This document shows, piece by piece, positions 1 through 64,000 of a stretch of 64,000 nt of DNA. Below the pieces are notes generated by a model that was given only the letters and a program-made list of their open reading frames with translations, did no database searches and was not told where the DNA came from. Both the position numbers and the translations under genes were made by a program. Origin of the DNA: Loxodes magnus (taxonomy: Eukaryota; Ciliophora; Karyorelictea; Loxodida; Loxodidae); contig CAMPDV010000267.1 of NCBI GenBank assembly GCA_946699065.1, positions 333,600 through 397,599 of the forward strand. The letters run 5' to 3'. Every line of letters begins with the position of its first letter. The first letter of the stretch is position 1.

Positions 1-540
1 TAGTTCTTAAAAGAGTAGCTTGCATGTAATCTTCCTGATTTACTAGATATATTTCTTTAGTAGAAAGAGAAAGATTTATTCATTAGTGCAAAAACAAAGG
101 AAGATCTTAAGTTCCATATAGAATATAGTTTAAAGTTAGTAAATAAAAAGTAAATAGGAGGTCCAGAACTAGGTTTTCACTTAAGATTGAGTGCTGGTAA
201 AAAATATAAAATAGATATCTAAAATTTTAAACTATAGACCAAAAATTGAAAGATCTCTTAAAATTGAAAGCAGAAAAGAGAAACTGAATTTAGATTTACT
301 TTATTAACGAAGTATAAAAGTTGATAAAACTTAAGAGAGTAAATTACTCAAAAGTTCATCTAAAAGAGAAGAGATTTTATTGAAAGTAGATATAAAAGAT
401 CTTAATGAAGAGTAAATATTTTATAATTAAAAAGATTATCTAAAAGATAAAATTAAAAAAATGATATAGAATAGCATTGTAAACAGATTTCAGTAATCTA
501 ATTTTAACAGTAGTTATTTTAATTAATTATAGTTATTATT
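1..540 (+). CDS. partial unknown protein, 5' end outside window
   Basis: With TAA/TAG as Gln and TGA as Trp, frame 1 from the first base gives about 150 codons of well-mixed sequence, including KEDLKFHIEYSLKL and GGPELGFHLRLSAGKK, then a Lys/Arg/Gln-rich stretch. The first half has balanced D, E, G and P, unlike random AT-rich translation. No domain was recognised. It lies just before the inverted-repeat arm near 605 and may be the C-terminal part of a gene starting upstream. TGA codons near 248 and 260 would end it under a TGA-stop code. The 3' limit is uncertain. Confidence 0.35.
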
Positions 541-604
541 GGTTAAATATCTTAATAGCAAAAAGCAAGCTTCTAGAACTTATAAGTTCTCTGAGTTCTT
601 AATC

Positions 605-3600
605 AAATTATTAATTTAAGATACAAATAATTTTAAATAATCATAAATATAATATACTTTTTATTTAATTACAAAAGAGCGGGAAATTTATAAATAGAAT
701 AATTTAAAAGTCAAATATAATATTTTAAAACAGATAGCATTCCTATCTATTATATTTAACTATAATTATTAACTTTTAAATCTTCCTTAGCTTTATAGCT
801 TATTTTAATTTCTATTTAATTTGGCCTTTAATTAAAGCCACTTGTTATATATAGATAAATTTGAATTTAAGTTATAACTAAAGTTGATTAATTTATTTAG
901 CAAAGTTATGATTTATTAAGATTTTAATATTAGCAGATGAAGCTTTTAATCCTTAAGCAAGAAATTTAGTATACTTAATAGAAGGAAATTCTCTTTTTTA
1001 CCATTTTTAGTTTTAACTATCTTAAAGGCTACTTTTTTAGTAATATTAATAAATTTAGTTTAATAATTACAACTCTTTTTACTTATAAAAATTGCTAGAA
1101 GTAGATAATTTCTAGTTAATTAAGCCTTAAGCCTTTTAAGTTACGAAATTTTGTTAAAGACAGCATATTTTAGAAAATAGCCTAAATATATTTTTTATTA
1201 TACGATTTTCTGGTTCATGAAAATTACAAATTTCAGCTTAATTTCATAAACTTATTTTCAATTCTTTTATTTCTTCTGAAATTCATCATTTCTTATGATA
1301 TCAACAAATTTTTTAGATCAAACAACAATCTTCTTTTAGATCACTTATGTCCTCAGATTAATAAACTTGCAAAGTTTCTATTTGTATGATTTGATAAGGT
1401 ATTGATTCATCTTTGATTTTTGCTATACATGCTAAATAATATTTAGTTTTTATTATTCCTTTTATTTTTAATTTTTTCTTAAAATTGAGTTTTTTTCTCT
1501 TTAATGATATTTTTATTTATTTAATTAGCGTTCAAATTCATTCTTCTTATTTTCTTCAAAATTTAGAATTTTTCCTTTCTTCTCTGGATTTATATTTTAT
1601 TATTTTTATATTATTTACCCAAAACCTGGGCTAAAATTGCTCTACTAATAGGCTTTTTAAATTCTATTTTTTACTTAATATTTTTCTATGATTTTTTCAT
1701 TTGAACTCAACCCAATAATGTAGAGTTATTATTAATATTTGCTTCTACAAGACACCTTTTATATTATTTCTGCTTAAAATATTCTGGATTACTTTGCTGA
1801 TATTTACGCTAAATTCCTTTTTTCTAAATTCATAGTTCCAGTCAAAAGAGTCCCTATCATATAATTTTTTCTTCTTTTAATTATAGATTTTAGCATTTTC
1901 CTTTTTGATAAGTTTTCTTCTGAATAAAATATGTCTCTTTTGTAGAATTCAAACGATTATATCTTTTTATTGTGCTAAAATTATTTCTACTTATACATTT
2001 ATATCTTCTAATCTTAAACTTTTCTTTTAAAGCAATTCCTTATTTCAGCTGCTATCTTTGATGCTTTACTTTCTAAGCAGGTTTTTTGTGGCTTTTTAGT
2101 TAAGATAAGTTTTCGTAGGTCTAAATTAAAGTGTAGATATATAAATTTTACCTATACTATCCATTGATTTTAATGAGCTTCTATTAAATAAGTATCTTAA
2201 AATAGTTTAATTAATATCTAACTTTACAATTTTATCTAAAGGTAAGAATGATCTGAAGTATAAAGTGAATTTATCTAAGTTGCTTAGCTTTTAATATACA
2301 AATATAAAAGATTAATGAGTTAGATCTTCTTTGGTTAGTTTAAATATCTTTAATCTTAACTTACTCTGCTACTTTGTTCTATTATATGTTTATTATTTTC
2401 ACACAAATTGGAATATTAAAAATTAAGTTCTTTGAACATCTCCAAAACAACAGTATTTGATTAAAAGCTTAACTTAACTATGCTTAAATTAGATAAGCTA
2501 ACTAAGATCCATTTATCTCTTAGTTATTAGCTTAAATGTATTCCTCATGAAATGTTCTATTCACTGTGGTATTTGATATAAAAGGCCTTAAGATGAATTA
2601 AATAGTTTTACTTTGATTTACTGGGCAATGAAAAGTTGAGTGTTATAATAATTAAATATAGCTCTATAGATAACTAGGAAGTAATAATGTATACTTATTT
2701 AGCTAAAAGAAGTGCTTTATTACTTTATTAAGTATTATAGACTTATATACCTATTAATATAGTAGCTATGCTAAGTAACTTACTTCAATTGCTTATTTCT
2801 TTATATTAAATAAGAAACTATTACTATTAAGATAACTTTTAATGCTAAAGTTTAATAAAGAACTTTATAAGAAAAGATAGATAAAATAGCAATTCAAACT
2901 TACAAAACTGAATTAACGGTATATTTTATATGCTTTAACTTGGGTTCTTTTATCTCAGTGTTATACTACGGATTCAATAAATAGAAAAAAGCCCTGCAAG
3001 AGAACTATAGCTTAATGACTTCTTCTAGAATAGATATGACGCAAATAAGTGTGACTGATATTTAACTAATGAGATAATTATAGTAAACGGCTATTCTCAA
3101 CCTTATGAACTTTGTAACTAAATATCGAGAACATTTCGTAATTTATAATAAAATGCTTTAGGAGATTAAGAATCTTAGTTGTCATTAAGCTTGTAAAAGG
3201 TAACTGAAAGAAAAGTAATACTTATAAGCATTTAATCTGCTTAATTTAAGGATTAAAAAGTAAGAGGCTGACAAGAATAGAATAGTGTGGATATTTGTAT
3301 TGTAGACATTAAACATAGATTTAGAAGTAAGTAAGGTATGATAATTATAAAAGAGTTGTAGTTTAACTAAATGATTTGTTGATATATTGATTACTAACTA
3401 AAGTATGATTATATTGAATCAGCTATACTAAATATCTAAATAGCTATTAGCATTAATTTTGGTATAGTTAGATTATGGACTTACTACTGTTATTATTACT
3501 CAGCAAGGCTTTTTATTAATCTCTTGATCAAAAGATAAATTTAGTTATCCCACTAAATTAGCTACTACACTACAATCTATTTATAGCATCTAATTTTACT

Positions 3601-5165
3601 GATAGGCCTTTCTTTTCTATTATTTTTGAATAATTATTCTTAAGAAGTTTCTAAATAAACTAATTTTATAGGTAAAAGAATAATAATTAAGGAAGTATAA
3701 AGCTAATAAGTAAAAGATACTAAAGATAAATTATAAAGGGTTACTTTATCTATGCTTGATAGAACTTTCACTCACTATCATTTAATAATATAGTTAGATT
3801 ATTAACAAGCAGAGATAGTATTAAGAAACCAAAAAATCATGCTTAATCATCTAGCTTTATAAATAAAAATTCATTAAACTAAATCTTAATGGCTAGTAAG
3901 CTTTAGTTTAACAATGTTTAATTCAACTAACACAAATAATAAGAATGTATTTAGGATGCTACTGGAATTAAAAAAAACCATTTATACAGTACATTAAGAT
4001 AATCCTTTTAGGCATGTAAATTACCTATAGAATATTAACTATTATTTTTTACTATTAAGCTCTATGATAAAACTTCACATTTAAGAGGACAGATCTATGC
4101 AGCACGAAAAAAATAAAATAAGTATTTTAAAGTAACACAAACAGAAACTAACTCTTAAGGCTTTTGATGCTTCTATATTTTCAGATTTTAATATTAGGGA
4201 AACTAAATTTAAATAATCTAATTAATCTTAGGTAAGGCAAGACCTAAGCTAAGATATAAAGCCAAATAATATTCTCATTGTCTAAATGTAATAAAAATAT
4301 AAGCTAAAAGATAGCTAAACTAATAATTCAAGTATTAATGAACAAATTAGTATAAAAGAAGCTCATAAGAAACAATATAAGCTTTAGAAAATATCTAGAT
4401 CTACACATAATTTTGGTGATTCTAATTTATTTAAATATTTAGATAATAAAGTATAAGATTCAACTTCAAAGCAAAGTACTGATTTAATAAGTTGAGATTA
4501 AGAGATTGTACTGAATAAAAATTAAAGCCATAAATCCTGTATACATTATAAACTTTAAACTTTATTAAGAAAAATACTTTCTTCCTTTAATATGTTATAT
4601 CTAACAAAAGAGCAAATAAAAGCTTAAGGTAGATTTATCTATAGAATATTTCTCACTTAAATTAAGCAAGCTAAAAAGGTTAATTATAACTAGCATACTC
4701 AATTAGATTTTAATAAATAGTAATTTTAGAAAGTTTGAATAGATAAAGATTAAATCAAAGATAAATATTTGTATAAAGTTAGTATTTATTAACTTTACAT
4801 CAGGATTACAAAACATAAAATTCTAATTTTCTTAGTAATATTTAAATAACTTTAGTAATCATTTTTTGGCTATAGAACTATTATTAACAAACTAAAAATA
4901 ATAAATTAAATTCAAATTTAACTTTATACTATTTGCTTTAAAAAGGTAAAGTTTAAATAAAAATTATAGAAATATGTTTATAATTTAATTAAATTAAGAA
5001 ATATTTAACTTCCTATCATTTATATTTTTAAAATCGTTCTAGTTTAATTATAAAGTTTAGTGTATGAATTTCCCGCCTTTATTTGTTATTTAATAGAAAG
5101 AAATTTTATGTTTGAATATTTAACTTTAAGGTTATTTGTATCTTAAATTTAGCGAACTGTATAAA
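605..5165. repeat. inverted-repeat-bounded unit A
   Basis: The left arm (about 605-690) and right arm (about 5050-5165) are imperfect reverse complements. They share a GGGAAATT core and a flanking TAAGATACAAATAA. The same core recurs in opposite orientation near 7160 and 8545. The 4.5-kb interior holds a large forward reading frame. The arms suggest a DNA transposon or a repeated palindrome unit, but I saw no clear target-site duplication or transposase motif. Confidence 0.5.
1250..4900 (+). CDS. large multi-pass membrane protein, copy A
   Basis: Read with TAA/TAG=Gln and TGA=Trp, one frame runs from about 1250 to 2330. After an apparent frameshift near 2330, another runs to about 4900, roughly 1,200 codons in all. 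The N-terminal third is very hydrophobic with many candidate membrane segments. The middle has soluble stretches such as DLLGNEKLSVIIIKYSS and NEIIIVNGYSQPYELCNQI, and later LDRTFTHYHLIIQLDYQQ. The C-terminal part is Lys/Gln/Asn-rich, with FKYLDNKVQDSTS. The family was not recognised; a channel or receptor is possible. Copy B at 5366 has a similar plan, which supports the frame. The reverse strand of 1250-2130 also reads plausibly as a Lys-rich protein, so orientation there is less certain. The start codon is not determined. Confidence 0.4.
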
Positions 5166-5365
5166 TCATATATATACATTAGAATACTAATGTTTATTAT
5201 GTGATGCTTAAATTAATAAAACTAAATTAATTCAAATAGATATAGTTAGATTTAGCAAAGGTTAATTTAGATTTTGATATTACATTTGATTTATTTCTTA
5301 TTATGAAGCTTTTGGTTTGAAATAGTTTGTTTAATTACAAATATTTCTATCTTTTCAATATAATT

Positions 5366-7040
5366 ATGTAAGTCTTCAGATTTATTTTATTAGCATTGCT
5401 TTTCTCTTTTACTATGAATATTAATTTCGCTTTCTTTCTTAAGTTTTTTTTAGACATTTTTATGGATTTAATAAATCAAAGTTTCAGCTTTACCTACTTT
5501 CTTTCCGTATTAGAAGATTCACCGATTTTTCTATTGAGGAACTTAGCATTAGGGATATAAATAGTAATCTTATCTCTACTTTTAGTTAATAATAAAATTG
5601 TTAACTAAATAATTTCATCTAAGTTTCTTATATCTAAATTAGATGTAGCTTTTCTAATTTCTTAGTATCTGTAGTTTGAACCTAAAAAATATTTTTTTGC
5701 TTACTTTAAGCCGACTAAATTCTGTGTTCTCTCATGTTCTAATTTCATAAAATTATATTTTAACTGTGCAGATTACTATTCCTTTCAATTTTATCTCGTA
5801 ATTTAATTTACATTTTCAAGCTGATACTTTATATTCACATCAGCATAATTTAACTAATCCACAACTAAAAGTTATTTTTGCTAGTTGCTATTTTAAAACT
5901 ATTGATTTTCCTATTATTAACCTAGATAGAGCTAAGGTATATCTTAGCATAACATTACAAGGCTTGGTTCTAAAATATATTGCATGAATTATATTAATTC
6001 TATAATTGCCGTAGTAATTACAATTCTTTTTACTTCCTATAAGGAAAATATTCATCTATAGTTAAGTAATTTCAAGTTATAGGCAAATTGATATGTCTGT
6101 AGAACGCTTTTGGCTGCTGTTAGTCTGCTAAACTGTAATAGCTATTACTTTTCTTAAAGATTTTGTGTTTATGAAAGATTTTTATTTAGATGTCTAAACT
6201 GATTTTATTAGTTTTTCATATTAACAATATTGACTAAGACTAATGGACTAGGATTTAAGTTATCCTCTTGTGTGTATGAAGTATTATTATATAGAGTACG
6301 ATGGATTTTTCCGATCTTTCTTCTCTCTTAATCTACTATGAGTTCTAACTATTTAAACTAATGTATTTCTTTTTTACTTCTTTATCTACTTAATACAAAT
6401 TATCATCTTAATTTCTGCTTTTTTGCAGCTTATATTGATGCTGCTATTTAATTTTCTTACTCGATACAACTAATTTTTATTAGGAATTACTCAGAGGAAA
6501 TTGACATATTGAGTCAGTAATAAGTAGATGTAACCTGAATATCTAAAGCTAATCGCGAGATAGTTCAAGCTGAAAATAAATTCTTATTATTACTTCTACG
6601 AACTAATAATAATGAGTAAGTTTAGGAAGCTACAGCCTGTAGGCTATTATGATTTACTAAAAGTACTTAAGATGTTGATTGACTGATTCTTTATAAGATC
6701 CATAATATATTTAATTTACTTAACCATATTTATGCTTACTAATTACTATTTATTTATAGTCCTTATAATTACTAAAAGGCTTTATTTCCAGAACTAGGAT
6801 TATTAATCATTTAGATTATGAAATTCCTCAAATACATTAGCAAAATTAGAAAGTCTTAGATAAGTAAAGATGCTGCTATTTTTAAAAATATTTAATGAGA
6901 TTTTTAGTAAATTTAGGAAGTTCCTTTAGGCAGTTTCTCTAAAAGTAATACAGACTAATAAGTAAAGATATAGATAAATGGTAATAAGACTAAATAAGGC
7001 TTTTTAGCTAAATCTATTATAACTAATTATAGTTAATTTA
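5366..7040 (+). CDS. large multi-pass membrane protein, copy B
   Basis: The ATG at 5366 opens a frame that, with TAA/TAG=Gln and TGA=Trp, stays protein-like for about 555 codons. It begins MQVFRFILLALLFSFTMN and has several hydrophobic segments, then a cytosolic-looking part with EEIDILSQQQVDVTW and NREIVQAENKFLLLLL. It resembles copy A (1250-4900) in hydrophobic N-terminus, soluble middle and direction. Codons 6340-6950 are repeated as an inverted copy at 10095-10690. It may continue through 7040-8560, where a frameshifted copy of the C-terminal region of A lies. The function was not recognised. A helical-repeat domain of the ryanodine/IP3 receptor type crossed my mind, but I cannot support it. 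Confidence 0.4.
6340..6950. repeat. left arm of 600-bp inverted repeat
   Basis: About 600 bp nearly identical to the reverse complement of 10095-10690 (for example 6775-6940 against 10100-10265). The arm lies inside membrane-protein frame B. A shorter, more diverged inverted repeat (6950-7170 and 8530-8790) is nested inside, so arms flank arms. Confidence 0.75.
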
Positions 7041-7439
7041 AGTATTTAATAATAGATATTAATATTCTAACCAATATTACTATTTATACAGTTTGATAGA
7101 TATAAGATACTAATAACTTTAACATTTAGCATTTAAACTTTAAAATTATTTGATTAAATAAAAGGAGGGAAATTTATAATTAGCTACATAAGATATAATT
7201 ATAGAGCTTTCTAATATCTATAATATCTAAATAATAAAGTGAGTTTTATAGCTAAAGCAATAATAATAATAGGTACTATAAAGCTAAATAACTAAAACAT
7301 GCTAAGATTAATAAACTAATTAGCCATTACTTTATCTAACCATCTAACTTATTATATACTAACATATAGCACCTAATACACCTAAATTACTTATTATACT
7401 AACTAAATCTCATCATTACTATACTTACATTTACTTTTA

Positions 7440-8820
7440 TCTTAATCATCATTTTATATCTTTAATCCAATATTTATTAAGAGAAATATATACCATTCCA
7501 ATCAACGCTATAACTCCAGTATTTAAGAGACCATCAAATGTAGAATCATTGTGATTAATCACTTATACAAGTTAGGAATTAACTATAGAATATTTGAATA
7601 ACTAGTATGCTTTAGAATCCAGTTTATATGTAAAAAAGTTTAGATTTAAGAGGAAGGATTTAGGGAGCACGAAAAACTTTGAAAATTATTTGAAAGTAAC
7701 TGAAACAGAAACATACTTTTCAGTCTTTTGATACTTCTATATTAGCAAGTTAAGAGTATAAATGAAATAAAATCTAGATAATTAAATTAAACTTAGACTA
7801 AGACAATACCTAAGCTAAGATTAAAGGAAAATAATATTTCTATAAGTATAATAAAAATATAAGCAAAAGATAGCTAAGTTAATAAGGGAAATACTAATGA
7901 ATATCTTAAATGAAGTTAATTTAATAGAAGTTCACAAGAGTCAACATATTCTTTTGTAAAATATCAAGATTTATCATTTAACTTTGAGAATCACTAGCTT
8001 ATTTAGATATTTAGATAATAAAGTTGAAGAAACAACTTAAAAGCAAAAGTACTGATACAATAATTTGAAATTAATAAATTCCATTAAAAAGGGCTTGAAA
8101 CAGAAATCCTTAAGGATGATATTATTTTAGAAGATTTTCATTTTAAATTAAGTAAACTAATAAGTTTGACTGTGACTAACAAGTTAAATTAAGTTTTAAG
8201 GAATAACAATTTAGTTAGTTTAAATGATAAAGAGTAAACCAAAAATAGATCTTTACGAAAAGGGCGTATTTATTAACTTATCATAAAGATTGGAAGATAT
8301 TTATTCTAATATGTATTTAGTTACTATTTAAATAACTTTAGTAATAATTACTTAGCTAAAGAGATATTATTAGCAAAGTAAAATAATAAAACTTAAATTT
8401 ATCTATAGCTTCCAGTTATTTTAAATAAGCCTAATTTAATACTAATTATAGAAAGATGCTTTTTTTAATTAAACTAAGATATTTTTAGCTCCCAATCCTT
8501 TAATTTTTTCAACTATTCTAATTTTATTATTAAGTATAGTGTATAAATTTCCCACTTTTTTATTAATTAAATAAAAATAATTTTAAAGCTTAAATGCTAA
8601 ATGTTAAAGTTATTAGTATCTTATATCTATATAACTGTATAAATAATATGTATTTGCTTTAATATTAATATCTATTATGAAGATGCTTAAGTTAATAACT
8701 TTAATTAATTATAATAGATTTAGTTCATTTAAAAAGGTTTATTTAGATCCTATTATAATTAATTTATTTCTTTATTGAAAATTTTGGTTTTAAATGTTTT
8801 GTTTAATTTCAAGTATTTGC
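7440..8820 (+). pseudogene. copy of the membrane-protein C-terminal region
   Basis: This matches 4060-5350 as a direct repeat, including the shared GAGCACGAAAAA and AAGTAACTGAAACAGAAAC stretches and the GGGAAATT boundary. In the frame of copy A it reads AKDSQVNKGNTNEYLK against LKDSQTNNSSINEQ, so the coding frame is recognisable but broken by indels. A third copy lies inverted at 13290-14880. It sits directly after frame B and may be its decayed 3' end. Confidence 0.4.
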
Positions 8821-10094
8821 AGCTTTTAAGTCTTATTTTTATAGCTTTCAGTGTATTTTTATAACACTGATATTTCATTAATTATAGATAGCTAGCCTTT
8901 ATTACTATATTCTAATTTAAACTTTGTAAGCAACATAGATTTAAGCTTTTAATTACATTTAAATTAGGAAAAAAGTACTACTTATCTCCTTGAAGCTAAA
9001 AATACTTCGTTATATTATAGTTTCTTTGAAAATATAAGGAGATTGTGAAATAAAGAATTTAACCCTAATGATTGCTAATATACAGTTATGAGTAACACGT
9101 AGAAGCAACTAAGAGAATGTCTCAAATTAAAGTGAAGTAAAGTTAGATGAGTATCTAATCCACTTAAATATGTTTTTCCTTATAATTTTTAGTTATTTTT
9201 CTAATTTATTTGCTCTAAGTCACTAAGACTTTTAAAAATTGATCGATATTCTTAGACTAAAAGTATTTTCATGATAGTACCTGTAATTTAGTGTATTGAA
9301 AGATAGTTACATATGTTCATAAAGAAACTGAAACATTTTGATTAGAAAATTCGATGATCTATATTATGAATCACACCTAAAATTAATAATTTGAAATATA
9401 AATAAAATTACCAAACTTTTATCTAGAGATTGATAAGCAAAGGAGCCAGCTGATTGCTTTTCAAAGATCAAATAAATTTAGTCTTTGAACTAAATTTAAT
9501 TAAAAAACCAAGGCTTTAGCTCTAAAAACTAGACTTAAGCTTTATTAATAAGCTCAAAGTTCTAGATATTCTTATCCTAATTACAGCTTTTCATTTTTAA
9601 GTTCTTGCTAAAGGTATTTTTATTTATTATTTTAGTTTATAATACCATTAAAATATTCTTAATTGATTCTCCATCAGCTTTCAAAAGTCTCTTATTATTT
9701 AAGACATAAGCATATAATTATCTTCACTATTATTAATCTAAACTAAAAATTTTAAAAGTGTATACTTATAAGATAATAGCAAAGTATTAAAATAAAGAGT
9801 TTAAGTAACTTTTAAAATGCATCAAAATATGCTATTTTACATTAACTTAGTTTTAATAGCCTCATATTAATTATACATAAAGAGAAGCAATGTAATCTAT
9901 TTTAATAATCTACTTATTATTGATAAATATAATTCTTAGTCTCCTTAGTATAATTAAGATTATTGTATGCTAAATACTAAGTAAATTAGTATAATTTTAT
10001 AAATCATTTAGACTATATAAGGAGTGAAGCTTGTTTATACCATTCTTTACTATTTTCATTTATTTGCGTTTGCTGTATTACTTATTAGTCTTCT
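8821..10094. other. spacer with diverged repeat similarity
   Basis: No gene was recognised. Segments 8780-9000 and 9230-9440 match, in reverse complement, 13300-13800, so this stretch continues the inverted copy pair 7440-9440 / 13290-14880. The rest (9450-10090) is AT-rich sequence in which I see nothing specific. Confidence 0.4.
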
Positions 10095-10690
10095 TTTAGA
10101 GAACTGCCTAAAGGAACTTCCTAAATTTACTAAAAATCTCATTAAATATTTTTAAAAATAGCAGCATCTTTACTTATCTAAGACTTTCTAATTTTGCTAA
10201 TGTATTTGAGGAATTTCATAATCTAAATGATTAATAATCCTAGTTCTGGAAATAAAGCCTTTTAGTAATTATAAGGACTATAAATAAATAGTAATTAGTA
10301 AGCATAAATATAGTTAAGTAAATTAAATATATTATGGATCTTATAAAGAATCAGTCAATCAACATCTTAAGTACTTTTAGTAAATCATAGTGATCTACAG
10401 ATTGCAGCTTCCTAAGCTTACTCATTATAATTAGTTCGTAGAAGTAATAATATAAAAATTTATTTTCAGTTTGATCTTTTCTCGCAACTAGCTTTAGATA
10501 TTTAGTTTACATTTACTTATTACTGACTCAATATGTCAATCTCCTCTGAGTAATTCCTAATAAAAATTAGTTGTATCGAGTAAAAAAATTAAATAGCAGC
10601 ATCAATAAAAGCTGCAAAAAAGCAGAAATTAAGATGATAATTTGTATTAAGTAGATAAAGAAGTAAAGAAGAGATCCCAATAGCTTAAAT
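10095..10690 (-). pseudogene. inverted copy of part of membrane-protein frame B
   Basis: This is the reverse complement of 6340-6950. On the minus strand it repeats the segment coding the EEIDILS region of frame B, with a few substitutions and small indels (for example around 10385-10420 and 10440-10480). No start codon or flanking coding sequence continues the frame on either side, so it looks like a duplicated gene fragment forming the second arm of a 4.3-kb inverted repeat. Confidence 0.55.
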
Positions 10691-11127
10691 AGTTACTTAA
10701 AACATAGTTTGCAGAAACGAAACAATGCTTATCCTGGAAAAATTGATGTTTGAGATGTTCATGTTGAACTAGTGAAAAAAAATATATATAAAAGCTTAAA
10801 TAGCAAAAATAAGTACTAGAATCGCAATTATCTAGATTCTAATTTTAAATAAATTTTTTTGAAATTAAGCACTATCTGCAGTTAAAACCATCTTCTGTGA
10901 AGATGTTGTAAACGGAAGTATAAATATATAATTTGTAAGAAATTTTAGATAAATTATGAGAGAATGAGAAATAAAATATCAAACATAAGTATAGCCTAGC
11001 ATAAAATAAACTTATGAAAATTAAATTTTGGCTAGTATAAAATTTTGAAGCATGATCTAGTGTAAATATCAAAAAAGATAGAAAAAGAACTTTCAAAAAG
11101 AAAAAATGTAAGGGAATATAACTACAA
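10691..11127. other. conserved segment upstream of TRIM-like copy
   Basis: Positions 10915-11127 match 21620-21850 and, inverted, 26650-26880: the DNA upstream of the other TRIM-like copies. The homology therefore covers a long 5' region as well as the RING/B-box gene. It may hold promoter sequence or an unrecognised Lys-rich coding stretch; neither can be proven here. Confidence 0.4.
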
Positions 11128-11775
11128 AAAGCATTTTCTTTATATTTATATACAATCGAAAGTTAAATAGATCAACAACAACAACAAAATTAACAGAATA
11201 TAAACAAACTAATTAAAATATTCGATTGCAAAAAGATTTTTATATTTTAGTATGTAAAAAGACATTTTATTATAAATTAATAAAACAAAAGAAAAAATGT
11301 AAGAAATCATAAAATTACATATTTATAATATAAATCTCTATAAATAACTTTTATTTCTCTTTATTATATAAAAAACATTTTATAATACATTAAATTATAA
11401 AAAAATAACTAAATCAAAAGAAAATTATAATATAATTAAATAATTACTTTGTAAATACGTTTATAAACATGCTTTATAACATAATTTACTGTTTTATTTC
11501 GTTTTTAAATTAAAGTTATAATTATGGAAATGCTGTAAAGTAAGCGCACTTCATGCAAGAAATCTCAAGTTGATTAAATTTCGAATTAGTCAGTTTTTGA
11601 ATGTGGGAGTTCCTTTTTTGAAAATTGCATTTAAAACCTACTTGAATCTAGTTCACCTTTTAAATGTTCATTTCAAGACTAAATAATGAATTTGAGCAAA
11701 TAGGAAAAAAAATTAGGTCTTGTCAAAAAATAGCATTTAAATAGAGTAAAAATAAAAGAAAAACGAAAATGAAAT
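11128..11775. repeat. left arm, 650-bp inverted repeat
   Basis: Near-perfect reverse complement of 12613-13258, with an 840-bp loop between. The arm contains the 5' flank and first part of the TRIM-like copy starting at 11524, so the right arm carries the same gene start in the opposite direction. Few mismatches suggest a recent duplication or ongoing gene conversion. Confidence 0.85.
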
Positions 11776-12530
11776 ATTTGAAGAATGTAGCATTCATGAA
11801 AGAATAGTGTTTAAAGTTATATTGAAAATATAATAATTAAACATAAGTGAAGTCTGTATCTATATAAATCATCAATACCATTTTATTTGTAAAGTAAATT
11901 AGATGATGGAAGAACTTAAAAATAACATTTAAATTAATGCTTAAGATGTAGAATAATTTATATCTTCTTAACTTATCTTTGCTAATTTTAACTTTATCAA
12001 AAGCGAAATGAAATAAGTTAAGTTTATTGGAGAAAGAAAAAAAGTAAATATTAACCAAGAAATTGATAAAATAAGTAATAAATTTTTATTTTAAATTGCG
12101 AAGAAGCATAAAAAGACTAAAATTAAATGGAAAAGGAAATGAAAGAAATAAATGAATGGAAAACAAAATGTATACGAAATAATGAAGAAAGAAGAAAACA
12201 CTATTAATAAATGTAAGGAAAAACGGGAATAATTGAAGAATTTAATAGCGAATCATAAATATTAAAGTAAATAGTATAAAATTAGTAAAATAGCAAGCCA
12301 TAAAGATAAATTTTTAAATAAACTAGGAAGGAAGTATTAAGAAGATTTCAGAATAAGAATTTGATAAAGTAAGGATTTAAAAAACATAAGCTTTAAAGTA
12401 ACTTGAAGATAATTGAATAAAATTTAATAAGAAAGGGTTGCTGATTAATAAAATTAAAGACAACTTGAAGAGAATCTAAATAAATTAGTAAGTTAAAATG
12501 ATTTTCTTTTAATGCTATAACACATATTAA
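11524..12530 (+). pseudogene. decayed TRIM-like RING/B-box/coiled-coil copy
   Basis: The ATG at 11524 opens a frame that aligns with the minus-strand TRIM-like gene at 26050-24438. It keeps the RING tail as VFECGSSFFENC and a B-box remnant ending CIYINHQYHFICK, but several zinc ligands are lost (the second Cys pair reads ECG, and SFFENC lacks one Cys). A frameshift lies near 11775. Downstream it is Lys-rich coiled coil (IMKKEENTINKCKEK), matching the full gene. Loss of zinc ligands plus the frameshift argue for a pseudogene, although TGA reading as Trp removes other apparent stops. Confidence 0.6.
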
Positions 12531-12612
12531 TTATTCAAAAGTGCAAATAGAATATATTATGATACATATAACAATACTAGTTCTTAAAAAGCCAAATATT
12601 TAGTTAAAATAT

Positions 12613-12856
12613 TTCGTTTTTCTTTTATTTTTACTCTATTTAAATGCTATTTTTTGACAAGACCTAATTTTTTTTCCTATTTGCTCAAATTCATTATTTA
12701 GTCTTGAAATGAACATTTAAAAGGTGAACTAGATTCAAGTAGGTTTTAAATGCAATTTTCAAAAAAGGAACTCCCACATTCAAAAACTGACTAATTCGAA
12801 ATTTAATCAACTTGAGAATTCTTGCATGAAGTGCGCTTACTTTACAGCATTTCCAT
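12613..12856 (-). pseudogene. N-terminal RING fragment of TRIM-like gene
   Basis: Within the right inverted-repeat arm, the minus strand repeats the start of the 11524 copy, with ATG near 12856 and the same CGSSFFENC remnant. Homology stops near 12613, so only about 80 codons remain. It is a by-product of the inverted duplication and is unlikely to make a folded RING. Confidence 0.6.
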
Positions 12857-13258
12857 AACTATAACTTTAATTAAAAAACGAAATAAAACAGTAAATTATG
12901 CTATAAAGCATGTTTATAAACGTATTTACAAAGTAATTATTTAATTATATTATAATTTTCTTTTGATTTAGTTATTTTTTTATAATTTAATGTATTATAA
13001 AATGTTTTTTATATAATAAAGAGAAATAACAGTTATTTATAGAGATTTATATTATAAATATGTAATTTTATGATTTCTTACATTTTTTCTTTTGTTTTAT
13101 TAATTTATAATAAAATGTCTTTTTACATACTAAAATATAAAAATCTTTTTGCAATCGAATATGAAAATTAGTTTGTTTATATTCTGTTAATTTTGTTGTT
13201 GTTGTTGATCTATTTAACTTTCGATTGTATATAAATATAAAGAAAATGCTTTTTGTAA
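12613..13258. repeat. right arm, 650-bp inverted repeat
   Basis: Reverse complement of 11128-11775. Its left edge coincides with the end of homology inside the RING/B-box gene, and its right edge abuts the inverted membrane-protein copy beginning near 13290. Together the arms could form a very long hairpin in single-stranded DNA or a double-stranded RNA if transcribed. Confidence 0.85.
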
Positions 13259-13289
13259 TTATGGCTTCTTTTTTTGCCAATCGCTAGAT

Positions 13290-14880
13290 GAAAATTTGAT
13301 GATTTTACTTATATGGCTAATTATTAATTTTAGGTTCGATTCATAATAAGATCTTCGACTATCATTTACATTAACTTACAATAAAAAGGCCAAATCTTTA
13401 GTTAAATCTATTGAAACACTCAAATTTTCTCTTTAAATGCCTTCTAAAACATTTTTCTAATTAAAATGTTTAAGTTTCTTTATAAGCATATGCTAAAACT
13501 AATTTTAAATGCACTAAATTTTAGGCGTCACCAATAAAGACTTAGAGTCTAAAAATATAAATCAATCTTTAAAAGCTTTACTAACACTTTTTTTGTTTTA
13601 AATGTAATTAAAATTTTTTATCTATATTGCTTACAAAATTTAAATTTGGATATAGTAATAAATGCTAGCTATTTATAATAAAGAATGCAAAATCAGTGCT
13701 ATAAAAATATCGCTGAAAGTTAAAAAAATAATATTTGAAAGCTATAAATATTTGAAATTAAACAAAACACCTCAAACAAAAATTTTCAATAATGATATAA
13801 ATCAATTGTATTAATTAAAGGATTAGAAGCAAAAAATATCTTAATTGTATTAAATTATAAACGACTTTCTACAATTTAAAATTTATCTAAGCTTATTAAA
13901 AATAACTTGTAGAATATAGATAAACTTAAGCTATTAATTTTAGTTTGCTAATAGAATCTCTTTAGGTAAGTAATTATTACTAAAGTTATTTAAATAGTGA
14001 CTATTATTTTAGAAAATTGAGCTTAACAAGCCTTATGCATAATTAATAAAAAAGACTTTTTCGCAAAGATCTATGTTTGGTTACTCTTTGTTATTTAATC
14101 TAGCTAATCTGCTATTTCTTAAAATTTTATTAATTTTGCTCACATTTAAGGAGTGAGATCTTCTTAAATAAAATAAACCAAAAGTTTTTATGTTTTTTGA
14201 TTTTCAGATATAGTATTTTATAGAAATAAATAATCCTTGTGACTTACTTTGAGTTTTTAAAGCAAACTGGATTTCTGATATGAGCTCTTTTTTTAACGGA
14301 AACACATAATTTCAAATTATTATTTGAGTATTATTGCTTTTAAGTTGATTCTTCAACTTTGTTATCTAATTATTTAAATAAGCTTGCGATACTTGAAGTT
14401 AAATGATAAATCTAGATATTTTTTTAAAGCATATATTGAATCTTGTGGGCTTCCATTAAATTAGCTTCATTTAAATTTCTCATTATTATTTTCCTTATTA
14501 ACCCAGCTATCCTTTAGTTTATACTTTTATTATACTAATAAAAATATTATTTGGCTTTAAAACTTAGCTTAGATATTTCAATATCTATATCTTATTACAT
14601 AAATGCTCAAAACTTGTTAATATAGTAGTATCAAAAGACTGAACAGTTAGTTTCTATTTCAGCTACTTTCAAATACTTTTCAAAGTTATTTCGTGCTCCC
14701 TAGATCCTTTATATTAAATCTAAACTTTTTTATATATCAACTGGATTCTAAAAAGATGCTAGTAATTCAAATATTCTCTAGTTGATTCCTAGGTTATATT
14801 ACTGATTTATCATTATGATTCTACATTTAATGGTTTCTTCAATATTCCAATTACACCCTTAATTACTATCTAACCTCTTT
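13290..14880 (-). pseudogene. inverted copy of membrane-protein C-terminal region
   Basis: The reverse complement matches 7440-9440, including the GAGCACGAAA and CAGTCTTTTGATAC landmarks (14630-14730 here). One extra base near 14690 shifts the frame relative to the 7640 copy, and the segment equivalent to about 9000-9230 is missing. It is the third copy of this roughly 1.3-kb module and belongs to the inverted arrangement spanning 7-15 kb. I see no intact reading frame. Confidence 0.5.
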
Positions 14881-15099
14881 CTCTTAATTAATCTTCCATT
14901 TAAGTTATTTAATTATTATTAAGGGATAAATACTAAACCTAACTATAATAATATAGATATTTAGTTAGTATTAGTATAAATAAGGTAGACATTTAGGTTT
15001 ATTAGGCGTTAATATGTTAATGGCTTGTTAGGATTTTACTTTTTTATCTCTAAGTGTCTTTAATTAATTCTGACTAAAGTCATTTAGTTAATTGAACTC
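14881..15099. other. AT-rich spacer
   Basis: No gene, repeat or RNA was recognised. It separates the inverted membrane-protein copy from a retrotransposon endonuclease fragment. Confidence 0.3.
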
Positions 15100-15625
15100 A
15101 ATAATATGCCGCAATAAAAAATAATTTAAAGCTTTATTATTCTTGAGGTTTATATAGTGTAGAATTTAAATATCCTAATAATATTATATTAAGATGCAAG
15201 ACATTTTGTAATTTATAATTAATTTCAAAGTAGCAGGCATCAGCTAAGCATTTGCTTATGCTTATGAACTAGCTGGCACATAGATATTAATAAAGCATTT
15301 TGCTTATTCTAAAGACTTAAAATCTGTGTAGTATTCTCAAGTTGAGGCTATTCAATTTCTAAATCTGGATTAAAAAAAGCGATTAGTCTTCAATTTCTTT
15401 GAGTGCCGAAAGTAGGGAATTGCTTGTAGTTTTGTAGATTAATGATTTGATTTTTATTGATATATAATTATTTAAGAAATAAAATATCTATTTCTTGTTC
15501 TTTAATTAACCGATTGAGATTCTCAATTTTATCAGAAATTATTCCATGCATATTTAGTGAACCAATTTTAAGACATTTATAAACAGATTTTTTTCCAACT
15601 TTATATCTCATTTAAAAACTGATTT
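15100..15625 (-). pseudogene. LINE apurinic-endonuclease-like fragment
   Basis: On the minus strand, frame with Gln/Trp reassignment, the sequence begins KIGSLNMHGIISDKIENL and continues RLIKEQEIDILFLKQ and then RLIAFFNPDLEIE. This is the start of the exonuclease-endonuclease-phosphatase domain used by non-LTR retrotransposons to nick target DNA (Asn after KIGSL; the usual catalytic Glu near LFLKQ is Gln or is lost). After about 170 codons the frame degenerates and no reverse transcriptase follows, so the copy is truncated at its 3' side. It resembles the LINE-2 endonuclease at 43583 (KIGSFNIGG) more than LINE-1. Confidence 0.65.
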
Positions 15626-15689
15626 TATGTTATTTAATTTTTTAATTAATGCAGTTTTATAGTTGAGGAAAATATTGGTAAAAAAATCT

Positions 15690-16850
15690 TATATTAAAGA
15701 GCACAAAACTACTCACTAGTGCGCAGTTCTTTAATGTAATAAATTTCTAACTTTTCAGGAATATTTTTTGGGATAAAAAATTTTTATTCAATTTCAGAAA
15801 TATCTTCTTCTTCCTTCTCATTTATGTCTTCCTTTTTTCATTGCCTCTCTATCCAGATTCTATCTTCTACTTACCTTCTTATGGTTATTTCTTTTATATA
15901 AGTTTAAGTAATCATCTCTTTTTACTTCATTCTACAATTCTCTATTGTATCTTTTCTTTCATATTAGATTTTTATATACTCGTAGAAGCTATCCTTTACC
16001 AGTTCCATAATCCTTACCTATTTCTTAGCTTCATAATATTTTCTTTTCTTTATATCCTTTTTTCTTTGTTCTATAATATGCCTAATGAATTCTTTAGTTT
16101 TTAGAACAATCCCTATTCGTTTTTATAATTCTTAAATCCTAATAAATTTTTCAAATTTAGTCGTTCCTCATATCATGTCAAATAATTAAAGCTCTTTCCA
16201 ATCTGATATTATTATTTCTAAGTTATTAATGCATATTTCTCTTCCTTCTATATATTCTTCGCATTATTCGGTTATATGTTTTTTGTCTTCCTTTAAGTTA
16301 TCGCAAAGGGGATATTTACTTGCTTCTACTAGATGTCTTTTCTTAAAGCAATCTTATCTTCCGTTATATCTTGGTCTTAGTCTAAATATATAAAATATTT
16401 CTTCTATTCTATGCTTATTGTTTCTTAGGTAGTTTGATGGTCCTATTATAAACTCTTCAAATCCAAACTCTCTAAATTGCAGTGTCATTATCATTTATTC
16501 CATTCTTTATCTATCTTCTTCATATTTCTGTATTCTCAAATTGCACGAATAATATTTTAATTTCCTTACCTATTGTTTTGCCCATAAATACATTTGTCTC
16601 TGATCTTTATTTCTGTTTTTATTGCTTTGCATTATTATTCGAATATGAAGTTTCTTCTCTACTTAACTCTATTATAGACCATCAAAGTGTTTTTCCTTTA
16701 TTTTCTATTATTTCACTTCTTATTCTAAACTTTTCAATCATAAATAATGTTGTTAATAAAATTAAAATCACTAAGTAAAGGTATTACATTATTAAGCTAA
16801 TTTAGGAAAAGGTAGTTATAGTAACTTAAGCTATTTATAAAAATAAAAAA
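15690..16850 (-). CDS. retroelement-like C-terminal coding region (family 3)
   Basis: The minus strand reads coherently for about 380 codons: EFGFEEFIIGPSNYLRNN, then EEIFYIFRLRPRYNG, a knuckle-like YPLCDN...HITEQCEEY, and an acidic end EKEEEDISEIEQKFFIP finishing KELRTSEQFCALQ. The Cys/His pattern resembles the C-terminal zinc region of LINE reverse transcriptases. A relative lies at 48180-49400 (minus) with the parallel FRLRAKCNGAQ. The final KELR..E...AL motif is shared with short ORFs at 18207, 39271, 53341 and 55020. No RT core was found, so it may be a 5'-truncated element or a separate repeat family. Confidence 0.5.
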
Positions 16851-16899
16851 TGTTGTTGGATAATTATCTTTTATTTTATGTTTTTCTAACTGGTTAAAA

Positions 16900-17440
16900 T
16901 GGAGTAAGAAGATGAAGTTTGATTCTATGTATATGAAAAGAGACTTTAATAAAACCCTTCCCTCCTATACTTACAAATTTGAAGGATAAAATACATAAAA
17001 CGATATCAAAATCTCTTAATTTCTTGATACAAGCGTGCATAAGCAATATGCTTAATTTTTGATGCTTCTAATTTATAGTCTTTTATCCTAATTTAATATA
17101 AATATAAAAAAATTAAAAATTTGAAAAATCTATAGCTTAACTCATTTTAGTAGGTAATAAAGCAGATAAAGATACAGAAAAATAATTATCTTTTGAAGAA
17201 AGTTTAGTGCAAACATTTAAGTGAGGAATACCTTTTTAAGAAACATCAACAAAGACAGGAATAAATATAGAATAGTTTTTCGAAATGGTTGCACGGATTG
17301 TGATGAATTAAATGCACAATCTATAAAAAGAGCCAGCACTAAAAAAATTAGATTTCCTCTACTGAAAAAGATTAAAAGCTTCAATAAGTAGAATAAATAT
17401 ATTAATCTAGATAAGATTAGTAAAATTCTAAAATACATTA
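16900..17440 (+). pseudogene. Rab-like small GTPase copy (17 kb)
   Basis: The frame contains the G3-region remnant LQIW (Trp as TGA), then ISWYKRAQAICLIFDASN (Trp as TGA), matching the Rab block around SYYRGA..ILVYDITN. After a frameshift near 17200 come FKWGIPFQETSTKTGIN (TGA at W) and EQFFEMVA, the G5 (ETSAK-type) end of the fold. The P-loop is not recognisable and the DTAGQ after Trp is lost. It is one of six Rab-like copies between 16.9 and 36 kb. The family acts as membrane-trafficking switches; this copy is probably inactive. Confidence 0.6.
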
Positions 17441-18120
17441 AACTATAAAATATTTAGATAAAAAGGATTAAATATACGAATAGTGTCATAATAACTTTTG
17501 ATTATTAAAATGTTTACTTCACAACTATTATAAATGAAGCCTTTAAAATACTCGAAAAGATTCCTGAATTAATAAACTTAAAAATAATTAAAGAATATTA
17601 AGTATCTCTTTAACTCAATTTAATTTTAAATTATAACCCATTCTTTAAATTAAGCAAGATATATCTAATTCATATGAAAATAAAGAATTAAATAAGCCAA
17701 AATTTAAAATGAATAGAAATAAATTTAAAATATAAGTCTTCACTTTAATTCGATGGATTAATTTAAAAAAATTAGAGATTAAAATTACTATAAATTGAAA
17801 GAAAGTAAGCTCTAAGTTATCATTAGATAGTTAGAGAAAAATGGATTTATTTCGTAAATGTGGATAAAAATGATATTTGATATGATATAAAATTAAATAA
17901 TCTGACTAAATAAAATTCTAAGAAAAGTTGATTAAAATTAAAAGATTATAATGTTCGTTCCACTGTGATGATTTCCATTATCCAAAATTTGTAAAGTTTT
18001 TGGAAGGATAATAATTTACTTAATTAGTAAATAAAATAAAATAAAAAACAATAATTATTAGAATAAATTTAAAAATAAAAGTTTGACGTTACGTTAATTT
18101 ATTATAGAATTAGTATAAAT
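17441..18120. other. AT-rich interval without recognised gene
   Basis: Low-complexity A/T-rich sequence. No motif, repeat match or coherent frame was found. Confidence 0.3.
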
Positions 18121-18206
18121 ATATAAAATATGATGTTGGCCGAGGTCGAGAGAACTAGTAGATAATCTGGTGCAAATATTCTTCATTGCGAGTAGACTTA
18201 CACTAA

Positions 18207-18525
18207 ATGTTACCACGGACAAGAGTGGACAAGCATGGACGAGATAGGCCTAACTTGCTCGAGGATTCTCATTAGCAGTATGAACGTTTGATTGACAAGC
18301 CTACTAATGATTTAACTAATAATTCTTATTTGGATCTTATTCAAGAAGACTAGAGCATTTAATTCAAGATCCGAGAATAATTTTTAATAAATTGATTCAC
18401 CATTTGGAGAAATAAACGTGATTCATTTAAGAATAGAAAGAAAACAAGAAGTATGGAAACAGTTTTTTTAATATTAAAATTAATGTTGAAAAAGCTGCGC
18501 GCCAACGAGGTGCTACGCACTCTAT
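18207..18525 (+). CDS. small unknown protein, KLRANEVL family
   Basis: The ATG at 18207 opens about 105 codons that read MLPRTRVDKHGRDRPNLLED, then YERLIDKPTNDL, and end KKLRANEVLRTLQ. The region is markedly richer in G and C than its neighbours. A diverged relative is at 55020-55350 (SHKMYKRFTSMPTDDL...VLRIKEVL). The end motif also appears at the ends of the reading frames at 15690, 39271 and 53341, and at DNA level it forms an imperfect stem (GCTGCGCG...CGCACTC). The function is unknown. It could be the terminal piece of a mobile element whose 3' end is under structural constraint. No in-frame TGA stop is close, so the exact end is unsure. Confidence 0.4.
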
Positions 18526-18529
18526 AATC

Positions 18530-19039
18530 ATCTTTGTTTGCTTATATCCTTTTAAATTTTTATCGATTATAATCAAACCCTCTCATTTTCTAAAAATAAT
18601 AGAATAATAATTGCTTACTAGATACGCTAATTTTACCAGCAATGCTAAAATATTAAAAAATAATAGAAATTTAAATCTTAAAATTATTTTTTATCGCTAT
18701 AGTAACTTTAGATAATCGGAGTTGCTAAACTAAATATAGAAAACTACTTAAGATCACATTTAATAAGTAAATTATTTAGTCAAAAGGTATAAAAATAGTT
18801 ATATAAAATTACTTTCTAAATAGAAAGATTATGGTTAGATAAATTTAAGTTTATTTTGCTATTAAGATTAAGTAAAATTATTTTCACTACTCATTAGAAG
18901 AAAATAAGAGCGACAAGGAAATATAAAAGTAAAGATACAATTTTAGAAACAAATAGTAATGATTAAATTCGAAGAAATCTGATTTTAATAATTTCTGACA
19001 TCAATAAAATTTAAATCTTATAATTGAAATTAGTTTAAC
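18530..19039. other. spacer, no gene seen
   Basis: AT-rich. No coherent coding frame or motif was recognised before the inverted-duplication arm that starts near 19040. Confidence 0.3.
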
Positions 19040-20130
19040 CGCTTCTTCTATTAGGTTTCTCAAAAGATAAGACTTATAGTTTCATAAAAGCTATTGAAAT
19101 CCTTCTAAATTTATTTTATTTTAATTAGTCATATTAAAGATAAAAATTTATCTAAATTGATTTAATTAAATTTAATAATAAGAATGGAAAATGATTAAAA
19201 CTTTCTGCTTAAATACCTATTAGTTGGAAATCGATAAACTAGAAGATGAAGAATAATTTAGAGATTGACTGAAATATATTTATAACTAACTTCTAGCTTA
19301 GAAAAGGAATGGATTTTAAGATTCATAAAATTGGATTTGGTTAAAATAAACTGCAATTATAAATTTGATTTCCAAAAGGATCCGAACACTTTGGATCTTT
19401 ATTATCTTTCTATAGACGAACTCCTGTAGTTTTTTTAGTTTGCGATGTTACGAATTTAGATCCTTTAAGGGAATTAAAGATGAATATTTTACTTCCAAGA
19501 ATTATATCACTATAAAGACATAATTTATCTAATAGGAACTAAAGTAGATTTAGAAAGGAAAGAAAAATATCTTACGAAGAAGAATTTAAACTAGCGAATT
19601 AGTTAGGAATACCTTTCTTTGAAATTTCATCAAAGCAAGGCTCAAATGTAGTAGAAATGTTCTAATAATCAGCGATAATGATATTAGTAACTATTCATAG
19701 ATTATAAAATGACGAATAACTTTAGTTGCATCTTAATAATTTCTATAGAAGCTATGCTTTCTTAAAACTATAACTTTAAATAAAATTTAATTAAAAGTAA
19801 AGATAAAGTAAATTTTATCATAATTATGCATTAAAAAATTAGTCTTCTAACTTCAAATAAATAAGACTTAAAATCAAATAATGTTTCTATAGTTAACTTT
19901 CAAATAAGAATTAACTAATTAAAAATTTATCTCTAAAAAGATAAATAGCATTATTTAATTTAATTTTAAATAAATCAATCTAATTTATCTTTGAATGTAT
20001 TAAGAATGTTCAAAAGATTAATATGTTTAAATTAGATAAATATCCAAGAATTTACAAAAGCAAATATAATTTTAAAAAGTTTCGAAAGGTTAAAAATTCT
20101 TTTTTAATAACTTTAGGTTTTATTTTTAAA
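19040..20130. repeat. left arm of 13.5-kb-spaced inverted duplication
   Basis: Reverse-complement similarity to about 32620-33650, clear over the Rab-like frame (19180-19790 against 32880-33480) and over the flank around 19970-20010 against 32675-32715. Identity is high but with indels. The two arms each contain one Rab-like copy and enclose the TRIM-like, tRNA-like and LINE tail region. Confidence 0.7.
19180..19700 (+). pseudogene. Rab-like small GTPase copy (19 kb)
   Basis: The frame reads LLVGNRQTRRW (degenerate P-loop; Gly-Lys-Ser/Thr lost), GMDFKIHKIGFGQNKLQLQ, then IWFPKGSEHFGSL (Trp as TGA; DTAGQ replaced by FPKGS), VVFLVCDVTNLD, GTKVDLER (G4) and LGIPFFEISSKQG (G5). At least two indels, near 19470 and 19560, break it. 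Its mirror copy at 32880-33480 shares the altered P-loop, so that change predates the duplication. The lost P-loop Lys predicts no GTP hydrolysis. Confidence 0.7.
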
Positions 20131-20179
20131 TAAATTATATAATAATTTAATTTAGATAGAAATAATTAATATTTTTTAA

Positions 20180-20950
20180 AAATTAAAAGGTATGCTTACT
20201 CTAGATTTTTAAACCAGGTATCTGCTGATATTATGTTTATATGAATAAATATAACTATCTTTTTTATGTGGAAGGTTACCATTAATAATTTTATACTCTT
20301 CTTGTATATTTTATAATCTCCGGATTCAGTTATTCATAGTTAGTTTAACAGCCTTCATGCACACAATGCTATATTAAAATTAATGCGTTTTTATTTTAAA
20401 CTAGAACAAACCAGTAGAGAAAACCTGAACTCTGATATAGTATTCTTGTTTTCTAAATGCAAGCAATACAATTTGCCATATATGAAATACATAAATAAAA
20501 GCCTAGAAAAATATAAAATTGATATTGAAAGTATGACAAATCTAAATAATTTAATTAGCATATTATTCTAAAGAGTGAAAGAAAAATTTCTATAAGAATG
20601 CTTTTAAAGGAATACATGAAGCCTACAGCTTAAAGATACATGTAATAAATTTAAAATAATCAAAATGTATTTCTGAAATAACTTATACTAAGTTTAACAG
20701 ACATAGAATATAAGACATAATTTCTATTTTTAAACTGAGAACATTCACCTATAATTTCTAATACGAACTTGGTTTGTATCACGTAAGTATATAAAATGGA
20801 ATTGATTTTCATTTGGTTTAGCTCATTATGAACTCGATTATATATTTGAATGTACTTTATATAAAGATGTCATTTAGGAATTATGTAATCGAAAAATATT
20901 TAATGGTAAGATTATCAAAACTAATTATGAACGACTAAAAATTTACTATC
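20180..20950 (+). pseudogene. LINE-2 C-terminal fragment (20 kb)
   Basis: The ATG-initiated stretch at 20383 (EQTSRENLNSDIVFLF) continues past TAA as Gln. After a shift it reads ITYTKFNRHRIQDIISIF and KLRTFTYNFQYELGL. These align with ITYTKLNKQYRREIISIY and KLRTQTYNFRKDL of the LINE-2 tail at 29560-30340. The following WFSFGLAHYELDYIFEC matches the knuckle region CMCGEYETFEHIFKC, but with the first Cys residues lost. It is a 5'-truncated, decayed copy of LINE-2 ORF2, plus strand. Confidence 0.6.
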
Positions 20951-21324
20951 TCAAGCTTAGTAAAAAAAACCTAAGATTGACAAATATTTAAAAATGTTTC
21001 TCAAAAATTGTTAAAAAAGGATAGAAATTAAAAAAATTAGCAGTTGAAACAAAAAAAAAATGAAGAAAAAAATATAAATAATGGTTGTGTAAATAAAGAA
21101 GTAGAAAATTGAAAGTAAGAAGAGAGAGAGGAAAATGCAATCACACAATTTAGAAACAAAATAGAAGAAACAAAAAAAACAGGAGTAGGAAGAAATAACT
21201 AGAGGTTGATAATAAACTTACATAAACTCTTACACTTAACATAATTCGTATAAAATAAACTATAAATAGTGCAATTTTGTCCCAATACTCAAAATATTGA
21301 AACTTTTATATGTTATTATTGTTA

Positions 21325-22745
21325 TCCAAAGGAATATTCCAATAATTCAGATTACTTGCATTTTAAGATAATTACATTTAGAAACCATCGTGGTAATAAA
21401 ATATATCAATCAAATAATAAGTACAAACCATATTTATACAATCACACAAATCACTTCTGAAAAATAACAAAAATAGAAAAAACGTTTGTAGAACAAAATA
21501 AAAATAATAAAAAGAAAATAAAAAAGCTTTCTAACTAAATAAAAACTATAAAGTCAGGTAAATAAACGGCGAATGATAGATAGTTTATTAGATAATAAAG
21601 TCATAACCAAAAAGATGATAGTATAAATATATAATTTGTAAGAAAGTTTAGATAAACTATAGATAAAGAAAAAAAATTAAAATAAAACATAAGTAAAGCA
21701 AAGAAAATAAAAGAGAAAATAATAAAATTATAAAAATAAAATTTTGATGAGTATAAAATTTAGAACAAGAACAACGTAAATATTAAAAAAGATAGAAAAA
21801 GAAAATTCCGAAAGAAAAATTTAAGTGAACAAAAATATAAAAAGTTGTCTTTTCATATTTGTAAAATAAAAACTAAGAAAATAAGCAAAGAGAAAAAAAA
21901 GTTTATTTGTTTTTCAAAATAGATCACAAAAAGTAACCTTTATTACATTTAATCTTTTAAAAAGATGATTTATTTTAAAAAATTAATAAGCAAAAGAAAA
22001 AAGTAAGCAGATCATAAATTTACATATTTATAAATAGATAATTGAACAGTAAAAGATTTAGCAACAACAAAATTAACTTATTAAAATGCAATAAGTAATA
22101 GAAAATAATTAAAACGATAAAAATTAACACTAAGTTTAATTAGACAAAGTTTAATAAGAAAAAGAAGCAGCATTAAACGATATAAAGTAAATCTAAAACT
22201 TTTTATAAAATACTTTACTAGAGAAAGATGATGCTTTATATGAAATTGATTAGCTTTAAATTGAATTATAAAAGGTTTAATAAGAAAAAGATGCTGCTTA
22301 AAACGATAAAAATTAACACTATGACTATTTATAAAATATTTTATAAGAAAAAAATCTTGCTTAAAATAAAAAAAAGCAACTTGAAGATAAACTTAGTAAA
22401 TGCTTCTAGCAATTAGTTATTTCTTTGTAAACTTAAAAACAACTAGATGATAATCTAATTTCAATCAATTAAGAAAAAGTTGCTGCTTTACAATCTTAAT
22501 GGTAACTTTAAGACAATTTATAAAATATTTAATAACAAAAAGATAATGCTTTATACTAAATTAATAAGCTTTAAATTGAATTATAAAAAGTTTAAAAAGA
22601 AAAAGATGCTGCCTTATATGATTAAAAATAACTAAAAGAAAATATTAAAAAAGGTTAATAAGAAAAAGATGCTGCTTTATTAGCTTAAAAACAACTTTTA
22701 GGCAGTTTAGAAAAGAGTTAATAAGATAAAGATTGCTTTTTTTAA
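21325..22745. repeat. left arm of TRIM-gene inverted repeat
   Basis: Matches the reverse complement of 24540-27165. The left arm is shorter by about 1.4 kb: it joins sequence equivalent to 26455 directly to sequence equivalent to about 25045. It therefore lacks the RING/B-box part and the 19-bp tandem array present in the right arm. Confidence 0.75.
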
Positions 22746-22911
22746 AATGCTTTAACTAAAATAAAAGATCTTTAATTGTAAATAAACCAATATTTAGAGG
22801 AATATAACAACAAAAGCTTTTTTTAAACTTATAATTACTCAGTTACACTCAAAAATATACAACACAGAATAAATGAGTTTTAGAATTTCTTTTAGAAAGA
22901 GAGTAAATGAT
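22060..22911 (+). CDS. coiled-coil C-terminal part of TRIM-like protein
   Basis: With TAA/TAG as Gln the frame is a continuous coiled coil built on repeats of LQIELQKVQQEKDAAL type (QEKEAAL, LEKDDAL, QEKDAAQ, KEKDAALYD, QEKDAALLAQ). The spacing is about 30 residues, with hydrophobics at heptad positions. An in-frame TGA at about 22909-22911 is the likely stop. It is the same coil as in the minus-strand gene at 26050-24438 but without RING or B-box, because those are deleted in this arm. The first in-arm ATG is near 22085 (MQQVIENN); expression is unknown. The repetitive coil itself is intact and in frame, better preserved than in the right arm. Confidence 0.6.
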
Positions 22912-23149
22912 CTGGATGTGTTCTCTAGACTAAAAAATTTTTTAAATTAATCAAATTACAAGTATATCTTTTATTAAAATAAACTAAATTAAATCTCAAA
23001 TATAAAAGCATATGATAAAATATCTTTTATCATATCTTATCTATGTTTATATTTCTAAATATATAAAGTTTTTTTAGATATATTAGTTCTAATACTAGAA
23101 TTTGATATTTTATCAATAAATAAATAATTCATTTATTATATTAAAATAA
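22912..23149. other. spacer
   Basis: AT-rich. Nothing recognised. Confidence 0.3.
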
Positions 23150-23725
23150 AAGCACTTATTTTAAGAAGAGTCATTTGATATTATGAAATTATGTTTAAAC
23201 ATCTTTCGAATTAATTTTACCTTAAACTATAGTTTTTTAATTTTTTCGGATTATTTTGAATAATAAGCTTTATAATGATTTTTGCATTTATCGAACTCAT
23301 AAAGATCATATGAAATATTTGTCTGATCAGTTTTCACAAACATTTCATGAATATAAACTTGATAAACAAAATTTTCAAGTACCTACTAAGGCCAGTAAAC
23401 CATCCAAATGTATTCTTTTCGAGATTTGTAATTAATTAGAGATTTCTAAAATTTAGCTTAGGTATTTTAAAGCTAAAATAATATGATGCTTTTTACTTGA
23501 ATCATTGAAGATCTATAATAAATACTCTATACATAGTGAACTAAAAGGAATTTTAATATTTATTCGATAAATCATAAAGTAAACTAATTACCTGCAAAGC
23601 GTTTATGTCAACTAAATGGAATAGTTTCAAATCTTTCTGATCCTTTATAAAAACATATTTATAGTTTAATCTTGTTTTAGCCTAATTAAATTTAATTAAT
23701 TTTAAAATAAAATCCTAAAAATAAT
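23150..23725 (-). pseudogene. Rab-like small GTPase fragment (23 kb)
   Basis: The minus strand reads MFYKGSERFETIPFSWHKRF (Trp as TGA), the Rab block after the G3 box. After a frameshift it continues VISLLYDLSNKY. The Trp position aligns with SWYKQA of the 35-kb copy (TGG) and SWYKRA of the 17-kb copy (TGA). No P-loop or G5 box was recognised, and the G4 region is unclear. It is a truncated copy of the local GTPase family. Confidence 0.5.
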
Positions 23726-23834
23726 TTAGCGCAGAATAATCATTAACTAGAATCATTTCCTAAATAAAATAGGTAGCAATAAATAAATATACAAATTAGG
23801 CACATTATTAATATATAATCTATTTTAAATTGAG

Positions 23835-24190
23835 ATGAGCAATCATCCAACTGATGAAATAGTAAACTCAAGTAAGTGGAAGAACTACAGAAGTGAGGAA
23901 CTGAGAAGAATCTTTACAGAAGCCAAGCGGAAAGATCTAAACCATTGATTAACGTTTGATGAAGATACCAGACGATAAGGTTCTATGTGACATCACGACC
24001 ATGTCCTATTAGAAGACAGGATTTCCAAGAAGCAACGAACTGCAGGTAATTTGCAATGGGAAACTATTATATACTTAAATAAAATTAATTAGATTTTATT
24101 TTATTTGATTTAAATAGCTGCACACATCGAAAGTGATAAGTGCTTTAAAATCCAATTTGATAATTTTTTTATTTATATATTTACTTATTT
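23835..24190 (+). CDS. small unknown ORF, charged N-terminus
   Basis: The ATG at 23835 starts MSNHPTDEIVNSSKWKNY, followed by RSEELRRIFTEAKRKDLN and HHDHVLLEDRISKKQ. This is a highly charged, GC-richer stretch of about 80 codons, followed by a hydrophobic AT-rich tail. TGA is read as Trp at two places (DLNHWLTF, GSMWHHDH). A tail motif IAAHIESDKCFKIQ loosely resembles the KLRANEVL ending of the 18-kb ORF. No domain was recognised. It may be a retroelement-derived fragment or a genuine small gene. Confidence 0.4.
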
Positions 24191-24437
24191 ATTAACTTAT
24201 TTATTAATTTAATGTTTCAATAAGTCTTAAAAGAAAGATTTATGAACAAGAAAATAAATGCTATTGTTGAAAATTAGAAAAGTTTAATTAAAAAAACTAA
24301 ATTAAAAAGACAAAATTAGGAGAATACTTTAACACAATTAAATAAGAATAGACAAGAAAACTAAAAAAACTGAAACAAAATTATAAAAGTAAAACTAAAT
24401 GGATGAAAAGAATAAATTATCAATAATAAAAGTTCTT
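24191..24437. other. 3' flank of TRIM-like gene
   Basis: AT-rich spacer between two converging reading frames. No terminator or RNA was recognised. Confidence 0.3.
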
Positions 24438-26050
24438 TCATTTTTTATTTGGAATATTTTTAGCTATGATTAAAGCAAAAAAAATTATCACACAGTAAGC
24501 TAAAATTTTTTTAAGTTTCTTAGCAGACTGATCATTTCATTTATATGATTTTTCTTACTTATTTTATAACTAAATTAAGTGCTAATTTTTTTCATTTTAA
24601 GCAAGATTTTTTTCTTATTAACTCTTTTTAATATTTTCTTTTAGTTATTTTTAATCATATAAGGCAGCATCTTTTTCTTTTTAAACTTTTTATAATTCAA
24701 TTTAAAGCTTATTAATTTAGTATAAAGCATTATCTTTTTGTTATTAAATATTTTATAAACTGCCTTAAAGTTTCATTTTAGATTGTAAAGTAGCAAATTT
24801 TTCTTAATTGATTGAATTTAGATTATCATCTAGTTGTTTTTAAGTTTACAAAGAAATAACTAATTGCTATTAGCATTTTCTAAGATCATCTTCAAGCTTC
24901 TTTTTTTCATTTTAAGCAAGATTTTTTTTTTTCTTATAAAAATATTTTATAAATAGTCATAGTGTTAATTTTTATCGTTTTAATTATTTTCTATTACTTA
25001 TTGCATTTTAATAAGTTAATTTTGTTGTTGCTAAATCTTTTACTGTTTATTTTATTCTTCTTCTTTTAATTTTTAATTTTCCATTTATAAAATTTTAAAC
25101 TCTTTCTCTTTTTTCTTTAGTTCTTATTAACTGTTCTCATTTTAAATCTCTAATTTTTAAATCTTTTCTTAATATGTTTTCATGTATTATTATTACTTTG
25201 CAAATTCTTATTCTGCAATCTTCTTTAGAACTTCATTCTTAGTTTGTTTAAAATTTTATCTTTATACCTTGATATTTTGCTAATTTTATACTCTTTGTGT
25301 GAATATTTATAAATCGCTAATAAATTGCTCAATCATTTCCATTTTTTCCTTACATTTATCAATAGTGTTTTCTTCTTTCTTCATTATTTCGATAAATTTT
25401 GTTTTCCATTCAGTTCTTTCTTTCATTTCCTTGTCTATTTAATTTTATATTTTTTATACTTCTTCGCATTTTTAAATCATCAACTGATTGCTTACTTCTT
25501 TAATTTTTTAGTTAAAATTTGCATTTATTTTCTTTAAAATTTCTCTTTAAATAACTTTAACTTGTTCCGTTTCGCTTATGATAAAGTTAAAATTTACAAA
25601 GTCAAGTAAAGGAGCTATAAGTTTTTCTACTTCTTTGGAATTATTTTAAATATTACTTTTAAGTTCTTCTATCATCTAACTTACTTTGCAAATAACATGG
25701 CCTTGATGATTTGTATAGATGCAATCTTCACATATTTTCAATCTATGATCTTTGCAATATCACTTTAAACGCTATCTTTCATGAATGCGACATTATTCAA
25801 ATATTTCATTTTCGTTTTAGTTTTACTCTATTTAACTAATATTTTTCAGCAAAACTTGTTTAATCTCCTGTTCATTGTTCGAATCGATTATTTAGTCATG
25901 AATGAAACATTTAAAAGGTAAATTAGATTCAAATATTTATTGAATGCATTTTTCACAAAAGGAGCATCCACATCCAAAAACTTTCAAACTAGAAAATTAA
26001 TCAATTTGTGGCTTCTAGCATGAAGCACAAAAAATTTGTAGCCTTTCCAT
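24438..26050 (-). CDS. TRIM-like RING/B-box/coiled-coil protein with C-terminal membrane anchor
   Basis: The ATG at 26050 encodes a RING-type finger at residues 8-51 (C8-x2-C11, C27-x-C29-x2-C32-x2-C35, C48-x2-H51, a variant ligand set). A B-box follows with spacing C-x2-H-x8-C-x2-H-x4-C-x2-C-x4-H-x2-H, ending CIYTNHQGH. Then comes a coiled coil of about 350 residues with QEKDAAL-type repeats. The end is a predicted membrane segment, ILAYCVIIFFALIIA, then NIPNKK and TGA. RING/B-box/coil is the tripartite architecture of E3 ubiquitin ligases; the anchor suggests action at a membrane. One TGA inside the B-box is read as Trp (RLKWYC). Relative to the 22-kb copy, an expanded T5/A11 run near 24930 shifts the frame (span not a multiple of 3), so this copy may be mutated or misread there. 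A 16-unit tandem array lies about 90 bp upstream. Confidence 0.7.
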
Positions 26051-27165
26051 AATTATAACTTGAATTAAAAAAAGCGAAATAAATAATCAAATTATGTTAT
26101 AAAGTATTTAATAAACATATTTATAAAGTAATTATTTAATTATATAATAAATGTCTTATTATATAATAAATGTCTTATTATATAATAAATGTCTTATTAT
26201 ATAATAAATGTCTTATTATATAATAAATGTCTTATTATATAATAAATGTCTTATTATATAATAAATGTCTTATTATATAATAAATGTCTTATTATATAAT
26301 AAATGTCTTATTATATAATAAATGTCTTATTATATAATAAATGTCTTATTATATAATAAATGTCTTATTATATAATAAATGTCTTATTATATAATAAATG
26401 TCTTATTATATAATAAATGTCTTATTATATAATAAATGTCTTATTATTTAATAAATATGTAAATTTATGATCTGCTTACTTTTTTCTTTTACTTAATAAT
26501 TTTTTATAAAAAAGCATCTTTTTAAAAGATTAAATGTAATAAAGGTTACTTTTTGTGATCTATTTTGAAAAACAAATAAACTTTTTTTTCTCTTTGCTTA
26601 TTTTCTTAGTTTTTATTTTACAAATATGAAAAGACAACTTTTTATATTTTGTTCACTTAAATTTTTCTTTCGGTATTTTCTTTTTCTATCTTTTTTAATA
26701 TTTACGTTGTTCTTGTTCTAAATTTTATACTCATCAAAATTTTATTTTTATAATTTTATTATTTTCTCTTTTATTTTCTTTGCTTTACTTATGTTTTATT
26801 TTAATTTTTTTTTCTTTATCTATAGTTTATCTAAACTTTCTTACAAATTATATATTTATACTATCATCTTTTTGGTTATGACTTTATTATCTAATAAACT
26901 ATCTATCATTCGACGTTTATTTACCTGACTTTATAGTTTTTATTTAGTTAGAAAGCTTTTTTATTTTCTTTTTATTATTTTTATTTTGTTCTACAAACGT
27001 TTTTTCTATTTTTGTTATTTTTCAGAAGTGATTTGTGTGATTGTATAAATATGGTTTGTACTTATTATTTGATTGATATATTTTATTACCACGATGGTTT
27101 CTAAATGTAATTATCTTAAAATGCAAGTAATCTGAATTACTGGAATATTCCTTTGGATTTTAACC
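24540..27165. repeat. right arm of TRIM-gene inverted repeat
   Basis: Reverse complement of 21325-22745 except for about 1.4 kb (25045-26455), present only here, which contains the RING/B-box start and the 19-bp array. The outer 700 bp (26460-27165) has no recognised gene but is conserved in the left arm and near 10915-11130. Confidence 0.75.
26139..26442. repeat. 19-bp tandem repeat, 16 copies
   Basis: Sixteen head-to-tail copies of ATTATATAATAAATGTCTT with essentially no divergence, followed by a degenerate unit. It sits about 90 bp upstream of the TRIM-like start codon on the minus strand, in the promoter position, and is absent from the other TRIM-like loci. Such homogeneity implies recent expansion or a minisatellite of unstable length. 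Confidence 0.95.
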
Positions 27166-27949
27166 TTTATATAAAGAGCTAAATTATATTGTGTTAAATA
27201 TGTCAGAATGCTAATTAATACGGCCAGAATAAAGTGATTCTAAGATTTGTAAACACAAATTTCTAAAATGCAAAAAGAAAAAGAAGTACGAAGGATCATC
27301 ATATATATGCACATTATAAAGTAATTAAGAAGAAAATTTGTTAAGCAATGACAAGTCTTTTAAGCTAAAACAAAGGTAGTAAAGCCAAGAGAAAAATAAA
27401 GTAATCTAAACTAATTTAAGAAGCTAAATAAAGGAAGATGAACAGCTTATCTCTTTGAGTCTATTTATAAAATAAGGGTTAATAAAGACTTTAAATAGAG
27501 TTTAAGGTATCATAGATAACTTAATGTTTAGAAAGCTTTGAATATCTTAAAAAATTAGCAAACATCTAAACCAAATGGTAAACAAATAAAAGATTAAATT
27601 AATTTTGAATTTACTAAGAAAAAAAAACATTACTAATAAATTGAATTTAACTAAATTTTTATACATTTCATTAAATAGATGGTACAAAAAAAAAGGCATT
27701 AAAAGCAAGAAATAGAGAAATATATTATATTAATTTTTTTTACTTTTTTGATATATTAACTCTGCTATAATTAAATAAATTTATAACAATATATAATATA
27801 TTATTTCGTGCTTACCACGAAATAAAAATTATATTACTTCAAATAAAATAGTGGAAATATGTATAGGCATAACAATCATTTTAAGATAAATTTAGTTTAA
27901 TAATTTAAAAATAATTAAAACGTAATTTATTTTTTAGAAAAAATAATAA
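27166..27949. other. AT-rich interval without recognised gene
   Basis: No coding motif was found in either direction. Poly-A/T runs and short palindromes occur (for example TATTTCGTG...CACGAAATA around 27802-27824). I see no further signal. Confidence 0.3.
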
Positions 27950-28155
27950 ATTATTGAGTATTAACTTTTATAGAAGCTATTGTAAAGAAGGTTTTATAGA
28001 AATAGAGAAAGCAAAAGATAAGAAGAAATCAAAATTAATGAAAAATGATAAAATTAAGAAGAAATTTAAAAATTTTTTAAATGCATTTACTAAGGTCTAT
28101 GATTAAATGAAACATTTCTTTTATCTAAGAAGTCAAAAAATTATTAATTTAAAAT
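27950..28155 (+). mobile_element. 3'-terminal fragment of LINE-2
   Basis: The Lys-rich coding end and 3' tail match 30170-30350: ATTTACTAA.GTCTATAATT-type sequence followed by AAGTCAAAAAA and a TTTAATTT-rich end. Only about 200 bp remain, as expected for 5' truncation during target-primed reverse transcription. It abuts the 3' end of the minus-strand GTPase at 28150. Confidence 0.45.
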
Positions 28156-28751
28156 TTTAATAATTTTTTAGATTTATTTATAAGAGTATATCTTCTTACT
28201 TCAGATACGAAACTTCTGAGTTCTTCATCACTTTTTAATCCATGTATTGTTTCATGAATCAATTATAAAGCTTTTTCAAAAAGTTCATCTGAATCTATTC
28301 CTGTTTTAGCTGATGTTTATTAAAAAGGAATTTCTCATTTCATTGCTTACTCTAAACCTTTCTCAAAGGATACTTTTCTTTCTTATTGCTTATCTATTTT
28401 AGAATCAACTAAAATTAAGGTCGAAAAAGCATTAAAATTTATTTTGTTCTTTCAAATTCATTTAAATGCCATAAAAAGATTACTTGTCTGATATATCATA
28501 AAGTAAGCAAATTACAAATGCGTGTTTTATCAACTAATTATAGTCTTCCTAAATCTATCTGATCCTTTTGAAAATCATATTTACTACTATAATATTATTT
28601 TATCTATTTAAATGTATCTAAAGTCAAATCAAATATTTCATCAGTTTTAATCAAATTTCCTTTCTATCAATCTTTAAAGTAAACTAACTTTTCCTATTCC
28701 TTTTATACTTGACATTAGAACTCTAAAAGAGAATTCGCATTCCTGTTACAT
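28150..28751 (-). CDS. Rab-like small GTPase, single intact frame
   Basis: The ATG at 28751 opens about 200 codons without indels when TAA/TAG=Gln and TGA=Trp. Motifs in order are FRVLMSSIKGIGKVSLLQ (P-loop G-x4-GK-like, with V for the Ser/Thr), QIWFSKGSDRFRK (G3 with Trp as TGA and DTAGQ replaced), ILVDSKID (G4, SKID for NKxD), QQTSAKTGID (G5) and a helix ending KALQLIHE. Length and order fit a Rab. TGA also occupies positions that are Gly, Leu or variable in Rabs (for example FDQNWWNIW, AMKWEIPF). It is either a divergent member with an impaired active site or an early pseudogene. No typical C-terminal prenylated Cys was seen, and the 3' end is uncertain. Confidence 0.6.
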
Positions 28752-28795
28752 TTTTGTTTAAACTAATAAAATTAAAAAAATAAGATAAAAGTATA

Positions 28796-28872
28796 CAGAC
28801 AGCGGGAATCGAACTCACGACCTACTGCTTGTAAAGCAGTCGTCATAGCCACTATAACAATTTGCTAGATAA
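28796..28872 (-). pseudogene. tRNA-Val(UAC)-like relic
   Basis: The minus strand folds into a D-arm (GTTA/TGAC), an anticodon arm ACTGC-TTTACAA-GCAGT with anticodon TAC, and a T-arm with the TTCGATT loop and one A-C mismatch. The 3' acceptor strand TGTCTGT is present, but the 5' acceptor strand does not pair with it, so the cloverleaf lacks its top stem. Box A and box B promoter-like blocks are recognisable. It is probably a tRNA pseudogene or tRNA-derived repeat head. Confidence 0.6.
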
Positions 28873-29555
28873 ATATTTAAAAATGTATTTTAAACCTTAT
28901 TAATAAGTATTTTTTTATCTATTCAGTTTATAGACATCTGTAGTAGAATTAAACTTAATAACTATTAATAAAATATGAACAAAATAATTATGATTGATTT
29001 TTTCGTAAGGAAAATAGGTTTATTTAAAAAAAATATAAAAATGGTAAAATAACTAAAATATTAAAAAAGTAAAAATAAAACTTTTAAAATAAGAAAAAAT
29101 TAAAAAATAAACAGTAAAAAGAATACCAGACATATATAAAAATATTATTAAAGCTAGAATATAATATTTGTAAGATTTTGTTAAAACAAAAAAATATATC
29201 AAAAATAGACAATTTATTTATAAGATTTTGAGTTTCTTTTTTATTATTAATTTATAAAAACAAATCTTAGATAAAATGAAAGATTTTACAGTTTTTCTCT
29301 TTTTTGGTTTTAAAGGTAAAAATAATTAATAATTTTTATTAAATTATAATATATTATTAAGTAGATTAAAGAGAATAATTTTATATTTAAAAGTTTATCA
29401 AATGTTGTAAGAAATAAAATGTATTTAATTATGTTGCTTAGTCTAAATTATGAGTTATTTTTTATGAGTTAAAATATAGTAAAAATTAATTAAAATAATT
29501 AATTAATTAATTAAAATATAATAGTTATTCTACCATAAAATTAAATAAGAAAGTA
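28873..29555. other. AT-rich interval without recognised gene
   Basis: Includes an AATTAATTAATTAATTAA-type run near 29490-29510. No coding or RNA signal was recognised. Confidence 0.3.
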
Positions 29556-29559
29556 CTGA

Positions 29560-30340
29560 TTTTCCAAGATCAACAATAGGCTCTCTTTTCATTAATATAT
29601 GGAAAAAAGGATTTCAATACTACGATTAAGTGTAGCAATTATCAGACCTTTATAATATCGATCTGCAGAATTAATAGAATAATACCAATCTTAAAACTGT
29701 TACTAAACATGTAAGAGACAAAATACAACAATATTTCTACAAAGTAGCTACTAAAAAATTTATTAGAATGAAAACAGCTAGAGTATATACTGAATAATTT
29801 GGTAATCTTTAACAATTTCCACAAATTACTTATACTAAATTAAACAAATAGTATAGACGAGAAATTATCAGTATATATAAACTTAGAACCTAAACTTATA
29901 ATTTCCGTAAGGATCTTTAAGATCGTCATTACCCCATTGATAATCCCTATTGTATGTGTGGAGAGTATGAAACTTTCGAGCACATCTTTAAATGTGTGTA
30001 CTATTCTAATATAATGAATTGATTATCGGAAAAGATCGGAAATTATGACTTAAGGCGCCTTATACTATACGATCAAGAATATCTAAACTCATTTTCAAGG
30101 TCTAAATTGGAGTATTTAGACTTATAGATCAAAATATTTCATAAGAAGCTAATGACAAGGAGACTTGAGATTCTAGAAATGGAGAAAGCAAAAAAGGAAG
30201 AAGCTAAAGATGAATAGAAAGAAGAACTAATTAAAGAAAAACGATGAAATGCAAACAAGATTAAAAAACAATTTAAAAACATTTACTAACGTCTATAATT
30301 GAAAGAAGCAATTCTTGCAATTAAAGACGTCAAAAAACTC
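29560..30340 (+). mobile_element. LINE-2 C-terminal zinc-knuckle region
   Basis: The frame reads PRSTIGSLFINIWKKGF, then QITYTKLNKQYRREIISIYK and the knuckle PYCMCGEYETFEHIFKC, followed by a Lys/Glu-rich helix (EMEKAKKEEAKDEQKEEL). The C-x-C...H-x4-C pattern is the C-terminal zinc motif of LINE ORF2 proteins and matches CLCQEKETFQHIFKC in the full LINE-2 on the minus strand near 40390-40500. TGA is read as Trp in NIMNWLSEK. The copy is 5'-truncated, retaining only about 260 codons and the 3' tail, and lies tail to tail with the LINE-1 fragment at 30357. Confidence 0.75.
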
Positions 30341-30356
30341 TTTTAGTTTAAATTTA

Positions 30357-32600
30357 ATTTAATTTAAAATATAATAGTTTCAATATTTAAGAATATTGAG
30401 ACATAGTTGCAATAAATATAGCTTAGACTATAAATATTACAAATATGTTGAAAGATAAAAGTTTGTAAATGTCAATCTAGCTTCTTCTTGTTATTTCTCT
30501 ATCATATATTTTTATTTATTGTCTTGGTGATATTTATCTTTTTTTTCCTTCTAGAAACTCTTCTAAAATTTCATCTTGTAGTTTAAACATTTCAATACGC
30601 TTTTTTAGTAATTTAGAATGAAAATTTTTGATTAATTTGTCTATTTTAGGAATTTGATTTTTTTTTAAATGTTTGTTTATATAGTTTTAGTCATAAAGAA
30701 TTAGTTTCTTCTTGTCTTTTTCTTTAAAAGCTTTATGACTTTCAAGTTCCTCAATAATGTCTGCATAGTATTAGCAATCAAAAATATGATCAGTTTCATC
30801 AAAGTCTTAGCCACATAAGCAAATAATGCTATATCTAACGTTAATGTGGCGATTACTAAGTTATTATTGAAAATTATAAGAAAAAGTCCTCAGTTTATAG
30901 ATAGAAATAGTGTCTCTAATATAGTGTTTATTTTATTTGGTATAAGTAATTTCAGGAAATATACTTTAATTATTTTATATTTAGTCTATAATTCCTTTTG
31001 CTGTTGGCATAAGTCTATTCCTAGAGAGACATCCCATTAAGAATTTATGTTTTATTTTTTATTCTGTGAGTTTATAAAAATCCATCTTACTCTAAACGTG
31101 TGACATGTCAAAATTATACAAATCGATACATTTAATTATATGCTTCTAGTATGGTAAATTAAATTTAGTGCATTTTTCTAATAGAAAAGCAGTATCTGAG
31201 TTAGGATTTTTTTTGCTATATTACATTAATTTTTAATAAAAATGCATTAAATTTTTAGTTGCTATATGTGTAAAAGGAAGCCAGTTTAGGTCAATAAAGC
31301 ATAATTCATTGAATGTGAATTCTTAAGATCTAAACGCCTATCTTGAGATAAGTCTTTACGATTTTGTTATCTTGTTTTTTATTCCTTTAATTCCAGAAAT
31401 AGTAGCTCACGGAGTAATATCACTTCCATATTCAACTTTAAGCAAAATAAAAATTCTACAAAGAGTTTTGAAGCCGAGAGGGGATACTAATCCATATTTA
31501 GAAAGTATTGGAGTAGCTTTTTAAATAGCTACTATATATTTGGTAGCTACTGCTGTACAATGTAATTTGTAATTTTATTTTATTCCTAACTAATATCCTA
31601 AATAGGTAACTTCATTTTTTTAAGCAATTGGAATCCCATTGAGCTTTATATTAATAGAAGGTTAGCTTTCTTTTCATTTATTTTTTTTCAAGAATTCTAT
31701 TACTTCACATTTATCTACATTAATTGTAAGTTTTACTAAATCAAAAACTGTAGATGTAGCTTGTAATAATTTTTAGGCATTTTTCTAGGAAGAAGACAAA
31801 TGGATTAAGTCATCAGCGAAGACTCGTACTACGAAAGTTTTAGATAATATTGTAAATCCTAATTTCTTCTGATTATCTTCTAAATATCTTATAACAATAT
31901 CATAGTATAAAATTGCAAGTACAGATGCATGGCTACTTCCTTATAATACTCCATTGTTATATTTAATTGTTCTTGTAAGATATCCATCAATTATAAACTT
32001 AGCATCAACATTATCGTAAAAAGATTCTAGTGCCAATGTTAGGTCCAAAGGTAGCCTAAGTCTTCTAAGATGATCAAAAAGTAATTTCCTAGATATGCTA
32101 TCAAACATTTTTTCTACATCTATTAAAGTAGCAATTAATTACTTTTTATGGGACCATCTACGATGCAAGTCTATAATTTACTAAATAGTTCAAATTTGCT
32201 AAGTAGTAGAGCGTTTACGAATAAATCCATATTAGGTTGGATGTAAAATATTTCGTTCATAAATATAATGTTAAAATCTTTATGTTAGTGCTTTATCATA
32301 AATTTTAATTAGACAGTTCAATAAAGCTATGGGTCGTCAATTACATCAATTAGTTTTGCTTCCTTTTTTGAAAATCGGAAGAATGTTTTTTTTTTCATTA
32401 CATTAGGTATTTTAAATGTTCTAAGCATGTTATTAATGAAACTTGTAATAATTTGATGCAAATCTTAACCTCCATATTTAATAAGCTCAGTTTTTAGGCT
32501 ATCTTTACCTGTAGCTTTATTATTTGCAAGCTAAGATATAATTTTTTTAATTTAAAATCACTTAAAAAGAGGCATATTTTATAAATGACTTAATTTCTAA
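30357..32600 (-). mobile_element. LINE-1 copy a, reverse transcriptase half
   Basis: The minus strand encodes the RT palm: ATLIDVEKMFDSISRKLL (motif A), NNGVLQGSSHASVLAILY (motif B, Gly-Gln-Gly) and RVFADDLIHLS (motif C, catalytic Asp-Asp at 31809-31820). A thumb-like VTYLGYQLGIK and a C-terminal region follow. It is nearly colinear with 49417-51660, so both are copies of one family. Homology ends at about 32600; the endonuclease part is absent, and the sequence beyond is the Rab inverted-repeat arm. TGA in QIWTI before motif A is shared by both copies. Several indels exist. This copy keeps both catalytic Asp residues, unlike copy b. Confidence 0.85.
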
Positions 32601-32619
32601 TTTAAATTCTTATATACTT

Positions 32620-33650
32620 ATCTAATTTTATCATATAAATTATTTTAAATTGAATAAGTTAAAAATAAAAATTCTTAATATATTCAAAGATAAATTAGAT
32701 TGATTGATTTAAAATTAAATCATACTATTTAATCTTTATAAAAGATATATTTTTTGTTAGTTAATTCTTATTTGAAAGATATCTACAGAAACAATTAGAT
32801 TGTATTTATTTACTTGTAGTTAAAAGATTAATTTTTTAATATATAATTATGAAAAATATTACTTTATCTTTATTAACTTCGATCATTTTTAATTAAAGTT
32901 ATAGTTTTTCGAAAGAATAGCTTCTATAGTAATTATTAAGATACCACTAAGTTCTTCGTCATTCTACAATCTATGAATAGTTTCTAGTATCATTATCGTT
33001 AATTATTTGAATTTTTCTACTATATTCTCGCCTTTATTTAATGAAATTTCAAAGAAAGGTATTCCTAACTAAATAGCTAATTCAAATCCTTCTTCGTAAT
33101 ATATTTTTCTTTCCTTGACTAAATCTACTTTCGTTTCTATTAAGATAATCTGAGTATAAAAATTAACTTATTTCTTTACAACTAAACAATCCTCCTTAAT
33201 TCACTTAAAAGAATCTGAATTCGTAACATCGTAAACTAAAGAACTATAGAAGTTCGTTTATAGAAAGATGACAAAGATCCAAAGCTTTCCAATCCTTTTG
33301 GAAATCAAATTTATTATTTCAGTTTATTTTACTCAATTTCAATTTTAAGAATACTCAAATCCATTCCTATTCCTAGCTAGAAGTTAGTTATAAATATATT
33401 TTCAATCTGTCTCTAAATTATTCCTCATCTTCTAGTTTATCGATTACCAATTAATAGGATAAAAAATGGAACCTAAAAAATAGTAGACCTCTCTCAACGA
33501 ATACCTAAAAAAGTAAGAATAGCAATCTTATTTGACTAATAATTGCCTTAATAAGATATTGAACATTAATCTCATGAATCCTTTGCATAATCAGTTCAGT
33601 AAAGGATATCAAATATACAATATGAATTAAAATAACTTAGATTAAAGATT
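32620..33650. repeat. right arm of 13.5-kb-spaced inverted duplication
   Basis: Reverse complement of about 19040-20130, including one Rab-like copy. Its left edge meets the 5' truncation point of LINE-1 copy a. Confidence 0.7.
32880..33480 (-). pseudogene. Rab-like small GTPase copy (33 kb)
   Basis: The minus strand reads LIGNRQTRRW (lost P-loop Lys, same change as the 19-kb copy), GMDLSILKIEIEQNKLK, IWFPKGLESFGSLSSFYKRT (Trp as TGA), LVYDVTNSDSFK, ETKVDLVKERKIYYEEGF (G4) and LGIPFFEISLNKG (G5). A tail LETIHRLQNDEELSGI follows. Frameshifts separate the blocks near 33240 and 33170. The mirror of the 19-kb copy, it preserves G4/G5 better. It is likely inactive as a GTPase. Confidence 0.7.
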
Positions 33651-34309
33651 TAAAAATTAGAATAGATACTAGAAAAAAATGATGAAAATTTAAACCTTTA
33701 ATAAATAGTATATAATCGTAAATGGGATATAAAACTGGATGAGATTGGCAATAATTTAATATTTAGTAAATTTTAAAATTTTAGTTTTCTTAATTTAAAT
33801 TCTAAATAAAAGAACTCTTAGAAAAATTGAATATCCAATAAGAAATTATATAAAGAATCAATGGATAACAGGGAATTATTCCTATGGACATCGAAATTAA
33901 TGAATAATAATAAATCATTAGAAGAAAAATATTCTGCTATGTATGCTAAAAGTAGTATTATTATAATAGATTATGATGAAAAAACAAAATCTATGAAAAA
34001 TATAAAAATATAATAAAAGATTTGTTTCAACTATGAAAAAATCAAACAGGTCACATAAAAAGGGAAAATGTTCATAATAGAAATATTCGAAATTTTTTAA
34101 TTAATTTTTAAATGTAAAAGGTTAACCGTTAACTACAGATTATAAATACGGGTGACGGACTAATGAAATCCTAAGCTGACCTTTAGTTCAAAAGAAAAAA
34201 TTTTCAAATTCACTAAATGTAAAGGCCAAATTTTGAAACTATTAACTCCTTTTAACCTTAACCTTATATGCTTATCTTTAATAAAAAGAAACATAACTTA
34301 ACATAATTT
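33651..34309. other. AT-rich interval, weak coding hint
   Basis: Plus-strand frame around 33820-34060 reads IIPMDIEINE and KIFCYVCQKQYYY, a possible Cys-pair remnant, and a short GC-richer patch follows at 34130-34180. No family was recognised and I do not call a gene. Confidence 0.25.
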
Positions 34310-35050
34310 ATTAACGTAGCGTCACCTTTATTTGGTTTACCACTAATCAAAAAGCTTAAAGTTTAAAATTGTCTTAAGTGTTATTCCATTTCCAATCTTC
34401 TTCTGGGTCTTCTTCTTAGAATGTATATCTAACAGAATTCCGTTCACCCTCTTTAATTAAGAGGCATCTTGCTTCAATCGAGTCCGATTCCAAACAAATT
34501 CAAATTCTTTATTGAGCAAATGCGATGTCCTTAAAGAGTTCACTTCCTATGTGCATCTTTTTTTCTGTATAGAAAACCTTTTGGAGTGCAGTATAGATTA
34601 CTTATGAATCTCCATAACTTAAATCTTTCAAGTTTTTATTTTTATTAGAATTTTCAGCAATATCTTAAAATATGACCATATTTTCTGCAATACCAGCATT
34701 ACTTTCTATTCTTTACTATTGGAGTTTTTTCTGGTTGAAGATTCGGCTCCGCATCCATGGGATCATATGTTGATGTATCTTTTAGAAATAAGCTTTCCGT
34801 CAATCCTCTAATTGATTGAATTTGGCTTCCATTTGTTCAATTCTCAGGTTGACTGGTTGGAAATTTTCATTTTTTAGTATTTATGTGTTAGACATTAGGT
34901 ATGAGATTTACCTTCAAGCTCTTATACGTTTCTTAAAACTTAGAAATTCTCCTATTATATAGCTTTGAGTTCTTAGAGTATATTTTGCTAATAGTAATTT
35001 GATTTGAGATCCTGTTTAAGCGAGATTTTTGCAAGAAATTTTCTTTTTTT
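34310..35050 (-). CDS. CCHC zinc-knuckle protein (34-kb copy)
   Basis: The minus strand has a perfect retroviral-type knuckle CWYCRKYGHILRYC (C-x2-C-x4-H-x4-C) near 34640-34700, then FKLWRFISNLYCTPKG. After one extra A in a poly-A run it continues KMHIGSELFKDIAFA and ends TFQEEDPEEDWKW. A second copy at 54310-54990 aligns throughout and even shares the last 10 residues. Where this copy has TGG in CWYC and LWR, the other has TGA, direct evidence that TGA can stand for Trp. Such knuckles bind RNA in ORF1/Gag proteins of retroelements, so it is probably ORF1 of a LINE. The single-base frameshift makes this copy doubtful as a working gene. Confidence 0.6.
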
Positions 35051-35169
35051 TATTTTTATAAATAATATTTTTTGAATTAAATACATTGCTAAGTTTGGAA
35101 ATTTAATTTTTTTTTGATCCTAACTTATTTTAAAAATTCTTATCCTAGTTATTATAGCTTTTAATCGTT

Positions 35170-35930
35170 TTCAGCAGAGGAAATTTAATTTTTTAGTTCT
35201 TGCTCATTTTAAAGCTTGTACATTTACTCCATCATTAGATGTGCTGCCAATTTAAAAAGTTCTTCTATATTTATTCCTGTCTTTGCACATGTTTCTAAAA
35301 AGGTATTTCTCATGAAAATTCTTATTCTAAGCCTTCATTGTAAGATATTTATCTTTCTTTATTTTTATCAACTTTAGTACATACTATAAAGAGTTAAGTC
35401 TTAGATTCTGCCAAAATTTTTATTTATTCATATTCATTTTAAGCATTAAGAAAAGATTCTTTATTAGAAATACCATAAAGTAAGCATATTACTTTTGCTT
35501 GTTTGTACCATGATACTAAACAATACCTAAAACGATCTAGGTATTTTGTCATTCAAATTTGTAGTTTACTTATCTTCCTTCAATTTGCAGATATCTAACA
35601 TCTTATTCAATACCCAAAGACAGAGAAATAGGTTTATTAAGGTCTCTTTTAGTGTACTCAGAAAACGTACTTCGTTTTCCTTTTTTATAACCTGTAAGCA
35701 AAAAATTTGGAATAAAAAAATCATAATTCAGCTGAATTTTTTATTTATATAATTACTTTAAATCAATTAAGGATATCTATTCCTAAATTAATTTCTTAGT
35801 ATGCAAGTTTTAATTTTATGCTAGATAATATTGCAAGTTAATTGTATAGATCCATCTTTAATATTTTAGAAGAGCTATTCTCTTGTAAATATAGTTTAAT
35901 TGGATTTAAACTACATTTTCATAAACAACA
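35170..35930 (-). pseudogene. Rab-like small GTPase copy (35 kb)
   Basis: The minus strand reads LVSWYKQAKVICLLYGISN (Trp as TGG), ESFLNAQNEYEQIKIL, LFIVCTKVDKNKERQISYNE (G4 TKVD) and EFSWEIPFQKHVQ (a broken G5, Trp as TGA). Upstream, LGIDILNWFKV fits the switch I to beta-2 part, but the P-loop and G3 box cannot be found and the interval 35560-35760 does not align. It is a decayed copy. Its TGG at SWY is the reference for TGA at the same position in the 17-, 23- and 28-kb copies. Confidence 0.6.
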
Positions 35931-35999
35931 AGAAGAGTCAAGCTCTTCATCTGAAGGTAAAGTTATAGTCGATTCAGTTGGGACGAACGAACCTATAAT

Positions 36000-36640
36000 T
36001 TGCAGCTAAAAGGAGATATAATAGTAATTAGAACAAATGAAAGCTTAAATCTAAAAATATGAAGAAATTATCTATAATCAGGAGAAAAGATTTGAGAATT
36101 AATGGATAACATGAAGATCGAAATAATGAACTTTTAATTCTCAGATGCTAGTAAATTTAAAATTAAATCGTAACGGAAAAATAGCTTATGAATAATCGTA
36201 AGCAAACTTTAAGTAATAGCAAAATATGATTATTGAAAACGTCTCAACTCAGATTTAAGACCAAGAAAAACAAGTTCAAACTAATAATGACACTAGTTTA
36301 CTTAAAAAAATTGAAAAAATTGAAAAAAAAAGTATTTAAGAAATAAACATAGAAAAATGCTTCAAAAAATTGCTTAGTCTGTAAATCAAAATTTCATTTG
36401 CTAAGAAGTTGTGATTCTTGAAGAAAACTCCGAAAAAAGAACAGTAAAGAACATGAAAACAGCTAAGCTAATTATGAATAACGGAAAAAGGAGTATATAA
36501 GTAGTAATTATAAGTAAGGAATTTAGAAAATGCCCTGTGGTAACCTCCCGCAAATTATAAAAGGTCATGGATCTCAGCCATGTAAAAAAGTGACCGATGG
36601 TACCTAGTTAAAAACCAAGGGAATGTAAACTCTTAAATTT
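36000..36640 (+). CDS. CCHC zinc-knuckle ORF1-like protein
   Basis: The plus-strand frame contains CLVCKSKFHLLRSC near 36375-36420 (perfect C-x2-C-x4-H-x4-C). It is preceded by a Lys/Glu/Ile repeat-like coil (KKIEKIEKK) and followed by NYEQRKKEYISSNYKQG and a GC-richer tail with PCGNLPQIIKGHG and VTDGTQLKTKG. It probably belongs to the same retroelement as the endonuclease downstream (38545), since ORF1 knuckle proteins precede ORF2 in many LINEs. It is not closely similar to the 34- and 54-kb knuckle proteins. Start codon and exact end are uncertain. Confidence 0.5.
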
Positions 36641-37543
36641 TTACTTTTAGTTGATAATTTAATCTAATCTATGCTTTAATATTGTGCTATTTATTATGCT
36701 CGCCAATTAATTAATTATAACTAAAGATAGATAATATATCTATATCAAGATATATTTAAGTGCTCCCATTTTCCTTTATAATCATTATAGCAATTCTATT
36801 TTCATTCTAATTTGTCTCAACTAACTAAACATTTTTTACTAGAGAGTAATAAATATGATTTATATTTAATAAAAGATAAAAAATATTTTTTTATAACTTA
36901 TAAATAGAATTATATTATGCAATTATATGATTATTTATTATATTTCTTAATTTTAATTTTCTTTATTCTAGTCATTAACTTTTTGCTTTATTTATTTTCT
37001 ATTTAAGCTATTTCTTTACTTATTTAGTGAAACAGTTTTAATTTTTCTCCAATGAATAACTTTTACTTTCTCCTTATTTTCTTATTTTATTTATATCGTA
37101 TATATCATAGTCAGTTTACAGGAATTAAGATAATAAACTAAAATAGAAATAATTTTATATTCACCTGACTGAAATTTTATTTATTATAGCATTGATTATT
37201 TAGCAAAAAGACTTTGCTATTAAATTATACAATAGATATAATAAATATCTACTAATTGATTTCAATTATAATGTTTAATATAAAACATGCTATTTATGCA
37301 TACTATATACTGTATATTATTTAGTTTATTTAATTCATTTAATTTTCTTTATTTTTATATAGTCTTAATTATTTATACTGTATATTACTATCTTCTCTCA
37401 TTTTTGTCTATTAAGATATTCTTATATCATCACTATTTGCTTTAATATTAAATATATATAAAATGGCTTCTAAGAAATAACAGAACTTTGAACAAAATAT
37501 TTAAACAGGAAAATTCTCTAAAAGCATAAAAAAGCGAAATAAT
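36641..37543. other. AT-rich spacer
   Basis: Very AT-rich with short direct repeats (TATACTGTATATTA-like motifs near 37303-37390). No gene was recognised. Confidence 0.3.
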
Positions 37544-37551
37544 TATAATGA

Positions 37552-38540
37552 GTGAAAGTGAGAAATATGATTGATATGACGAATGTTAATCACTTGGAAA
37601 TCCAGAATTTAAAAAAACTTCCGACACAAACTCAAATAGAAATATTATCTAAGTCATTAAAAGAGTTTATGTTCAAAAATAGATACCTCACTGATAAAAT
37701 AGAAAAATTAGAAAAACTAATAATGTCTTTACTTGAAAAACAATATTAATCATCATAAGAAATAGAAAACAAACTGGAACAAAGAATTCTTTAAATTTAA
37801 TAATAAATTCAGGTAATGCCATTTTCGTTTTAACAGAATTAATCAGATCATATGGAAATAGAAAATGAAGCCTCAAATTAAAATAAACAGTAAACGTTTA
37901 TTTAAAATAAGTAGTAAATTTAAATTTAATAAGTGTTACAGGAATAATAGTTTAAAAGAAGAATAAAAGGCTACGTTTGCAATAAATAACACTAATGAAA
38001 ATACTGATACTAACTTAGCAAAATTTAAAGAAAGAATAAATAAGATATTTTTAGAAAACTATTTAGGATATATCCAACATAAAGCGGAAAAATTTGTAGA
38101 AAAAAATTCTTTAATTCAAATCTTAATCCTTGCATAAATAATTAGGAACGCTACGTGCAAGATCAAAACTATTCAGAATATTAAAGGATGGTGCACTAAT
38201 GAAGTGCTACACCGCCTAACTAAGCCTAGTAGGAGATCAAAACAAACTAATGGAGACAAGCTGATAGAATAGGTAAGATGGCTGACTACTAAGGCTTTAA
38301 CAAAGCTTTTTAACCTTTTTAACATATATAAATTCACAATGGTTAGAAATTTCTATGCATTTTCGATCCAGGACTTAAAGGAGGATCGCAAGTAAATAAA
38401 AAATATATAAATCTTGATTATACATGTATTAATAAAAATAATGATAAGACTAAATTTAAACAGAAACCTAATTTAGTAGGAGATTTTGAAAGAATATAGA
38501 ATTCTAGTTATAGAATGTACGCTGAAATACAATCAACTAA
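37552..38540 (+). CDS. LINE-1 region upstream of endonuclease
   Basis: The ATG at 37552 starts a coiled-coil stretch (NHLEIQNLKKLPTQTQIEIL, DKIEKLEKLIMSLLEKQ) that continues through TAA as Gln. After a shift near 37950 the frame reads NLAKFKERINKIFLENYLGY, IQHKAEKFVEKNSL, GWCTNEVLHRLTKPSRRSKQ and VRWLTTKALTKLFNLFNI. This leads to the endonuclease frame at 38545. A parallel but diverged stretch precedes the endonuclease in LINE-1 copy b (minus, 53330-53010). It is probably the N-terminal part of ORF2 or a separate ORF of LINE-1; no known domain was recognised. At least one frameshift is present. Confidence 0.5.
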
Positions 38541-38544
38541 ATAA

Positions 38545-39270
38545 ATAAAAATAGTCATATTAATATAAATTATACAGCTAGTAAATAAGTTGCATTATAA
38601 TAGTTTATTTTAGATAATTATTTTGATATTTTTGCTATTAGTGAAACTTGAACACGAGATCCTTATAGTTCAATAATCCTGTAATAATATCGAACTTATT
38701 TTCAAAATGACAATACTAGAGCAGGTGGAGTATGCTTATTAGTCAAAAAATAAATTGACTCTTGTCAAAATTAAATTGATTTTTCAAGTCTTCCTGGACA
38801 TTTTGTATGCATAAATGTTGAGAAATTAACAATTGTGTCTTGCTATTTGCTCACAAATGAAAAATAAAATATAATTAAGAGTATTGCATATGAATATCTA
38901 AGCAATACCATAAATTTTAATAATCAAAATCCAACTATTCTCAGTGGCAACTTTAACTCTTTAATTCCTAATTATGGCAATAATTCATCACGAATCAATG
39001 ATAATATTTAAAGGTTTATGGATTTGATAGAAGCAAATGATCTATTAGTTTTAAATGATTAATAAGCCAATTCTTTTATTCATAGGGTAAATAATTAAAA
39101 CTACTATAATGACTATTTCATAGCAACATAACATTTAAATTTCGATGACTTCACTGATTTTAAAATTATTCGAGATTCAGGACTAGACTCTGATCATCTA
39201 CCTATAAGTATAACTTTGAAATTTGATTTAAAAAGATTTGAATAAATAAAAATAATAATAATAAATTCGA
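38545..39270 (+). mobile_element. LINE-1 endonuclease domain, truncated copy c
   Basis: Plus-strand frame: SHININYTASKQVALQQFIL, IFAISETWTRDPYSS (Trp as TGA), GGVCLLVKKQIDS, SCYLLTNEK, LSGNFNSLIPNYG and SGLDSDHLPISITL. These are the ordered motifs of the AP-endonuclease domain: Glu of SET, the (G)DFN block with Asp replaced by Asn (SGNFNS), and the terminal SDH. The family nicks chromosomal DNA to prime reverse transcription. The frame ends abruptly at 39270, where a minus-strand repeat fragment begins, so no RT follows. The Asp-to-Asn change and truncation indicate a dead copy. Confidence 0.8.
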
Positions 39271-39640
39271 TTATAGAGCGCGTAGCACTCTCGTTTGTAC
39301 GCAGCTCTTTAAATTAATTTTATTTAATGTCGAAAAAAACATTTTATGGGTCTCTCTTACATTGTTTCCTCTTCCTGCAGTACGTCCCTTTAATTTTTCC
39401 TTCCAAAACATAGGATGCAATATGCAATTAAGGGTAAATTTCCCCGACCTATGATGAAGAAAGTTTCCTCCTGGCATTCAGAGTTCTCATCATATCGCAT
39501 CATCCTTCTCTTGTTAATTGTTTCTCTTCCTCCGATTTATCCTCCGTCCGCGCTAATTTTTTATTTCCCTTGCTAGGCCTCCAAGCAACATCCGAAGGAA
39601 AGGTCTTTCCATCCTATTTAAATTATATTATTATAATAAG
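39271..39640 (-). mobile_element. GC-rich repeat fragment with coding remnant, copy 1
   Basis: About 370 bp sharing high identity with 53341-53710, clearly richer in G and C than its surroundings. Both copies keep a minus-strand frame: NSECQEET.FIIGRGN, then IAYCI.CFGRK and a C-terminal VLRAL/VLCAL. The outer end (39271-39305) forms an imperfect stem, AGAGCGCGTA with TACGCAGCTCT. It is read as the 3' end of a mobile element inserted next to, or into, LINE-1 copy c. The conserved frame in two copies suggests a protein-coding parent; its identity is unknown. Confidence 0.6.
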
Positions 39641-40029
39641 AGCAGCGATTGTATTTTAAATCTTCAAAATTTTAAGACCTAAATACAAAAAACTACTATT
39701 AAAGTCTATTTATAGGATAATATTACTAATTTTAATTGATTGATAGAGATAATGCTGAGAGTTAGTATAATTTTATTTGCTACTTAATTACTTATAATGC
39801 TGATATAGCTATTGGATTGCAAAACGAGAAAAAGCAATTATTATAGATTGCCAAGTTATTTAACTTAATTATTTATCTAAGATAAAAAAGACAATATTTC
39901 ATATTAAAATAGCTTGTTTTTGTATGGAAGGCATAGTTAAGAGGTTAGCAAGCTATTCTAGATTAAAAATAAATCCTATAAGCATTATTTTTTAAATTAA
40001 ATTAAATTAAAAATAATATAGTTTGCTTA
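39641..40029. other. AT-rich spacer
   Basis: No gene or repeat was recognised between the fragment at 39271 and the 3' end of LINE-2. Confidence 0.3.
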
Positions 40030-43000
40030 ATAGCTTTGAAGTTTTAAGTCTAAACTCAATACACTTCTACTTTTAAGTACTCTTGAAAATGTTGTAGTAT
40101 TTCTTCTTGTCTCATTAAGATTAGATTTACTTGTCTTATTTTCATTAAGTTTTAGAAAGAATATATTTGTTTTCATGTTTATTTTATTCTGCTTCATGTA
40201 GATTTTATTATTCTATCAATTTGATTCATATAGTCTTTTTTGCAAAATATTTAATTTATTATGTTTTAATTATATTCTAAGAGCTCTTGTTCTATATTTT
40301 CATAAATATTTGCTTAGTTTATATTATTTTACGCTTTATTTTTGCTTTTAATAATTTTATCTATTTAGGTTTTAATATTATCTATACTTGTTTGGTAGTA
40401 TTTACATTTGAATATGTGTTAGAATGTCTCTTTTTCTTGACATAAGCATTAATCATATTCTTAAGGAATATGTCTTTCTTGAAGATCACTTCTAAAAAAA
40501 AGTAGTTAGGTTCTCAGTCTGAATATTAATTTTGATGGTTGCATTTTCTCTTTGTTCAATAAAAAGTAGGTTATAATTGGCAATTTTTCTACATTTTTGA
40601 ATTACTTTGTTATAATTTTTGCTGTGATCATTTCTTTTTTTCTTTTTTTTGTTGTTTTTGTTATTCTCTAAATTGTTTAATTAAAAAATTGTTCTTTAAT
40701 TTTTACATCAATTTTTTTATCGAATTACATCATATTTAGATTTTATAAAGCTTTTAAATCTATTTTAAATTTCTTTTACATTTTTTTAATTTATTTCTGT
40801 TACTTAGTCTTATTTTTTAACTTATTTAGAATAATTGGATAAACTTTTCATCTTTATTCTTAGATTATTACTATTGATTATATAAGTCATTTAGTTTTCT
40901 ATAAAATTTAAAATATCTTTTTGCAGTTATTTATTCAAATCCAAGTCAGTTAAAATCTATGTGTTGTAACTCATTTCAAGATGCTTATGGCATTTTCATA
41001 TATTATCTTATAATTTATCGTTAACTTACATGTATTTAATTTTTCACCTTTGTTATTCCAGTTTGTATACTATATGGAATTATTTCAGCACCATATTCTA
41101 ATTTAGGTAGAATAAATAATCTGAATAAATTTTTGAAATTAATTGGGATCGTCTTATTAAATCTGCTGTAAAATTACTATTAAAATAAGTACTTGGCCTA
41201 CTAATATTTATTTTGTACTTTTTGTATATGTGTAATTAATTATTTATTCTGATCAATTGTGAATCCTAAATATTCAACAGTTTTCTTTTATTAAATTAGC
41301 TTCCCTTATATTTTCAAATCTAATTTTTTTTAGTTCTCTTATTTCTCTTTACTAATATTAATGCATTCAGTTTTTATTAAGTTTATTTTTAATTTTATTA
41401 TATTGAATATTCTTTAAGTTTGATCTATTAATTATTACATTCTTTAAGCGTTGTTGGAGATTAGTAATAAATCGTCAGCTCATGCTAATTTTGAGTATTA
41501 TGTATTTCCTATCTTGTATCCTAATTTATTATATTATTCTAAGTATTACATAGCAATATCATAATAAATTATGGCTAGTATAGGTCCTGATGAGCTTCCT
41601 TAAAGTATACCATTTTTGTAGTCTATTTTTCTAGTGATTTAGTCTTCTAGTTAAAAGTGTATTTGTACTTGAGAATATATGTTTTTCAATGTTTTTATTA
41701 AGTTATCGGCTATTTTAAATCTTTCTAGTTATTTAAAAAGTAAATAGTGATTTATAGAATCAAACATTTTCTCAATATCAATCAAGGTAAAAATCAACGA
41801 TTCATTTTCTTCCTTTTTTTTCTTACTTTCTTAATAATGATTCATTATCTATTATATTTGTCATATTTTTATTGTAGTTTGCATTTTCTTTATGAATCCT
41901 TTTTAGTCTTTATTAACTTGGTTTTACTCAATTACATCTTTATATATATGGTTTGATATTATCTTGTCGAATATTTTTTAGATTGTATTTATAATTGCTA
42001 TTGGTCTATAATTTTTTCAATCATATTTGGAATCTTTTTTATGGATCATTATTGTTTTAATTTTATTTAGTTCGGCAGGGATTAATTAATCGCGTTAGCA
42101 GTTTTGATAGAATTTTGTTAAAATTTTTCAAAGTTCATGTCCTGCATATTTAATTAATTCATTTGGTATTTAATCAAAACCTGCAGCTTTATTATTTGGG
42201 AGGTATCTTATTATATCAGCAACTTCTTAGTATAATATTTTACTCCATGATTATGCTATTTTTTATTAAAGAATTTTATTTTGTTTGTAGATTTCATCTA
42301 TTTTTATTACTTCTTTAAGTATTTCTTATTGATTAGTATCTTTAAATTAGTTTAATACACTTTCTCAATTTTTAATAAATTATTCTGTCTAATTTGAATT
42401 GAAATTCATATTTAGAGCTTTTTTAGGATTGAAAATTTTATTTGCTTGCTTAGCCATTTCCTGGTTATTACCGTTCAAATTTATTTATTTTTATCCATTT
42501 ATATTTTTTCACATGGCATTCTTCATTTTTACGAATTTTTTCTTTTACCTTTTTGCCTCTAATTTCATTTAGATGACTTCATCATTCATACGGTTAAATT
42601 AGTTTAATTTATTTATATATTATATTCTTGCATTTCTGGCTTTATTCATTTATATCACTACAGATGAAGGCAGTTTTGGCTGATTTTACTGTCTTTGATC
42701 AAGTATCTCCAGAGCTGCAATATGGATTAAATTTTTAATAAATCTGTATTATAACGATAAATTCAAATTTTATATATTATTTTCAAAAAAATCATAAGCA
42801 CCAAGGAATTAGTTTTTATATAATTATAATTTTTCTTAGTCTTACAGTTTATTTAGATTATATATCATTCTTATTTACTAATTTTCTGCATTTAAATTAA
42901 CCGTCATTTATTTTAGCATTATATTCAGTACTAAGAGATAATGGTCAGTATTAACTCTTGTTTCTTTATCTACTGTGAATATGTATTTTGTTGATTACTC

Positions 43001-43621
43001 TAAGTCCTAGTCTAAGAAGATATAGTCAATGATTTATTATCTTTTGTTTTATTTTATTTAATGTGTGGGAATTTATTTTTAATTTGTATCTATGAGTTCA
43101 TTAGCTTATGTAAAATTAAATAATTAGAGATCTGTATTTGTTTAATTATCATAATTATATAGGTGTGCATTAAAGTCTCCAGCAATAATGAAATGTTTAT
43201 TCTAATTTTATTATATTATTTTTCCTATGTTTAAGTAACAATCATTTATGAACTGTTGAGTATAATTACTAGTGGGAAGATAAACATTTATTATTATAAT
43301 TTCATCCAAAATAAATGCTTAAATCCTATTAAAATTTTCCTCAAGTAATATTTCTTGAACGTCTAGGTCCTTTTTAAAGAAAGAAATTAAACCTGCTTTT
43401 TAAGTAAGACCTGGCAAGAAGAATTATTTAAAAGATTTATGTAGTGTTTTTGGTTCTTTTTTAATAAAAGTTTCTTATAATAGAATAATGTTGAGATTAT
43501 GTTTCTTAATTAATTCAAATATTATTTCTTTTTTGTCGAAATATCCTCCACCTATATTAAACGATCCTATTTTTAAAATTTTTTCTTTTCTTTAAATCAT
43601 TTTTAAATTTTCTCTGAACAT
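40030..43621 (-). mobile_element. LINE-2 ORF2: endonuclease and reverse transcriptase
   Basis: The ATG at 43621 leads into KILKIGSFNIGGGYFDKKEI, IILLQETFIKKEPK (catalytic Glu), IIAGDFNAHLYNYD, QQIIDYIFLDQD and VNTDHYLLVL: all ordered AP-endonuclease motifs with catalytic residues kept. The RT follows with FTLIDIEKMFDSINHYLLF (motif A, near 41750-41800), NGILQGSSSGPILAIIYYD (motif B) and SKLAWADDLLLISN (motif C). The Trp before ADD is TGA (41480-41482). The C-terminal zinc region is CLCQEKETFQHIFKC near 40390-40500. At roughly 1,190 codons it is a typical LINE ORF2. If TGA were only a stop, the enzyme would end inside its active site. It is the best candidate for a recently active element. Confidence 0.85.
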
Positions 43622-43790
43622 TTTTAGATTATCTAGTTTATAATTAAATTAATTAAATTATTCAAAATTGGGAAAAAGTTAATAATATTCATCTAGGTAG
43701 TTGTATTATATTTTTTCGAATTTAGTAAGATTGTTTCTTAAGTGAATATATTTTTAGTAATCTTAATTTTAATTCATTATTCATTAAGGA

Positions 43791-45002
43791 TTATTTTGTT
43801 AGTTATATTGTGTTCTTAAATTTTATTGACTAATATATGAATAATTTTATGATTACATACCACCATTTAATTTGCCAGCACAAAGACACAGTGTCATTTT
43901 ATCATTAATTGTTAAAATACTTAGAAATTTTTTATTTTGTTTTATTAACTTCATCAAGAAATGAAATTATGCTTGTTTTTATGGAATTATTTTTTCTAGC
44001 TTATAATCGATATATGTTTCTATATATCGCTTTTTCTTTTTTGTATCTTCCACATAGGCTTTTAATTAATCATTTATATGTATCTTTAACCATTATTATT
44101 AGTAATTTATTTAAGGCATGTTTAAGCTTATTCTTTAAAATTTCTTAATTTTTTTTTCCAATTTTTTAGTATTTTTCAATTATCAATTTTTATTATGCTT
44201 TTTTTCTTATTGATTATTTTCAGTTTTTTCATCAAATTTTTAAGTTTAATTATTGACTTTAAGAGATTTAATGTTTCCAATTTTAATTTTTTTGTAGATT
44301 TAGATCTATTTTTATTTTATTTTAGTATTTATCGTATTTCTCTATTTCTATATCATTTTGCTATTTAATATTAAATTTTTGTTAAAGTAATTAAGATCTA
44401 TTTTCTAATTACTATATTTTGGTTTGTTATTGTTCGTTCAAGAGATAACAGAATAAAGTGCTAATTTTTTGTTTTTGTTATTTGGTATTCTTAAAATCAA
44501 ATTTTATTTTTTGTTTTTACTAGTGGTTTTACCTTAAGTTAATGTTGATATTTTCTAAATAGTTTATCTTCTATTTTTATTATTCTATAAATATTTCTTT
44601 TCTTTTAATTTAATGATCTTTTTCTGCATTTGCTCTTATAGCAAATTAAGTTTCTTCCTCATTCTGATTCATCTTAATTTAATAGTTTTTATATAAGTCT
44701 AACTTTTAGATTTTTAAAGCTTGGTTTTCTTATTGTATTGATATTAGTTTATTTTCAACATTTTTTATTACTAAATTTTTGTCATTTAATTCCTATTTTA
44801 TTTAACTTTTTTATTATTTTATTTTTACTATTTTGTTCAAATACTGTTCTATTTCTATTTCATAATTAAGATTTAAATTTTCAATCTCTTATTCTAATTG
44901 TTCATTTAGCCCATTTTAATTATCTAAATCCTCAATTAGATATTCATTATTTAGTTTATAGTTATCTTGGATTTATAATAATTGTTAAATTTTTTCTTCC
45001 AT
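43791..45002 (-). CDS. LINE-2 coiled-coil ORF between ORF1 and ORF2
   Basis: The ATG at 45002 starts MEEKIQQLLQIQDNYKLN and continues as a Gln/Asn/Lys-rich coiled coil (NGLNEQLEQEIENLNLNYEI, KNVENKLISIQQENQ). After a shift around 44340 the frame ends TLCLCAGKLNGGM...TQYNQQNNPQ with TGA at 43793-43791, 170 bp before ORF2. It may be a separate ORF or the continuation of ORF1. Coils in LINE ORF1 proteins drive trimerisation and RNA binding, which fits the position. One frameshift is needed, so expression as one protein is uncertain. Confidence 0.5.
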
Positions 45003-45202
45003 AGCTAATATTTTTTGTTTTGTTTTGTTTCTATATATTCTAAGTTGTCAATTTGTAATTAATTTTCCACTAATTAATTTTTTAACTAAATTAATTTGAT
45101 TAGAAATTTATTCATTTAATTTCTCTTGATAACGATATTAATCTTATTTATTGCATAACTAATATAATTATTCTTATAGTAATAATTAAAGTTTAGAATA
45201 GT

Positions 45203-46486
45203 TCAGATTTATTCTTGGTGATTTGCTACTCCAAGATCGAATTTTTGTTCTTGGTTATTTGCTTATTTTGTTTCTAAGTCCTAGCTATAAATACTCCTTG
45301 CTTTGTTTCTTTCTATATTTTATGGTTCTTAAGAGTTATTATTCAAAATAATAAACTATTAATCCTCTTTTTACCCAAAATTTTTAGTCTTTTCCTATTA
45401 TCTACTTAGATTTATGGTATTTTAACTTTCTACATAAAAAGATTCTTAGTTGAGCTGCAGTTCCAGATTCTTAAGATTAAGTTAAGATTGAAAATCTTAC
45501 TATGCTTAATTGGGTTCTAAAATGTCGTCAATTTAAATATTATTTTAGTTATAAGAGTCATATAACTACTTATTTATTTCAGTTTGTTGAGCTTAATTGC
45601 TTTAGTTTTTAGTTTCACTTTCTATATTAATCTTTAGTTATTATTCCAAGCCTTAAATTTTTATATTTATATCCAAAATCTAGGTTTTGTTTTTACCTTT
45701 CCTTTATTTTTTTAATGCTTAAATTTTTTATCCTATAATTTTGCTACAGTATTTAAAATGATGACCTTCTTCATTACAGAATAAACAACATATTTGTTTT
45801 TTATGTCTTAATTTTAGTTTTATATCTAAGTATTGTATGATGTTTGGAAGTTTATTTATTTATTCTTATGCCAATTTAACAAGTAATGTAAAAGTTCTAA
45901 TTTTTGTTATATCTTATTCTTGCTGCTTTTCATTATCTAGTTGTATTTCAACTATTTAGATATTTAGGATTAAATCAAAAATCATAAGAATATCCTGGAG
46001 GCTAATTGGTTAAGTTGGTAAAATGGTAATTTTATATTTATCTAAGTTAAGGTTTTTCAAATAGACTTTTTCTTAGATTTAAAAGAGGAGTTTAAGTCCA
46101 GATTGGCTATCTAATATTTCTATATTCCTATGATCATTAATAAATTTTTTAAGGTCTTTTTCATTTAAGAAATAAATAATAATATTTTTCTTAAAGTTCA
46201 ATCTCATTCCACATATAAGTTCTGCTTTGTTATTTTTCTTCGGAAAGTAATTTTTGCTAAGTTAGTCAAATATATTCTTGTAGATCTTATACATTTATGA
46301 CTGCTATAAATCAAAAGTTTCAAAGTATTATTAAGTTAAAGCAATGAGTTGATTTAGGTTATTTTAGTTTTATAGTTATATTAGTTGTTATAAGGAGTGA
46401 ACCTTATCCAAACCCTTAACCACAATCTCTTGCTGTCCTGAGACTAACTTGAGCGCGGTAATAGGATTTAAATTTTTAAGTTCCAT
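45203..46486 (-). CDS. LINE-2 ORF1, CCHC zinc-knuckle protein
   Basis: The ATG at 46486 to TGA at 45205-45203 is exactly 428 codons in one frame with TAA/TAG as Gln. It starts MELKNLNPITALKLVSGQ, has a mixed alpha/beta-like N-terminal half (AELICGMRLNFKKNIIIYFL, an RRM-like feel) and the knuckle ICCLFCNEEGHHFKYC (C-x2-C-x4-H-x4-C) near residue 250. The tail is Gln/Asn-rich. This is the Gag-like nucleic-acid-binding protein of the element. It lies upstream of the coil ORF and ORF2 on the same strand, giving a compact element of about 6.5 kb. The intact frame and absence of in-frame TGA before the end suggest recent activity. Confidence 0.75.
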
Positions 46487-46859
46487 ATTTTTTTTTTATA
46501 AGCATTATTTATACTAATTTTGAAAGTGAAAAAAAATAAAAAGCAAAGAAAAGATATTATGACCTTAAGAAAGATGCTTAAGTAATGTTTAATTAAGCTA
46601 AGAAACTAATAAGTCCAAAAATTCGTAAATAAATGAATTATAATTAAAACTAACAGTGATTGTTTATTAATCGTTAAGGAACTCTAGTTTTTAATAAGCA
46701 TTCAAATCTTAGTTAAGAAGAAATAGAATTTTCCAATAATAAGACAAATGGAATATATAAAATCAAGTCTTTTATCAACAACTATGAATTGAGTCATCTT
46801 TAGATTATGCCTCTTTTTTCGGATCTTGAAATTAAAAAATAATATCTTAACTAGCAAGC
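46487..46859. other. 5' flank of LINE-2, no gene recognised
   Basis: AT-rich. The divergent LINE-1 RT fragment on the plus strand begins downstream, near 46860. A possible 5' UTR or promoter of LINE-2 would lie here, but no motif is identifiable. Confidence 0.3.
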
Positions 46860-47700
46860 AATAAAGCCTCAGGTTGTGATGATCTTAAATCTGAACTTAT
46901 TAAATAATGAGGGTAAGAATTATATAAAATAATTACTCATTTTATAAATAATATGTTAAGAACGTTTAATTAACCGAATAATTTGAAAAAAGTTAATATA
47001 CTTTTTATATTCAAATAAGGAAGTAAAAATATTTGAAGTAATTGGAGACCTATTGCTTTGATAAATTGCTTCTTAAAAATTTATGATAAAGCAATTACTT
47101 AAAGACTTTACAACTATATATATAAACGAAATTATTTTACACTAAGCTTAGTTTGGATTTCTCCGTAAACGTTCTACTACTTAATAAATTTTAACTGTTA
47201 AATAATATTGATTTTCATATAGATGATCAAGAAAGAAATAATTAATTGCAACTTTAATTGGCGAAGAAAAGATGCTTGATAGTATATATGAGAAATTACT
47301 TTTTGATCATTTAAGAAGAATAAGGTTCCCGCTAAACTTAATTCTTGCTTTAGAATCATTATATAGCAATATTGATGCTATGTTTGTTATAAATGAATAT
47401 GATACTAGAACAAAAAAGGTTAATAATGGTGTTCTATAATGAAGTAGTCATGATCCTTTACTTGAAATTCTATACAAAAAAATTGCAAAAAGATATTTGA
47501 AATGCAATTAAAAAAACTAGAATTTAAAGTTTGATCCAGAACTTTCATTGTGCGTGGTTTTGCTGATGATTAAATCGAATATGCGGTATTCTAAAAAAAA
47601 ATTCAGAGATTGTTAAATGACAAGATCAATATTTTAACTAGAGTTAAACATAATATGACTGCAAAAAAAATAAAACGATTTAATTTTTGAAAAAAAATAA
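46860..47700 (+). mobile_element. LINE-1 reverse transcriptase fragment, copy d
   Basis: The plus strand reads SGCDDLKSELIKQ, KNIWSNWRPIALINCFLKI (RT motif 1; one Trp as TGA, one as TGG), TLIGEEKMLDSIYEKLLFDH (motif A with the catalytic Asp replaced by Gly), VNNGVLQ followed by TGA where Gly is expected (motif B), and VRGFADDQIEYA (motif C intact). Frameshifts separate the blocks. It aligns with LINE-1 copies a and b (LLFDHLRRI..PL.L.LALES). Loss of the motif A Asp makes it inactive. It is truncated on both sides. Confidence 0.75.
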
Positions 47701-47764
47701 AAATAAAAACATGAATCTAACTTAAACATTAATGGTTATTCAATCAAATAAAAAACTTCAATCA

Positions 47765-47965
47765 ATTAATTTCGGATTGGAAGAGAAAAGAGATTTAAGG
47801 TTGTTTTTATCTAAGAGATTTACACTGGATGTCTGGGTTGGATCGGACTAATTAATTTCGGATTGGAATAGAAAAGAGATTTAAGGTTGTTTTTATCTAA
47901 GAGATTTACACTGGATGTCTGGGTTGGATCGGACTAATTAATTTCGGATTGGAATAGAAAAAAGA
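47765..47965. repeat. 86-bp tandem duplication, about 2.3 copies
   Basis: Units begin with ATTAATTTCGGATTGGAA at 47765, 47851 and 47937. The first two are nearly identical; the third is cut short. The units carry TGGATGTCTGGGTTGGATCG, GC-richer than the flanks. It lies at the end of RT copy d and may be a small 3' tandem repeat of the element. Confidence 0.85.
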
Positions 47966-48179
47966 TTTAAATCTTTTTTGGATGATAAAAGGCTAATAAA
48001 TCGACAACATAAGAAAGTTATAAATGAAATGAAAAATGAAATCAAAGGTTAAAAGTAATAGAAAATAAAAGTTTAAAATCAACAACCGATTAATATCTAA
48101 AAATTAAAAAATAAAAAAAAAACTAAAAATGTTGAAGAGAGAGTTTATCAATGAATGATCTAACCAATCATTTTATTTA
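47966..48179. other. spacer
   Basis: A-rich stretch with poly-A runs. Nothing recognised. Confidence 0.3.
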
Positions 48180-49400
48180 TGTGGTTTCACCATTGATATT
48201 TTGCCACAAATTATGAGAAATTCAAAAGTATGAGTATTCTTTGAAATTATCTTATCAGACCTGAATCTTCTAAATTTTCTTCCATTTATTCTAAATTTCT
48301 TCCAATAGATTCATTATATCATTATCTGAATAGTTATAGTCAATCTTCATCATTATGTCTTTTTAAAACAGTAGAATTCTATTTCTATCTATTACTTTTC
48401 CAACTCTTTCATTTGTCTTTAGATAGTTTAGCTATCTGTTAGTTTTTTCTGATGATATCGCAAGTTCCTTTCTACATTTTCTTAGAATTGTCATTAAGTT
48501 GCTAAATCATATTTTTATTTTTGTCCTCTTGATAAATTATTACTAATTCAAATATGCTCGTGTGATTTTGCTCTATAGTCTTTACCGTTTTTTTCTAATA
48601 AGGAAGAATTTTTTAAATATAACCCCATTATATTTTCTTTTATATATCTTGCAGAAAATTTTTAATGTGACAATCTTTTTCTTTTCTTTTGATTACTTGT
48701 AGATTTCGTATCAGATTTTCGAATTTGTAATTTCCTCACACTATTTCTTCAAGCCTGAGTTTAAGAAGGCTTATTTTTATTAGTTATCACTGATAATTAC
48801 GTTCGTGATATTTTCTATTAACTATTCTCTTTCTTCTTTGTATTATCTGCAATCTTCTATTATATGGATCTCATCTTCCTTTCTATAATTGCAGAATTAA
48901 AATGCTTCACTCTCTATTAGATTTTTTCTTTCTTTTCATTGTTTATTGTGCTCCATTGCATTTGGCCCGTAGTCTAAATAAGTATCATATTTCCTGTTTT
49001 CTGTGTTTGTTGAATCTTAGGAAGTTTGGTATTCCTTATATGAATTGTTCCATTAATTCACTTCTAATTTTTTGCAGGTGATTATATTTTACATTCGTGT
49101 AATGGAATTTACATCATTGTGGAACTAATTTTCCATCTATTCCTTTTCATTTTTCTTGTATTATTATTTCGTTATTGAGTCTGTTTCAAATATAGAGTTA
49201 TTCCTCTTTGGTAATTGACATAATCATCCATCCAATGTTGATTCTTAGTTTAGGAGCAATTTTCTTCTGAACGTTAACATACGTTATCACATATAGTATT
49301 TTAGTTTAAGGAAATGTAGTTCATTCTCCAGGATTTCGTTTTATGGGCAAAAAGGTCCATCTATTACAACTCTTAATGATCTAAGATGCATGATTTCCAA
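48180..49400 (-). mobile_element. retroelement-like C-terminal region (family 3), copy 2
   Basis: Minus-strand frame: YVITYVNVQKKIAPKLRI, NIGWMIMSITKEEQLYIW, EKWKGIDGKLVPQWCKFHY, NKHRKQEIWYLFRLRAKCNG. After a shift comes the knuckle-like SEAFQFCNYRKEDEIHIIED followed by CRQYKEERE. Four or more Trp are TGA. It parallels the 15690-16850 copy (FRLRPRYNG; HITEQCEEY). The upstream end meets the 3' end of LINE-1 copy b at 49417, so the two may be one chimera, or one inserted beside the other. A C-terminal LINE domain is likely, but no RT palm motif was found within it. Confidence 0.5.
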
Positions 49401-49416
49401 TTTATTAATTAATTAG

Positions 49417-52400
49417 TCGAAATATAATATTTTCAATATTTAAGAATAGTGAGACATAGTTGCAATAGATATAGTTTAGACTATAAATATTACAAATATG
49501 TTGAAAGATAAAAGTTTGTTAATTTCAATCAGTTTCTTCTTGTTCTTTCTCTATCATATATTTTTATTAATTTTCTTTGATGAAATTTTTCTTTTTTTTC
49601 TTCTAGAAACTCTTCTAACAACTCATCTTGTAGTTTAAACATTTCAAGACGCTTTTTGAGTAATTTGAAATTAAAATTTTTGATGAATTTGTCTATTTTA
49701 GGAATTTGATTTTTTGAAAGATGTTTGCTTATATAGTTTTAGTCATAAAGAATTAGTTTCTTTTTGTCTTTTTCTTTAAGAGCTTTATGAATTTAGAATT
49801 CCTCAATAATATCTGCATTTTATTAGCAATAAAAAATAAGATCAGTTTCATCAAAATCTTAGCCACATAAGCAAATAATGCTATATCTAACGTTAATGTA
49901 ACGATTACTGAATACTTATTGAAAATTATAAGAAAAATTTCTTAGTTTATAGATGAAATAATCTCTCTAATATAGTACTTATTATATTTGGTATAAGTAA
50001 TTTCAGGAAATACACTTTAATTATTTTATATTTAGTCTATAATTCTTTTTGCTGTTGGCATAAGTGTATTTCTAGAGAGACATTCCATTAAGAATTTATG
50101 CTTTATTTTTTATTCCTTGAGTTTATAAAAAATACATATTATTCTAAACAAATGACATGTCTCAAAATTATACAAATCGATACATTTTTTTATATGTTTC
50201 TAGTATGGTAAATTAAATTTAGTGCATTTTTCTAATAAAAAAGCAGTGTCTGAGTTAGGATTTTCTTTGCTGTATTATATCAATTTTTAATAAAAGTGCA
50301 TTAACTTTTGAGTTAAATTATGTGTAAAAAGAAGCCAGTTTAGATCAATAAAGCATGAATCATTGAATGTAAATTCTTAAGATCTAAACGCCTATCTTGA
50401 AATAAGCCTTTACGATTTTGCTATTTTGCTATTTTGCTTTTTATTCCTTTAATTCCAGAAATAGTAGCTCACGGAGTAATATCACTTCCATATTAAACTT
50501 TAGGCAAAATAAAAGTTCTACAAAGAGTTTTGAAGCTGAGAGGGGATACTAAAGCATATTTAGAAAGTATTACAGTAGCTTTTTAAATAGCTACTCTGTG
50601 TTTGGTAGCTACTGCTGTACAATGTAATTTGTAATTTTATTTTATTCCTAACTAATATCCTAAATAGTTAACTTCATCTTTTTAAGCAATTGGAATTCCA
50701 TTGAGCTTTAGAGTAATAGAAGGTTAGCTTTCTTTTCATTTATTTTTTTTCAAGAATTCTATTACTTCACATTTGGCTACATTAATTGTAAGTTTTACTC
50801 AATCAAAAATTGTAGATGTAGCTTGTAATAATTTTTAGGCATTTTTCTAGGAAGAGGATATTTGGATTAATTCATCAGCAAAGGCTCGTACTACGAAAGT
50901 TTTAGATAATATTTGAAATCCTAATTTCTTCTGATTATCTTCTAAATATCTTATAACAATATCATAGTATAAAATTGCAAGTACAGATGCATGACTACTT
51001 CCTTATAGTAATCCATTGTTATATTTAATTGTTCTTTTAAGATATCCATCAATTATAAACTTAGCATCAACATTATCATAAAATGATTCTAGTGCCATAT
51101 TAAGTCAAAGGTAACCTAAGTCTTCTAAGATGGTCAAAAAGTAATTTCCTAGATATGCTATCAAACATTTTTTCTACATCTATTAAAGTATCAATTAATT
51201 ACTTTTTATGAGATCATCTGCGATGCAAGTCTATAATTTACTAAATAGTTCAAATTTGCTAAATAGTGGAGCGTTTACGAATAAATCCATATTAGGCTGG
51301 ATGTAAAATGTTTCGTTCATAAATATAATGTTAAAATCTTTATGTTAGTGCTTTATCATAAATTTTAAGTAGACAGTTCAATAAAGCGATAGGTCGTCAA
51401 TTACATCAATTACTTTTGTTTCCCTTTTTGAAAATCGGAAGAATGTTTATTTTTTTCATTGCATTAGGTATTTTAAATGTTCTAAGCATGTTATTAATGA
51501 AACTTGTAATAATTTAATGCAAATCTTAATCACCATATTTAATAAGCTCAGCTTTAGACCCTCATTACCTGTAGCTTTATTATTTGCAAGCTAAGATATA
51601 ATTTTTTTAATTTCAAATCATGTAAAAAGAGGCATTTTTTATAAATGACTTAATTCCTAGTTTAAGATAAAAAATTTATTTCTAAATATTCCATCTATTT
51701 TTCTATTTGAGAAGTAAAAATCTATCTTACTTATTTTCGAATGTTTATCAAAAACGTTGGTTTCTCAATTTTCAATAAATTGCTGTTTTTATTTAAAGTT
51801 AAAATTCATCTAATTAAGAATTTTAGGGTTTATTAGATTCTAAGCTTGTTTAAACATTATTGAAGCATTTTTGTTAAGATCTTTATGTTTTTCCTTAGCT
51901 TTTTATTTTTTTCATTTCCAAAATTTGTGAAGATAATGTTTATAAGATTAAATTTTAAGCTAGTAAAGTTTGATAACTTCTTAATTATGACATCCATACA
52001 AAGCTAATGCGTTCTAATATGCAATATTATCTTTTTTTACTTGAACAAATAACATAGTTAAGTAACTTGGCAATTGATAATAGTTTTTTCTTTAATTTTA
52101 AGATCCAAGCGCAATCTCAGCATCATAACTAATAAGATCGCAGATGAATTGATACTAATTTTCAACATCGTTTTAACCAAGTTACTAGAATTTATAAAAT
52201 TATCCCAAAAATAGTTTAATAATAGTTTCTCGCGTTCAGATCCTATAATTTAGAAATTTTAAAGAGTAATCGTTATTGTTAATCTTATTCACTTCTTTTT
52301 AAATTATAATTTAATGTAATATTTAGTAGAAAATTATCAATATACAAATCCGAATTTTGGATAACTTTATAGTCAACAAACATCAGAATTTAAATGTTAA

Positions 52401-53335
52401 TTTGCCAAGAAGTAGTCATTACAATAGCATTAATTATTCACTCTATGAATAAATGTGTTGGACTCTTAATAATTTAAAATTATTAATTCATTTGCTTCTA
52501 TAAAGTCTAGTAATCTTTAAGTATTATTATTGATTTGTTATGAATTATTACCGTAGTTAGGAATTAAGGCATTAAAGTCGCCACAAAGGATAGTAGGGTT
52601 TTGGTCACTATTATTTATGATATTGTTAAGGTATTCATATGCAATGTCCTTATAAATATTTTATTTTTCATTTTTAGGCAAATAACATGATGCAATTATT
52701 AAATTTCTAACTCTCACGCTTATAAAATGTCTAGTAAGATTTGAGAAATCTAATTCATTTTAACAAGAATCAAGCTACTTTTTTACTAATAGACATACTC
52801 CACCTGCAAGAGTATTTGCATTTTAGTAATAGGTACGATATTGTTCTAAAACAATTGGGCAATATGTTTATTACGTTCATGCTGCTTTTATTGAAAAAAT
52901 GTTAAATTCATTATCAAGGATGAATTATTATAATGCCACCTGTTTACTAGCTAATGAGCTTATATTTACATGTCCTATTTTTATTTTCTTAGATTCTTGC
53001 GCTTCACCAGGGAGTCTTCCCTAATATACGCAAATATATTCAGTCCCTTATGAATCTATTTAAATATGTACCAGTTCTTTTTTATAATCAGGGTGTTAGT
53101 GGAAATATTAGATAAATGTAAATTAATTAGATCGAATAAGATTCTAGTAGTTTATTGTCTATTTTAATAACATTTTAGTTACTATTTACAGTTTCATGAG
53201 ATAATTTTTATTAATCGTTATATACCATCCTTGAATATTGTTCATCTAATATTAGTTCCTCCTTCACGAACCTTGTCTGATAAAGTTTTAGAGTTAAGGA
53301 GATTAAAAATTTTATCATAAATAAATAATTTGGAT
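49417..53335 (-). mobile_element. LINE-1 copy b: endonuclease plus reverse transcriptase
   Basis: The longest LINE-1 copy. The minus strand starts with a leader (DKIFNLLNSKTLSDKVREGG), then the endonuclease from about 53000: KIGHVNISSLASKQVALQQF, SIKAAWT (Trp as TGA), GGVCLLVKKQLDS, TILCGDFNALIPNYG (catalytic Asp present). After about 600 degenerate bases the RT begins, colinear with 30357-32600, and carries a QGSS motif B. Motif C reads AFADELIQIS: the second catalytic Asp is Glu, which should cripple polymerisation. The endonuclease glutamate is also not in its usual SET context (KAA). Frameshifts occur around 52350 and in the RT. It is an inactive but nearly full-length reference for the family. 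Confidence 0.85.
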
Positions 53336-53340
53336 TATAG

Positions 53341-53710
53341 AGCGCATAGCACTCTCGTTGGTGCGCAGCTCTTTAAATTAATTTTATTTAATGTCGAAAA
53401 AAAATTTTATGTCTCTCTGTCCCTGTTTTCCCTTCCTGCAGTACCTCTATTTTTTTCCTTCCAAAGCATATGATGCAATATGCGATTACGGGTATATTTC
53501 CCCGACCTATAATGAAGTTAGTTTCCTCCTGGCATTCAGAGTTCTTCAGCTTGTTACATAGGCTTTCTCTTGTCATTGATTTATCTTTCTCCGATTTATC
53601 CTCCGTCTGCGCTTATTTTTTATTTGCCTTGCTGGGCTCCAAGCAACATCCGAAGGAAAGGGCTTTTCACCCTATCTATATTTTAATAGTTATAAATTCG
53701 ATTTTATTTT
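53341..53710 (-). mobile_element. GC-rich repeat fragment with coding remnant, copy 2
   Basis: Second copy of the 39271-39640 unit. The minus strand has an ATG-led frame MTRESLCNKLKNSECQEE, IIGRGNIPVIAYCIICFGRK, ending IFFRH and then the stem-forming end (53341-53375). It abuts the 5' end of LINE-1 copy b, again at the TTATAGAGCGC boundary. Conservation of the frame between copies and the higher GC content set it apart from the neighbouring DNA. Confidence 0.6.
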
Positions 53711-54309
53711 TTTTAGTCAGTTATTAGTCTTTATAAATTCTTAATGTAAATTAAACTCTACTTTAAATATCCGTTTATATATTTTTTTTTTCAGTTGTAA
53801 TTTCTTCGATTTATTGTGATATTTAATATATTTTTTATGTTTTAAGCTTATTCTATAATATTAAAGTTTTGAATATTTAAGAATCATTTCATGTTTTTTT
53901 TTCTAGTTCATTGGGAAGTTATTGTTAAGTTTAATAAGAATATTATTCTTTTTAAAAGATGACGTGGTTATAAGTATAGTATTTTCATACTTATTCTTAT
54001 AATATTTATGAGTTTTATAAAAGATGTTTTTGATTTTAGCCTATATTTTTTGTTTAATTTATATATATTTTTTTAATATTTATCATCGAATATATGTACA
54101 AAGATTCTTTCATAGATCTATTTATTTATAATATGTTTTTGTTGATAGTTATAATTTTTAAAATTTCCATAATAATCTTTATATTAAAAAAAATGGATGT
54201 CGGCAGTTGTCAGGAGAACCATTGAACATTTAGTGAATTGTATAATAATAATAATTAATTATAGTGATCCCACCTATCAATAAGGTTCGTCACTTTTTAA
54301 AGTTTAATA
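53711..54309. other. T-rich spacer
   Basis: Very T-rich. No coding motif was recognised. A GC-richer patch GATGTCGGCAGTTGTCAGGA at 54193 precedes the CCHC copy. Confidence 0.3.
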
Positions 54310-54990
54310 GTTTTGTTAAAATTTCCATTTCCAGTCTTCTTCTGGGTCTTCTTCTTGAAGCACATATCTATCTGTGCTGTGTTCTCCCTTTTTTATTTTC
54401 ATAATCTTGCTTCAATCAATCTTCATTCCAAGCATTTGTTCATTTCTTCTTTGTCCTGCTATAATCACGTCTTCTAGAATTTCATGCCCTGCGTACATCT
54501 TTCTTCTATAAATTCTTCCTTCCGCAGTGCAATATAGTTTACTTATGGTTCTTCACAGCTCAAAATTTTCTGCTTTCTGTTTTTATTGGAATTAGAAGCA
54601 GTTTCTAACTTTGCGTCCTGGTCTCTTGCAGTATCAGCATCGCAGTATTTTCCTATTGGGAATATCTTTTATTGCAGGCTGTTTCTCCACATCCATAGTA
54701 TCATTCCCTGTATATTTTGCAAAAATATGCTTTCAGTTATTTCTGCGAATTAGTCGAATTTTTTCTCTAATCTTCTATTTTGTTGTTTCCTGTCTATTTA
54801 TTTTCATTTTTCATTTATTCTTATTAATTGTACATCAGGTGCTCTATTTTTCTTTCTAGTTCTTGAACTGTTCTTAGGAGGTTGAAATTTTCTTATTATA
54901 GCAATTAGAGTGCTTAAAATATATTTTATTGCTCGTAAGATGAATCCTTTTGAGAAGAGGTTTTTTACAAGAAGTTTTCCATTTTTTCCA
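54310..54990 (-). CDS. CCHC-type zinc-knuckle protein (54-kb copy)
   Basis: The minus-strand frame KILRCWYCKRPGRKVRNCFQ corresponds to the knuckle of the 34-kb copy, but the His ligand is Arg (C-x2-C-x4-R-x4-C). It continues FELWRTISKLYCTAEGRIYR, MYAGHEILEDVIIAGQRRN, GMKIDWSKIMKIKKGEHS and YVLQEEDPEEDWKW. The Trp of CWYC (54634-54636) and LWR (54553-54555) are TGA, where the 34-kb copy has TGG. The frame is uninterrupted for about 120 codons, better than in the 34-kb copy, yet the zinc site is damaged. It is probably an ORF1-type retroelement protein. Confidence 0.6.
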
Positions 54991-55019
54991 TTATATTTAT
55001 CGTATACTACATTGCAAGT

Positions 55020-55350
55020 AATCTCTCATAATAAATGTCACCACAGAAATGGTTGGATAGTTAGGAAGAGATATTGCTAGCTTTCTTAAGTATTCTCACA
55101 AGATGTATAAACGTTTTACTTCCATGCCTACTGATGATTTAATAATTATGCTTATTTGGACCTTTTATAGAGGATAAGTACATTTAATTTAAGAGTCGAG
55201 ATTCATATTTAATAAGAAGATTTCCCATATATTGAAGGTGACGTATCTTATTATGATAATAAAATTATATCATGAAGCATGTAAACATTTTACTTAATAT
55301 GAAATATTAATTATAAAAGTGCTGCGCATAAAGGAAGTGCTAATAGTTTT
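55020..55350 (+). CDS. small unknown protein, relative of the 18-kb ORF
   Basis: Plus-strand frame: EMVGQLGRDIASFLKYSH, KMYKRFTSMPTDDLIIML, HLIQESRFIFNKKISHIL and an end KVLRIKEVLIV. It aligns with YERLIDKPTNDL and KKLRANEVLRTL of the ORF at 18207. The nucleotide end GTGCTGCGCATAAAGGAAGT resembles the GC-rich end of the other family members. No start codon was chosen with confidence. Function unknown. Confidence 0.4.
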
Positions 55351-55731
55351 TATTTATTTAAATTTTTTTATCTATTTGTATTAAAGTCATTAAATTTTTA
55401 TCATTATGTTTTGCAATTTAATTTTTTTATAGTATTTAGGATTTTTTTTTTATTTAACATTTTCTCAGTATTCTTATTTCATTTCTATTTAAAATATTTT
55501 ATTATTTACATTTCATTTTAGTTTTATTTATATAATTATTTTTTATTTTTTTTAATTCAAAATACTAAATTATTTGTAATTACATTTAAGTTTTTAAATT
55601 CTATCTTAAATTTTTTTTGTATTTTATTATTTTTATGTTAAATCTTTTTTTTAAATAATAAAATTAATTTATCAATATTTATTTCAATATAATTAGTTTC
55701 TATATACTAAATTTTTTTAAAATCTTTATAA
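55351..55731. promoter_or_regulatory. AT-rich upstream region of the WD40 gene
   Basis: About 380 bp of extremely T/A-rich DNA with no coding motif, ending in AATCTTTATAA directly before the ATG. It must contain the promoter if the gene starts at 55732, but no specific element is identifiable. Confidence 0.3.
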
Positions 55732-58082
55732 ATGGATAGCAATCAATGTCCAAACTGTAAAAAGCAATTCAATTAAGACGAGAGTATCTAAGCAAATACC
55801 ATGTGGTTGCATTTCATGTTTAACTTGTCTTAAAACAGTTTATTAGGTTTTTTAAAAAACTGTTTATATAAAACATAACTAAGTCTTTAACATAAATCCT
55901 GAAGAGTTACAAGGATATCAAGTTTAACTACAATTTCAGTAAGAAGTTCTGCAACGGTAAGAGGCTTTAATTGATCAAATGTAAATCAATGAGTTGTTTA
56001 AGTGAATAAAGAATTACCAAGGCAAGAATTAAAAAGAATATAATAAGATAAAGGAAGTTATCTAGAATGTTGCTTAATTTATGCATAATATTTAGGCTCT
56101 ATCGTTTCATTAGATTTTAAAGATTTTATTAGACTAGTTTACTAGTAGTAGCAGTAAAGTTTAAAATTTATTGAATCGTTTAACTGAGCTTCAAGCAGCA
56201 AATCAGTTACAATAAGATTAAGCCTAAAGAATGGGTTAATAGTAAAATCGTTAACAGTAAAATGGTCAAGCCTAATAATAGTTTTAGTAAATCTTGCGAG
56301 AGATAGAAGAGTTAAAGAGAGAACAGAACTAACAATTAGACAGTTAAAACTTAAGAAACAATATCTAGGCATGCATGTTCAATTTTTTCAGATACTTAAA
56401 TGAGAATGCATAAGATCAGTAATTAACGTTGAATAAAGCTGAGTATTTAGTCTAAAAGTTTTTCAAGAAATTTAAGTTTACAAAAGGACATATTTAGCAA
56501 TAAATTCCTGTTGTGCAATAACAAAGTCAGATAAAATCGTAAAATACCGATCTCTAAATTAAAAAAGAAATACAAAATATCTGTTAAGAATAATAAGAGC
56601 AAGAAATTACTTAAAAATAAAGTCAAGATATCGTTTAGTCTAAAGAATATGCAATCAAGTTAAATATAGCTAAGAAGTAAAGACAAGTTATCGAAGGTAG
56701 AACTTTAGTTACTGCAATGGAATAAAAGTTTAATAATCTTTAGAATGATTTCAAATTTGATAACCGAGTAATTGAAGTTTGCTAATAATAAGCAAACTTA
56801 ATTATGCCTCTGATTCCAAACCCCTCTAATTTAATGTTAAATAACTAACTATTTTTCAGCAATTAAAATTTCCAAAATACTGACTTTACTAACTCTGATT
56901 TATCGGACACTACTTTCACAAATTGTAACTTCGCCAATTCAATTCTCTCATCAGCCAACCTATGTAACACTAAGTTCCTCAACTGTGACCTCTCTAACGC
57001 TAACTTTACCTCAATCTCTACTGAGCACCCACATATATTAACTGGACACTCTTCCTATGTCACTTCCGTAGCCATCTCTCCAAACTCTAATTTAATAGTA
57101 TCTGGCTCATACGACAAAACTCTTCGAATCTACAACATAGCTGAAGGTACCTGTAAGACCATGAGTGGTCACACAGATTATGTATCATCTGTGGCTATAT
57201 CCAGTGATTCAGAGTTCATCGTATCGGGAAGTGAAGACACTACTCTTAGACTTTACAATATCAAGACAGGTACCTGTAAGAACATGAGTGGTCACACACA
57301 TTATGTATTATCTGTGGCTATATCCAGCGATTCAGAGTTCATCGTATCGGGAAGTTCAGATAAGACGGTGAGACTATGGGACGTCAAGACAGGTACCTGT
57401 AAGACCATGAGTGGTCACACTAGTTTTGTATTATCTGTGGCTATATCCAGTGATTCAGAGTTCATCATATCGGGAAGTTAAGATTATACGGTGAGACTAT
57501 GGGACGTCAAGACAGGTACCTGTAAGACCACGAGTGGTCACACAAATCATGTATATGCTGTGGCTATATCCAGTGATTCCACTTGCATCATATCTGGATC
57601 GTATGACAAAACTATTCGTTTATGGAACTCTAAAACACTGTAATGTACAAAGGTCTTATCGGTACACACCTCTTATATCACTTCGGTAATATTCTCAAAT
57701 AACAACAATTATATCTTATCTGGATCTTATGACAAGAGTATAAGAATATGAAATATCAATAATGGATAGTGTGAATGTGTACTATTGGGTCATACAGACA
57801 CTGTGGGTAGTTTATCATTATCTAAGGACAACAATTGGTTGGTATCAAGCAATTAGAGCAAGTTCAAATCAGCCTAATCAAGTGATTACAACATTCGAAG
57901 ATGGAACTTAGGAAGGATATTGAATGGAGTAGACACAACTAACTAGTAATAGGTAAGTTCAAATCTACCACATTTAGTAGACTGACTTGAATAGAATATA
58001 CGCTGACTATGGCTCAAGTTTTAAGAATTGTGTACTGACTAATACTATAATGAGTGTGGAGGACATAGAGATCATCAGGTGA
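55732..58082 (+). CDS. RING-like / coiled-coil / pentapeptide / WD40 protein
   Basis: ATG 55732 to TGA 58080-58082, about 774 residues after removing one candidate 25-nt intron. A RING-like finger starts CPNCKKQFNQDE and, after a +1 shift at 55799, continues KQIPCGCISCLTC. A Gln-rich coiled coil follows (residues about 60-340). Then come pentapeptide repeats (DFTNS DLSDT TFTNC NFANS ILSSA NLCNT KFLNC DLSNA NF; about 385-430) and seven WD40 repeats with GH and WD/WN signatures (from about 57020). The propeller has the canonical seven blades, so this is a plausible protein-interaction scaffold or ubiquitin ligase. TGA is read as Trp at 56003-56005 and at the blade-6 WD Trp (57749-57751). Blades 2-5 are almost identical at DNA level. 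The gene is much richer in G/C over the propeller than elsewhere. The 55799 shift could be a sequencing error, a mutation or programmed frameshifting. Confidence 0.85.
57148..57640 (+). repeat. near-identical 123-bp WD40 repeat units
   Basis: GGTACCTGTAAGA-initiated units recur every 123 bp (41 codons) at 57148, 57271, 57394 and 57517. Blades differ by few bases, mostly in the GH-loop codons (DYV, HYV, SFV, NHV), the variable surface positions of a propeller. Flanking blades 1, 6 and 7 are diverged. Confidence 0.9.
57953..57977 (+). other. candidate 25-nt intron
   Basis: GTAAGT at the 5' end and TTTAG at the 3' end bound 25 bases. Removing them joins NQQQ to QTDLNRIYADYG and restores a frame that runs to the TGA stop. 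Without removal the frame shifts. Length 25 is not divisible by 3, so retention would change the protein. Such tiny introns are typical of several ciliates. Confidence 0.65.
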
Positions 58083-58085
58083 TTA

Positions 58086-61000
58086 GTGTAATTTTTGAGG
58101 GAAAAAAGCGTAGTTTTATAAGTGTTTTGAAGTGAGAATAATTAATTTTAATATCAAGGTGAGTCAGCAAAGTATGAAAAAAAGTAGTGTAATTTTTGAG
58201 GGAAAAAAGCGTAGTTTTATAAGTGTTTTGAAGTGAGAATAATTAATTTTAATATCAGGGTGAGTCAGCAAAGTATGAAAAAAAGTAGTGTAATTTTTGA
58301 GGGAAAAAAGCGTAGTTTTATAAGTGTTTTGAAGTGAGAATAATTAATTTTAATATCAAAGTGAGTCAGCAAAGTATGAAAAAAAGTAGTGTAATTTTTG
58401 AGGGAAAAAAGCGTAGTTTTATAAGTGTTTTGAAGTGAGAATAATTAATTTTAATATCAAAGGATTCAGCAAAGTATGAAAAAAAGTAGTGTAATTTTTG
58501 AGGGAAAAAAGCGTAGTTTTATAAGTGTTTTGAAGTGAGAATAATTAATTTTAATATCAAAGGATTCAGCAAAGTATGAAAAAAAGTAGTGTAATTTTTG
58601 AGGGAAAAAAGCGTAGTTTTATAAGTGTTTTGAAGTGAGAATAATTAATTTTAATATCAAAGTGAGTCAGCAAAGTATGAAAAAAAGTAGTGTAATTTTT
58701 GAGGGAAAAAAGCGTAGTTTTATAAGTGTTTTGAAGTGAGAATAATTAATTTTAATATCAAAGGATTCAGCAAAGTATGAAAAAAAGTAGTGTAATTTTT
58801 GAGGGAAAAAAGCGTAGTTTTATAAGTGTTTTGAAGTGAGAATAATTAATTTTAATATCAGAGTGAGTCAGCAAAGTATGAAAAAAAGTAGTGTAATTTT
58901 TGAGGGAAAAAAGCGTAGTTTTATAAGTGTTTTGAAGTGAGAATAATTAATTTTAATATCAAAGGATTCAGCAAAGTATGAAAAAAAGTAGTGTAATTTT
59001 TGAGGGAAAAAAGCGTAGTTTTATAAGTGTTTTGAAGTGAGAATAATTAATTTTAATATCAAAGTGAGTCAGCAAAGTATGAAAAAAAGTAGTGTAATTT
59101 TTGAGGGAAAAAAGCGTAGTTTTATAAGTGTTTTGAAGTGAGAATAATTAATTTTAATATCAAAGGATTCAGCAAAGTATGAAAAAAAGTAGTGTAATTT
59201 TTGAGGGAAAAAAGCGTAGTTTTATAAGTGTTTTGAAGTGAGAATAATTAATTTTAATATATCAGAGTGAGTCAGCAAAGTATGAAAAAAAGTAGTGTAA
59301 TTTTTGAGGGAAAAAAGCGTAGTTTTATAAGTGTTTTGAAGTGAGAATAATTAATTTTAATATCAAAGGATTCAGCAAAGTATGAAAAAAAGTAGTGTAA
59401 TTTTTGAGGGAAAAAAGCGTAGTTTTATAAGTGTTTTGAAGTGAGAATAATTAATTTTAATATCAAAGGATTCAGCAAAGTATGAAAAAAAGTAGTGTAA
59501 TTTTTGAGGGAAAAAAGCGTAGTTTTATAAGTGTTTTGAAGTGAGAATAATTAATTTTAATATCAGAGTGAGTCAGCAAAGTATGAAAAAAAGTAGTGTA
59601 ATTTTTGAGGGAAAAAAGCGTAGTTTTATAAGTGTTTTGAAGTGAGAATAATTAATTTTAATATCAAAGGATTCAGCAAAGTATGAAAAAAAGTAGTGTA
59701 ATTTTTGAGGGAAAAAAGCGTAGTTTTATAAGTGTTTTGAAGTGAGAATAATTAATTTTAATATCAAAGGATTCAGCAAAGTATGAAAAAAAGTAGTGTA
59801 ATTTTTGAGGGAAAAAAGCGTAGTTTTATAAGTGTTTTGAAGTGAGAATAATTAATTTTAATATCAGGATGAGTCAGCAAAGTATGAAAAAAAGTAGTGT
59901 AATTTTTGAGGGAAAAAAGCGTAGTTTTATAAGTGTTTTGAAGTGAGAATAATTAATTTTAATATCAAAGGATGAGTCAGCAAAGTATGAAAAAAAGTAG
60001 TGTAATTTTTGAGGGAAAAAAGCGTAGTTTTATAAGTGTTTTGAAGTGAGAATAATTAATTTTAATATCAAAGGATTCAGCAAAGTATGAAAAAAAGTAG
60101 TGTAATTTTTGAGGGAAAAAAGCGTAGTTTTATAAGTGTTTTGAAGTGAGAATAATTAATTTTAATATCAGAGTGAGTCAGCAAAGTATGAAAAAAAGTA
60201 GTGTAATTTTTGAGGGAAAAAAGCGTAGTTTTATAAGTGTTTTGAAGTGAGAATAATTAATTTTAATATCAAAGGATTCAGCAAAGTATGAAAAAAAGTA
60301 GTGTAATTTTTGAGGGAAAAAAGCGTAGTTTTATAAGTGTTTTGAAGTGAGAATAATTAATTTTAATATCAGAGTGAGTCAGCAAAGTATGAAAAAAAGT
60401 AGTGTAATTTTTGAGGGAAAAAAGCGTAGTTTTATAAGTGTTTTGAAGTGAGAATAATTAATTTTAATATCAAAGTGAGTCAGCAAAGTATGAAAAAAAG
60501 TAGTGTAATTTTTGAGGGAAAAAAGCGTAGTTTTATAAGTGTTTTGAAGTGAGAATAATTAATTTTAATATGAAGTGAGAATAATTAATTTTAATAAGTG
60601 AGTCAGCAAAGTATGAAAAAAAGTAGTGTAATTTTTGAGGGAAAAAAGCGTAGTTTTATAAGTGTTTTGAAGTGAGAATAATTAATTAAGAGTGAGTCAG
60701 CAAAGTATAATAATCAAAGTGAGAATAATTAATTTTAATATCAAAGGATTCAGCAAAGTATGAAAAAAAGTAGTGTAATTTTTGAGGGAAAAAAGCGTAG
60801 TTTTATAAGTGTTTTGAAGTGAGAATAATTAATTTTAATATCAGAGTGAGTCAGCAAAGTATGAAAAAAAGTAGTGTAATTTTTGAGGGAAAAAAGCGTA
60901 GTTTTATAAGTGAGTCAGCAAAGTATGAAAAAAAGTAGTGTAATTTTTGAGGGAAAAAAGCGTAGTTTTATAAGTGTTTTGAAGTGAGAAAGTGAGTCAG

Positions 61001-64000
61001 CAAAGTATGAAAAAAAGTAGTGTAATTTTTGAGGGAAAAAAGCGTAGTTTTATAAGTGTTTTGAAGTGAGAATAATTAATTTTAATATCAAAGGATTCAG
61101 CAAAGTATGAAAAAAAGTAGTGTAATTTTTGAGGGAAAAAAGCGTAGTTTTATAAGTGTTTTGAAGTGAGAATAATTAATTTTAATATCAAAGTGAGTCA
61201 GCAAAGTATGAAAAAAAGTAGTGTAATTTTTGAGGGAAAAAAGCGTAGTTTTATAAGTGTTTTGAAGTGAGAATAATTAATTTTAATATCAAAGGATTCA
61301 GCAAAGTATGAAAAAAAGTAGTGTAATTTTTGAGGGAAAAAAGCGTAGTTTTATAAGTGTTTTGAAGTGAGAATAATTAATTTTAATATCAAAGGATTCA
61401 GCAAAGTATGAAAAAAAGTAGTGTAATTTTTGAGGGAAAAAAGCGTAGTTTTATAAGTGTTTTGAAGTGAGAATAATTAATTTTAATATCAGTTTTGAAG
61501 TGAGTCAGCAAAGTATGAAAAAAAGTAGTGTAATTTTTGAGGGAAAAAAGCGTAGTTTTATAAGTGTTTTGAAGTGAGAATAATTAATTTTAATATCAAA
61601 GGATTCAGCAAAGTATGAAAAAAAGTAGTGTAATTTTTGAGGGAAAAAAGCGTAGTTTTATAAGTGTTTTGAAGTGAGAATAATTAATTTTAATATCAAA
61701 GGATTCAGCAAAGTATGAAAAAAAGTAGTGTAATTTTTGAGGGAAAAAAGCGTAGTTTTATAAGTGTTTTGAAGTGAGAATAATTAATTTTAATATCAGA
61801 GTGAGTCAGCAAAGTATGAAAAAAAGTAGTGTAATTTTTGAGGGAAAAAAGCGTAGTTTTATAAGTGTTTTGAAGTGAGAATAATTAATTTTAATATCAA
61901 AGGATTCAGCAAAGTATGAAAAAAAGTAGTGTAATTTTTGAGGGAAAAAAGCGTAGTTTTATAAGTGTTTTGAAGTGAGAATAATTAATTTTAATATCAG
62001 TGTTTTGAAGTGAGTCAGCAAAGTATGAAAAAAAGTAGTGTAATTTTTGAGGGAAAAAAGCGTAGTTTTATAAGTGTTTTGAAGTGAGAATAATTAATTT
62101 TAATATCAAAGGATTCAGCAAAGTATGAAAAAAAGTAGTGTAATTTTTGAGGGAAAAAAGCGTAGTTTTATAAGTGTTTTGAAGTGAGAATAATTAATTT
62201 TAATATCAAAGGATTCAGCAAAGTATGAAAAAAAGTAGTGTAATTTTTGAGGGAAAAAAGCGTAGTTTTATAAGTGTTTTGAAGTGAGAATAATTAATTT
62301 TAATATCAGAGTGAGTCAGCAAAGTATGAAAAAAAGTAGTGTAATTTTTGAGGGAAAAAAGCGTAGTTTTATAAGTGTTTTGAAGTGAGAATAATTAATT
62401 TTAATATCAAAGGATTCAGCAAAGTATGAAAAAAAGTAGTGTAATTTTTGAGGGAAAAAAGCGTAGTTTTATAAGTGTTTTGAAGTGAGAATAATTAATT
62501 TTAATATCAAAGTGAGTCAGCAAAGTATGAAAAAAAGTAGTGTAATTTTTGAGGGAAAAAAGCGTAGTTTTATAAGTGTTTTGAAGTGAGAATAATTAAT
62601 TTTAATATCAAAGTGAGTCAGCAAAGTATGAAAAAAAGTAGTGTAATTTTTGAGGGAAAAAAGCGTAGTTTTATAAGTGTTTTGAAGTGAGAATAATTAA
62701 TTTTAATATCAAAGGATTCAGCAAAGTATGAAAAAAAGTAGTGTAATTTTTGAGGGAAAAAAGCGTAGTTTTATAAGTGTTTTGAAGTGAGAATAATTAA
62801 TTTTAATATCAAAGGATTCAGCAAAGTATGAAAAAAAGTAGTGTAATTTTTGAGGGAAAAAAGCGTAGTTTTATAAGTGTTTTGAAGTGAGAATAATTAA
62901 TTTTAATATCAGAGTGAGTCAGCAAAGTATGAAAAAAAGTAGTGTAATTTTTGAGGGAAAAAAGCGTAGTTTTATAAGTGTTTTGAAGTGAGAATAATTA
63001 ATTTTAATATCAAAGTGAGTCAGCAAAGTATGAAAAAAAGTAGTGTAATTTTTGAGGGAAAAAAGCGTAGTTTTATAAGTGTTTTGAAGTGAGAATAATT
63101 AATTTTAATATCAAAGGATTCAGCAAAGTATGAAAAAAAGTAGTGTAATTTTTGAGGGAAAAAAGCGTAGTTTTATAAGTGTTTTGAAGTGAGAATAATT
63201 AATTTTAATATCAAAGGATTCAGCAAAGTATGAAAAAAAGTAGTGTAATTTTTGAGGGAAAAAAGCGTAGTTTTATAAGTGTTTTGAAGTGAGAATAATT
63301 AATTTTAATATCAAGTGATTCAGCAAAGTATGAAAAAAAGTAGTGTAATTTTTGAGGGAAAAAAGCGTAGTTTTATAAGTGTTTTGAAGTGAGAATAATT
63401 AATTTTAATATCAGAGTGAGTCAGCAAAGTATGAAAAAAAGTAGTGTAATTTTTGAGGGAAAAAAGCGTAGTTTTATAAGTGTTTTGAAGTGAGAATAAT
63501 TAATTTTAATATCAAAGGATTCAGCAAAGTATGAAAAAAAGTAGTGTAATTTTTGAGGGAAAAAAGCGTAGTTTTATAAGTGTTTTGAAGTGAGAATAAT
63601 TAATTTTAATATCAAAGGATTCAGCAAAGTATGAAAAAAAGTAGTGTAATTTTTGAGGGAAAAAAGCGTAGTTTTATAAGTGTTTTGAAGTGAGAATAAT
63701 TAATAATTAATTTATAATATCAGTGTTTTGAAGTGAGAATAATTAATTTTAATATCAGCAAAGTATGAAAAAAAGTAGTGTAATTTTTGAGGGAAAAAAG
63801 CGTAGTTTTATAAGTGTTTTGAAGTGAGAATAATTAATTTTAATATCAGAGTGAGTCAGCAAAGTATGAAAAAAAGTAGTGTAATTTTTGAGGGAAAAAA
63901 GCGTAGTTTTATAAGTGTTTTGAAGTGAGAATAATTAATTTTAATATCAAAGGATTCAGCAAAGTATGAAAAAAAGTAGTGTAATTTTTGAGGGAAAAAA
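58086..64000. repeat. satellite array, unit about 98-101 bp, about 60 copies
   Basis: Starts three bases after the WD40 stop codon and continues past the window end. The core GTGTAATTTTTGAGGG...AATTAATTTTAATATC is virtually invariant. The linker alternates between short (AAAGGATTCAGC, 98 bp) and long (AAAGTGAGTCAGC or GAGTGAGTCAGC, 101 bp) forms in an irregular order. Rearranged units occur near 60570-60730, 60905-61000, 61490, 62000 and 63700-63760. Unit lengths are 2 mod 3, so no long coding frame is maintained. It is a recently homogenised tandem array. Confidence 0.97.

Follow-up and report, generated by a model that had tools for sequence, protein, structure and literature searches.

TGA stands at tryptophan positions inside genes and also closes genes in the window (the whole 64,000-nucleotide stretch analyzed, which is a contig end). 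We regard it as nearly certain that this is macronuclear-assembly DNA of the karyorelict Loxodes magnus and that it uses NCBI code 27 (TAA and TAG, Gln; TGA, Trp within coding sequences and stop at gene ends). A sequence-only reading had claimed such a karyorelict-type code; its TGA observation was confirmed in the window, and its interpretation was supported genome-wide in kinases and eRF1 by searches of an assembly of 705,730,643 bases. According to PMC11441545, the Loxodes magnus MAC assembly was published as 706 Mbp, and the species uses code 27, with TAA/TAG as Gln and UGA as Trp or stop. The DNA examined here shares those codon meanings, as well as tiny introns and a coding GC content of ~33%, and no difference from that description could be shown. 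A germline origin from Tetrahymena or Paramecium, considered at first, was rejected because of the kinase results below and the size of the assembly. The code, the organism, and the tRNA mechanism are all already known and are not new.

TGA at conserved tryptophans of kinases

The consensus residue at each TGA, a tabulation that the sequence-only reading had proposed, was examined in kinase domains across the genome. Of the 136 kinase matches, we read 130; they comprise 33,284 codons, have E values of 3e-77 to 3e-66, and mostly cover nearly the whole domain model. These domains contain 148 TGA and 166 TGG codons, and the TGAs concentrate in Trp columns: where Trp is the consensus, 105 of 287 cells hold TGA, whereas at other conserved positions 8 of 13,759 do, and a further 34 TGAs lie in variable columns. 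At the Trp of the DxWSxG motif, the codons are TGG (63), TGA (51), TTT (7), TAT (5), TAC (2), and TTC (2), and neither TAG nor TAA occurs there in any of the 130 matches. After reduction to 90% nonredundancy (105 sequences), TGG and TGA at this position number 48 and 44.

A rival explanation is that TGA serves purely as a stop (code 6), the in-frame TGAs being nonsense mutations of pseudogenes, enriched at Trp by TGG-to-TGA change in an AT-rich genome. That change is a transition, and frameshifts in retrotransposon copies a, b, and d and in several Rab-like copies, together with non-Trp TGAs in copy d and in the 28-kb Rab-like copy (see below), also favor decay. However, at least one TGA is present in 86 of the 130 strong, mostly near-full-length kinase matches. 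TGA is absent from conserved Arg (0/257), Gly (0/1549), Gln (0/130), Ser (0/390), and Cys (0/260) columns and occurs once in conserved Leu columns (1/1947). Decay is excluded at the DxWSxG Trp because decay of TGG should give TAG as readily as TGA, either being one G-to-A change, and TAG was not found there. What decides the matter is that neither TAG nor TAA occupies this Trp and that TGA is nearly absent from other conserved residues; the DxWSxG codon counts refute the stop-only explanation for kinases, and overall we give it a negligible probability.

The sequence-only reading had argued against decay from the rarity of TGG. Its conclusion of reassignment stands, but the argument is weak: rarity alone fails to exclude decay because TGG and TAA, a common Gln codon, are each one transition from TGA. 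If source codons are restricted to those that a transition turns into TGA and are weighted by how often kinases use them, Trp would receive 19% of the TGAs produced by decay. Gln codons in the 130 kinase domains are TAA (594), TAG (296), CAA (342), and CAG (120). Among the 150 WD40 rows listed, 36 have TGA inside and none has TAA or TAG inside, as counted by eye, many rows being near-identical array units.

TGA in the window

The retrotransposon-related features of the window are as follows.

40566..43777, minus strand: non-LTR retrotransposon ORF2 copy c (endonuclease and RT in one frame)
49000..53400, minus strand: retrotransposon copy a, aligned stretch (994 codons to copy c, 8 frameshifts)
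30300..33000, minus strand: retrotransposon copy b, aligned stretch (617 codons, 2 frameshifts)
46400..48000, plus strand: RT copy d, aligned stretch (413 codons, 2 frameshifts; NWRPI with TGG)
38400..40200, plus strand: endonuclease copy e, aligned stretch (274 codons, 1 frameshift)
45203..46486, minus strand: CCHC-bearing ORF1 near copy c (ends with TGA 45205-45203; probable start)
34687..34698, minus strand: CCHC copy, CWYC with TGG (TGC TGG TAT TGC)
54628..54639, minus strand: CCHC copy, C-TGA-YC (TGC TGA TAC TGC)

With TGA read as Trp, copy c matches PF14529 (3.5e-12), PF03372 (1.3e-7), and PF00078 (3.3e-26) in a single frame; endonuclease and RT thus lie within one ORF2, as in non-LTR (LINE-type) elements. 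Within 40566..43777, its 1070 codons include 10 TGAs and 1 TGG. The TGA noted earlier in RT motif C (41482-41480, minus strand) reads LA-TGA-ADD and falls at the aromatic position of [F/Y]ADD. In outside RT homologues, the ADD site is F in 67 and Y in 48 of 119, and W makes up 7/113 at reference residue 944. These homologues are too distant, and none of the 10 TGA sites of copy c lies in a column of theirs with a Trp consensus.

Some RT copies have TGA at the same site as copy c more often than chance predicts: copy a does so at 3 sites over 994 aligned codons (p = 8e-5) and copy b at 2 over 617 (p = 0.002), versus 1 over 413 for copy d (p = 0.09) and none for copy e. TGA and TGG also exchange: the NWRPI Trp is TGA in copies a and b, TGG in d, and TAT in c; the RRWS Trp is TGA in a and d and TGG in b; and the DLNWL Trp is TGG in a and b and TGA in c. 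Copies b (30367-32605) and a (49420-51665) are 92% identical in DNA. In the endonuclease motif SETW, the reported TGA was found at 38649 (plus strand, SET-TGA, copy e) and at 52879 (minus strand, copy a) as well. The swaps claimed for the CCHC copies also held: CWYC has TGG in the 34-kb copy (34698, minus strand) and TGA in the 54-kb copy (54639, minus strand), and LWR, matched by eye, is ERFKLW with TGG at 34 kb versus NFEL[TGA]R at 54 kb. The translation of the CCHC ORF1 at 45203..46486 contains no Trp and no other TGA.

The Rab-like copies of the window are as follows.

16700..17500, plus strand: Rab-like copy in two frames, TGA at the G3 Trp (16980) and at SWY (17025)
19150..20050, plus strand: Rab-like copy, TGA at the G3 Trp (19366)
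28200..28850, minus strand: Rab-like copy with a single-frame Ras match (1e-15), TGA at the G3 Trp (28577), at SW (28532), and at several non-Trp sites
32979..33460, minus strand: Rab-like copy in two frames, TGA at the G3 Trp (33307)
35050..35850, minus strand: Rab-like copy, TGA at the G3 Trp (35555) and TGG at SWY (35510)
23200..23950, minus strand: Rab-like remnant, TGA at the SWY site (23610)

Five copies (17, 19, 28, 33, and 35 kb) have Pfam Ras matches, and the 23-kb copy has none. TGA at the G3 Trp, claimed for four copies, was found in five: 16980 (plus), 19366 (plus), 28577 (minus), 33307 (minus), and 35555 (minus). The SWY Trp is TGG at 35510 (minus) versus TGA at 17025 (plus), 23610 (minus), and 28532 (minus).

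Decay contributes as well, as the sequence-only reading had allowed. When optimally aligned, RT copy a has 8 frameshifts and copies b and d have 2 each; the non-Trp TGAs of copy d, which has no Pfam match, fall where copy c encodes Glu, Ile, Ala, Met, and Gly; and several TGAs of the 28-kb Rab-like copy lie away from Trp sites. The window alone is therefore suggestive and not decisive, because many of its TGA carriers (RT copies a, b, and d and the Rab-like copies) are frameshifted or have non-Trp TGAs. A raw six-frame self-comparison of the window was dominated by low-complexity matches and was dropped. No rRNA family matched within the window.

The WD40 gene of the window has these features.

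56006..58082, plus strand: WD40 gene (coiled-coil, pentapeptide-like, and WD40 repeats; coiled-coil and pentapeptide labels assigned by eye)
57953..57977, plus strand: predicted GT-AG intron of 25 nt (GTAAGT...TTTAG)
56003..56005, plus strand: in-frame TGA just upstream of the WD frame (ELFK-TGA-IKNYQ)
55732..55850, plus strand: RING-like halves (CPNC, PCGCISCLTC) in two frames

With the predicted intron removed, the gene has 683 codons from 56006 (1 TGA, 5 TGG, 38 TAA, and 16 TAG). Its TGA, at 57749-57751 (plus strand), occupies the Trp position of a WD40 blade (SIRI-TGA-NI), in agreement with the earlier assignment. The TGA at 56003-56005 would possibly also be Trp if the gene starts at the putative ATG at 55732. 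The RING-like frames there could be connected by either of two candidate GT-AG introns (28 and 37 nt), each deleting part of CPNC; the Pfam zf-C3HC4_4 score of this region is just 15 bits, under its cutoff of 30. When the WD40 protein was used to search for homologues, bacterial WD40 proteins overwhelmed the results.

TGA at gene ends and eRF1

Genes were also said to end in TGA at 58080, 45203, and 43791. The WD frame reaches its stop, TGA 58080-58082, only once the intron at 57953-57977 is removed, and the end at 45203 was confirmed; the coordinate 43791 is off, the in-frame TGA being at 43783-43781. Both eRF1 copies (L140 and L141), which align to known structures when TAA and TAG are read as Gln, terminate in DPDEDFL-TGA, with further in-frame TGAs within a few codons; GC content falls from 33% in their coding sequence to 20 to 22% in the next 100 nt. 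L140 has 4 TGGs and no TGA, encoding Trp by TGG only. Stop use of TGA is thus seen here at three gene ends, those of the two eRF1 copies and, after intron removal, of the WD gene, and is otherwise supported by the literature. The top match to the eRF1 family, L139, looks like Pelota by eye and was set aside.

These gene ends bear on whether the code is instead of the Condylostoma type (table 28), in which TAA and TAG are stops too. Its sense meanings are identical to those of table 27, and PMC11441545 places heterotrichs as the sister group of karyorelicts; however, the assembly size fits L. magnus, these three gene ends are all TGA, and the WD intron is 25 nt, versus 15 bp in ~95% of heterotrich introns (PMC11441545). 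We consider table 28 very improbable. For the karyorelict code, the same source reports a scarcity of sense UGA just ahead of the true stop. PMC4967479 describes UGA as Trp, with a stop meaning near transcript ends, in Condylostoma magnum and Parduczia sp., as here. In C. magnum, all three codons are genuine stops (PMC12153298), a probable difference from this genome. UGA usage is given as 0.042% in C. magnum and 0.120% in Parduczia (PMC4967479) versus 0.44% here, the last being a figure for kinase-domain codons (148/33,284) and not for the whole proteome.

An eRF1 variant, another feature that the sequence-only reading had suggested seeking, was found: in the alignment to 1dt9, Ala stands in the column that we take to be human Ser70 and yeast Ser67, the two numberings presumably denoting one site. 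The change given for Blastocrithidia is Ser67Gly (PMC12153298).

tRNA-Trp and the reading of UGA

A genome-wide pattern search for tRNA-Trp(CCA) gave 129 matches, with none for a reversed-pattern control. Among the 100 matches listed, position 27:43 is unpaired in 97, leaving a 4-bp anticodon stem, and paired in 3. In cmscan on examples, this pair was nonstandard in L143 and L162 and standard in L142, L163, and L164. The UGA-reading tRNA whose search had been recommended is probably a 4-bp-stem tRNA-Trp(CCA), in line with the published readthrough mechanism. The CCA anticodon and the broken top anticodon-stem pair are common to this genome and to the 4-bp tRNA-Trp system as described in PMC13092985 and PMC12153298, and PMC13092985 attributes an earlier finding of this tRNA in Loxodes to Swart et al. 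2024. In comparison with that system, two large arrays here carry the pairs 27A.43C and 27T.43C, and three 5-bp genes among the matches listed lie outside them. We make no claim that the tRNA-Trp arrays are unique: in a repeat comparison that scored 63 of 42,786 candidates, other tRNA genes were repeated too, some in short tandem runs.

Alternatively, a specialized tRNA-Trp(UCA), cognate to UGA, could be the reader. Suppressor tRNAs of the cognate kind are what other systems most often use, and tRNA-Trp(UCA) occurs in ciliate mitochondria (PMC4967479 and PMC13092985). With the same backbone, however, the UCA form gave 127 genome matches at one mismatch or fewer, and the 100 of these that were listed were all CCA, none of them perfect; PMC13092985 moreover places the 4-bp tRNA in Loxodes. 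A cognate tRNA is an unlikely reader.

In the preferred mechanism, tRNA-Trp with an ordinary CCA anticodon and a broken top stem pair (4 bp) would read UGA as a near-cognate codon, and eRF1 would be altered in its stop-recognition domain. Termination would occur at UGA near the 3' end, with distance to the poly-A tail as the probable rule, taken from the literature, that separates sense from stop. Codon usage, the TGA ends of the two eRF1 copies, and the tRNA and eRF1 sequences are shown directly by this analysis, whereas the decoding step, the sense/stop rule, and the name of the organism are inferred; the mechanism as a whole is likely.

Implications

Taken together, these results indicate that 64 kb of raw sequence can suffice for the correct reading of a code in which a codon is ambiguous between sense and stop, and that TGA versus TAG at a conserved Trp is a clean test of reassignment against pseudogene decay. 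Possible additions to what is known are the extent of the tRNA-Trp arrays and the unequal share of TGA among gene classes. TGA:TGG is 10:1 in RT copy c, 148:166 in kinases, and 0:4 in eRF1 L140; one WD40 array has 2 TGAs and 182 TGGs at its WD motif position, from overlapping loci whose units are counted more than once. We tentatively suggest, as a rather doubtful idea, that there are two pools of tRNA-Trp(CCA), with large 4-bp tandem arrays making UGA a near-equal Trp codon, a few 5-bp genes reading UGG only, and codon choice following gene class. If true, codon use would be set per gene class, with retrotransposons TGA rich, kinases balanced, eRF1 TGG only, and the sampled WD array almost TGG only.

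Setting of the window

Contig C267 has 397,599 bases, and the window (333600-397599) is its terminal stretch, within an assembly of 705,730,643 bases in 7843 contigs; the published Loxodes magnus MAC assembly is given as 706 Mbp (PMC11441545). The GC content of the window is 23%, long frames appear once TAA and TAG are read through, and non-LTR retrotransposon domains were detected. The same genome description counts about 2,700 RVT_1 and about 1,200 Exo_endo_phos_2 copies (PMC11441545). The window also holds the following features:

58084-64000: 100-bp satellite reaching the contig end, with unit variants intermixed; it is strongly GC-skewed, with a value of 0.695 for 60-64 kb
26139-26456: 19-bp tandem repeat, 16.7 copies, 99% matches, adjoining inverted copies at 21324-22041 and 26441-27158 (98% identical)
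28794-28865, minus strand: tRNA-Val(TAC) gene with a weak score of 33.5 bits

TGA within the window

Reading the sequence, we found the codons quoted in the sequence-only reading in place, with the sole exception of a TGA put at 43791, whose correct position is 43783-43781. The TGA at 58080 was said to close the WD40 gene (56006-58082, plus strand), and the frame reaches it only when a predicted 25-nt GT-AG intron (57953-57977) is taken out. Published Loxodes magnus introns average 19.3 nt, with 93% at 25 nt or less (PMC11441545). The resulting frame has 683 codons, including 1 TGA, 5 TGG, 38 TAA, and 16 TAG, and a further in-frame TGA (56003-56005) lies directly upstream of it. Farther upstream, a RING-like start (ATG at 55732; CPNC and PCGCISCLTC halves, 55732-55850) is divided between two frames, which GT-AG candidates of 28 nt and 37 nt link, each cutting into CPNC, so the gene may not be intact. 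Long arrays of near-identical WD40 repeats occur on contigs C1503, C119, C9, C272, and C620; among 150 WD40 rows listed, TGA lies inside 36 and TAA or TAG inside 0.

Of the Rab-like copies, five match Pfam Ras (17, 19, 28, 33, and 35 kb), and all five have TGA at the G3 Trp site, although these cases are not independent because at least some of the copies are related in DNA. The described SWY exchange was likewise confirmed, with TGG in the 35-kb copy versus TGA in the 17-, 23-, and 28-kb copies. The 17- and 33-kb copies are each spread over two frames, and several TGAs of the 28-kb copy fall at non-Trp sites. A TGA before an (E/G)IPF motif is common to the 17-, 28-, and 35-kb copies (16700-17500, 28200-28850, and 35050-35850); the 19-kb copy has LGIPF, with Leu, at that place, which is not a usual Rab Trp site.

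Retrotransposon copy c (40566-43777, minus strand) carries endonuclease and reverse transcriptase (RT) domains within one frame. Its 1070 codons include 10 TGA and 1 TGG, and the remaining two frames have 22 and 36 TGA. In aligning the other copies to copy c, we gave TGA a neutral score.

Alignment of retrotransposon copies to copy c (copies a and b are close kin, so their two p values are not independent)
Copy; codons aligned; identities; frameshifts; shared TGA sites
a; 994; 347; 8; 3 (p = 8e-5)
b; 617; 229; 2; 2 (p = 0.002)
d; 413; 149; 2; 1 (p = 0.09)
e; 274; 60; 1; 0

TGA and TGG exchange among the RT copies at NWRPI, RRWS, and DLNWL. In copy d, however, TGA also faces codons of copy c for Glu, Ile, Ala, Met, and Gly, and at the sites where copy c has TGA, distant homologues lack a Trp consensus. 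Both observations count against the Trp reading. Thus, the evidence inside the window favors TGA as Trp but by itself is no proof.

TGA in protein kinases across the genome

A protein kinase search of the same assembly gave 136 scored matches, and we read 130 of them (30 loci and 100 spans), leaving out the last six on the list. These domains comprise 33,284 codons, with 148 TGA and 166 TGG, and 86 of the 130 contain at least one TGA. Column consensus was computed without TGA cells. The three Trp columns then hold 287 cells, of which TGA filled 105, versus 8 of 13,759 cells in the remaining columns with a conservation of 50% or more (Fisher p ~1e-175, a value that takes the cells to be independent although kinase genes are related). 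The leftover TGAs fell in variable columns (34) and a gappy column (1).

At the DxWSxG Trp, the 130 kinases have TGG in 63, TGA in 51, TTT in 7, TAT in 5, TAC in 2, and TTC in 2, with TAG and TAA at 0 each. Among 105 sequences nonredundant at 90%, the counts are 48 TGG and 44 TGA. The second Trp column has 29 TGA and 19 TGG with no TAA or TAG, and the third has 25 TGA, 39 TGG, and 4 TAA. A single G-to-A change turns TGG into TGA or TAG with equal ease, yet TAG, which is Gln here, is absent from the DxWSxG site. This shows that Trp is kept there by selection and that TGA meets that need.

eRF1 and termination

The eRF1 gene is present in two copies, L140 and L141, about 35 kb apart on contig C196. 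L140 is a 436-codon frame (alignment to eRF1 structures, E ~1e-158) with 4 TGG and 0 TGA as Trp codons. It ends in DPDEDFL-TGA, with more in-frame TGAs shortly downstream, and the L141 terminus is identical in form. L140 retains NIKS, FLCENTF stands in place of YLCDNKF, and Ala occupies the column of human Ser70 in L140 (structure alignment) and, by eye, in L141. The GC content of the eRF1 coding sequence is 33% versus 20 to 22% in the following 100 nt, a pattern resembling the published Loxodes magnus values of 33.5% and 18.6% (PMC11441545).

tRNA-Trp genes and UGA decoding

A tRNA-Trp(CCA) pattern matched 129 times in the assembly (reversed control, 0). Among the 100 matches listed, 48 on C67 and 49 on C148 have a mismatched 27:43 pair atop the anticodon stem. 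The pair is A.C on C67, with a spacing of ~187 nt, and T.C on C148, where 48 of 49 genes share a strand and are mostly 241 nt apart. Both sets form tandem arrays (L143-L161, C67:482311-491193; C148:155452-168710), and the stretch of the C67 array that we inspected has a TATA-like box ahead of the gene and a T-run behind. Three dispersed genes among the matches listed (L142, L163, and L164 [C110]) have a fully paired, normal 5-bp stem; of these, L164 has a lower score (51.2 bits) and is possibly in decay. ARAGORN and Infernal called a tRNA at every tRNA-Trp site submitted. A UCA version of this tRNA-Trp had no perfect match in the assembly, and allowing one mismatch gave 127 rows, of which the 100 listed were all CCA. 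Further tRNA genes are also multicopy, some in short tandem runs, so array size cannot be counted as special to Trp.

The mismatched 27:43 pair agrees with the 4-bp-stem mechanism demonstrated in Blastocrithidia and Condylostoma (PMC13092985), and the gene survey is consistent with such decoding in Loxodes. The same source credits Swart et al. 2024 with already finding this 4-bp tRNA in Loxodes (PMC13092985); "tRNA" has 0 occurrences in the main text of PMC11441545.

Taken together, these results bear out the proposal that TAA and TAG encode Gln and that TGA serves as both Trp and stop. The Loxodes magnus code is published as table 27, the NCBI karyorelict code (PMC11441545), and TGA as Trp is thus already known for this species.
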